Shown: positions 1-64,000 of the stretch, in pieces
Position numbering within the stretch: position 1 is the first letter of the stretch
How the letters are laid out: every line of letters begins with the position of its first letter
NCBI RefSeq assembly: GCF_000189635.1
Contig: NW_002476363.1
Coordinates: forward strand, 496,001-560,000
Length of the DNA: 64,000 nt
Reading direction: 5' to 3'
DNA from: Tetrahymena thermophila SB210
Taxonomy: Eukaryota; Ciliophora; Oligohymenophorea; Hymenostomatida; Tetrahymenidae
The notes under the pieces: generated by a model
What the model saw: only the letters and a program-made list of their open reading frames with translations
Database searches by the model: none
Told to the model about the DNA's origin: nothing
Program-made: the position numbers and the translations under genes

Positions 1-3000
1 GCTATGATTTTTTTTGTGATCTTTTTATGAATAGTTTATACTTCTATCACTCTTAAACCTATATTGTTCTTTTATCGATTTATTTGAGCTATCACTTTTA
101 AAAGACGATAAAGAAGTCTAGTTATCAGTTGTATATTAGTCTTCTTCTATATCTTACTCACAAATAGATTGCTAATTTAAGATGTCTTCATCAGTTGAAA
201 ATAGTATTTACATCTCAGGGCTCAGATCTCTAATATTTTCTTTAAGAAATTAGCAGGTTATTGTGTTAATTTTAATGAAGACTCTTTTAATATAAAAAAG
301 GGGATAAAATTAACAAAAAAATAGTTATTAATAAGGTTCTAAAAAATTTATCTTCTTTCTTTTTTGGTATTTTATAAAATTTATTATTTAGTAATCATAA
401 AAACCAAAATTATTTAGAAATTAAATATTTAAAAGTTTTTATATTCTTAAAATTAAAGAAGGAGGGGATAAATAAGGAACTTTCTTCATAAACAAAATAT
501 TATTTAAATTTTTCACAGTCCAAAAACTGTTTTTGCAGAAGAACATTATTTTTTCTCCCTCCTCCCGATTTTTAAAAATTAATTGACTTAAGTGATTTGA
601 AAAAAATTTAAACTCTGATTATTAAAAATAAATAAGTAAGTGGAAAATATATTGCAAAAAAAAAATTTCAAAAATAATAAACCTTGGATCATAATTATCA
701 TTTTAGGATCTTCTTTTATATTTTGCCTATCTTTCTTAAAATAAACTAAAATTATGCTTCAAAGCTATAAATTATGAATCAAATTTTTAATGCACGATTG
801 GGCAATTTTTGACCATATGACCCATACTTTTACAAGCATAACATTCTAAATACAAAATTGAATAATCTTGTAAGAATTTTATTTATTCTTCCATCATTTT
901 AAATCTCTCAAAATCTTCTTAATTTTCTTAAATTAGTTTGATAAAGCTATTTCTATTTATCCTGTAAAGAGTAGATAAATTAATGCTCCTTGCACTTGCG
1001 TTTCTAGATAAACCAGAAAAGAAAGAAATCTCACCAAAAATACTGTCTTTAGATAATACTTTTAAAGAATGAGTTTTCTATTTCTAATTAAAGCTATTTA
1101 AAATCAAATTCTAATGAGGTGTTTAATAAATTTCAATTTTTCCACTCTCTATAAAGTAAACTGATTGGTCAATGTAATCCCCTTCTTCAAATATAATTTC
1201 ATTTGGTGAAACAACTACTTCTTCCATAATAAATACTAACTTTCTAAGGGTTTGAGAAGAAAAGTTAGCACCAAAAATCGAATTGTTTTTCAGTATTCTT
1301 GAATTTGTCTCAACAATTATTTCATTTCTCAATTTATTTGATAAAATTTATAAAACTTGATTTTCAGATTATTAGTCTCTGTCTTTTTGTTCTTTAGCTA
1401 GGAAGTTGAGGTAGTGTCTAACTCTACTTTGTAATTATGCGTTCACATTTTTTCTATTCAAGTACCTAAAATATTTTAAACAATTATATAGATCAGATTT
1501 TTATCTTGCTAAATAACTCAAAACTATAAAATTATTATTTTAAATATTTTTAGTGTTAATAGATACCTTTAGATTATAATGATACTATCATTGAGCTCTT
1601 TAGAAGATTTTTCTATTTCTTAAAGTATAAATCCAATATTATTTATTGAATATGCAAATACACAACTAAATAGAATCATAGATATTGTTATAAAAAGCGC
1701 TTCTATATGATTGCTTGCAGATATGTCTCCATAACCAACTAAAATTTAAAAGAAGTCAGTATTATAAAAAATTAAGTTATATATATATACCTGTTGTCAT
1801 AGTAGTTACTGACCAATACATAGAATAAATGTATAATTATAAGTAAGTTAGCTCATTCAAGCTGTACTTTTAAATCCATGATTAAGAGAATCCATTTTAA
1901 ATTTCATATAAGCCTAACGAATACCATGCTAAACAAACTAAAATTTATATTATTAATAATAAATAATCTTAATTAATTTATTATTATCATTAATAATATA
2001 AATAAATTTTAAATCTTAGATAAAGTATATATTAAAGTGGGAAATTTTATACTAAATAAGCAACTATTTTTTTCTATTCCCTTAACTAAATAAAATAAAT
2101 TGAATCATTAATTTACCCAAGTGTGCGACAAAAATAACACTTAGCAATTAGTTTAGTAATTTCATTATATGTTTTTAATGATCTTTTAAGGTAAATGCGT
2201 AGCTAAATCGCTTTTTCTTTTAATTAACACATTTTAATTTTAAAAAAACTAACGAATTTATAATAAAAATGCTTAGGCTATAATCAGGGTTATAAACTAG
2301 ATGAGAGTTTTTTAAAATTAGCTTCGATCCCATAGTTATTAGAGATATAGCATCTGCCATGAAAATACTAGAAGACATATACTTCCAAGCTATTTATTTT
2401 CTATTTGATATAATAACATCCTTTTTAAAGTAAGCGGTGTTAAATGTAACAAGAGTATCAATGAAAAATAATATAAACGAATATAAATAGTATTGCTCTA
2501 TGATAGCAGTATCTTAATTCTACATAGCAAAGAAAATTTATATTGAGTAAATGTAGATAAATAAGTAGGTGTAAATAGTTTATAGAATATCCCAGTAAAC
2601 TCTAAAACTATTTGTTGGCATAAAAAGAGGTATTGGTATTTTCAGATCTGCAAAGCGATATAATTTATAAATGAATTTATTCAGTATATTATTTCTATTA
2701 ATTTTGTTAAAAGAAAATGCCTCATCGTTAATTATTTTATATTCATTTTCTTAGAGGGCTATTACTCTATTGTTTTTTCTATTCTTTAATATTTGAATGA
2801 AATTTTTTACATGCTTATTTATTCTTTAGACTCTGTTCATAGACTTATTTACAATGTTATTAATTATATTAGCAGCTTTTTCGTAATTTACTACATTTTA
2901 CTTCCCAATGCTAAACTTACTTCCTTCAATGTCAGATATGTTTTTTTATTGTTAATAAGATATAGTTTCTTTTTTTTTATTGATTAAGTTTAGTTCTACT

Positions 3001-3391
3001 TTCAAATTATTATCATTATGTTATTATAATCCAGAGTTTTAAATCTACTATTTTTTATTAATGATCTTTTTTTTAATCTCCTCTATATTGCTTATTACTT
3101 TAATATCATTTCCTTCATAAAAAACCTTATTTTTTGATTTGGAAAAGAAATCAGCTTGTTTATTTTGTTAAACCTCCTAAATGTCTACTTCTAAACTCTT
3201 TTAATTCTATAAAAAGTTTTTGAATTTTTTATGAATATAATAATAAAACTTTTTTAATTTACTTCACACTGAGAAGAGGAATTCTTTGTTTTCAGTACTT
3301 CTTGAGATTTTTACCTTCTTTCATCTATATCTGTGTTATAACAAGGTTAAGAAATATTAATTAAATCATCATCTCCTTACAAGCAATTCAT
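1..3391 (-). CDS. K+-channel-like protein with cyclic-nucleotide-binding domain and CCHC zinc knuckle (paralogue 1; 3' end outside window)
   Basis: Likely a plasma- or ciliary-membrane K+ channel gated by cyclic nucleotide. The start at 3391 (MNCLQGDDDL) is the first ATG of the open frame. An intron at 3207-3262 is followed by a charged N-terminus, then hydrophobic helices over about 2,650-1,600. The pore reads TTMTT-VGYGD, with a phase-1 intron (1739-1790) cutting the filter valine codon. A C-linker leads to the cyclic-nucleotide-binding domain at about 1,350-880. It has the fold's glycine-rich turn (EEGDYIDQS) and a phosphate-binding cassette, IFGEISFFSGLSRNASAR, that keeps the glutamate and arginine. 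A zinc knuckle, CYACKSMGHMVKNC, follows at 802-843. The frame stays open to base 1, ending in an Asp/Ser/Gln-rich tail, so the stop is outside the window. Introns in 270-750 are possible but unplaced. Family call is firm; ligand and ion selectivity are inferred. Confidence 0.85.
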
Positions 3392-4263
3392 TATGCTTTC
3401 ACAAAATAATTTTCCTTGCAAATTTTTGTTTTAAAACTCAATATTATCTGATATTGAATGTTATATGCTATAACTACTCATAATAAAGGTATAATTAGCT
3501 AAAATTAGGCTTTATATATTTGGCTAAATTGCTTTTTTTCTAACAAATTTCTCAAAGTCAATATATATCTAAAATTGGCTTTCTTTTTATTTTTTAATTA
3601 GAAGAATTGAATTGAATTGAATATCAAAAAATTACTATTTCTACTAATATTTTGAAACAAATTAAATATAAATTTTTTGTTATACACAGTTTAATAATAG
3701 GTAATAATTCATTTTATCTAGTTTGTTTTGTAGTTAAACTGAAAAATTCTATTTTTGTTATAATTTAACTCTAATAAAAAATCTTAATTTAGATGGTAAT
3801 AAATTTAATTTAGTATTTTATTATTTGAGTAAAATATATTTTTTATTTTTTAATTTATTTATACTTAAAATTAAATATTGTTGAATATTAAGGTTTAAAG
3901 AGAGATTAGAAATGTAAAAAACTTTGATCAATTTTTAAAAAATTTTTAATAAATTGAATTAATTATTTTTATAATGAATAAGTTAATAAATTAAAACAAT
4001 CATTTAATGATTGATATAAATGATTTATAATATTTTTAAAACTAAATACTGTAAATTATTGTTTATTATCGCCCTCTTTAATAAAGTGCAATTTTGAATA
4101 ACTTTAGAAAAAGTTTTTAAACAATATTTAGATTTCATATATTTTTTACTTTAAAAATTACCCAATTTTACCAGTAAATATTATATATATCATATATTTT
4201 ATCAAATAAAACAAATTATATATTTATAAACTTCTTAACTTAGTTTATACATTTATTTATTAT
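3392..4263. other. AT-rich intergenic, nothing recognised
   Basis: This 0.87 kb lies between the start of paralogue 1 and the stop of paralogue 2, both on the minus strand. It is almost pure A/T with poly-T and poly-A runs and shows no sustained coding-like frame, RNA gene or repeat. It should hold the promoter of paralogue 1 and the 3' end of paralogue 2, but no distinct motif stands out. Confidence 0.6.
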
Positions 4264-7200
4264 TCATAGTTTTTATCCTGTTTGTTGATATTGTTGTAAG
4301 AAAATTTTTGGGTACTTTTAGGAACTTTTAGTAGATATTCCATAAGAAATATTTGTATTATTGTTCATTTAGTAAACCTTAAATTAGTTTGCCATAGACT
4401 TGATATAAAATTATTTTTTTTACTTAAATTCATAACCTATTTAATGACTTTAATCTTTTTGTGTTTGATTTGAAAATATTAATTTTCTAATGTTATTATT
4501 TTAATGTTAGTTATAATCTTTTATTACAAATTTATAATTACTAAAAGGGAAATAATATTTAAATTATTTCATTTCATCAAAGTAATTAAGTAATATTTTT
4601 TGTTATTCTAAAGTAGAACTTTTGCTGACCAAATGTTTTGCTTTCTATCCATTACCATGTTTTTTATTTGATTTTAGAACTTATGATTATATGTTTCCAT
4701 TATAATAAGTTTCTTATTTATCATGCGAAGATAAGGTTCTTATAGAGTTTTAACTTATACTTTACTCTTTAAAATTACTGATTTATTCATCTTTACAAAA
4801 TTTTAGGATTTTAGTTTCTTATGATTTCCAATTAACACTTTTTTTTTCTTCAGGGAAGAGTTAGATATTTGCTAAACTTGATAGCTATTTATGATATTTT
4901 TATTCCTAAGGATAATTAGATTCTGCAATTAAATTTGCGGAGATGTTGATAGACTCTTGATCCAAATAATTTATAAAAGCTAGCGACTATTTAGATTAGT
5001 CTACTTAGATATTTTCTATAAAATTATTATGTTTTAAAATACTTGATTATTTTTTTCTAATCGAAACTGTATTTTTCTAAGTGAAGTTTTCATTTTTGCT
5101 GCCTAATTTTATATATTTTAATTTAATGCTTTGGTAATTTCAAAAAGAAAGTATTAATAAATACATGTATCTAAAGCAGAAATAGATTATTTTAGAGAGT
5201 AATCATCATACAGAGTACTTTATTAGTAAACGTCTAATTCTTTATCTTAAATATTTTCATCATGCTTAATATTGAAATCAATTCTCGTATTTTTATTAGA
5301 AAATTGTTAAATTAAACTTTTATTTGAGTTAGCAAAGTGTTAGTCTGATGACATTTATTTATTACTTACAGGAAATTCATCTAAATTACAAATTGACTGT
5401 TTATAGAGTGAGTTGAAATAGAATTCTTCTTCTTGTTCAAAGAAATTTCCTTAATGCTTTAATTCTTCTATTTTTTTGTTTGAAAAACCTTATTCACTAT
5501 CATTTATCTTCGAATTGAAAAAATTTTAATGCTTAGGCTCTGTTTTCATTTGATTAAATATTTTTTTGTTTTGACCTATCAAACATCTTTTGAATTATTA
5601 ACAGTTAGTTATTATTTTAAATTATTTAATAATAGAAAAATTTCATTTTTAATATGATAATTTATAAAATATTTTTGAATAAAAAATATAAATTATTTTT
5701 TAATTTTACTTTGCTTTAAAAAGCTTTGTCAAATGTCTTTTATTTAATTACTTCCTTTCCTAAAATTGACTAAAATTGTATTTTAACTTTATCAGTTAAT
5801 GGTCAAATTTTAAATTTAATAATGGGCATTTCTATATAATGTGGTTATTAGATTCACAAGCATAGCATCTCATTTTAATTTATTTATAGTCTTTATTCAG
5901 AGTAATTTTATGTTGTAAAGCTTTGAAAATTTCAAAATCAGTTTGATTTTGATGAATTACTTATATAAAATCTTTTCTTTCGATTTTACATAATGTTGAA
6001 AAGCATGTACTTCTAGCTGAAGCAGTTCTTGGTTATTCTGAAAAAAAAGCAATTTCACCGAAAATCTAATCAGTTGATAATGTTTTAAGGATAAAAGAGT
6101 GAGAATCTCTTTTAGTTTCTTTTAAAAATATCTCAATTTGGCCACTTAGAATTAAATAAATTGAATCATCAAGATCTCCTTCTTAAAAGATAGCTTCACC
6201 TGGAGAAACTGTTATTTCTTTCATCTAGAAAATAATTTTATTAATAGTTTATTGATGAAAGCAATTAAATATTTTAAATTTTTGTATAGTTTTGAGATTT
6301 GACTCCTTAATAACCTCTTATCTAAGATTAGGTGTTAAAAGAGAAAGTACTTCGTCAGTTTATTTTATTTATTTATTTTTTTCTTCTAATAAGGCACTAA
6401 GATAAGCTTATATTTGAATTTTAAGCTAAAAGCTAATGTTTTTTGTTTTCAAATATCTAATAAAAAACAAAAAAAACTTATGAATTTGTTTATTTTTCAA
6501 TAAAATCAATTTACTATTAAATGATTTAAACTTATTTGTTAAAATCTTGATGCTAAATGTAAATTTCATTAAAAATATGACCAATTTTATTTATATAGCG
6601 AACCAATAAAAAGCTAAAAATTATTGCAAATATTGATATGTATAAAGCTTCCACATAATTTGTAGGTGATATGTCTCCGCTCCCAACTGATAAAATAAAA
6701 AATTTTAAAATGTAAATTGTTTAATATTTATTAATTAAAAAAAGCAAATTATAAATTATTGATTGATTGATTGAAAATTACATTTAGAAATGTAAGGATA
6801 TAAATTGGTTGATTAAAAATTTACCAGTTGTTATTGTTAAAATTGCCCAGTAAAAAGAATAAATGTACTTAATATAATATTCGCTGTTCTCTATGTTGAT
6901 GCGCTAAAGCCAATTTTTTTCATGGTTTTAGATAAATGTTAAACAATAAAACCCTACGCATGCTTTTTTAAAAATATTTTTTATAATTTTTAATAAATAT
7001 ATGTAATTATTTTACATATATGAGCAATTTAAACAAAGCAAAAAATTTAGCTGAAAAATTAAAAAAAGTGCACTTAGAACTAACTTAAGGTTAATAAATT
7101 TTTTAATTTTTTGATTTTCAGCTTTAATCCATATATTTTTGCAAATATAAAGATTATTTAAGTATATTTTAGCAAACTTCTTTAAGGATTATAAGTAATT

Positions 7201-8370
7201 TGATTTGAGTGAGGAATTAATTAAGCTAGTAGAGCAATAATGCTCAATATATCTGAAAAAAAACATAAGCTAAAAATATATTTCTTTACTATTTATCTCC
7301 TATCAAAAATTATGTTGCCGCTTATAATTAAAGCTCTATTTAAATTACTTAAGATATCAAACGCCATTATGAATAAACTAAGAATACAAATAGCTACGAA
7401 AATATTAGAGTTTAATTCATTTTAATTGAAGAAAGCAAAAATTGATAGAGTAAAAAAGAAAAGATAAAGATAAATTATGCTTATGATATCAAAAATTATA
7501 ATAAACCTATTAGTAGGGTAGAAAATAGGAATTTAATTAAATATTTCTTTAGTTTTTTCATTGAAATTATAAAAAGTAGAGCCAATCTTGGTAAGATCAT
7601 TTTCAAAATAATAAGTTTTATCAGAAATCAGTTTAACTTTTTATCTTGAAAAATGATTTAATTTTCTATTATTACTCAAATATTTTAATTTCAAGATAAA
7701 TTGGTAAACATTGTATTTTATTTAAGCTATCTTTGATGGTTAAATCTTAGTTTTTGTTATAATTTCTTCACACTTTTATGATGTGAGAGGAATATTTTTG
7801 AAACTTTAATTTAACTTTTTGTCTCTCTTTATAATTGAATTGTCATTTTAGATTTTAAAAAAACCTTTCTCTATTATCTATCTTACTTGCTTTGCATTTT
7901 TTTGATTTAAATTTTCTTTATTATAACCCTCTAGCTGTTTACAGCATCCTTTATTTTTAGGAAATTAATGAGCAAGACAAATGTATAAAAACTATAAATA
8001 AGTAGAAGTTCTAAAAAACAATAAATAATTTTTAAATATTACCTTATTCTTTGATTTCAAAAAAAAAACTATTTTATTAAATATTATAGCTATAGTTTGA
8101 TTCATCAAGATCGTTTTTTTCTTTTGATTTAAAGATTTCGCTTGTAATTCTTTTTTAAAGTTCTGCATTTGCATTTTATTATTTACCATTTCTTTCTTTT
8201 GGATTGTGATTTGTCCAAAATCCTAAATCTTTCTGTTAATTGCAATCGTTAATATTCAAGTTTTAATTAGTTTAATCAAATAAACTATCTTTTTGGAAAT
8301 TTGATTGAGGTAATAACTAAGAATGGTTATTATTTTCGACAGAAATGTCTAAATTTTTTTAAAAATCCAT
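4264..8370 (-). CDS. Channel with cyclic-nucleotide-binding domain and CCHC knuckle, atypical GSGD filter (paralogue 2)
   Basis: The start at 8370 (MDFQKNLDIS) is preceded in frame by TGA, and the gene ends at TGA 4264-4266 after the tail PKIFLQQYQQTGQKL. A Gln/Asn-rich N-terminus precedes the helices (about 7,650-6,650). The filter is TITT-VGSGD: the tyrosine of the usual GYGD is serine. It is split by an intron at 6687-6824. The cyclic-nucleotide-binding domain (about 6,330-5,870) contains FQEGDLDDSIYL and the cassette IFGEIAFFSEQPRTASAR, with glutamate and arginine present. The CCHC knuckle CYACESNNHIIQKC lies at 5826-5867. The long C-tail carries a block shared with paralogues 3-5 (ESINISANLIAESNY, near 4,920-4,960) and the final SYGISTKS segment. 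It reads as intact; the serine probably changes ion selectivity or conductance, which is inference. Confidence 0.85.
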
Positions 8371-9105
8371 TTGCTTTTCTCAAAAATTAGATTATTTTTA
8401 CTCTATTTTTAATTATGTTATTAAATTAAAAAAATACTACTGATTTCACCAGAATTTTTCACAAATATAAAAATATATTAAGGAAGTCTTTTTTTTTGTA
8501 TTAAAGGCAATATTTCAAATAATTTAATAAATTATTACCTTGCAATTTAGAAAAAAAATAATTATCACTTTTTGAAAATTATAATTTATAAAGATAAACC
8601 ATATTAAGTATCTCTTAAAGTACTTATAAATAATGGAAGTGATTAAAAGTATTATTAATTAACTTGATTATTTTAATAATTCAATATATTGAATATTTAA
8701 TTATAAACATTAGATTAGAAATTGATTCATGTTTTTTAAAAAACTTAGCAAGAAACAAAATCTATCTAAAAAATGAAGAAAAAAATTAATTTAAATATTC
8801 TTTTGGAAAATGAATTTTATAATGAAAAAATTGAATGATAAAAATTATATCTAATCCCAATTAATTATGCTCAAAGATAATAAGGGACAAAATATATTGG
8901 TTAAAAAAATAAATTTAATTCTGAAAATTATAAAAATTTATTTAGAGATCTTGGGCATATAAATTATTTTTATTAATTAACCTCAAGATATTCTTATATA
9001 TATTATTATTTTAAATGTACTATTTGAGTATATCATTTAAGAAAAGAATTAATTTTCAAAAGTAATACAAATTATATAATAGATAGAAAAGTTCAAATAA
9101 TAAAA
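8371..9105. other. AT-rich intergenic, nothing recognised
   Basis: About 0.73 kb lies between the start of channel paralogue 2 and the stop of the ABC transporter, both on the minus strand. No coding-like frame, RNA gene or repeat was seen. It presumably holds the promoter of paralogue 2. Confidence 0.6.
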
Positions 9106-12100
9106 TCATTTTTTATTGGTTTTAGGTATAATTCGGAGCTAATTCATTTCAATTGACCTTTACCCATTAGACTATGATGGACTGTTTTATTAATTTGACT
9201 AGTCTTTATTATTTTTATCATTCTAAATTTTTTATTTTTATGAATTGACCTTAATTTAATTTGTTGCAAACAAGTTGAAAATTTATTCAATAGAAGCTTG
9301 CTTTACTGAATAATTTTCAACCAACAACTGATTTTTATTGTTTTCGAAAACTTCAAACATTCTACCAATAGATATGTCAGACTAAATTCTAAATCTGTAG
9401 AAATCATCAAAATGTTCAATAATACTATATTCACCTAATTTTTTTTCTATAAATGTTTTTAGGTTTTCTCCATTTTATTCTAATATCACATATTGTGCTA
9501 GAGATAATAAGCTTACTCCGTAATCAGAAGTCAATCTAGCGTACAATTATTTACCATTACCTTAATCATTGATTTACTCATAGAGATTGAAAGCATTCAT
9601 TTTTTAAAGATATTATTCAAGCTAACCATAGTGAATTTATTCTTTAACTTAAGCTTAGGAAATCCCGTATGAACTAAGTTTCTGAATAAGCTCTTATTCT
9701 GTAGGTATTTTTAATTTGATTTCAACCTCATAACCTTCACCAAATTTATCCTTAATTTATTATATACTTCCAATGCACTTCAAAATACCTTCTACTTAAA
9801 TAGCAACTCTTGTTGAGAGAGCTTCAGCTTCTTCCATTGAATGGGTTGTTAATATTACACTTGAACTTTTACGTTTAGTAGATATTCTTGAAATAACATC
9901 CCACATAAAACGTCTAGCTGCAGGATCCATTCCTGTAGAAGGCTCGTCAAGAAAAACAATAGGAGGATTACCTAACATAGCTATAGCTACGCTTAGCTTA
10001 CGTTTGTTACCTCCACTATAAGTACCTGCTAGCTTATGTTCGAATTCTGTCAAATCCATTTCTTTGATTTTTTTAGCAACTAATTTTTCTCTCATTTCTA
10101 TAGGAATTCCTTTAATTAATGCATACATTTCTAAATGTTCTCTTGCTGTTAAATTATCACACAAGGCATCGAATTATGGACAATAGCCAATATAATTACG
10201 TGCTTGATTAATTTGAGTTTATAAATCATATCCCATAATGTGGCATTCTCCTGAAGTTTGTTAAATTTCACCTGATAAAATTTTAAATGTTGTAGTTTTT
10301 CCTGCACCATTTACTCCCAAAAGAGTGAAGCATTCGCCATTTCCAATACCAAATGATACCTAATCAACAGCTACTTTGATTCTGTCTTTTGCTGGAATAA
10401 AAACTTTTCTTAGTTTGTTAACTCTAACAGTATAATCTGAAGGATCGGTTTGATTGATAATATCAATTTCTTTCTAAACATCTTCATCATATTCTTTTGG
10501 TTCATACTTAACTTATTTTTCTTTTGAAAACATGTTACTTAGGAAAGAAATTTGGTTGTAATTTTCAACTATAAACACTAATAAGTAGTAAATAATTCCT
10601 TCTATTATCATAAAAATAATATCTGCGCCAGCAATATCAATAGAGAAAGGTGAATCAAGTTCCTTTTAGTTATTTTACAAGGCATATAAATTTCTATTGC
10701 CTATGTTCATTATACCATAACCAAAGCTGAAGGAAGGAACTATTCTAAGTATCCATCCTAAAGCTTTTCCTGCTGATTTAGTTGAATCTATAATTCTGAG
10801 AATGAAAATTACCATAGGCATGATACCACCAAATAAGAAGTTTATAAAGAAAGCTGAAACTTATGCATTGCCATAGTCGCCAAAAACAAAACCAATGAAA
10901 TATGAGAAGGGTATAATTGACCATCCATAGAGGAACATCATAAAAGATACAGCTCCGAAGCAGGAACCATCAGTGAAAGAGGATATATCATAAGCAAGAA
11001 TCATTAGAATAGAAAATACTGCAGGGACAATATGCTTTATAAAATCAACAAAGTAATTACTGAACCAATATGTGTATAAACTGACTCCGCTTACTAATTA
11101 TTAATGCTTAATTTTTTCAGTACGCTCTTTTACTATAAACGAGATAAGGGAAGCAGGAATAAATGAAAAAGCTATAGCATATATAAAACTAGCCACAAGA
11201 CCTTATGCTGTACCAGAGAGGTTTTTTAATGTATATGTTAAAGGTAATGGTTAATTAGTAATCTATAGAGTGATTGATGGTTTTCCTAATTTAGAAAGTT
11301 TATAATTAATATATGCTTCATTCATCTAGTTTATATATAAGGGAGCTGCGTCTCTATAAATTGTGTTAACTTCTGTTGTATATTTAAATATATTTGATGA
11401 ATCAATGTCTTCAATATAGTAAGAACCTGTTACACTATCAGTTTTTGCTTTGTAAGCCGATTACTCCCATTAACTAGCTTATAAATCATATTATTCATTA
11501 AAATTATACAAGCCTTTCTTATTAAATGAGCTAAATAGAGCATCAATACTTGAATGAGGTAAACCAGGTGAATTACTAGAAACTACTTTGAGTGGTTAGG
11601 GGAAATTGATAGGATCTATTATAATAGTGTCTTGTTCTTTGATAAAAGTTATTAAAGTTAAACTTAATCCTACAACAACAATCAAGCATGGTAAAATAAC
11701 CTCACATAAAAGTGATCTTATATCTCTTTTAAATGATATTATTCTCTTAACAATTAAAGCTCTCATATGATATTAAAATTTTTGATAAGTTTTTGTTACT
11801 CTTACTTGATTTAAATCGAAATTATCGACTTCATCTATACAATTTTCTTCAGATCCATTTCTGCTTTAACCCTATTAGTTCTCAATATCTCCATTAACAT
11901 CTTATGAATTAGGAATATTTAAGTAGATTTTGCTGTTTTTTTAATGATCAGCTTACTATTACTTCTTTTTCTATTCCTTTATTTTTTCTTCTTTTAAATG
12001 GGCAACTTTTAAGAAAACTTCTTCTAAAGTAGTAATTGAAATACCATATGTTTAGATACTTAACTATTAAAATGAGTTGTCAAGTTCTAAGAAAAGTGCA

Positions 12101-14622
12101 GGGAATTTTGGAGCATGCTCATTTTAAAGTTAGAAAACAACCTCAGCTGATACATCTGATAAAATAACAGCAGTATTGATATGTTTCTTAACTAAATTTA
12201 TAATTGGTTATGAGTCGTCTGTAGGATTCTTCTTTACAACTGTTAAATTATAACCAGTTCCAAATTTATTCTTTAAGAAAAGAGGTTTTCCCAAACAAAC
12301 AAGTTATCCATCTGCCATTATTCCTATTCTATCTCCAAGATAATCTGCTTCATCCATAAAATGTGTAGTCAAGCAAATAATTCTGTCGTTCTTATACCTT
12401 TTAAGCATATCCCAAATATGTCTACGAGCAGATGTATCCATACCACTAGTTGGCTCATCTAAATAGACTAATTTGCTACCTCCGATAAAGGCTATTGCAA
12501 CACTAAGTCTTCTTCTTTACCCACCAGAGAGATTTTTTGCAAGTTCATTAGTTTTTTCTTACAAATCAACATCTTCAATGTGTTTTTGTACTTATTTTTG
12601 TATTTCTTGATTATCTGTCATACCTTTAAAAGATGCAAATAGCTCTAAATGTTCTTTAACTGATAAGTTATCAAATAAAATGTCATATTGAGGACAAACT
12701 CCCATAAAAGTACGAATTTCTTGCATTTCAGATTCAACATCTCTTCCCAAAGCAGTAGCAGCACCATCAGTCATTTCATACATACCAGTAAGCATAGATA
12801 TTGTTGAAGTTTTACCAGCGCCATTATGTCCTAACAACGCAAATATTTAGCCATTGTACATAGAAAAGCTCAAACCATTAACTGCACTCTTTCCTGAAGG
12901 ATAAATTTTCCTTAAATTTGTTATTTTTACTGCTTAGTTAAGTTCTTCTTGGTCTTTTAGGTTTTATGGAACATCTTCGAAATTATCATTGAAGTCAAAC
13001 TGTTATTCACCCTTTGCATTTTCTAAAAGTTTTCTTTTCTTTTCTTCAGGAGTCAATTTTTTTTCCCAAATCCAACTAATAAAGAATAGAGGATGACGCT
13101 TTTTTCCAAAATCATTAGGAAATACTTAGTCAAAGTATAAGGCAAGAATAATAAAGATAATGATATTTATGATATCCATAATCATATTAATAGCTACAGA
13201 GTAGTTGACAATTTCGTCAGTTAAATTTGACCACTAAATTCCTTTCTTTGAGCTTTCTGAAATTAGGAAGACATCACAACCCAAAACTGTACCTGCTTAA
13301 GGCAAGATTGAAATTCCAACTTTAGTAGATTTTGTAGGATTATCATCGCTACTTAGAATCATATTAGCCATATACTAAAATAAGAAGAAAACCATAGCAA
13401 ATATATTTCCTACTTGAGCCTTAGTAAAAAAGGTAGTGATAAAAAGACTTTAGAAAATCAGAGAAATTCCAAATAGCAAATGCCAGATAAAGATAACACT
13501 CCAGTCAGATGAAACATAAATAGAAGCCTTTAGAGCACTGGCAACAAGAATACTACACATGATATAGATGATTAAATAGTAAATAATCCATGAAGCATAG
13601 AAACTAGAATCACTCATTCCCATAACTTTCATGCCTTCTCTAATTTTCTTTTCTTTCTCGATAAGAAGTCCATATGTCATTCTTAAATAAACCAAAATCA
13701 TTGGTAAAACAATGAAGACTCCCATATTGCCTTTTAAACTTTCTACCAAAGGATTTTTATAGTGATCGTCAACAAGCATTGAAGTAATGCTGGCTTAAAT
13801 TTGCTAAGTGGTATCTTATGTGGTGTACTATAAAATCTAGTTATCTGTGTATTATCATATTAAAATAAAATTATATTTTGCAAAAATGAAATTTAAAAAA
13901 ATTAATAAATAGAACAATATTTACCTATCCAGTTTTAAATGGTAAGAAATCCGCTATCAACCCAAGGATCAAGTTGATTTTTTTTATCTTCAAAAAGATA
14001 CTTAATGACATCAGGTTTAATAGTTTGTGGTATCTCAGGATCATTTGCAGTAGAAGCATTGAAAAAAAGACGATATTTAAAAATATTATTTTAGAACGAA
14101 TCTATAGCAATACCTAAACAAATATCATTATTATAGTCTTTAGAAGAAGCGTAAGAAGTCATATCTTCAACGGAGGTGTATCTTTTAGTTTAGTAGTTAT
14201 AGTTTTATTTGAAAATATTCTCTAAAGGCTTAAGTAAATCATCTGGACCTATAGTGGCAATGTATCCATTTCTATAAGATGGATATTTAGATGAACTTCC
14301 AGTGAGACAATCTTTCATATGAGGAGGAATAGGGGCTCCATTTTTAGGATTAGTTCCTAAAGATTAGTAGTTTGGAGGTAAAACAGTTTTCTAATTTTTA
14401 ATTAAAAAATTTTAAATATTTGTCTTTAATTCTTTTTAAATTTACTTCAGGATAAAATGACTTCATAGGAATAAAATCATCATCAACCTAGCCTCTAAGA
14501 ACAACGAAAATCAAAACTAAGAGAAAAGGAAGCAGTATTTCGAAAATAGAGCAACACATATTCCTTTTCCAAAGAATATAGTTTTTCTTCATTAAAGCCT
14601 TTAAATGCTTACTGAATTTCAT
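9106..14622 (-). CDS. ABC transporter, ABCA type, full length
   Basis: A two-half ATP-driven transporter of the ABCA subfamily, whose members usually move lipids or sterols across or within membranes. Two introns (14391-14445 and 13845-13924) give exactly 1,794 codons including the stop, a normal ABCA size. Order: N-terminal helix (about residues 16-36), a large non-cytosolic loop, helices from about 250 to 480, then NBD1 with Walker A GHNGAGKT (553-560), signature LSGGQRRR and Walker [10 protein letters not shown] linker rich in Lys/Gln/Asn follows, then the second membrane domain (about 850-1290) and NBD2 with Walker A GVNGAGKT (1391-1398), signature YSGGNKRK and Walker B IVFLDEPS. All catalytic motifs are intact in both halves. 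The frame ends in a polar Gln/Asn/Lys tail at TGA 9106-9108. Substrate cannot be told from sequence. It stands alone between channel paralogues, with no sign of co-regulation. Confidence 0.95.
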
Positions 14623-17600
14623 TTTTTGATGTTTATATTTAATTTTAATTTGTTTTAATTTTAGTTAAATTAATAAATTATATCAAAAACTTTAAGATTA
14701 TTTAGTAGTATTTTTAAATGGAAATTTATATTTCAATAATAATAATATGAAATTTAATATTTAATAGTACAGTTTCGATTATTTTTCTTTTTCTAAATGA
14801 TTTTGCATAGTTTTGATTTCTTAATTAATTTAATCAAGTTCAAAGTATAATTTTAAATTGTCTATTTTAATGAATTAATTTTTTTAATAAATTGAATACA
14901 AAAGGTAATTACATCTAAAAAATCAATTTTTACCTTAACACTTCTTTTGTAGTTTTCACTAAAAACTTTGTATTTATTTATCTATCACTCTAAATTATGT
15001 AATGGATATTATTTTTGACAACAAATTCTAGTATTTAGATACTAAATAAGTTTTGTTAAAAAGTTTTTATTTATCTAAAACAAAGAGCTAATCACATTTT
15101 AAATACTAAAACAATAGTAAAATACCTTAGTTTGTTTTTTTACTTATGTATCTTAAATATAAATTGAAAACAAAATAAGATGATGGTAGAATTTATTTAA
15201 AAATTATTTTAAAATAAATTATTGTAAACAATAGTTTTTTGTAACACCTAATATTTAAAAAATATTCACAAAATTATATTTTTATAATCTATTAAAAATA
15301 GGTATAATTGATGATAAATACTGTTAGATAATATATTTTTAAGCTTGAAAATCTAGTTTTACATTTAAAAATTACTTTCTAACTCTTATTTTTTAACCAA
15401 TAAGTGATAAATCTTATTAATTCTTAATGAAGATTTCAAATGATTAGTTTCTGTCACTGGTTTATTTTTGATGAAATAGATTCTTATAAATAATTAATTA
15501 ATTTATTCTTTAAAACAATTACTACTAGTTTTTACTCTTTAAAATTAATTTTCAATCATGAAATTAAATGCTGGATTTGTTTTTATATTTGAGTAATTAA
15601 AATAAAGAAATCAATCAAAAGCATCAGTTTCTTTTGTGATTTTAAAAATAAGAAGAAATTTATTAATACAATCATTTATATATTTTTAATATCCCAAAAA
15701 TAACTTCTTAAACCCACTAAAATATTTATGCTTAAGTTAGTATTTAAAAGTTTTAAATATATTATATTTTATTCATTTAAAGCTATTATCTATCACTATT
15801 TTATTAGTAACTTAATTAATTTATTTTCACGAATTTGATTAATCCTTATTATTTTTTGAATGATTTCTTTCTATTTTATTTTTTTTCTATTTTAATTTAA
15901 TAATTTTGATTTATGTATTGTGAGAATATGATTCATTAATATTGAATTTTTATTATTTTACTTAAAATAGGGCAAATACTTATTATCATAAGTAGAAATT
16001 TTATTATAAATTGTTAAAATATATTTAAATAAAGATAATAATAACTAATTTGTTGTTTCTTGTAAATTAAAAATATTTTTTATTTTAAGGGAATAGTAAA
16101 TTAGATTTAAAAGTGAGCTATAAATATGTTTAAGGAAAATTTCAGATAAATGTCATAAACAAATTTAATGAATCAAATATTTTTAAATAATTCGAAATTT
16201 AATGGTCTTATTTTGAAACTTATTATTCAGTAAAATACTCAAAAATATAATATAAAGATACTATTAAATTATTCAAAAACAATGACGAAATAATTTAAAA
16301 ATTGTAATAATTATGTTTTATATAATCAGTAAAATTGACATAGTATATTATATATAAAGCGAAGAAATAAAATCTAACAATATCTTATGATATTATACAC
16401 AAACCAATAAATTTACCTATTTTATCAAAAATAAAAATTAAGATAATATGAATTAACTTTTAAATTTATAATTGATAAAGTCTAGTTAAATTCTAAAAAA
16501 TTATGAATGAAAAAATAAATGTTTAGAATACATTAATTTTAAGCTTAATATTTAATTGAAAATCCTAATAATTTAAATATTGAAATATCATTTCAAGAAA
16601 TAAATTGTTTAACGAGTTATTTTATCTTAATAAATAATATGAATAGATTTAAAAATTAAAAATAATGATGTAGTTTATTTAATGGTGTTGATTTTTAAAA
16701 ATAATCTGAAATGGAAAGCATATGAATTAATTTAAAAATTAATAATTTTATTTAAGATGCTTTGATGAATTGTTAATATTGAAAGTATAAAATGATTTAA
16801 AAACAAAAAAAAAGATTTTTAAAAAATTTTGAATATGTGTAAAATAAAAACCTGATCACTAAAGAATATAAATAATATCTTCAATCTAAAAATATTTATT
16901 TTTGAATTTAATAAAATTTTTTCAATCTTCAATTTAATATCAAACCATTGTTAAATTTAAAGTTTAGTCTTCTTATTATCTGACATCCATCCAACTAAAT
17001 ACAATATTAATAAACAAAAATCGTCATCAGTTGAGAAGAATTATTAAAATTTATTGCAAATTCATTATTATCTCTTCTGTTTGTTTAGTTTTACTAAAAT
17101 TTAAATAGAAACTCCTCTAAAGATTAAGCGAAAAATTAATTAAAAATATATAACTATTTATTACTATTTATTGGGCTGTTTTAATCATGAAAACACCAAT
17201 AATTCTTAAAATGCTTTGTTAATTATATTTAATTTACAGGTTAATCAATAATATTAGTATATTGAATAGTTTAACTAATTTTTATTAATTAAAAAATTTT
17301 AAGAGGAAATTATGATAAATCATCTTATCTTTAATTTTCTGTATTAGCTATAGTATTTAATTATACCTGAGCAAGTATTAATGCTGTTTAAAAAGTTTTT
17401 ATAATTTAATTTTTAAGTTTGATTTACACCACACTCAATAACTATATAATATTATCTATTCTCAATATCAAGATATCTATAAATAGTTAAAACTAGTAGT
17501 TAATTAAATTGTTTCTATTAAGAATTGAGATTATGATAATCATTTTTATTAACATTTATTTTATTTAAATTGAAATTTTTTAATTTGTGCTAGTACAAAT

Positions 17601-17807
17601 ATAATGAGAATGAACAAAGATTAGTACCGTCAATTCTATTAATAAAGAACCTGAAAAAAATTAATTATTTTTGAAAAAATGATTCTTATTAAAAAACACT
17701 CATATATTAAATCTTAATTCTTATATTAAAGAAAATAAAATTCAAATATTAATATATATTCATAAAAAAATTATATAATATAAAATTTATTTATTTATCA
17801 TTTTAAA
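14623..17807. other. AT-rich gene desert
   Basis: At 3.2 kb this is the longest stretch without a recognised gene. It is extremely AT-rich with mononucleotide runs. TGA is rare in such sequence, so long open frames arise by chance and were not taken as genes. The only slightly GC-richer patch (about 16,950-17,130) has a minus-strand open frame of some 60 codons with no recognisable motif. The first part must include the promoter of the ABC transporter. Confidence 0.5.
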
Positions 17808-18961
17808 TCATTTCAATGTGTTATTGCTACTCTTAGATGAACTGTTGTAAGATGACTTTCTGTTACTCTCTGACCTATTCTAATTAGATAAGTTATTATT
17901 ATTATTATTATCTGGCTGATTAGAACTCTCTGACTGACTAGAATTCTCTGATTGACTAGATCAATCATTGCCGCTTTCATATTAAGTATCATTATATACA
18001 TTATTGGAGAGATCCTCTATTATATCATTGAGCAAATCCTATTGTTGTTATTCGTCTTTCATTAATATGGTTTGCTTTTATAATTAGATTTCTATTTCAT
18101 TAGTACATTAGTTAGGTTCTAATAATTCTAAAAAATAGATTTATCATAAATACTCCAAAATAACATTGATTTGAGTCCAAATTTTACTTAGATTATTAAA
18201 ATCACCATGAGATAGCTGTCTTTCATCATATTTAGTATCTATAATTAGTAGTCAATAAGTTTATTTATTAAAGAATCTATGGAAAATAATTAAATCAGTA
18301 TTTTTCATCATTATTATTAAATCATCCTTAATTAAATTCCACTTATACTATAAAATTAACAGTATTTGTGTTAATAAAACTAATAAAAAAACATGTAATT
18401 ACCTAATATCTCTTTGTAAAATTAGCTTTACTATTTATGTAGTTTCTAAGGATTAGTAAAACCTTTTTAATATAAGCTTTATACTTAATGGTTTAAAGTT
18501 AGTTAGATATCAATTTTTTTAACCATATTTTTTTCTTCAAATAAATAAAGTTTAAATTAAAATTGCTCATAAAAATATAATAATAATAAATATTAATCCT
18601 ATATTCTTATTGTATCGATACTGGACTTTATATAAATTAATAAGAAATATGATTATCAAATATAGAGTCAGCTAACTTACAATCAACAAAATTAAAAATT
18701 CTAACTGTATGTATCAGATTAGAATTTTATTATCTCTAATATTTGTTAAGCAATTATTGAATTATGTAAAAAAATTACCATATTTATAGTATAATTAATA
18801 TTTGCATTTTAAGATATAGTTGATTACTAATAATTCAATTAAGCTAATATATATTGAGATGTTGTCTTGAGAATTGATATTTCATTAATAATTTTTTTTT
18901 TTGAGAATTTGGGATTAAAAGAGCAGACAAAAATAATCATGAACACACAAAAATTTAACAT
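17808..18961 (-). pseudogene. Unrecognised signal-peptide protein gene with three in-frame TGA codons
   Basis: I do not recognise the family. The frame starts at 18961 with a signal-peptide-like sequence (MLNFCVFMIIFVCSFNP). Two introns, 18736-18778 (43 bases) and 18348-18402 (55 bases), are each needed to keep the frame open. The spliced length is exactly 352 codons, ending at TGA 17808-17810 after a Ser/Gln/Asn-rich tail. The middle is Asn/Ile/Lys/Tyr-rich with plausible helices (for example IIFHRFFNKQTY and IWTQINVILEYL). Three TGA codons lie in frame at 18252-18254, 18144-18146 and 17962-17964, and the sequence between and after them still looks coding. The simplest reading is a recently decayed gene. 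If it is real, the first TGA gives a protein of about 200 residues. No other gene in the window has internal TGA, so a different code is unlikely. Confidence 0.55.
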
Positions 18962-19464
18962 ATTCTTTGTTATATTTTAAAAAGATTTATATTTTTTATT
19001 CTAAAAATCTTAATTATTTTTAAAAAAATGCTATCCAAAATAAAAAAAACCAAAAAAGCAATAAATATTTATATATCTCATTTTTATTTTTGCATAGAGT
19101 TATTTTTAAAATTATAATGTTAATTTTTTGAAAAAGAATATATGAAACTTTAAACATATTTATGCCTTTAAAATTAAAATATAAATTAATGAATAAGCAT
19201 TAAAAAAATTATTTTAATTTTAAAAAAATTTCCAAATACATAAAAATTATGATTTTTAATTAGATGATATAAAAAATGAAAGAATAAACATTTAAATATA
19301 ATAAAAATATTTACAAATTATTTATTAAAAGATTGTAGGATTCTACTAATATTTTAGTTGATATTCTATATAATAAATTAATAAGATCTTATTTTTATGG
19401 ATTTCTGCCATCTGTTTAAGTTAATTTCATTAAACATTTTTATTTTTTGTTATATTCATTCAAT
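18962..19464. other. Intergenic with a possible relic of a channel C-tail
   Basis: AT-rich DNA downstream of channel paralogue 3. At about 19,340-19,380 the minus strand reads LLYRISTKILVES, which resembles the last conserved tail segment of the other paralogues (CYGISTKS). The gene's own TGA lies upstream of it, so this looks like former coding sequence left outside the present frame, or an exon I could not connect. Confidence 0.4.
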
Positions 19465-22400
19465 TCAACAAAATTTTTAATTTTTGAAAATAAAAATTTT
19501 TCTTGTGTTAATGCTTTACTTTAAATTGTAATATTTGATAACTAAATTTGAGTTATTATAAGTGAAATAGTATTTGTAATCTTTCATTTTATCAAAATTG
19601 TATAAAAATAGTTTTTAAGCTGTTTAAATTGATTATGTCTTATATATTGTTGAAAATTGATGATAATCTCCATCTTAAGCTATCTAAAATTTTTAAATCT
19701 ACTATCTTCTAACTATAGAAGTGGTTTTTTCTTTATTTCCATTTGAAGAATGAGTCAAAATTGATTATTAACTTTAAGAAGATAATTCATTCATTAGATC
19801 ACTTTATAATTCATCTTTAATCAGTTTCAATTTTTTATTTTCTTAAATTTTGGAATTAGTGGTTTTCTTTTTTTTATCTTCAGGATAAAGTTATAAAGTA
19901 ACAACGCTTGGTAAATATTTATGATACTTTTAATCCTAGGTGTAATGAGATTCTGAAATGAGATTTGCAGATAGGTTGATTGATTCCTACTCAATTTAGT
20001 TATTAGAGCAGGATTGAATTTTATCAACTTAAATATTATCAATGTAATTACTGTGCTTCAAAATAGTAGATTTTTTTTTCCTTTTGCGGATAGAGATTTT
20101 AGTATTTGAGGAGACTCCATCATTTTTATTACCTATAAATTTATTAAGTTTGAAAATTAATTTTTACTTAAATATTTATATTAATATTACAAACATCGCC
20201 TTAAGAATTAAAGTTGCTAAATGACATTTCTTCTTATGTAATACCACCTATTTAAGCATCATATTGCTTTTCTATTTAATTTTCATCATTGACCATGCTT
20301 TTTTATGCTTAATCAATAGAAACTATGTTAGCTATATTTTGTATTTAGTTTTTACTAGAATTAATAAACTATTAATCTATTTGAATCTATCTTTTGCTAA
20401 GCGATACCTATTCAAAATTACTTACAGAATAATTAAATTCATTTAACTAATTAAGATATTATTAACTGTTTTCATTTAGACATCCTTACTACTTTGCTTC
20501 TTCTATTTAAATATTTGAAAAACCTTAATTACTCTATTATTAAGCTGAATTAAAATAGCTCTGGTATTATAAATCCATTTTTAACTGGCTTTAGATTTTT
20601 AAGTTTGATTCAACTAAGTTTCTTTTTAAAAATAAAATATTAATTTCAAATATTATTTTAATATTAGAGTGGATGTATTAAAATAATTTAATTGAGTTAT
20701 TATTAAAAAAATAATTTTGTTTTTTATATTTCAAATGAATTAAATGAAATTATTTAAATTACTTAGCCTTAAAAATTTTGGAATTTTTTCTTTTATATTG
20801 ACTTCTTTCTTAAAATTTACGATAACAACTTTTTAAGTTTATCAGCTAATTGTCAAAATAGGAATTTATAATTGGACATTTCTAGATTATGTGATAGGGA
20901 GAGTTGCAAGAATAGCATTTAGTTTATATTTATCTGAAATTTTAATTCAATAAAATGTTATGCTAAATTGTTTTAAAAATTTCAAAATCTCTTTGGTTTC
21001 CTTAAATTATTTCAATAAAATCTTTTCTTTCAATTTTATAAAGCATAGATAATTTAATACACTTGGCTGTAGCTGTTCTTGGCATTTAAGAAAAAAATGC
21101 TAATTCACCAAATATTTAGTTTTCTGATAATGTTTTTAGTTGAAATGATAAACAGTTTTTATGTGCAGTATTTCGCAAAATCTCAATTTATCCACTATTT
21201 ATCAAATAAATTGAATCATCTATATCTCCTTCTGAGAATATGACTTCTCCAGGAGATAATATGATTTCTTTCATAAAGAAAACAAGTTTATTGATTGATT
21301 ATTGAGAAAAACAATTAAAGATGTTAAATTTTTTTAGTATTTAAAAATTTGCTTCCTAAATAATTTCTTCTCTTAGTTTAGGGGATAGAAAAGAAAGTAC
21401 TTATTCTTCTTCTTCTAGTATTTTGCTATTAATTTCCTCTTCCTTAAAGTGTAAATACTAAATAGCACGGGCTTTAAGTTGTATGTTGACATTTTTTCTT
21501 TTTAAATATCTAAATAGAAATTATTTTATTTTTATATTTATTTTATATATTTACTTCTCAATGACTTTTGTTTTGTCTTTAATATTTTGATATGAAATTT
21601 AAAAATTATGGAGTATTTATCCTATATTATTTATCGAGAAGATAAATACGCAACTAAAGATGATTGTGTTGATAGATATGTATAAGGCTTCGCTATAGTT
21701 TGTAGCTACAATGTCTCCATACCCAACTATTTATAAGTATAATAAATAAATAATTGCGAAAATGTTTTTTTTAATTAATAAATTACTAGTTGTTATTGTA
21801 TTTATTGCCCAGTAAAAAGAATAAATGTACTTAATATAATAAGCACTATTCTCTATATTTATATGCTAAAGCCAATTTTTTTCTTAACTTTAAAAAACAG
21901 TTAATAAATACCATCCTATGCATGCTTTATAAAAAAAAAATAAAATTCATTTTTGAAAAATATTTTTAAATTTTTTACAAATATGGGCTATTGCAAATAT
22001 AAAAATAATGTGACTGAGCAATTCGTAAACTCTCTTTTAGCCTTAGCTAAGCATAATAATGTTTTATAGTCTATTAATTTTTTATTTCACACTATAAAGC
22101 TTAATGAATATGGTTAAAATCAACACATATTTAAATATACTATTTTCAGGGTTATAAGTAATTTAATTGGGCTTATAATTAATCTCCATATACAAAATAG
22201 CTAGGCTTATAAAATCTGCCAAAAAATGAAAGCTTAATAGGTAAGATTTTATTATGAAACTCCTATTTAGTATGATATCATCACTTCTAAATATAGCTTA
22301 ATTTAAAGCTTAAAGTATATCTAAACCCATTATTGATATGGCTACAATGCAATAAATAGTAAACTAAGTAGAATTTTAATCATTTTGGTTAAAGAATGCT

Positions 22401-23350
22401 AAAACTGAAAGAAAAAAAAAGAAACCAAAACAATAAGTTATACTAAGTATATCGTAAAGAATGATAGTTTTGCTTGTGGGAATAAAAATAGGCAATTATT
22501 TAATTAATTCTTCTAAGCTTTGTTAAAATTATAAGATAGTAGAATTTTAGTAAAATTAATTATCTTCAAAATAATAACAGCTGTCTGCAATTTTTTCAAT
22601 TTGGAACTTTGATAAATTTTCTGGTTTTCTATTTTTACTTATTAACTTGACGTTTTTTATGAATTTTAATACCTTTGCATGAACCATTCTAGGTAGCAAA
22701 TTAAATTAAATTATCTTCTATTGTTTATTCTATAAATTCTTCTTATTTACAATAACTGAACATCTTTGATCCTTCTAATTTTGGTTGATCAAAGGTTTTT
22801 ATAATTTTTTAAACAAAAGGTTCGATTAATTGTCATTTTTATTCAAATAAATATCATTTTTTTAAATGAATAAATCCTATTTAGGTAGAATATTTTACAA
22901 GTTGTGGCTTATATGCATTTGGTTGGTAAGGCTGTTATCATATTAAGTATAACCTTTTTTATTTTAATAATAATTTTATCAATATTAATCTTGTAAGTAG
23001 AAGTAATTATTAGATATAAATATTTTTATAAATATTATACCTTAATATTTGGTATAAAATTAGGAACAGCTTTTCTGCTTGCTACAGCTTGTATTAACCT
23101 AATTCATTTGGCTTCTCTCTAGCTCATTTAAGATAGTATTTTCAATTTAAATTTTTTCATTTATCTAATATATTTAGTTTTAAGTCACTTCATCAAAATT
23201 AAAAGAAACTTTTAGATCAGAATCACCCTGCAAACCTTATTTGATTTGATCACTCCTATCGTCAATTATCCAAGACTTTTTAAATGTACTTTCATTTTAC
23301 TTATTATTATTATTATCTAAAAACTCAGATTCAGTTTTATTGTCTGCCAT
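19465..23350 (-). CDS. Channel with cyclic-nucleotide-binding domain and CCHC knuckle (paralogue 3)
   Basis: The start at 23350 opens MADNKTESEFLDNN, followed by the N-terminal block SWIIDDRSDQIKQGLQGDS shared with paralogues 4 and 5. Helices cover about 22,500-21,600. The pore is INTITT-IGYGD, with the filter split by an intron at 21727-21786; that codon becomes isoleucine instead of valine. The cyclic-nucleotide-binding domain contains FSEGDIDDSIYLI and the cassette IFGELAFFSQMPRTATAK, keeping the key glutamate and arginine. The knuckle CYSCNSPYHIIQKC is at 20876-20917. The C-tail block ESINLSANLISESHY and LYPEDKKKK follow. The frame closes at TGA 19465-19467, about 30-40 residues before the point where paralogues 2, 4 and 5 end in SYGISTKS-like sequence, so this copy has a shortened tail. 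Probably a functional cyclic-nucleotide-gated K+ channel; gating not shown. Confidence 0.85.
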
Positions 23351-24363
23351 GGAACTTTATATATTCATTTACCTTTTTTTAATTAATAACTTTTTAATGC
23401 GATATTTTTTTAACATTAATTCTTTATATAAAGAATATAATTTGATAGATTTTTTTTTCAATTATATTATCTTTAATAAGCTTTACCACTAAGCTAGAAA
23501 TCAATCAGGTTCATAAATGTAATGTGTGGGTGGAAAGCAACAAAATAATATTTTTTAAAAAAATTAGACCTTTAAAGCCTATCCTTAGATGCTATATTAA
23601 CCTTAAAATAAATCTTTAAAATAAAAAATTCTTTTTACTTATTTATTTTTAAATAAAATATATGTTATTCAGAAAGTGAATTTAAATTAAAATAATATTA
23701 ATACTTTTTAAAAAATTTGTTTAGTTGTTTTTAGGAAATGTTAAAATGATTGGCTTATATATTACTTTTTAATATTAATTAATAGATTGATATGAGACAT
23801 AAAATATATAAATTAATCAATTAGCTAGGGAAGTTAAGAGGATTATCTCAAAGAACTAATAAAAACTAAATATATTTGTGTATTATTAATTAGATAAATT
23901 TTTTTAGACATCAAATTTCTTAAATGATAAAAGTTCGTTTAAAGCAAAATTTTAATTAATTAAAAAAGTTTCCAGTAAAAAATTGTTAATTATAACTATG
24001 CTTGATCTATTTGTCATTAATAAAGAGCATTTTAATAAATAGAAAGAACTTGGGGAAGTTTTTTAAATCAACATAAATTTTAAAATAAATGCTTATGAAA
24101 TTTAAATTAGTCATTTTTAATGCATTTCCTTATCTCAAAATTTTATTACAAAAAATGTGAACTTTCTTAAAATAAACATTAAACAAAGAGAAAGAAATTT
24201 AATTATTAAAAAGCATATATTGAATTTTAAATAAAATAAGCAATTGAATGAATACATTTAAATATGGCTTAGAAATTAATTTTTTTTATATGATATGTTT
24301 TATAAGTATATATAAATTAAATAAATAGATAAACTTTTTAATCATTTTAAGATCATTGTTATT
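23351..24363. other. Intergenic, mostly the left arm of the 5.8-kb duplication
   Basis: About 1 kb without a gene, between channel paralogues 3 and 4. From about 23,460 it is closely similar to 29,553-30,452. Single-base insertions and deletions between the two copies argue against coding. One stretch (about 23,900-24,100) is especially well preserved. Confidence 0.6.
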
Positions 24364-27300
24364 TCAAATATTTTTATCAAAAACTTTGGGGTTCTTGCTA
24401 CAAGATTTTGTTGATATTCCATAGCAAATCTTATTTTTTTGTTATTTCTTCAAAAATAAATATCTTGATCTAGGAGAAAGTCTAAATTTTAGTTTGTCAT
24501 TTTCGCTATAATGATTAGAAGAACTTATTCTTGAAAAAAGCAATTTAAAATTTATATTTAATAATGCATTATACTCTTTTATAATTAAGTTGTAATTATT
24601 TTATGGTAAAAAGTATTTGTAATTTTTTGCTAAATCAAAATCATATTAAAACAATTTTTAAAGGACTTCAACCGATAATCTATTACCTGATATTGTGTAT
24701 TATTGATCTCCATCTAGCGTTTTACATGCTTTTTAAATTAAAGTTTTCTTTCCCAAAGATGTAGTTTTTTCTCTTTTACCATTTGAAGAAGTAGTCATCC
24801 CTGATAATTGGCTTTAATAAGATTAATCATTCTTATCATTTTATAAGTCATCCTTACAAAATTTAATTATCTTATTTTCTTGAGCTTTGGAACTATTAAT
24901 TTTATTTTTTTTATCCTCTGGATAAAGTTATAAAGTAGCATTGATTGGTAAATATTTATAATACTTTTAATCTTATGAGTAAACAAATTCTGTAATTAGA
25001 TTTGATGATAAATTGATCGATTCCTATTCAAATTGATTAGTAGAACAAGGTTGAATTTTATCAACTTAAATGCTATCTGTGCAATTGGAATGTTTTAAAA
25101 TAATAGAATCTTTTTTCCTTTTATGATTAGATGTTTTTGTATTAGATGAGATGCCATCATTTTTATTACCTTTAAAATATTAAGTTTGATATGTTAATTT
25201 CAATCTTTAATTTTTATATTAAATTACAAATGTCGCCTAAAGAATTAACGTGGCTCAATGATAATTCTTCCTATCCAAGTCCTTATTAAAGATCTTACTC
25301 TTTTTCAAATTAAACGCCTTCGTTAAGAGTATTATTTCTTGAACTTATACCTAATAAAACTATATTAGCTATGTTTTGAGCTTAATTTTTAGTAGGATTA
25401 ATATACTATTAATCAATTTAAATTAATTTTTTGCTATAAGCAACTTATTCGCAGATGTTTGCTTAGCTATTATAATCATTTTGCTGATTTAAATTTTACT
25501 AACTATTTTAGTTAATAGACCCCTTTATTTTTGATTCCTCCATTTAAATATTTGATGTAAATTACTAACTTAAAACAGGTTCAGAATTAAAAAAATTCTA
25601 GTATTCTAAATTCATTTTTAACTAGCTTAGTATTTCTACATTTAGACCTTCTAAATTTCTTTTTTATTTAAGATTAATTAAAATATTTATCTTCTTTAAT
25701 AAAAATATTTATACAGATATTTTACTCTGAATATTTTCCATTATAAATTTTAGTTTATATTTTTATAGATAAAAAAAATTAAAAAAAACTCAAGGATACC
25801 CAAAGTAAAATATCTGTTTTTCAAAACTTCAAATTCAAAGTAGAACTAAGAATTAAGAAATAAACGAACAAATAAATATATTTAATTTTAATGAGTTTTT
25901 TATAAATTACTTTGCTTAGAATACTCTTACATTTTTTCTATTGAACTTCTTCCTCTCTTATTAGGTGTGATAATTATTTTTTAAATTTATTAACTAATAA
26001 TCAAAAGCTTAATTGACAATTGGGCATTTTTAGATTATATGGTTGCTAGAATTGCAAGAATAGCATTTAGTTTATATTTATTTGAAATCATGATTGAGTA
26101 AAATTTAATGTTAAATTGATTTAAAAACTTCAAAATCCATTTGATTTTGTTAAATGATTTCAATAAAATCTTTTCTTTCTATTTTGTAAAGTGTGGATAA
26201 ATTTAAACTCTTTGCAGTTGCTGTTCTTGGCATTTAAGAAAAAAATGCTATCTCACCAAATATTTAATTTTCTGATAATGTTTTCAGTATGAAATTTGAA
26301 CAGCTTTTTGATGTAGTGTTTTGCAAAATCTAAATTTTTCCTTTAGTTATCAAATAAATTGAATCATCTATATCTCCTTCTGAGAATATGATTTCTCCAG
26401 GAGAAACTATTATTTCTTTCATTTAGAAAACTAGTTTATTAATTGATTGTTGAGAAAAACTATTGAAAATATTAAATTTTTTAAGTATTTAAGAATTTGC
26501 TTCCTAAATGATTTCCTCTCTAAGTTTAAGAGATAAAACAGAGACAACTTATTCTTCTTCTTTCAATAATTTGCTATTAATTTCTTCTTCTAAAAAAAAA
26601 AGATATTAAATAACACGAGTTTTCAGTTATATGTTGACATTCTTTCTTTTGAGATATCTATTTAAAAATTATTTTATTTTTTATTATTTTTAAAAAATTT
26701 ACTTTTCAATAATTTAGGTTTAGTTTTTAATATTTTAATTTGACATCTAAACTTCATGGAGTATTTAACCTATGTTATTAATTGAAAAAGCAAAAACGCA
26801 GCTAAAAATGATTGTGTTGATAGATATGTATAAGGCTTCACTATAGTTTGTTGCAACAATATCTCCGTAGCCAACTATATATTTATTATATTGCAAAATT
26901 AATTAATTAATTGAGCTTATAAAAATTTAAATAAAAATTAAGGTTTTAAAAGAGTTAATTAATTTATTTCTTGAATTCTACCTGTTGACATTGTAATAAT
27001 TGCCCAGTAAAAAGAGTAAATATACTTTATATGGTAAGCGCTGTTCTCTAAATTAATTTTTTAAAGCCAATTTCTTTCATTTTCTAGAATAAATGTTAAA
27101 GAGTACCATCCTATGCAGGCTTTTAAAAAATTATTTTAAATATTTCTAATAAAAAGTAAAGATATATATATATTTACATATGTGTGCTATTTAAAGGACA
27201 CTAAAAATTTAGCTAATTAACTAATATAAATGCTTTTAATTTTAACTGAGTGTCATCACATTTTTAATTCTTTATATTTTTTGCTTCACACCAAAGAGCT

Positions 27301-28560
27301 TTACAAATATGATAACAATTTACATATATTTCCAAAAATTATTTTCAGGATTGAAAGTAATTTAATTAGGGCTAGAAACTATCAAAGAAAATAGCGCTAT
27401 AAGACTAACAAAATCTGTTAAGAAATGAAAACTTAGCAAATATGATTTAATTATGAATTCTCTTTCTAAAACTATGATATCCCATTTAAATATAGCCATG
27501 TTGAAGGACTCAAGTATATCTAGAAGCATTATGACTACACTTAAAAGACAAGTAAAAGCGAATTAGTTTGAATTTAATTCAGCTTAGTTGAAGAAAGCAA
27601 ATATTGAAAAGAAAAAAAAGAACAAGTAGAAATAAATAATGCCTAATAAATCAAAAAGAATTATTATCTTGTTAGTAGGAATCAAAATAGGGATATGTTA
27701 AATTAATTGCTAAGTTTTTTTTAACAAATTAAAAAAAATAGAGTTATTCTATGGTGAATCCTTTTCAAAATAGTAGCAACTATCTGAAATAATTTCAATT
27801 TAAAATTTAGATATGTTATCTAATTTTCTGTTTTTGTATAAAAGCTTCATCTTTTTTATAAACTCTAAAACTTTTAGCCTTACATTTACCATGGTATATA
27901 ATTAGTTTGCCTTTTTAATTTTTTGTTAGTTAGATTAGATATGATTGATATGTTAAGAGCTTTTCTTATCTTTCTATCTGTTGCTTATTTAAAATACTAA
28001 TGAATTTCGATGAAGATTTTATTTTTAATGCTCGTCATGTTTAGAATGTATTCTATTTCTTGAGGTTAAGCAGTTATGAACTTGTATTTCGTTTTGACTG
28101 TTCAAACTTTATTATTTCTAATCTTCGACTCTTTTTTTTTAATGTTCACCATATAATTGTTTTTCTTTTTTAAAAACAAAGCTAAAGTTAAAATTAAAGT
28201 TATTTGAATAAAATATTTACCATTATCTTTGATATTAAAGATGAAAATATTATTTTACTTGCTACAGTTAGTGTTAAATTGAAAGAATTAGGTTTTTTCT
28301 ATATCATTTACGTTGTTATTATCTGTTTACACTTTTTATTTTATTTTCGAGTTTGCATTTTGAATAATATCTTCAAAGCTACTGATAGCTTTAAGACCTG
28401 AATCTCCTTGCAATCCCTATTTGATTTACTCACACCTATCATCTATAATATATTTTTAGCAAGGTCTTTCAAATATACTATCATTTTATTGTTCTTTTTT
28501 TGCTAAGAATTCGGATTCAGTGTTATTTTCAATTATTGTACTTAATTTATTAAGATCCAT
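24364..28560 (-). CDS. Channel with cyclic-nucleotide-binding domain and CCHC knuckle (paralogue 4)
   Basis: The start at 28560 opens MDLNKLSTIIENNTESEF, and TGA 24364-24366 follows NPKVFDKNI. Order: polar N-terminus with YIIDDRCEQIKQGLQGDS; helices at about 27,750-26,780, including LGIIYFYLFFFFFSIFAF and LTDFVSLIALFSLIV; an S5-like segment running into ACIGWYSL; and the pore WAIITMST-VGYGD split by the intron at 26875-26981. The cyclic-nucleotide-binding domain follows, with SEGDIDDSIYLI and SQMPRTATA-type cassette residues, then the CCHC knuckle CYSCNSSNHIIQKC at 26024-26065. The long C-tail contains SINLSSNLITEFVYSQDQKY and ends CYGISTKSC. The S4 region (VKLFGVKQKIQRIKNV) has scattered positive charges rather than a clean every-third pattern, so voltage dependence may be weak. 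Near twin of paralogue 5. Probable cyclic-nucleotide-gated K+ channel. Confidence 0.87.
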
Positions 28561-29224
28561 TTATTAAAAGCTTCAATGAATGTATGTTAATCTTTTTTTC
28601 TAATCTTTTTAATTGTAATAAATTATTGCTTTACTTTAATTAACTTTTATAATTTTATATAAAATTAATATTAAACATAAGCTTTTAAAAAAATTATTGC
28701 CTTTTTGTGATATACTAAATAATTAATAATAAACAATAAATCCCTCACTAAAAAAGAAATTAATTTGTTTGAAAGTATCTCCATTTTAAAGATTGTATTG
28801 AAATCAAAGCAAGACTAATCAAATAATAGGATTTTCTCATCATCAAAAAATATTGCTCTATTAGATTTTATTTTATTTCTTTTTTTGATATGTAAATTTA
28901 TTTATATTTTAATTTGTTTTACTTCTATAACACAAATTATTAATAAAGCTTTTTTACCAATTTCAATATTAACTATTAACTTATTTTTTTCTAGTACTTA
29001 TAAATGACGGAATTAAAACTAATTATAAGATTAATCTTTTAATATATGGTTAATCAGAAACAAAAAAGAAAAATAATTATTAAACATGTTTGTTTTAATT
29101 AAATTAATTTTTTTAATAAGAAAATAGTTTGCATAAAAATAAAATAAACAAATAATTTAACATAAAAATGAAACATTATAAACAAATTAATATTATTTAT
29201 TTTATATATTAGATAAATTATGTC
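28561..29224. other. AT-rich 5' flank of channel paralogue 4
   Basis: About 0.66 kb without a gene, homologous to 34,663-35,418 upstream of paralogue 5. The similarity stops abruptly at about 29,225, where the Pmp-gene fragment begins. It presumably carries the promoter of paralogue 4; no motif stands out. Confidence 0.6.
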
Positions 29225-29510
29225 TTTCTCACTATTAAGGTTCAGCAGGAGCTCTGCTATTAAATTATTGTGATATTTAAAGTGTGGTTAAAAATATTTT
29301 CAATTAAAATACTGATCTAATATGAGGTGCTTTTTGATACCAAGGAAATTTGCTTTAGTTTTTAAAAAAATAAAATTAATTTAAAGTTAAAAACCTAAAA
29401 TTTAAATAAGAACTGAGTCTGATTATATAGAAGAAATAATACTCCCTATCCTATTTTTATGTTATAAAAAGTTAATATAAAGATCTTAAAAAGATTTCAA
29501 TTAATTCACA
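29225..29510 (+). pseudogene. Decayed fragment of the large Pmp-repeat surface-protein gene
   Basis: About 285 bases align by eye with the last Pmp-like repeats and the following segment of the large genes (near 44,200-44,470 and 55,740-56,010). Shared landmarks are GSAGAL.LN.CDI, matching GSGGALQLNNCDI, a GGAF-like turn, and a later stretch matching the QLYGKDIGSYPVLLDVKNQ region. Several in-frame TGA codons and small indels show it is no longer coding, and it has no ATG or signal peptide of its own. It sits exactly between the two channel duplication units on the opposite strand to the channels. It is a relic of a third copy that once lay here, or a piece carried in when the duplication formed. 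Confidence 0.75.
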
Positions 29511-30452
29511 TATAATATTCACCTAAAAAAAATACAAAGAATAGCTATAGATTTTTTCACAATTATATTATCTTTAGCAAGCCTTAGCTCTAAGCTAGAA
29601 ATTAAAAAAAATTTGTGGGTCAAAAGCAACAAAATAATAATTTTTTTAAAAATTAGACTTTTAAAGCTTATCCTTAGATGCTATATTAACTTTAAAATAA
29701 AAAGTCCTTTTTGCTTATTTATTTTTAAATATAAAATATGTTATTCATAAAGTGAATTCAAATTAAAATAATATTAATACTTTTTATAAATTTGTTTAGT
29801 TGTTCATATGAATTATTTGTATGATTGGTTGATAATTACTTTTTAATATTAATTAATAGATTGATATGAGATATAAAATATCAAAATCAATCAATTAATT
29901 AGGGAATTTAAGAGAATAATCTCAAACAACTAATAAAAACTAAATATATTTGTGAATTATTAATTAGATCTATTTTTTTAGACATCAAATTTTTAAATAA
30001 TAAAAGTTCGTTAAAGCAAAATTTTAATTAATTAAAAGAGTTTCCAGTAAAATTTTGTTAATTATAACTATGCTTGATCTATTTGTCTTTAAAAAAGAAC
30101 ATTTTAATAAATAGAAAGAACTTGGGGAAGTTTTTTAAATCAACATAAATTTTAAAATAAATGATAATTAAATATAAATTAGCCATTTTAAATGCGTATT
30201 CTTATCTAAAATTGTATTTAAAAAAATGTGAATTTCCTTAAAATAAACATTAAAGAAAAAGAAAGAAATTCAATTATTTTTCAAAATTTATAAAAAAATA
30301 ATAATTCATAAACATAGATCTAATTTTCAATAAAATAAGCAATAGAATGAATATATTCAATTAAAACTTAGAAATTAATTTTTATATGATATGTTTTATA
30401 AGTGAAAAAAAATAAATAAATAGATTTAAAATAATTTTTTAATTATGTTATT
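29511..30452. other. AT-rich 3' flank of channel paralogue 5
   Basis: About 0.94 kb without a gene, closely matching 23,460-24,363. The stretch near 30,000-30,160 is preserved best. Frameshifting single-base differences between copies argue against a coding function. Confidence 0.6.
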
Positions 30453-33400
30453 TCAAATATTTTTATCAAAAACTTTGGGGTTCTTGTTACAAGATTTTGT
30501 TGATACTCCATAGCAAATCTTATTTTTTTGTTATTTCTTCATAAATATATATCTTGATCTAGGAGAGAGTCTAGGTTTTAGCTTATCATTATCGTTCTAC
30601 TACTTTGAAGTTTATGTTCCTGAAAAAAATAATTTAAAATTTATATTTTATAGTGCGTTATACTCCTTTATAACTAAGTTGTAATTATTAAATGGTAAAA
30701 AGTATTTGTAATTTTTTGCTAAGTCAAAATCATATTAAAACAATTTTTATAGTGCTACAATCGATTGTCTATTACCTAACATTGTCTATTATTAATCTCC
30801 ATCATGCGTTTTTAATACTTTTTATAATTAAGATTTTCTACCCAAAGATGTAGTTTTTTCTCTTTTACCATTTGAAGAAGTAGTCATCATTGATAATTGG
30901 CTTTACTAAGATTATTCATTCTTTAAATCATTTTATAACTCATCTTTACATAGTTTAATTATCTTATTTTCTTGAGTTTTGGAGCTGATTATTTTATTTT
31001 TTTTATCCTCTGGATAAAGTTATAAAGAAGCATAGCTTGGTAAATATTTATGAAACTTTTAATCCTGTGAATAATGAGATTCTGTAATTAGATTTGCGGA
31101 CAAATTGATTGATTCCTATTCAAATTAATTAGTAGAACAAGATTGAATTTTATCAACTTAAATGTTATCTATGTAATTATAATTCTTTAAAATAGTCGAT
31201 TTTTTTTTACTTTTATGAATAGATATTTTTGAATTAGATGAGATACCATCATTTTTATTACCTTTAAAGTTATTAAGTTAGATATGTTAATTTTAATCTT
31301 TAAATTTTATATAAATTACAAATGTCGCCTAAAGAATGAAAGTGGCTAAATGATACTTCATCCTATCCAAGTCCTTATTAAAAATCTTACTCTTTTTCAA
31401 ATTAAATGCCTTCATTAATGGTATTGTTTCTTAAACTTAAATCTCCTAAAACTTTATTAGCTACGTTTTGAGATTGATTTTTAGTAGGATTAATATACTA
31501 TTAATCTATTTAAATTAAGTTTTTACTCTTTGTAACTTATTCACAATTATTTAATGTGTTATTAAAATCATTTAGTTAATTAAAATATAACTAACTATTT
31601 TCGTTAATACATCCATGTAGTTTTGATTCTTCCATTTAAATATTTGATGCAAATTACTAACTTAATTCAAGTTCAGAATTAAAAAAATTCTAGTATTCTA
31701 AATCCATTTTTAACTAATTTTGTATTTATATATTTAGACCTGCTAAATTTCTTTTTTATTTAAGAATAATTTAAGTTTTCATAAATTATAAAATTTATAC
31801 AGATATTTTACTCGAATATTTCCTTTAAAAATTTTAGTTTATATCTACCGTAATTAATTTTTATTGATAAAAAAATTTAAAAAAATCAGGGTTACCCAAA
31901 GTAAAATATCTGCTTTCAAAACTTCAAAATAACAAAATAAGAATTAAGAAATAAATGAACAAATATAATTAATTTTAATGAATTATATAAATTACTTTGC
32001 TTAGTATATTCTTATATTTTGTCTATTGAATTTCTGTCTCACTTATTATGTGTGATAATTATTTTTTAAGTTTATTAACTAGCAATCAAAAGCTTAATGG
32101 ACAATCGGGCATTTTTAGATTATATGATTGCTAGAATTGCAAGAATAGCATTTAGTTTATATTTATTTGAAATCATAATTGAGTAAAATTTAATGTTAAA
32201 TTGATTTAAAAACTTCAAAATCCATTTGATTTTGTTAAACTATTTCAATAAAATCTTTTCTTTCTATTTTGTAAAGTGTGGATAAATTTAAACTCTTTGC
32301 AGTTGCTGTTCTTGGCATTTAAGAAAAAAATGCTATCTCACCAAATATTTAATTTTCTGATAATGTTTTCAGTTGGAATATTGAACAACTTTTTTATGCA
32401 GTATTTTACAAAATCTAAATTTATCCGCTAGTTATCAAATAAATTGAATCATCTCTATCTCCTTCTGAGAATATGACTTCTCCAGGAGAAACTATTATTT
32501 CTTTCATTTAGAAAACTAGTTTATTGATTGATTGTTGAGAAAAACAATTAAAAATATTAAATTTTTTAAGTATTTAAGAATTTGCTTCCTAAATGATTTC
32601 CTCTCTAAGTTTAAGAGATAAAATAGAGAGAACTTATTCTTCTTCTTTTAATAATTTACTATTTATTTCTTCTTCTAAAAAAAAAAGATATTAAATAACA
32701 CGAGTTTTAAGTTATATGTTGACATTCTTTCTTTTGAGATATCTAATTAAAAATAATTTTATTTTTTATTATTTTTAAAAAATTTACTTTTCAATAACTT
32801 AAGTTTGGTTTTTAATATTCTAATGTGACATCTAAATATCATGGAGGATTTATCCTATGTTATTAATTGAAAAAGCAAATACACAGCTAAAAATGATTGT
32901 GTTGATAGATATGTATAAGGCTTCACTATAGTTTGTTGCAACAATGTCTCCGTAGCCAACTATATATTTATGTTACAAAATAAATTAATTGAGCTTATAA
33001 AAAATTTAAATAAAAATTAAGGTTGTAAAAGACGTAATTAATTTATTTCTTAAATTCTACCTGTTGACATTGTAATAATTGCCCAGTAAAATGAGTAAAT
33101 ATACTTTATATGGTAAGCGCTGTTCTCTAAATTAATTTTTTAAAGCCAATTTCTTTCATTTTCTTGAATAAATGTTAATGAATACCACCCTATACATGCT
33201 TTTTTAAAAATTATTTTAAATATTTCTAATAAAAAGTAAAGATATATATATTTACATATGTGAGCTATTTAAAGGACACTAAAAATTTAGCTAACTAATT
33301 TATAGAAATGCTTTTAATTTTAACTGAGCGTAATGACATTTTTAATTCTTTATATTTTTTGCTTCACACCATAGAGCTTTACAAATACAATAACAATTTA

Positions 33401-35418
33401 AATATATTTCCAAATATTATTTTCAGGATTGAAAGTAATTTAGTTAGGGTTAGAAACTATCTCTGAAAATAGAGCTATAAGACTAACAAAATCTGTTAAG
33501 AAATGAAAACTTAGCAAATATGATTTAATTATGAATTCTCTTTCTAAAATTATGATATCCCTTCTAAATACAGCCATATTGAAAGATTCAAGTATATCTA
33601 AAAGCATTAGGACTACACTTAAAAGACAAGTAAAAGCGAATTAGTTTGAGTTTAATTCAGCTTAGTTGAAGAAAGCAAATATTGAAAAGAAAAAAAAGAA
33701 CAAGTAGAAATAGATAATGCCTAATAAATCAAAAAGAATTATTATCTTGTTAGTAGGAATCAAAATAGGGATATGTTAAATTAATTTCTTAGTTCTTTTG
33801 AACAAATTAAAAAAAATGGAGTGTTTCTATGATAAATCTTTTTCAAAATAGTAGCAACTATCTGAAATAACTTCAATTTAAAATTTAGATAAGTTATCTA
33901 ATTTTCTGTTTTTGTATATAAGCTTCATCTTTTTTACAAACTCTAAAACTTTTAGCTTTACATTTACCATAGTATATAATTAGTTTGCTTTTTTAATTTT
34001 TTGTTAGTTAAATTAGCTTTAATTGATATATAAAGAGCATGTCTTATCTCTCTATCTGCTCATTGTTTAAATGACTTATGTATTTCGACGGGTATTTTAT
34101 TTTAAATGTTCGTCATATTTAGAATTTTATTTATTTCTTGTTGCTGAGCAGATATTAACTTATATCTCATTTTGATTATTCAATACTTATTATTTCTAAT
34201 CTTCTACTTTTTTTTATTAATTTTCACTAGATGAGTTTTCTTCTTTTTTAAAAAAAACAAAGCTAAAGCTAAAATCAATAGTAGAAATAATAAAATTAAA
34301 GTTGTTTGGATTAAATATTTACCGTTATCGTTGATATTAAAGATGGACATATTATTTTACTTGCTACAAGTAATGTTAAATTGATAGAATTAGCTTTTAT
34401 CTAACTCATTTATGTTGTTATTATCTATTTACACTTTTTATTTTATTTTTGAGTTTGCATTTTGGATAACATCTTCAAAGCTGCTGATTACTTTAAGGCC
34501 TGAATCTCCTTGCAATCCCTACTTGATTTACTCACTCCTATCATCTATAATCCATTTTTAGCAAGATCTTTCAAATATATTTGCACTTTGTTGCTCTTTT
34601 TTTGCTAAGAATTCAGATTCAGTGTTATTTTCAATTATTGTACTTAATTTATTAAGATCCATTTATTAGAAACTTCAATGGATGTATATTAATCTATTTT
34701 TCTAATCTTTTAATTGTGATAAATTATTGCTTTGATTTAGCTAATTATTATAAATATATTTACAATTTATATTAAAAATAAGCTTATAAAAATTATTGCC
34801 TTTTCATATATACTCAATAAACTAGCACTAAGAATAAATGATAATTTAGTTAAAAAGAAATTAATTTTTTTGAAAGCCTTTCCATTTAAAAAAATGTATT
34901 GATATCAAAGCAATAATTATCAAAAAATGGGAGTATCTCTCCATTAAAAAAATGCTCTATTAAATTTTATATTAATTTATCAATAAATAAATAAAGAAAT
35001 AAATAAATATATTAAATAGCATTAAGTTATAATCACTTTTAAAAAATTATTTTATTTTATTTTTTATTTTTATATGCAAATTCTGACCATAAAATAAATT
35101 ATAAACATAACATTTAAACAAATTTTAAATTAAATATCCACCATTTTTTTAATATTAATTATTAAATGATGTAATTAAAACTATTTATTAGATTAATTTT
35201 TAATATTAATTTATGGACAATTAAAAACAATAAAAAAAATTAATTTTTAAATGAAAATAATTATTAAAACAAAATATTTTATATTAATTAAATTAATTAT
35301 TTTTATAAGTTAATTGTTAGAGTAAAAATATAGAAAAACAATTTTTTTAACTTTAGAAAGAAACATTTTGTACAAATTAATATTAAATATATAAAAATAA
35401 GATAAATTATACTTTTAG
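29553..35418. repeat. Head-to-tail segmental duplication, unit 2 (channel paralogue 5 with flanks)
   Basis: The second copy of the block at 23,460-29,224, in the same orientation. Its left edge starts just after the Pmp-gene fragment. Its right edge (about 35,418) stops about 360 bases before the first 11.5-kb unit. The whole gene and both flanks are included. Confidence 0.85.
30453..34662 (-). CDS. Channel with cyclic-nucleotide-binding domain and CCHC knuckle (paralogue 5)
   Basis: Twin of paralogue 4 from the tandem duplication. It starts at 34662 with MDLNKLSTIIENNTESEF and ends at TGA 30453-30455 after NPKVFDKNI. The N-terminal block reads WIIDDRSEQIKQGLQGDS. Helices lie at about 33,850-32,870 and the pore ends MST-VGYGD, with its codon split by the intron at 32960-33060. 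In the cyclic-nucleotide-binding domain the glutamate and arginine of the phosphate-binding cassette are present (FGE and PRTATA). The knuckle CYSCNSSNHIIQKC is at 32109-32150. The C-tail carries the shared SINLSANLITES-type block and ends CYGVSTKSC. No internal TGA was met where I read it, so both twins seem intact. The upstream region is divergent with the first large surface-protein gene. Predicted cyclic-nucleotide-gated K+ channel. Confidence 0.87.
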
Positions 35419-36219
35419 TAAAAATACAAAAGAAATTTAAAATTATTTTATTTATTTCCTTGTTTTTAATTTTAATTATTTTTTACTAAAAAGATTAAGT
35501 TAAATAAAAATATTTTCAAAAAGCATATTATAATTTCTCCATATAAGTAGAAAAGACTAAATACAAGAAATATAATTTTAAGCTGCTCCAAATTTTTAAA
35601 AACCTCAAGCATCATTATGTAAATAAGTAAGTGTTAACGGATATAGAAAAGTTATTACTATTTTATAAAAAAAAATAATATAGCTGTTCCTTATTTTTAA
35701 ATTCCACTGATTGAATATAATTAACCACATAATTTGCATTAGTATTTACATAAAAAATTATTTTGGGGCTATTTAAAAGAAAATTTTTAATATTTTATAC
35801 AAACAATTTTTTTTAAATGTGACGATAGAGATAGGGTAGATTTTATGAAAAATAAAAATTAAATTTCTTTTATCAATTAATCTTCAGGGGTGATGATGTC
35901 ATATAAAACCGTTATTTGCATAATGTTGTAATAGATGTTTATTACTTAATATATACGATATTCAATCAAATAAGTAATAAAAAATAGCAATTATATCTAT
36001 ATTTGATAAATGGACTATGAAAATCTAATATTAATGATAGTTTCTATTATGTTTATTAATGAAAAATAAAAAATTTAAATAATTAATTATTTTATGATAT
36101 GAATAGTGTTAGTAATCTAACACAAAATGATAGAAAAGCAATTTTACTTTCTAATTTATTTAAATTTTTTTGAAGAAATTTGCTTTTAATAAAAAATTAA
36201 CAAGAAAAGAAAGAAAGAA
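34663..36219. promoter_or_regulatory. Divergent intergenic region between channel paralogue 5 and surface-protein gene A
   Basis: This 1.56 kb lies between two divergent starts and must hold promoters for both. The left part (to about 35,418) is shared with the flank of paralogue 4. The right part (from 35,779) is shared with the region upstream of surface-protein gene B. In that right part, two patches richer in G+C than their surroundings are kept in both copies: GTGACGATAGAGATAG (near 35,820 and 47,360) and a CAGGGGTGAT.ATGTCATA patch (near 35,886 and 47,430). Their role is unknown. A (GAAA)n run directly precedes the start codon. Confidence 0.45.
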
Positions 36220-39200
36220 ATGAATTTAAGAATTTTGATAATAATTAATTTTATTTTCACTAAGATTATCCCATGTGCTAGTTAAGATGGTCCTATTAAT
36301 AGCTAATGTGATTAAATTTGTTAGAATTGCTCAAGTGATAAAATATTTCAATGTCTTGGATGCAAATATCCATATTATTTTGATCAGGATAGTTAGGATT
36401 GTGTTTTATCTTGCCCTAGTAGAACATATTAAAACTAATAAATGGAATGTGCTACTTGCATTTCTAAATATTGCTTAAGTTGTTCATCTTCTGAATGCTT
36501 CTAATGCTAATCTGGATACTCTCTGGACCCATAAAATAATGTAAGTTTTCTTTTGATATTTTTAAAATAATTATATTTTTACACTTCAGTAAGAATGTAT
36601 TGCTAATTGTGAAAATGGCTAGTATTTGTTAGATGGAGAATGCGTTTATGAATGTAGCCTTTAATCACTGAACCTCTCCTTAGATACATCTTCTAATACA
36701 TGTATTTAACTTTAGAGCTGTCCTTTGCTATCTTATATTCCTACAACTTAGGCAGTAGGTTAAATTCAATATTTCAGTACATTTATTGATGAAAGTAAAT
36801 TGAAAGTTTATTTAATTAATTGCGTTTTTTCATTATTTTGTTTGCATTATTATATTTTTAAATTTATTAAGAATCAAATATAATACAAACTTGATTTTTA
36901 GTAACTTAAAAAGGGAATGCTTTTTAAAAACCTACTTCTTTAAAATTAATCTTTTAAAGAAATTTAAATTTTACAAAAGTTTTTTAGGTAGATAAAAAGT
37001 GGGATTTGCCTTTATTTTTTACTAAAAGTAAAAACATTTATGAAATAATCAAATACAATAAGATTTAAAAACTAAAAATTGATAGAATTAAAATAAATAA
37101 ATTTTTTGTTAAAAAATATTTTTTCTGAATTTATTAAAAATATTGATTGAATTAGTATTATAAAAACTATAAATTTCAACACAAATCTTTGCTAATTTTT
37201 AATTTAAAAATTTTATATGTTATTATTCATTTTAGAAATATTTAAAAAAATTATTTATAAAAAAGTAAAAACTAAAATTATTTTATTTTTTAAAAAGCTT
37301 AAAGCGTGCTGCTTTAGATAGATGAATACGGAAAAGTAATTGTGAAATCCTTTCCATAACTTATACCTTAAGTTTATTATTATATACCATATCTCACATT
37401 TGTAAAATATTATTTTTCTTATAACATCATACTTAATTAAGAATAATTAATAGATATATAATTGCGTACAGTTGGTAGATCAATTAACTCAAAGATAATT
37501 GTTTTCTTGTATAAATTCATTTAGCTAAGTTTTTACTTTTGATATCTTTTCTGGAGTGATTTTACATAAAAATGATACATTCAATTAAGAGATTGTAAAT
37601 TATGATGTCTTTGAAAATTAAATGGTTTTTATTACTGCTTTAGGATGGATATTCTAATATGATTTCTAATCTTTTTAATTTACTGTGATTGATTAATAAT
37701 CAGATATATTAGTTTAAATAATAATTATTTAAAATTATTAGTAAAAAGATGATCAATATATTATTGCTATAAACTCTACTAATACAATATATTATTATGA
37801 TTAATAATTTAGGAAGAGAATACTTTTATAATCATTATCTCAAAACTTTATTTAAATGGTAAATATAAATACATCAAATTATTGGGTGATCTACTAGTAC
37901 AAGTATACTGAATTAGATATTTACTTTATCTTATTTGGCTCAGTTCCTCAGTATATCAAATCTATCACTTCTTTGAATAACGTCTAATATATTATCAGAT
38001 CTAATTAAGTTAAAAATTTTTACTTTTTAATATTTAAAAATATTTAATAAAATGTTTATAAAAATAGACTTTGATTTTATTAGGTGGTCAAAATTTAATT
38101 GCATTTTAAGTTTTTGAGATAGATTAAAATAAAGAATTTATTGAAACCACTCATTTAGTACCATCAACTTTGTTAAATTCAGATTGCTTTTGGCGTACTA
38201 AAGACATTTTTTTCTCTCAATATTAAAACTAACTCTACATTTTCAATTTTACAGATAATAATTTTACCCTTTCTTACACTTTAAAACTAGATTAACCTCT
38301 AATTTGCAGTTAATGTGATTTAGATGTTTTGCAAGTAAATGGTAAATTTTATCTCTTAACTAAAATTAAATAAGATATATCAGTCTAAGAACTTATTTAA
38401 AACCAGTCAGAAAGCTAGAATTCCAATCAAATTTTTTTCTCTTCTGAATAACATGCATTTTTTAAAACATCTTATCTTTTTCAAATTCCAACTAATAATA
38501 TATTAAATGCCTCAAACAATAATCAGTTATTGGAGCTTAAAAGTAATGGAGTAGTTAATTAATATGATCTGATATCAAGAAAAATTACAAAACAATTTTA
38601 TGTATGGGATGACTTTTTTTATTAAGTTTAATTTTAAACTCAAGGCCTTGTATTATACAATTGCATATTTGTAGAAGAAGAAGAAAAAATTATACTGACT
38701 GGTATAAAAAATGGTATTTTGGCAATAAAAGAAATTAATTTATTTACTTTTGAAGTAATTTTAGAAAATACTTTTAGCAACATAGATATTACACCAAGCT
38801 AAATAAAATCATTTAATCAACCATTTTATATAAAGAACTCTAGAACATTAATAGTTTATATTAATAATTTATTCATCAGTCAACTCGGTACATAAAGAAG
38901 ATAGCTCCATATTCTTCGTTACAGCTCAGTTAATAACCAATACAATTATAAATACTCATTAAGATATATTGTAAATGATGTTTAGGTATCATAAACAACT
39001 GGTGATATTATTTGCTTCTTAGTATATTAAGTTTACCTCATCTAAATAGCGATTTTTAACGCCTACAAAAATGTAAAATTTGTAAATATAAAATTATTTT
39101 ATAATTCATTTTTAAAAATAGTAAAATCCTGTTTATGTATCTAAGTAATTCTACAATGTTTGCTCAAATCACATAGGATATTTCAATTAAAACTAAGACA

Positions 39201-42200
39201 CTATTTACTATTCAGATTTTTTTACAGGAATAATTAGCATGAACCTTCTCAACTAGTATAAAATAAAGTTATTTAGTAGCGACAAGTTAATATTATCTTT
39301 TTACATATCTCCAAATTAAAACTACAAAATTTTTAGTTTAAATCCTTATAATTAGGCATAAATAGTTTCTGTTAAAGACAATACTGTCCTATAGGTAATT
39401 TTCTTAATAATTAAAAACGATATTTTTATATAAAACATTTATCAAACTAGGTAATTCCTATAGGTAATTACATTCCATAATTTATTAGTTATGGAAATAA
39501 AGTGATAGTTTGTACTAACACTTATAGTTTAACTTACTACGATGGAGATACTAATTCACTTATCACTTTTCAAAATTAATATTATGGTTAGAACATAGAT
39601 GCATTTCTTCATAACTAAAATTAATTGATTTTTTTAAATACTTAAGTCTTTCTCATGATAAGTTTAGATGATCCAAATCTCCAATTATAGCAAGTATACA
39701 AGTTTAAATTTATTTTTATGTTTCAACAATTTTTTTAAAAATAAAAGCTATCATTTAAAACTATTCGACATACATATACTTTTAACGATGTTTTAATTCC
39801 TTTTACTAATAGTTAAAATAAGTTATAGTTGATGATAGATATTAAATAACTATTTTGTTATAAGTATTAAAATAATGATTTTTTAAATTAGTAAATAAAT
39901 TTGCTTGCTATAAACTTATATGAATAAGACATATAGTTAAATTTGTACTAGAGCTATATTGAAGTGATCAAATATCAACAAAGAATTGCTAAAATATTTA
40001 TTGATTTAACATAAACTAAAGTTTTAGTCAATTAAAATTATTAGTACTATTTGCTTTATGATCGTAAAGGATTTTATTATCCTTATCATGATTATATGGT
40101 TATAATAGCAGGCTATCATCTAATTTTTATAGACTCATCTACTTTTAAAATAGTAAAATTTTAATTAAATTATTTACTTTTTTCTTCTTTTTTATTTATA
40201 AGCTTTTTAAAAATTTGATAGCTTCTTCATTATGTGTCTCAAAATTCATTTTAAAATGTTGCTTATGACATTGAATTAGGATGCATTGCTTTCTCAGATA
40301 ATTTGAAAGATTGTATAATCAGTTTAGATGTAAATCAACATTCAAAAATTAAATTTATTTATCAATTTGTTTTATAATATTTTAAGCAAATTTCTACAAA
40401 TTGCATCCCTAACACGAATTAATTTAGTGAAGATTTATTGCATGGGACTATCATATCGAGGACATATCAATTAATTGTATTTTATAGTTAATTTAGTATA
40501 AGGATATATTCTTTAAAAGAATAAATATACAAGTTGAACTATTACTCATCTCATTTTACAGCTTATTCTGTATATTATGATAGATTTAGTAGTATAATAA
40601 TTTTTGGAGAATATTTTAGCTAAGCTTTTTCAATATTAAATTTAATCACATACAAAATACAACCTACCCCCTTCCCTCTATTTAACACAAAAAATTTAGA
40701 AGACTAATATAAGGTAAGATAACCTATTATCACATGTTAGTTAATTTTATTTTTTTATAATAGTTTTATTTTTTTTCAGATCAAAAAAAAGTGATGCTGT
40801 TTTCATCGTATGTTTCTTTCATACAAATATATGACTTAGATACCTAAGCCAGTCCGTAAACTATTTAGCTTTAATACTAGTTTAATTAGTAGAGTCAAGT
40901 AGTTGTTGATGAAAATCTTAATTTAGTTATGTTTATTGATAACTAAAACTAAATTGAAATCATATCATATTAAACTAATCAAATTATTAAGATTTATTAA
41001 GTAAATTCATAACATTTTTCTTGAAAATTTTATAATTTTATTTAAAAATTAATTCAACCTCCATAAAAACTACTAAATATTTTTTATATATAAATAGTTG
41101 GACTATATTAAAAATGAAGCAAATGCATATTAAAAAATATTAATTTGGGATAGCTTTAAGAGAAAGATCTTTGTCAGCTCAAACAATATATTTTATATTT
41201 TAGACTATGATAATAATAATTTTATTTGCAAATACTAATTTCAGCGAACAATTTTTGATATTTATATAAGCTTTAATAAAAATCAAATTTTTGTTACAGA
41301 TTTTTTAAATTTGAGAGTTTTTGACTATTCTATAATAGAGTTTGATTAAATCCTACTACCTTAGTATTTAATACCTAAAATATTACAAATAAATTAAAAC
41401 TAATACATATTATTTGATGATAGTTAATCAACAATTAAAAATATTGTTCAAGGAGAAGTAAAGGACTTTAAATACTATAATTCACTACATCATGCACCTT
41501 TTTACTTTAATTTTTATAATAATAATAGCTCTTAGTTTTATTTAATAACATTTAACTAGCTTTCTATATTATAAATTAGTTCAACTAAGCTAACTCTAAT
41601 ATTTTCTCAATTGCTAGACTCTTAAATAATCACTTTTATCAGTGAATCTGATTCAGAAGTTCTTTTTTTAACATAAAAGTAAACTTTATATTGCCTTACT
41701 AAAAATCTAATTAACCCACAACTAATTGCCTTAACATATATCTCAACTGGAATAGGAGAATTTATAATGATCAACAATACTTACTTAATTTACAGTTCAA
41801 CTAAAAACTCGAGTTAATGGAATAAGATAATTCTTTAAAATACTTAGTCTAATTCTACTGGAATTAAATTAGAACAATTTATATTTAATTTAGAAAAAAA
41901 TGATACAGTTTAGCAACTTATTAAAATAGATAATACTTTGAGTGTTATAATGCTAACCAAAAAATATATCTAAATAGTTGATGTTTAAACAGGAAATGTC
42001 TAACACAATACTCAATTAGATTTCTAAAACCAATAATCTTAAATTTACTTTGATGCTCTTTATGGAAGAGTTTTTTATTCAGACAGAATTATTGGAGTCA
42101 AAGTTTATGATATCCAATTATAAGTTATTAAAAATAGTTTACCAAGTTCAGGTATAAGATTAAAAATTAAAGATTCTTTCATATTCATGCTTTCGTTTAA

Positions 42201-45200
42201 TTCAGTGAGTATATATTTAAGAAAAGACCTCAAATTTTTTTAATTAATTAGAAATTTTAACAATACTGAATCACTTATTGATATAGAATACATGGGATAT
42301 AATTATATCTTTATTTTATATTTTGATTAGTAAATTACTTTTATGTATACTTCACCTTTCTAATAACCATGGCTAATTGATATTCTCTCAGTAAGTAATT
42401 ATGTTATATTATCTAGCTAAGTAAGTTAGAAGAGTTCTTAATACTTGATAGTTAATATGGCTATTTTAACTTTTGAATACACCATTGAATACATTACTGA
42501 GCTAAATATTAGTGGATATTAAAATAAATTTTGTTCTGCTTAACTACAAATAAAAACAAGTTAAAGCGATCAACTAACAAAGATGCAATAAAGTGATTAT
42601 TAAAATTTACTATCGCTTAAATAACTTTTAATTTAGAACATTATTTATAGTTTATACATAGATAATGGTGAATAGACAGACTTAATGTATCCTTTTATTA
42701 ACTCTAGCTCTGTAACTAAAGATTATTCACTCAAAATTTAAGCTTAAAACTCTAATAGTATTTATCTAAAAACTTAAAATAGTACCGATTAGAACATAGT
42801 AGATCTCTAACTTAACAGTTTAAAACTTTCATTTTAAAATATAAATAAGACCTAATACTTATTTGGTAATTAGACATTCTAAAAATTAGCTAGGCTGTAT
42901 TTAAATGATATTGAATTATTAGAAATCGGTAATAATTAGCTAATATTTTAAGGAATAGATCATATTTTTATTACAAATCTAATTATAAATGGGGAATCAA
43001 TCTAATTAACTAACAATCATATAATTATTTTCTAAGATATTAATTTTGTAATTGTTTAAAACATTACATTAATAAATTGCTAATTTAGCAATATATTTAA
43101 TATATTATCATTTAATAATATAAATTAATTGATTATAAGCAATCTTTATATTAGATTAAACAAGTTAGCTTCTATTATTAATCAAAATTCACTTATAAAT
43201 ATCTCAAATATTAATAATCTCACTATTAGCAATACTTATGTTTAATAAAATTCTCTAGAAAATGTTGAAATATTTAAAATAAGTAATGCTACTGAAGTTA
43301 GCATTAGCAATATGAAATTATCTGAAAACTAAATGATTCTAAACTAAGCAATCGATTTATAAGGAATCATATTCTATTTTGAAGCAACTCCGTATATTTC
43401 TATAGAACAAATAGAATTTAACAAATTGAATATTTCTTCCAACTCATCCCTTTCTCTGATAAAATTTTCTAATGTTAATCAAACTTTACAATTTAATGAT
43501 CTTACTTTTACATAGTCTATAATAAATGACTATCAAACGAGCTTTGTATTCAATTAACAGTAGTTTATTATAGAATGTGAAGGTATACTATTTTCAAATT
43601 TCTCAAACATCTATATAAGTAATTCTGATAGAATAAGCTTTGTTTATATGCATGAATTGACCAATATAAATGGAGTTACCATAAAAAATTAAAAGTCCAT
43701 CTATAGTAATTATTCTCATTATTATTCAGATACAAATCAACTTATGCTACTAAATGCATAATAATTAAATATATCAAATGCCAATTTTACATCTATTTCT
43801 AATTAAAATTCTAACTCTGCTTTAATTTAAATTTAAGTTAGCTAAAATTTGCTATTAGATTAAATTAGCATAAAAAATATTAGTCTCAAATAAAATAACT
43901 TTATTAGCATTCTACAAAGCTCGTAAGTAATAATATAATATATTGAATCTAAATATATTGACACAAAAAGCATAGCAAGTACTATTTACTTTGAGTAAAT
44001 TTCAAAATTAATCATGAAAAATAATAAATTTATCTTGAACTTATCTTATTTGGATGGAGGAGCAATATATATGAATTAGATAAATGAAATCATTTTTATT
44101 AATAATACTTTTTAGGAAAATCAATCTCTAACTGGAAATGGAGGGGCCATATACTGTTTTAATAGTATCTTTTCTAAATTTGAGAGCAATGATTTTATAT
44201 AGAATTCATGTCCTTCAGGTTCAGGAGGAGCTTTGCAATTAAATAACTGTGATATCTAAGAAATGGTACAAAATACATTCAAGTAAAACAATGCCCTAAT
44301 AGGAGGTGCTTTTAGATATTAAGGAATATAACCTAAAGTTTTATAAAAATCTAATGTTAGTTAACGGTTACTTACCTTAAATTTCAATTATTTTATTAAA
44401 AACTCAGCACAATTATATGGAAAAGATATAGGCTCCTATCCAGTTTTATTGGATGTGAAAAATCAATTTGTTGATGATAATAGAGTTTCAAAAGCTAAAT
44501 TAGAAAATTTATAAAGTGGCAGCACGTCTAAACCAATATCAATCAGACTAATTGATGAGGAAATGAGAGAAGTAAGCTTTTTAAAAAACATATCAAACAT
44601 AAATTAGGAAATCCTTATTGAATTTGGATATTATTTCCTTGAAGTTTAAAGTTAGTAAGTTGGATTAGATGGAAATTTAAGATAAAATTATAATTTTGAT
44701 TAATTTGGTTTTGTCTTTAATGTATCTTATTCTTATATGCCTAATTCTAATTCCTCTATTCTAATTAAAACAGTAAGCACTATTCCTGTTCTTAACACAA
44801 CAACTTTTAAATTTGATGAGTAATAACTAAGTTTATCTATTGATGTTAGTTTTAGGAAATGTTAATAAGGAGAAATTTTATAAAATTTACAAAAATATAA
44901 AATATGCTATACTTGTCAATAAGGTATAAGGAATATTTATTATGATTTATTATTTATCTTTTAGTATAAGAATTTAATTTTTCATTAACAAGCAAATAAT
45001 ATTTTTTTTATTAAAAGGTAATTATTGTTTAGAAGATCCTAACTAAAATGAAAATTTATAGTGTTTAAAATGTCCTTTTGGTTCTAAAAATTGTCATTCA
45101 AATGTAATCTAATTATAAAATGGATATTGGAGTTAGAGTTAGAACTCAGACTAAATTTATTAATGCCTTAATCCTCAAAATTGCATTCCTGAAGATCCTT

Positions 45201-46805
45201 CAAATAAATTCGGATGTTTAGAAGGACATATTGGGGCTATATGTGAATCCTGTGATAGTGATGGAACTGTTTGGGGAAAAATATATGGTAAAAATAATAA
45301 CGGTGTTTAATGTTAAGAATGTATTTAATAAAATTAAATTTATTCAATTATTATTTTGTGCTTATTAGTGGTTATGTTTTGTTGCTATTTAATCTTTTAA
45401 GTTCATAGGTAGCTAGCATTCTTATAAAAAAAAATGAGCTGGTTTTATTTGAGAAAACTAAAAATTATGTTGCTCTATAGCTAAAATATAAGCACTAGTT
45501 CATCATATATAAAAATTCTAATTAACTATTTACAGTTTTTAGCACTTATTAACAATTTAGGCATTTAAACTTATGACTATTTAAGTATTATTGAGATTGG
45601 AGGTGGCGATCCTGCTTAGCATACAGTTTATAACTTAGATTGTATTTTTAATAGCTTAAATTCAGAGCTTCCTTTGTATGCTATTAGAGTCTTATTTATT
45701 AATTGCTAAATAATAATTATTTATTTATTGATGTAACTAGTAAATTAGCTGACAAATATTTTTAAAATAGAAAATGATTAATTTTAAATATCTTCTTTTA
45801 TATTAGTATATCTTTTCTTTAGTTCATCCATAATAAAAGTACTAATACAGTCTTCATCTTGCCGAGAAATATCAAGTAAGTTATATATAATTTAAGAAAT
45901 GCAATACGAATGCTATACTTATGAACACAATAGCATTATTTTCTACTTAATAGGACCCTTGCTTTTGATATGGTTTATATTAATTCCATTTATTTTTTCT
46001 TGGCATTTGTACAGAAAAAGATCAAAATTATAAAGCTTGATTTTATTAAAGAAATTTGGGCTTTTGTATTAAGTAAATATTGTTTTAAATATTTAATGCA
46101 TTGAAAACATTTTATTATTTTTATAAATAGGAATACAAAGAAGAGTCTTATTATTGGGATTTAGTAAGAAACTAAACTAGGACTTCACTAGTTATATTTT
46201 TAAATTTGATTAGGACTTCATCGTTGCTGAAATCTTAATATTTATAATTTCTAATGTTTATTTACTTTAGGTTTTTAAAGAAAGTAAGCCCATATTAAAG
46301 ATAGTAAATGAACAAAATAGATTAACTATCTTGTAAATTTGTTATGTTAAGTATATTCTTAATATAGTTGATAATACTTACAGATAGTTCAAAAGTTTAA
46401 CAAATATTCTAAGTAATTTTGATTATTTTAAATGTTTGTTTCATAGGAATCCTAATCTTACTAATAATACAAAAACCCATACCTTAAATTGCAACAAACA
46501 GAAATATGTATTAGAGATTCTAAGTTATTTTGTCAAAACTAATACCAAATTCTATATACTAAGTTAATTATTAAAAGCAGGTTAATATATTGAGGATAAA
46601 CTCTTTATGGAAAAAAGTTAGAAGCTCCTTAAGATAAATTATTGAGTTCGAAGTAGATATTAAAAATTAAAAATGGGTTTAATCAAAGCTTATTAAGACA
46701 TAAGGACTAAATTAAAGCAAAAAATAAAGAATAATCCATCATCAAAGGGTAAATTTCTAAATAGATTTTTAGAAAAGTATATTTATAGATAATAATATAA
46801 AATGA
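36220..46805 (+). CDS. Large cysteine-rich, Pmp-repeat, multi-pass membrane protein A
   Basis: A giant surface protein of roughly 3,000 residues in several exons. The start at 36220 (MNLRILIIINFIFTKIIPCA) is a signal peptide. Furin/growth-factor-receptor-type cysteine repeats follow (about 36,290-36,750, such as CDQICQNCSSDKIFQCLGC), with an intron near 36,541-36,589. A long Asn/Ile/Ser-rich ectodomain (about 37,300-44,000) probably forms beta-rich and right-handed beta-helix structure. At about 44,055-44,330 come Pmp-type repeats: GGAIYMN, NGGAIYC, SGGALQL and IGGAF alternating with FxxN (FQEN, FESN, FKQN). A second cysteine cluster (45,020-45,340) includes FGCLEGHIGAICESC. Five or more membrane helices follow, starting SIIILCLLVVMFCCYLIF, with an intron at about 46,081-46,138. 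The cytosolic tail ends at TGA 46803-46805. Likely a surface receptor or adhesion protein; ligand unknown. Most intron borders are approximate. Confidence 0.78.
44055..44330 (+). repeat. Pmp-type GGA(I/L/F) and FxxN repeats in surface protein A
   Basis: In about 90 residues there are four GGA-type turns (GGAIY, GGAIY, GGALQ, GGAFR) and at least three FxxN motifs, spaced as in polymorphic-outer-membrane-protein repeats of Chlamydia. The same series is in gene B at about 55,585-55,860, and a decayed piece of it is at 29,225-29,510. Confidence 0.75.
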
Positions 46806-47769
46806 ATAAAGTTGTTTTTTAGAATTATGTATTCAATTTTATAGGATTTTGAAATATTTGTTTGTTTTTCAAATAAATTTCATTCAGTTTTATATTTTAA
46901 ATTTCATTAAATTTATGAATTAATTAGGCTAAATTTTAAATAAATAAGAGTATATTTATTTTTAAAGGCTTAAATAAATTGATAAGTAAGTTAAATTATA
47001 ATTTGTGTTAAATTGATATTTATAAAAAAAAATAAATAAATAATTTATGAGTTTGAAAAGCTTGTTGGTATAATAAACAAATTAAGCTTATTATTTTAAC
47101 AAGAAAAAAGTGAATAATTTTAAATTTGATATATTTATTTTAGTAATTTATTTATAAGTCTACTTAATTAACTATATTTAATATTAATAAAGACTTTTAT
47201 TTATTTATTAATAAATTAAATAAATTGATTAAAATTAGGGACTATCAAACAATAAGGAAAAAGAACAGTAAGAGTTAGTTTAGATAGATTAAAAGAAATA
47301 AATGGAAAAAATATTCATGAAAATTTTTAATATTTTATACTAACAATTTTTTTTTAATGTGACGATAGAGATAGAGCAGATTATATGTTAAAAAAATTAA
47401 AAAATAAATTTATTTTATCAATTAATCTACAGGGGTGATTATGTCATATAAAATTATTATTTGCATAATGTAGCAATAGATGTTTATTACTTAATGAATA
47501 TGATATTCAATCAAATAAATAATAAAAAATAAAGATTATATTTATATTTGATAAATAAATTATTAAAATCTAATATTAATAATAGTTTTTATTAAGTTTA
47601 TTAATGAAAAATATATAATTTAAAAGTTCAATTATTTTAAGAGATAAATAGTGTTAGTTATTTGAATGAAATGATAGCAGAGCTATTTTCATTTCTAATT
47701 TATTTAAATTGCTTTGAAGAAATTTGCTATTTTACTAAAAAATTAACAAGAAAAGAAAGAAAGAAAGAA
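46806..47769. promoter_or_regulatory. Intergenic between surface-protein genes A and B, spanning the duplication junction
   Basis: The first part (to 47,318) matches 58,343-58,888, the region leading into the histidine-kinase gene. The second part (from 47,319) matches the upstream flank of gene A. The junction is visible as AAATGGAAAAAATATTCA followed directly by TGAAAATTTTTAAT. No gene is carried, but a copied kinase promoter is, followed by a kinase start stub, ahead of gene B. Confidence 0.75.
47305..47318 (+). pseudogene. Five-codon stub of the histidine-kinase gene at the duplication junction
   Basis: ATGGAAAAAATATTCA (MEKIF and one base) is the same as the start of the kinase gene at 58,874 and is preceded by the same flank (TTAAAAGAAATAAATGG). 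After it the sequence switches to the flank of surface-protein gene B and meets TGA at once. It shows that the duplicated segment ended inside codon 5 or 6 of the kinase gene. Confidence 0.7.
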
Positions 47770-50700
47770 ATGAATTTAAGAATTTTGATAATAATTAATT
47801 TTGTTTTCACTAAAATTATCCCATGTGTGAGTCAAGATGGCCCTATTAATAGCTAATGTGATGAAATTTGTTAGAATTGCTCAAGCGATAAAATATTTTA
47901 ATGTCTTGGATGCAAATATCCATATTATTTTGATCAGGAAAGTTAGGATTGTGTTTTATCTTGCCCTAATAGAACATATTAAAACTAATAAATGGAATGT
48001 GTTTCTTGCATTTCTAAATATTGTTTAAGCTGTTCATCTTCTGAATGCTTCTAATGCTAACCCGGATACTCTCTGAACCCACAAAATAATGTAAGTTTTC
48101 TTTTGATATTTTTAAAATAATTATATTTTTACACTTCAGTAAGAATGTATTGCTAATTGTGAAAATGGCTAGTATTTGTTAGATGGAGAATGCGTTTATG
48201 AATGTAGCCTTTAATCATAGAGCCTCTCCTTAGATAAATCTTCTAATACATGCATTTAGCTATAGAACTGTCCTTTGCTATCTTATATTCCTTCAACTTA
48301 GGCAGTAGGTTAAATTCAATATTTCACAACATTTATTGATGAAAGTAAATTGAAAGTTTATTTAATTAATTGCGTTTTTTCATTATTTTGTTTGCATTAT
48401 TATCTTTTTAAATTTACTAAGAAGCAAATATAATACAAACTTGATTTTTAGCAAAAGGGAATGATTTTTAAAAACCTACTTCTTAAAATGAAATTTAAAT
48501 GTATACAAAAGTTATTTAGGTAGATAAAAAATGGGATTTTCATATATTTTTTACTAAAAGAAAAAAAATTATGAAATAATCGAGTACAATAAGATTTATT
48601 TATAAATGCAATATATAAATAAATAAAAATAGAGGAATAGTAAGATTAAAAATTGATAGAATTAAAATAAATCAATTTTTTATAAAAAAAATATTGATTG
48701 AATTTGTAGATCAAATATTTCACACGCTAATCTTTGCTAATTTTTAATTTAAAAATTTTATATGTTATTATTAATTTTAGAAATATTTAAAAAAATTATT
48801 TATAAAAAAGTAAAAACTAAAATTATTTTATTTTTTAAAAAGCTTAAAGTGTGTTGCTTTAGATAGATGAATACGGAAAAGTAATTGTGAAATCCTTTCC
48901 ATAACTTATACCTTAAGTTTATTATTATATACCATATCTCACATTTGTAAAATATTATTTTTCTTATAACATCATATTTAATTAAGAATAATTAATAGAT
49001 ACAAAATTGTGTTCAGTTAGTAGATCAATTAGCTCAAAGATACTTGCTTTCTTGTGTAAATTCATCAAGCTAAGTTTTTACTTTTGATATCTTTTCTGGA
49101 GTGATTTTACATAAAAATGATACATTCAATTAAGAGATTGTAAATTATGATGTCATTGAAAATTAAATGGTTTTTACTACTGCTTTAGGATGGATATTCT
49201 AATATGATTTCTAATCTTTTTAATTTACTGTGGTTGATTAATAATCAGATATATTAGTTTAAATTATATATATTTAAAATTATTAGAAAAAAGATGATTA
49301 ATATATTATTGCTATAAACTCTACTAATACAATATATTATTATGATTAATAATTTAGAAAGAGAATACTTTTATAATAGTTATCTAAAAATTTTATTTAA
49401 ATGGTAAATATAAATACATCAAATTATTGGGTGATCTACTAGTACTAGTATACTGAATTAGATATTTACTTTATCTTATTTGGCTCAGTTCCTCAGTATA
49501 TCAAATCTATCACTTCTTTGAATAACGTCTAATATATTATCAGATCTAATTAAGTTAAAAATTTTTACTTTTTTAATATTTAAAAATATTTAATAAAATG
49601 TTTATAAAAATAGACTTTGATTTTATTAGGTGGTCAAAATTCAACGGCATTTTAAGTTTTTAAAATAGATTAGAATAAATAATTTATTGAAACCACTCAA
49701 TTAGTACCATCTACTTTGTTAAATTCAGATTGCTTATGGCGTACTAACGACATTTTTTTCTCTCAATATTAAAACTAACTCTACATTTTCAATTTTAAAG
49801 AAAATAATTTTACCCTTTCTTACACTTTAAAATTAGATTAACCTATAATCTGCAAATATAGTGATTTAGGTGTTTTTCAAACAAGTGATAAATTTTATCT
49901 CTTAATTAGAATAAAATAAGATATATCAGTTTAAGAACTTACTTAAAGCTAGTCAGAAAGCTAAAGCTCAGATCAAATTTTTTTCTCTTCTGAATAACAT
50001 GCATTTTTTTATGCATCTTATCTTTTTAAAATTCCAACTATTAATATATTAAATGTCTCAAACAATAATCAGTTATTGGAGCTTAAAAGTAATGGAGTAG
50101 TTAATTAATATGATCTGATATCAAGAAAAATTACAAAACAATTTTATGTATGGGATGACTTTTTTAATTAAGTTTAATTTTAAACTCAAGGCCTTGTATT
50201 ATACAATTGCATATTTGTAGAAGAAGAAGAAAAAATAATACTGACTGGTATAAAAAATGGTATTTTGGCAATAAAAGAAATTAATTTATTTACTTTTGAA
50301 GTAATTTTAGAAAATACTTTTAGCAACATAGATATTACACCAAGCTAAATATAATCATTTAATCAACCATTTTATATAAAGAACTCTAGAACATTAATAG
50401 TTTATATAAATAATTAATTCATCAGTCAACTCGGTACATAAAGAAGATAGCTCCATATTCTTCGTTACAGCTCAGTTAATAACCAATACAATTATAAATA
50501 CTCATTAAGATATATTGTAAATGATGTTTAGGTATCATAAACAACTGGTGATATTATTTGCTTCTTAGTATATTAAGTTTACCTCATCTAAATAGCGATT
50601 TTTAACGCCTACAAAAATGTAAAATTTGTAAATATAAAATTATTTTATAATTCATTTTTAAAAATAGTAAAATCCTGTTTTTGTATCTAAGTAATTCTAC

Positions 50701-53700
50701 AATGTTTGCTCAAATCACTTAGGTTATTTCAATTAAAACTAAGACACTATTTACTATTCAGATTTTTTTACAGGAATAATTAGTATGAACCTTCTCAACT
50801 AGTATAAAATAAAGTTATTTAGTAGCGACAAGTTAATATTATCTTTTTACATATCTCCAAATTAAAACTACAAAATTTTTAGTTTAAATCCTTATAATTA
50901 GGCATAAATAGTTTCTGTTAAAGACAATACTGTCCTATAGGTATCTTTTTAGATAATCAAAAAAAATATATTTATAATTATATATTTATCAAACTAGGTA
51001 TTTCCTATAGGTAATTACATTCCATAATTTATTAGTTACGGAAATAAAGTGATAGTTTGTACTAATACTTATCATTTAACTTACTATGATGGAGATACTA
51101 ATTAACTTATAACTTTTCAAAATTAATATTATGGTTAGAACATAGATGCATTTCTTCATAACTAAAATTAATTGATTTTTGTAAATACTTAAGTCTTTTT
51201 CATGATTAGTTTAGATGATCCAAATCTTCAATTATAGCAAGTATACAAGTTTAAATTTGTTTTTATGTTTCAATAATTTTTTAAAATAAAAGCTATCATT
51301 TTAAACTTTCCGACATACATATACTTTTAACAATGCTTTAATTCCTTTGACTAATAGTTCAAATAAGTTATAGTTGATGATAGATATTAAATAACTATTT
51401 TGCTATCAGTATTAAAATAATGATTTTTTAAATTAGTAAATAAAATTGTTTGCTATAAACTTATATGAATAAGACATATAGTTAAATTTGTACTTGAGCT
51501 ATATTGAAGTAATCAAATATCAACAAAGAATTGCTAAAATATTAATTGATTTAACATAGACTAAAGTTTTAATCAATTAAAATTACTAGTATTATTTGCT
51601 TTATGATTGTAAAGGATTTTATTATCCTTATCATGATTATATGGTTATAATAGCAGGCTATCATCTAATTTTTATAGACTCAACTACTTTTAAAATAGTA
51701 AAATTTTAATTAAAATTATTTACTTTTTTCTTCTTTTTTATTTATAAGCTTTTTTAAAAATTTGATAGCTTCATCATTATGTGTCTCAAAATTCATTTTA
51801 AAATGTTGCTTATGACATTGAATTAGGATACATTGCTTTCTCAGATAATTTGAAAGATTGTATAGTCAGTTTAGATGTAAATCAACATTTAAAAATTTAA
51901 TTTATTAATCAATTTGTTATAATATTTAAAGCAAATTTCTACAAACTGCATCCCTAACACGAATTAATTTAGTGAAGATTTATTGCATGGGACTATCATA
52001 TCGAGAACATATCAATTAATTATATTTTATAATTAATTTAGTATAAGGGTATATTCTTTAAAAGAATAAATATACAAATTGAACTATTACTCATCTCATT
52101 TTACAGCTTATTCTGTATATTTTGATAGATTTAGTAGTATAATAATTTTTGGAGAATATTTTAGCTAAGATTTTTTAATATTAAATTTAATAACATACAA
52201 AATACAACCTACCCCCTTCCCTCTATTTAACACAAAAAATTTAGAAGACTAATATAAGGTAAGATAACCTATTGTCACATGTTAGTTAATTTTATTTTTT
52301 TATAATAGTTTTATTTTTTTTCAGATCAAAAAAGAGTGATGCTGCTTTCCTCATATGTTTCTTTCATACAAATATATGACTTAGATACCTAAGCCAGTCC
52401 GTAAACTATTTAGCTTTAATACTAGTTTAATTAGTAGAGTCAAGTAGTTGTTGATGAAAATCTTAATTTAGTTATGTTTATAGATAACTAAAACTAAATT
52501 GAAATCATATCATATCAAGCTAATCAAATTGTTAAGACATATTAAGTAAATTTATAATATTTTTCTTGAAAATTTCATTAAAAAATCATTGGATTACCAT
52601 AAAATCCACTAAATATTTTTTATATATATATAGTTGGACTATATTAAAAATGAAGTAAATGCATATTAAAAAGTATTAATTTGGGATAGCTTTAAGAGAA
52701 AGATCTTTGTCAGCTCAAACAATATATTTTATATTTTAGACTATGATAACAATAATTTTATTTGCAAATACTAATTTCAGCGAACAATTTTTGATATTTA
52801 TATAAGCTTTAATAAAAATCAAATTTTTGTTACAGACTATTTGAATTTAAGAGTTTTTGACTATTCTATAATAGAGTTTGATTAAATCCTAATACCTTAG
52901 TATTTAATACCTAAATTTTTACAAATAAATTAAAACTAATACATATTATTTGATGATAGTTAATCAACAATTAAAAATATTGTTCAAGGAGAAGTAAAGG
53001 ACTTTAAATACTTTAATTCACTACATCATGCACCTTTTTACTTCAATTTTTATAATAATAATAGCTCATAGTTTTATTTAATTACATTTAACTAGCTTTA
53101 TATATTATAAATTAGTTCAACTAAGCTAACTACGATATTTTATCAATTGCTTGACTCTTAAATAATCACTTTTATCAGTGAATCTGATTCAGAAGTTCTT
53201 TTTTTAACATAAAAGTAAACTTTATATTGCCTTACTAAAAATCTAATTAACCCACAACTAATTGCCTTAACATATATCTCAACTGGAATAGGAGAATTTA
53301 TAATGATCAACAATACTTACTTAATTTATAGCTCAACGAAAAACTCGAGTTAATGGAATAAGATAACTCTTTAAAATACTTAGTCTGATTCAAATGCAAT
53401 TAAATTAGAACAATTTATATTTAATTTAGAAAAAAATGATACAGTTAAACAACTTATTAAAATAGATAATACTTTAAGTGTTATAATGCTAACCAAAAAA
53501 TATATACAAATAATTGATGCTTAAACAGGAAATATCTAATAGAGTACTTTATTAGATTTCTAAAACCAATATTCTTAAATTTATTTCGATGCCCTTTATG
53601 GTAGAATTTTATATTCAGATAGGATTATTGGAGTCAAGGTATATGATAATCAATTATAAGCAATTAAAAGTAGTTTACCTAGTTCAGGTATAAGATTAAA

Positions 53701-56700
53701 AATTAAAGATTCCTTCTTATTTATGCTTTCTTTTAATTCAGTGAGTATATATTTAAGAAAAGACCTCTAATTTTTTTAAGTAATTAGAAACTTTAACAGT
53801 ACCCAATCACTAATCGATATAGAATACACAGGATATAATTATATCTTTCTTTTATATTTTGATAAATAGATTACTTTCATGTAGGTTTCACCTTTCTAAT
53901 AACCATAGCTAGTTGATATTTTATCAGTAAGTAATTATGTAATATTATCTAAATAAGTAAATTAGAAGAATTCTGAATACTTGGTAGTTAATATGACTAT
54001 TTTAACTTTTGAGTACACAATTGAATACATCACTGAGCTAAATATTGGTGGATATTAAAATAAATTTTGTTCTGCTTAACTACAAATAAAAACAAGTTAA
54101 AGTGATCAACTAACAAAAATGCAATAAACAGATTATTTAAATTTACTATCACTTAAATAACTTTTAATTTAGAACATTATTTATAGTTTATACATAGATA
54201 ATGGTGAATAGACTGATTTAATGTATCCTTTTATTAGCTCTAGCTCTGTAACTACAGATTATTCACTCAAAATTTAAGCTTAAAACTCTAATAGTATTTA
54301 TCTAAAAACTCAAAACAGTACGGATTAAAACATTGTAGAACTGTAACTTAACAGTTTAAAACTTTCATTTTAAAATATAAATAAGACTTAATACTTATTT
54401 GGTAATTAGACATTCTAAAAATTAGCTAGGCTGTATTTAAATGATATTGAATTATTAGAAATCGGTAATAATTAGCTAATATTTTAAGGAATAGATCATA
54501 TTTTTATTACAAATCTAATTATAAATGGGGAATCAATCTAATTATCTAATAATAAGACAATCATTTTCTAAGATATTAATTTTGTAATTGTTTAAAACAT
54601 TACATTAATAAATTGCTAATTTAGCAATATTTTTAATATATTCTCATTTAGCAATATAAATTAATTGATTATAAGCAATCTTTATATTAGATTAAACAAG
54701 TTAGCTTCTATTATTAATCAAAATTCACTTATAAATATCTCAAATATTAATAATCTCACTATAAACAATACTTATATTTTATAAAATTCTATAGAAAATG
54801 TTGAAATATTTAAAATAAGGAATGTTACTGAAGTTAGCATTAATAGCATGATATTTTCTGAAAACTAAATAATTATTAACTAAGATATCGATTTGTAAGG
54901 AATCATATTCTATTTTGAAACAATCCCATATATTTCTATAAATCAAATTCAATTTAACAAATTGAGCATTTCTTCCATCTCCTCTCTTTCTCTGCTAAAA
55001 TTTTCAAATATTAATTAAACTTTACAATTTAAAGATCTTATTTTTAAATACTCTATAATCAGTGACAATCAAAATAACTTTGTATCTAATTAAGAGTATT
55101 TTATTATAGAATGTGAAGGGATAGTTTTATCGAATTTCTCAAACATCTCTATAAGTAATTCTGATAGAATAAGCTTTGTTTATATGCATTAATAGACAAA
55201 CATAAAGGGAATTATTATTTATAATTAAATATCTATCATTAGTAATTACTGTCATTATAATTCAGATACAAATCAACTTATGATACTAAACGCATAATAA
55301 ATAAATATATAAAATTCCAATTTTACATCTATTTCTAATCAAAATTCTAATTCTGCTTTAGTTTAAATTTAAGTCAGCTAAAATTTGCTATTAGATTAAA
55401 TTAACATAACAAATATTAGTATTAAAGAAAATAGCTTTATTAGCATCCTAAAAAGCTAGTAAGTAGTAATCTAATATATTGAAGCTAAATATATTTATAC
55501 AAAAAGTAAAGCAAGTACTATTTACTTTGAGTAAATTTAATAATTAATCATGAAAAATAACAAATTTATCTTGAACTTATCTTATTTGGATGGAGGAGCA
55601 ATATATATGAATTAGATAAATGAAATCGATTTGATTAATAATACCTTTTAGGAAAATTAATCACAAACTGGAAATGGAGGGGCAATATACTGTTATAATA
55701 GTATCTTTTCTAAATTTGAGAGTAACAATTTCATATAGAATTCATGCACTTCAGGTTCAGGAGGAGCTTTGTAATTGAATAACTGTGATATCTAAGAAAT
55801 GGTAGAAAATACATTCAAGTAAAATAAAGCCCTAATAGGAGGAGCTTTTAGATATTAAGGAATATAACCTAAAGTTTTACAAAAATCTAATGTTAGCTAA
55901 CGGATACTTACCTTAAGTATAAATTAATTTATTAAGAACTCAGCATAATTATATGGAAAAGATATAGGCTCCTATCCAGTTTTATTGGATGTGAAAAATT
56001 AATTCGATGATGATAATAGAGCTTCAAAAGCTAAATTAGAAAATTTGTAAAGTGGCAGTACATCTACACCAATATTGATCCGACTAATTGATGAAGAAAT
56101 GAGAGAAGTAAGCTTTTTAAAAAACACATCAAACATAAATTAGGAAATCCTAATAGAATTTGGAAATTATTTGCTAGAAGTTTAAAGTTAGTAAGTTGGA
56201 CTAGATGGAAATCTAAGATAAAATTATAATTTTGATTAATTTGGTTTTGTCTTTAATGTATCTTATTCTTATTATCCTAACTCTAATTCCACTATTCTAA
56301 TCAAAACAGTAAGCACTATTCCTGTTCTTAATAGAACAACTTTTAAATTTGATGAGCAAGAACTAAGTTTATATATTGATGTCAATTTTAGGAAATGTTA
56401 ATAAGGAGAGATTTTATAAGCTTTTCAAAAATATAAAATATGTTATACTTGTCAATAAGGTATTAAGAATATTTATCATAATTTATTATTTAGTTTAAGA
56501 ATTTTATTTACTTTTACAAATTATTTTTTTAAAATTAATTTTTTTTATTAAAAGGCAATTATTGCTTAGAAGATCCAGACTAAAATGAAAATTTATAGTG
56601 TTTAAAATGTCCTTTGGGTTCTAAAAATTGTCATTCAAATGTCATTTAATTATATAATGGATTTTGGAGTTTAAGTTTGAACTCAGACTAAATTTATTAA

Positions 56701-58342
56701 TGCATTAATCCTCAGAACTGCATTTCTGAAGATCCTTCAAATAAATTTGGATGTTTACAGGGATATATTGGGGCTTTATGTGAATCCTGCGATAGTCATG
56801 GCACTGTTTGGGGAAAAAAATATGGTAAAAGTAATGATGGAGTTTAATGTTAAGAATGCATTTAATAAAATTAAATTTATTCTATTATTATTTTGTGCTT
56901 ATTATTGGTTATGTTTTGCTGCTATTTAATCTTTTAAGCTCATAAGTAGCTAGAATTCTTATAAAAAAAAATGAGCTGGTTTTATTTGAGGAAACTTAAA
57001 ATTATGTTGCTTTATAGCCAAAACATAAGGAGCAATTCATAATATATCTAAATTCTTACTAACTATTTACAGTTTTTAGCACTTGTTAATAATTTAGGCA
57101 TTTAAAAATAGGAATATTTAAGTGTTATTGAAATTGGAGGTGGTGATCCTTCTTAGCATACAGTTTATAGCTTAGATTGTTTTTTTAATAGCTTAAATAT
57201 ATAGCTTCCTTTGTATGCTATTAGAGTTTTGTTCATTAATTGCTAAATAATTATTATCTATTTATTGATGTAATTACTAAACTAGCTAATAAATATGTTT
57301 AAAATAGAAAAAGATTAATTTCAAATATCTTCTTTTATATCAGTTTACTTATTCTTTAGTTCATCTGTAATAAAAGTGCTAATACAATCTTTATCTTGCA
57401 GAGAAATATCTAGTAAGTTATATATAATTTAAGAAATGCAGTATGAGTGCTATACTAATTAACACAATCGCATTATTTTCTACTTAATAGGACCCTTGCT
57501 TTTGATATGGTTTATATTAATTCCATTTATTTTTACTTTGCATTTGTACAGAAAAAGATCAAAATTATAAAGCTTGATATTATTAAAGAAATTTGGGCTT
57601 CTGTATTAAGTAAATATTGTTTTAAAAGTTTAATGTATTTAAAAAATTTAATTCTTTTTATAAATAGAAATACAAAGAAGAGTCTTATTATTGGGATTTA
57701 GTAAGAAACTAAGCAAAGGCTTCACTAGTTATATTTTTAAATTTGATTAGAACTTCACCGTTGCTGAAATCTTAATATTTATAACTTCTAATGTTTATTT
57801 ACTTTAGATTTTTAAAGATAGTAAGTCCATATTAAAGACAGCAAATGAATAGAATAGATTAACTATCTTGTAAATTTGTTATGTTGAGTATATTCTTAAT
57901 ATAGTTGATAATACTTACAGATAATTCAAAATTTTAACAAATATTGTAAGTAATTTTGATTGTTTTCAATGTTTATTTCATAGGAATCCTAATTTTACTG
58001 ATTGTACAAAAACCGATTCCCTAAATTGCAAAAAACAGAAATATGTATTAGATATTCTTAGTTTAATTGTCAAAACTAATACCTAATTCTATATATTAAG
58101 TTTAATATTAAAAGCAGGTTAATATATTGAGGATAAACTCTTTATGGAAAAAAGTTAAAAGCTCCTTAAGATAAATTATTGAATTCGAAGCAGATGTTAA
58201 AAATTAAAAATGGGTTTAATCAAAGCTTAGTAAGACATAAGAATTAAATAAAAGCAAAAAATTAAGAACAAGTCATCTTCAAAGGGTACATTTCTAAATA
58301 GAATTTTAGAAAAGTATGAACATCGATAAAAATATAAAATGA
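47770..58342 (+). CDS. Large cysteine-rich, Pmp-repeat, multi-pass membrane protein B
   Basis: Tandem twin of gene A with the same plan: signal peptide MNLRILIIINFVFTKIIPCV, furin-like cysteine repeats (CDEICQNCSSDKIFQCLGC), long beta-rich ectodomain, Pmp-type repeats (about 55,585-55,860), a second cysteine cluster (FGCLQGYIGALCESC), and membrane helices from SIIILCLLLVMFCCYLIF. An intron at about 57,611-57,668 precedes KYKEESYYWDLVRNQ, and the tail ends at TGA 58340-58342. An in-frame ATG exists upstream at 47,662, but I chose 47,770. That upstream frame is not shared by gene A, because the GAAA run before the start has one unit more here, and the signal peptide begins at 47,770. Scattered replacements relative to A lie mostly in the ectodomain, with no in-frame TGA met where read. 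Probably a functional surface receptor or adhesion protein. Confidence 0.78.
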
Positions 58343-58873
58343 ATAAAGTTTTTTTTTTTTAGTTTTGTGTATTCAATATTATTGGATTTTTAAATATTTT
58401 TTGTTTTTTCAAATAAAGTTCATTCATTTTTATGTTTTAGTATATCATTAAATTCATGAGTTAATTAAGCTGAATTTTTAAATAAATGAGAGAGAAAGTA
58501 TATTTATTATTTAATAGCTTAAACAAATTGATAAACAAGTTAAATTATAATTTGTGTTAAATTGATATTTATAAAAAAAATTAAATAAATTTTGTATTTA
58601 TTTGTAAATAATTTTATGAGTTAGAAAAGCTTGTTGTAAATTGTAAAAAAATTAAAAAAGTTATTATTAACAAGAAAAAAGTGAATAATTTTTAAATTTG
58701 CTTTAGTCACTTTAGTAATTTATTTATAAGTCTACTTAATTAACCATATTTAACATTAAATAAGACTTTTATTTATTTATTAATAAATTAAATTAATTGA
58801 TTAAAAGTAGGGATTATTAAACAATAAGGAATAAGAATAGCAAGAGTCAGTTTAGATAAATTAAAAGAAATAA
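58343..58873. promoter_or_regulatory. Upstream region of the histidine-kinase gene
   Basis: An AT-rich stretch of 531 bases between the stop of surface-protein gene B and the kinase start, both on the plus strand. A diverged copy lies at 46,806-47,304. No sharp motif is visible. The tract ending AAACAATAAGGAATAAGAATAG.. shortly before the start is preserved in both copies. Confidence 0.5.
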
Positions 58874-61800
58874 ATGGAAAAAATATTCAAAAGTCAAAAT
58901 TTTTATAAATCAGAATAAAATATTTTTGATATTTAGAGGAAAGCAAAGATTTTTGAAAATGCGAAATTAATTACTATATCATTTTTCTACATTTTTATAG
59001 ATTACGTTTATTTTTTTTACTTATAATAAATAATAATTGCAGTACTTTTGCTATTTAGCATATGTTTCTATATTCCAACTAAGTTGATTCAATTGAGTTA
59101 GCATGAAATATGTTATTAAAGATAGTAAAAACCTAATATGAAATTTACTTTCGTTTAAAGGTTATTTAAGTATATCAGCAATATCATATTCGCATAGATC
59201 TCAGAATATATTATGGTGGCAATATAATATACACTTTGCTTAAATGTTTTGGTTTTACTCAAAGAAAAATCACACCTCTTAATTCTTTTATCATTCACAC
59301 AAAGTTTAGTGGCTTATAATCAAATAACATATCTAAAAAATAATAAATATTCAATGATTTTGTTAATTCTTGAGCATTTTGCTACATTTGTATACTTTTA
59401 AATAACTTTAAAAATAAATGTAGAAGTATTAATAGTTAACTTGATTTATTCTTTGTTAGTATTCCTTTAGTGGAAGCATAGATAACTAGATAGCTTAGAG
59501 AAATGTTTAAAAAAATCTGTTAAAAAAGCTTAAGCAAAGATGATAATGTGCCTGTATTAGAGTATTTTATCAACTACGCCTGAAGGAATAGCTGTAATAA
59601 ACTCATAAAAAAAGCTTATTTATGCTAATTCCTCACTAAAGTTGATATTTAGTTCAAAAAAAAAAGCTGATATATAGAATATTATTTTAAATTTAGGCAA
59701 AAAGAATGAATAACAAGATAATGGAACAAAAAATTAATAAAATGTAAAGGAAAATGACAAATAATGTGAGCTATAAAAAGTATTAAAATAATAAATGTTT
59801 GATGATAAAAATTAGAATCACAAAGGCTAATTCCCTAGTAATAACAATTCTGAAGAAAAATAATAAAATAATATCAATTAAACGCAAAATATAAATAGTA
59901 ATCTATATTAAAAAAAATAGAGAGACATTATTTTAAATGAAGAAAACACTACTCAATTATAAAATAAGACTTCTAGGTTATTGATTAGTTAAAAAGACAT
60001 ATCTTCAAATGCAAGTTAACATATAAGAGAAGATAAAATATTTTCATAAAAGATTATTAAATAAACAATTTAAAATGATAAATGCTAGCAAGAGATAAAT
60101 TTATTTGAAAATAAAGAAATATGCTTGGTAGAGAAGCAAACTAAAATTTCAAAAATTAGCAATAGTCATTAAAAGCTTTGTGCATAAGGAGTAAAACATT
60201 TAGAACATAACAAGGATAGCTTATAGAACTCATTAATAAAGGATGTTAAGTCTGAAAAGCATGTATTTAATTTATTTTTAATAAAATTAAAAGCAAAAAA
60301 TTTATATAATTTAATATAATTTAAAAAATTAAAAGATTTCAAAGCATCGTTTTTCTTTATCTAATCGCTATTCAAATACTGCATTTGTATCTGATTAAAG
60401 TGAAATTATTTCCTACAAGGGTTTTGGACTAAATTTTTGTGAAGAAGATCTGAGCATACTGCAAAATATTGATTCTTCTAAAAAGAAAAAAAATAATTCA
60501 AAAATTATAAAAGCTAACTAAATGAATTATTTACCATATGCGAGTAATTAAAACTTTAATTTGTAAAGCTAAGATTAGAGTAAGTGTAATTAATAATATG
60601 ATCATAATGAAGATCATAATTAATAAATAATATACTGTTAATTTAATGATTATGATCAATAATATGAAGAAGTAAGCAACAAATTTAAATAAAATTTAAA
60701 TAAAAATCAATAAAATTTAATAACTTTGCTTAATAAAGATCATCTAAACTAATAAATTACCTAAAAAAATAAAGAAGATTAATAAATTTAAGCTAATTTA
60801 ACTAAATTAGGAGATAATCTTAAACAAGAAAACAATAAAGCTAATAATGAAAATCAAATCGTTTGTTTTAAGTTAAAATAAAAAAGTAATTTAATATTTA
60901 ATTAATTCTTATTACAACTTTTATTAAAATAAAACATCCATAAATAAGTAAGATAATATAAAAGATTAATTTTTAAAAAAAATAGATTAAATTTCTCATG
61001 ATAGTTCTCAACCAACAGAAGTTACTAATGCTTAAAATATTTTAGAAAATATATTTAAAGAAAGCATGGGTAAGAATGACCAAGGATAAACTGAAATTTA
61101 GTAAGATGAGGAAACTTATGTTTAAAAAAAAGAAAAAATTATCAAATTGCAAGTAATTTATATTTTAAATACAATAATCTTATTGGAAATTTATCTTAAA
61201 AAATTAGGTTAAACATTAGAATAAAGAATTATTTTTGTAATTTATATCTGCAGATGTCATACTGTAAAATAGAAAGGTTGATACTGTAGCTTTTGTTATA
61301 GTCTAAGATGTTTGGGAAGATTTATATATGAAAAAAGTTGAAGAAATTTAGTAGGAAAAAATGAAAATTTTTGGAAGTTTATCTCATGAGTTAAGAACTC
61401 CACTTAATTGCTCTATCTCTATGCTGGAAGTGTTAAAAGATGAAATGTAAGAGATAAATCCTTAATATATCACTGATTATTTGAATCCTGCTTTGTTTTC
61501 TAATAAACTTTTACTTAATTAAATAAATGACATTCTTGACTTTGTTTAAATGGATAAAGGAAAGTTTAAGTATTCGTTTTAAGAATTCAATATTTTAAAT
61601 CTACTTAATGATTGTTAAAAGTTAGTTAGTATTTAAGCTTAAATGAAAAATTTGTAAATTAGAATCAATATTGATAAAGGAATGCCTGAATATATTTGCT
61701 CAGATCCAAACAGAATAAGATAGATTCTTTTGAATTTCCTATCTAACTCTTTGAAATTTACTAAACAAGGTTACATTGAAATAAATTTTTCAAATTTCGA

Positions 61801-63495
61801 TAATGGTGTTTACAAAATAGCAGTTTAAGATACAGGCATAGGTATTAAGCCAGAAAATTTGAAGGAAATATTTTAATTTTGTGCCAAGGTATTTAATTAA
61901 TTAATCATGTTTTTCCAATAAAAATTAAATTTTATTTTTTTAAATAGATAAATTACAGTAATAAAGATGAATTGCTGAATTCTTAAGGATGTGGACTTGG
62001 CTTATACATTTCTAACTCTATAGCAAAAGGATTAGTGAAAAATGATAAATTAAACAGCGGTGTTTCAGTAGAATCCGACTATGGAAAAGGATCAGTATTT
62101 AGCTTTCTTGTTTAGGATTAGAATTATATAGAGCTATTTTCTCGTTTTAGTTAAGTGCAAGTCGAAGCAACGAAAATGTCAATAAGAGCCTTTTCAAAAT
62201 AGATTGATGGATCTTCTAAAAATTCTATGCTAACTTCTGCTAAAAAAAGTCGAAATAATAATAGCTAGAAAACTTAAAATTAAATGGTGAAAATTTTAAA
62301 GTAAAATGCTACTTAACATTCATTAAATGAATAATATACTTAAGATTAAGATGAGTAGAGTAAAAATGATAGCTTTTCACTAAAAATTCAAGATTAAAAA
62401 GACGAAATTAATAACCTGTCAGTATAATAAAAAAATGAAGAGCAGTTTGATTCTTCTATCTTGGTAGAATTAGATGAGCAAACGGACTCAAAAATATGCT
62501 CATTTTCTCCTAATTTCATTAAATAAAACAATGTTAAATTTTAAGAAGAATAAGATTAAAATAACAAAAATTCTTTATTTGGATTCTTAAATAAATCTAA
62601 TTCAGTCAAAATAAATTAATCAGATCAAAATAAATAAGCAGAATTATATAAAAAATCAACTTTTGACTAAATGTAAACTTCTAATAAAAGCAGCAATTAT
62701 GAACAAAGTATTTAAGAATAACAAAAATCTTTTACAAATGATGATAGGATTTTAACTGATTCTAATTTAAGCTAAGAAACTAGTAAAAATATTAAATTTT
62801 CAAAAAATAAATCTAAATATTAATCAGTTTCATCTATTAAGTACGATTAAAAGCATGAAGGATTTACATCATATACTCCTTTTAATAAATTAATTGAAAA
62901 TCAAATGAGTTCATAAAATAATATCGCTTCTAGCAGCAAAAAAATAGTAAAATTTGTTTAATCACAAGTTAAAATAAACTCTTTATCGAATGATTAATAC
63001 TTCAGTCAATGCACACTGGAAATAGCTAATCCCTAGTATGTTATAGATTAGATTATTTTAAATAACATATCGAAATAAAAAAAGTGTAATTGCCCCCAGA
63101 TTTTAATAATAGATGATAATTAGTTTAACATTTATGCTTTATCAAAAACTATTGAAACATTCTAATTTTAAACTCATTCTATTTCAGACAGTTTGGAGGT
63201 TTTGGATTATGTAAAAGATATTTTTCACTAAAACTGTTGCCTTTATCCTAAAATAATATTTATGGATATTGAAATGCCATTTAAAAATGGTTATTAGCTC
63301 TCTGTTGAAGTTAATTAATTTTATAATAATGTTTAGCTTAAATAGTTACCTGTAATAATAGCATGCACAGCCTATGTAGGTCAAGAGGATAATTAAAAAG
63401 CAATATAGGCAGGGATGAGTGATTTTATTAACAAACCTTTACTAAAAAATGCCTTTTAGTAGCTTATTTTAAATTGGCAAGATTTATTTTTATGA
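58874..63495 (+). CDS. Membrane-anchored hybrid histidine kinase with C-terminal receiver domain
   Basis: A phosphorelay sensor: autophosphorylates a histidine, then passes phosphate to its own receiver. The start at 58874 (MEKIFKSQNFY) and four introns (60263-60335, about 60886-60985, 61153-61219, 61889-61947) give exactly 1,441 codons including the stop. About six membrane helices lie in residues 38-200 (for example IIIAVLLLFSICFYI). A PAS-like segment follows (STTPEGIAVINSQKKLIYAN), then a long Gln/Asn/Lys linker. The H-box is GSLSHELRTPLN with His758, the N-box NRIRQILLNFLSNSLKFT, G1 DTGIGI, F-box EIFQFCAK and G2 GCGLGLYI. After a second Ser/Asn/Gln-rich linker the receiver has DD 1314-1315, phospho-acceptor Asp1365 (IFMDIEMP), the ACTAY threonine and Lys1421 (INKP). 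All catalytic residues are present. The signal sensed and any downstream HPt partner are not in the window. Confidence 0.93.
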
Positions 63496-64000
63496 TATAA
63501 TTCAAACTTACTTTTGTTAATTATAATTCAATTAAATTACCTTAAATTTATATACTGCATTTATAATAATATTTAAACTTTATATATTCTTTTTTATTCT
63601 TAATTCATCTAGCATAATTTTTTAAGATTTTGATGTATTTTTAATTCGATATAGTTGTGAATATAATTAAACTACAGTAAATTAGATTATAATCTATTTA
63701 TATTAATATAAATCCAATATAAACCAAAAAAAAAAAACTCTATATTTTTTATAAGAAAAAATGGCATATAAAGTGATGTATTGAATATACATACTTATAC
63801 TTGATAATATGATAGAAGGTATTTAGCCTTCATACCTGATGAGGGAATATTTTAAAAAAAGTAATTTTAACTAAAATAGTGATGATTAAATATTAGAATA
63901 AATAATAAATTATTTAAATAAAAGATACTTTTAATATCAGAAAATTAATTAATTAAATACTGATGAATTAAGAATTCATAAATAACTCAATTTTCACATT
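63496..64000. other. AT-rich sequence downstream of the kinase gene, nothing recognised
   Basis: The last 505 bases hold no recognisable gene. A short GC-richer patch near 63,820-63,850 is not interpretable. Confidence 0.5.

Follow-up and report, generated by a model that had tools for sequence, protein, structure and literature searches.

Relation to described channels and zinc knuckles

In CNG and HCN channels, the C-helix of the cyclic-nucleotide-binding domain (CNBD) closes on the bound cyclic nucleotide. The five channel-like gene copies in the stretch of Tetrahymena thermophila DNA analysed here (64,000 bases, the window) resemble such channels and carry, behind the CNBD, a CCHC zinc knuckle. 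Copy 4 is similar in sequence to SthK, 5V4S (which we take to be LliK), CNGA1/CNGA3, TAX-4, HCN and SKOR/GORK from the pore filter or the C-linker through the CNBD, its residues 67-310 aligning with SthK and 67-317 with 5V4S. For copy 1 the SthK alignment spans residues 41-225, covering the C-linker and CNBD. The C-linker between pore and CNBD is present in both copies examined by alignment to SthK (1 and 4). Among the 60 of 169 matches listed for copy 4 and the 33 listed for copy 1, the knuckle is aligned by 7W5Z only, whereas the other CNBD channels end before it. Chain C of 7W5Z, named "Cyclic nucleotide-binding domain protein", has the filter, CNBD and knuckle as in the Tetrahymena family, and shares a stretch of 121 identical residues with the gene at C422:130794, which marks the genome as that of T. 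thermophila or a very close relative; it is a sequence deposited as part of an entry for mitochondrial complex IV.

The channel knuckle has the C-x2-C-x4-H-x4-C spacing, the aromatic residue, the proline and the segment match in common with the knuckles of LIN28, AIR2, retroviral nucleocapsid and CNBP-like proteins, but it is single, is located behind the channel C-helix and has glycine after the second cysteine in just 4 of 76 homologues. No paper describing a zinc knuckle or CCHC motif in a CNBD channel was recognised among the titles listed from the open-access literature, in agreement with the initial annotation, which knew of no well-described cation channel with a knuckle at this place. 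Passages on Plasmodium domains (PMC3090354) and on Euplotes (PMC8670190) have no bearing on CNBD-knuckle channels.

The CNBD-knuckle module in the window

The knuckle motif, scanned on both strands as TGY-N6-TGY-N12-CAY-N12-TGY, has exactly five matches in the window, all on the minus strand, against a chance expectation of 0.00 (mean of 100 dinucleotide shuffles), and a chance origin is thereby ruled out. Translated with table 6 (TAA/TAG = Gln), the knuckles read CYACKSMGHMVKNC in copy 1 (802..843), CYACESNNHIIQKC in copy 2 (5826..5867), CYSCNSPYHIIQKC in copy 3 (20876..20917) and CYSCNSSNHIIQKC in both copy 4 (26024..26065) and copy 5 (32109..32150). The initial annotation had placed all five, with their CX2CX4HX4C spacing, correctly to the base, and the peptides that it quoted are reproduced with this table. 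Each knuckle is followed by a tail whose limits were taken from alignments and match ends: 706..801 on the minus strand in copy 1, with the consensus CP..H..FD.Q.I.LK....FQER, and about 5706-5825, 20747-20875, 25904-26023 and 31983-32108 in copies 2-5.

Upstream of the knuckle and in the same open frame, every window copy has a cNMP_binding domain (PF00027) scoring 59.7-70.6 bits against a Pfam cut-off of 27.5. These domains are located on the minus strand at 922..1218 (copy 1; G000:C174:496922-497218), 5946..6212 (copy 2), 21002..21259 (copy 3), 26144..26407 (copy 4) and 32229..32492 (copy 5). NCBIfam profiles gave CNBD-type matches only, all below cut-off. Further upstream on the same strand, a G-x-G-D pore filter is present in all five copies; it reads VGYGD in copies 1 (1725..1739), 3 (21713..21727), 4 (26861..26875) and 5 (32946..32960), and VGSGD instead in copy 2 (6673..6687). 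Pfam Ion_trans was not found in the window exons given, where hydrophobic stretches are visible.

A very large family

About 244 places in the genome align over the same CNBD-knuckle module, far more than the five of the initial annotation; 76 of these were read, and 113 are supported by a single search only. Homologues were collected by homology to a CNBD-knuckle query and not by the motif, although the search is biased towards knuckle-bearing matches because the query included the knuckle. All four ligands are present in 76 of the 77 homologues at hand, and the remaining one ends before the knuckle exon. That the knuckles are unrelated or derive from a mobile element is ruled out for the places read, since the CNBD-knuckle query retrieved all 77 of them and aligns with each.

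Starting from the CNBD, the module is found downstream of 100 of the 150 matches listed, with none seen for the other 50. Starting from Ion_trans, it lies 0.7-1.8 kb downstream of 32 of the 139 matches in the genome and is absent within 3 kb of the other 107. Among 56 loci with upstream DNA, the pore filter is VGYGD in 42 and VGSGD in one, and none was seen by a simple scan in 13. The phosphate-contact position of the CNBD cassette is arginine in 56 of 56, and in the Gly-Glu pair preceding it the glycine is kept in 56 and the glutamate in 48. Since the residue after this arginine is variable (K in 16, Q in 15 and T in 13 of 56), binding of a cyclic nucleotide is not certain.

On sequence grounds, the knuckle-bearing channel-like genes constitute a very large potassium-channel-like family in one ciliate. 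For comparison, 396 predicted genes of the voltage-gated ion channel superfamily are reported for T. thermophila (PMC3341644), and the CNBD is reported as one of the seven main domains in genes specific to single Tetrahymena species (PMC6564038).

Zinc-knuckle identity and ligand conservation

With the Pfam zf-CCHC profile (PF00098, cut-off 20.8), copy 1 alone scores over the cut-off (23.1 bits); copies 4 and 5 are below it (14.1 and 14.2 bits), and the profile is absent for copies 2 and 3 among the matches listed. Genome-wide, 20 zf-CCHC matches are over the cut-off, 7 of them in one multi-knuckle gene and 11 in the CNBD-knuckle family. Searched by itself, the 31-residue segment hits zinc knuckles of known structure, with whole-sequence E-values of 4.1e-4 for LIN28, 1.2e-3 for AIR2 and 1.4e-3 for HIV NC; the top individual stretch in the LIN28 alignment reaches an i-E of only 0.054. 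An aromatic residue follows the first cysteine in 58 of 76 homologues and a proline the last cysteine in 63.

The Cys/Cys/His/Cys ligand columns are invariant in all 76 homologues that reach the knuckle. Of the 83 columns in which 70 or more of the 76 sequences are represented, just five are invariant, and four of these five are the ligands (hypergeometric 2.7e-6). On a tree of 56 genes the ligand columns took 0 steps and the other knuckle positions 4-27, against a mean of 11.7 for 255 columns; because 14 of the 255 columns took 0 steps, conservation of the ligands is on a level with that of the CNBD core and is not unique to them. In the 76 homologues, the non-ligand knuckle positions vary more than the flanks do. 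The comparison of ligands with their surroundings that the initial annotation had proposed as a refuting test, run here on paralogues of one genome, does not refute the knuckle. An arginine in the tail is conserved in 97%. Identification of the segment as a zinc knuckle, already made in the initial annotation, is well supported by the spacing, the one Pfam match in five copies, the matches to solved knuckles and the invariant ligands, and the knuckle very likely binds zinc.

Linker and predicted structure

The knuckle is held at a nearly constant distance from the CNBD. From an invariant aspartate to the first cysteine there are 23 residues in 75 of 76 homologues and 24 in one, and the estimated distance from the CNBD end to the module, for the 100 of 150 CNBD matches listed, has a median of 121.5 bp with a 5-95% range of 117-129 bp. 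A linker of fixed length where the C-helix ends speaks more for a role in structure or gating than for a loosely tethered RNA binder, although fixed spacing alone is no proof of an effect on gating.

AlphaFold, run twice on the five window sequences, gave one moderate and one poor model. Confidence in the knuckle is low: the better model has a pLDDT of about 63-64 there and the second < 50, and the predicted tail helix has a pLDDT of about 46-60. For the C-terminal part of the better model, the fold matches are CNG, HCN and SthK channels, with a TM of about 0.43-0.49 (query) and an rmsd of 10-21 A; 7W5Z is absent from the 50 fold matches listed of 1287.

Possible function of the knuckle

The analysis establishes the module, its invariance among paralogues, its fixed spacing and the size of the family; from these observations we infer zinc occupancy, structural coupling and an effect on gating. 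Each gene would encode a CNBD potassium channel subunit in which the CCHC knuckle follows the C-helix at a fixed distance and is itself followed by a conserved tail, predicted to be helical. One zinc ion would most likely fold the 14-residue loop. Because its register with the C-helix is constant, the knuckle is most likely a small rigid joint, which may fasten the C-helix end to the tail helix and may present a surface to an adjacent subunit or a partner protein, and which would thereby tune gating or the assembly of the tetramer. We judge it somewhat probable that the knuckle of these CNBD K+ channels, folded by zinc and kept in register with the C-helix, serves as a structural joint or docking surface. 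The fixed-register knuckle, present in all family members whose sequence was followed to this point, is a concrete and mutable handle on what these channels sense, and the ciliate is genetically manipulable.

A metal or redox sensor, in which zinc occupancy or oxidation of the three cysteines tracks the state of the cell and gates the channel directly together with the cyclic nucleotide, is a doubtful alternative. The placement of the knuckle where the C-helix ends, behind a linker of constant length, and the ligands invariant in 76 of 76 are in its favour, but strict invariance suits a structural site equally well, and CCHC knuckles are usually tight structural sites, which counts against a sensor. 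It is similarly doubtful that the knuckle is a second gating input by which up to ~244 channel genes of one ciliate would respond jointly to cyclic nucleotide and to zinc or redox state through a C-helix joint folded by metal; no such channel regulation is known to us elsewhere.

That the knuckle and tail merely recruit a partner, for example a ciliary or cortical protein, as a docking or trafficking tag that leaves gating unaffected, is unlikely. One module across a very large family, with non-ligand residues as widely variable as partner-specific surfaces would be and a conserved tail, is consistent with such a tag, but a tag would have no need for the fixed 23-residue spacing.

Binding of RNA or DNA at the membrane, by analogy with nucleocapsid or LIN28 knuckles, appears quite improbable. 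The best solved matches of the segment besides 7W5Z are RNA-binding or RNA-processing proteins, and the frequent aromatic residue after the first cysteine (58/76) points the same way. Against this, RNA-binding knuckles typically have glycine both after the second cysteine and before the histidine, which is the case here in only 4 and 34 of 76, respectively, and the channel has a lone knuckle whose register relative to a gating helix is fixed. Net charge, with a mean of +0.54 for the knuckle versus -0.29 in the seven-knuckle CNBP-like gene, does not discriminate as a test of RNA binding.

A metal-free site, in which the conserved cysteines and histidine serve the fold or a disulfide, would be in keeping with zf-CCHC exceeding its cut-off in one of five copies and with zinc itself being predicted, but is hardly credible given the exact knuckle spacing with four ligands in 76 of 76, the match to solved zinc knuckles and the cytosolic location of the CNBD side of such channels, where disulfides are unlikely.

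Selection and the local array

Among the five window copies dN/dS is 0.20-0.38, the values for pairs with copy 1 or 2 being rough because dS exceeds 1.2 in every such pair; relaxed pseudogene copies in the window are ruled out by this range. Three further members of the same array are located just outside the window, at C174:479875, 484672 and 490709, and the motif is present in all three.

The knuckle and its ligands

The initial annotation placed a C-x2-C-x4-H-x4-C zinc knuckle behind the cyclic-nucleotide-binding domain (CNBD) of five channel paralogues. Searched with a degenerate codon pattern, the 64-kb window yields this motif five times, always on the minus strand and at exactly the positions claimed (802-843, 5826-5867, 20876-20917, 26024-26065 and 32109-32150; copies 1 to 5), with a chance expectation of 0.00 from 100 dinucleotide shuffles of the window. 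When the frames are translated with the ciliate code (table 6), a Pfam cNMP_binding domain lies upstream of each knuckle within an open frame, as had been proposed. The pore filter upstream of the CNBD is followed by an S6-like segment and reads VGYGD in copies 1, 3, 4 and 5, as in 42 of the 56 loci with upstream DNA, and VGSGD in copy 2 (window 6673-6687), where selectivity or conduction may be altered. The dN/dS between the five copies is 0.20-0.38, and dS exceeds 1.2 in pairs with copy 1 or 2.

Conservation was assessed in 77 of the 149 places found by a genome search with the copy 3 protein, all paralogues of one genome. The motif is in frame in 76; the sequence of the lone exception stops inside the CNBD part, and the motif is present in another exon of the same locus. 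In the 76-sequence alignment the four ligands (three Cys and one His) are invariant and the residues between them variable, with a mean entropy of 2.53 bits at non-ligand knuckle positions compared with 1.97 bits for the 30 residues that precede the knuckle and 2.17 bits for the 30 that follow it. Only five of the 83 well-covered columns are invariant, namely the ligands and one Asp. This Asp stands 23 residues ahead of the first Cys in 75 of the 76 sequences, and the remaining one has a spacing of 24. The comparison of ligand and neighbour substitution, made among paralogues, did not refute the annotation: on a 56-gene tree built with the knuckle left out, ligand columns take 0 steps and other knuckle positions 4-27. 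Since 14 of 255 columns take 0 steps, the conservation of the ligands is on a par with that of the CNBD core. The phosphate Arg of the CNBD is invariant (56/56) and is followed by a variable residue.

Pfam zf-CCHC matches copy 1 over the cut-off and copies 4 and 5 below it, with no match listed for copies 2 and 3. A 31-residue segment of the copy 1 knuckle, excluding the CNBD, matches solved structures of LIN28 (E 4.1e-4), AIR2 (1.2e-3), HIV-1 nucleocapsid (1.4e-3) and TUT7 (2.1e-3), these being whole-sequence values; the best single stretch of LIN28 has an i-E of 0.054. Genome-wide there are 20 zf-CCHC matches. Seven (L009-L015) are knuckles within a single frame of one CNBP-like gene at C356:22272-22775, and 11 of the 13 others fall within the CNBD-knuckle channel family; for the loci L017 and L022 no match was found with the CNBD-knuckle profile.

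Family size and domain context

The copy 3 search and two knuckle-segment searches (139 and 125 places) merge, over knuckle-spanning alignments, into 244 distinct places on 86 contigs, a count biased low because only the best candidates were scored and possibly high owing to E values near the 1e-3 limit. One search alone supports 113 places, two support 106 and all three 25; 76 were read at sequence level, and 145 have a same-strand neighbour within 12 kb.

For 100 of the 150 PF00027 (CNBD) hits listed, the module lies downstream at a distance of no more than 600 bp (estimated median 121.5 bp), an undercount because at least one of the 50 placed without it, C198:329928, carries a zf-CCHC match 150 bp downstream. 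These 50 include closely paired CNBDs, which we take to be cyclic-nucleotide-dependent kinases or regulatory subunits. At G000:C428:270680-323753, CNBDs paired at a spacing of about 2.2-2.6 kb have no knuckle module found and are perhaps such kinases. The module lies 0.7-1.8 kb downstream of 32 of 139 Ion_trans hits and not of the other 107.

The expansions of channels and CNBDs are already known, since the sections consulted report that T. thermophila has 396 genes for channels of the voltage-gated type (PMC3341644) and the CNBD as one of seven main domains in species-specific Tetrahymena genes (PMC6564038). The knuckle is without mention in the consulted sections of these two papers and of PMC8670190, PMC10060162 and PMC3090354, and no description of a CNBD channel with a zinc knuckle was recognised among the titles and abstract openings of the open-access literature searched.

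Structure and possible function

With copy 4 first, an AlphaFold2 model from the five window sequences has a mean pLDDT of 69.3 (knuckle blocks 63 and 64), with a C-helix at 180-196, short strands flanking the knuckle (203-204, 214-215) and a long helix starting at 220 (pLDDT 46-60); with copy 1 first, the mean is 53.8 and the knuckle is below 50. The 50 Foldseek matches listed are all CNG, HCN or SthK-type channels or their C-terminal domains (TM 0.43-0.49, rmsd 10-21 Å). Alignments to some CNGA/CNGB chains span 247-266 columns and may extend into the post-C-helix coiled coil of those chains.

The filter, C-linker, CNBD with phosphate Arg, fixed linker, knuckle and conserved tail together indicate CNBD potassium channels whose C-helix carries a joint that is probably folded by zinc. 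The predicted joint would transmit or tune gating, or aid assembly. Metal or redox sensing by the knuckle is possible. RNA binding is less likely, as only 4 of 76 sequences have a Gly behind the second Cys and the Asp-to-Cys spacing is fixed.

Neighbouring genes and a structure entry

Among PDB sequences the top match is chain C of 7W5Z, labelled 'Cyclic nucleotide-binding domain protein', which shares an identical stretch of 121 residues with a gene of the same assembly at C422:130794. The assembly is therefore probably that of T. thermophila or of a very close relative. This channel gene (L043, C422:130794-131531) is contained in the chain's 1471-residue sequence, in a mitochondrial complex IV entry. 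A figure legend on the T. thermophila dimer describes 7W5Z as an amphipol-embedded complex IV dimer, and the same source, in the part consulted, has COX3b encoded in mitochondria (PMC10060162), so the chain C label may be a matter of sequence assignment. A gene model that is fused or wrong may underlie it.

Inside the channel array, window 9109-13854 holds a gene for an ABC transporter of the ABCA type, in which ABC_tran and ABC2_membrane_3 are each recognised in two stretches, along with R1_ABCA1. At 58685-63492, one open frame has a PAS match below the cut-off and the next a response-regulator receiver domain over the cut-off with a HATPase_c match below it; these matches in adjacent frames suggest a hybrid histidine kinase gene.
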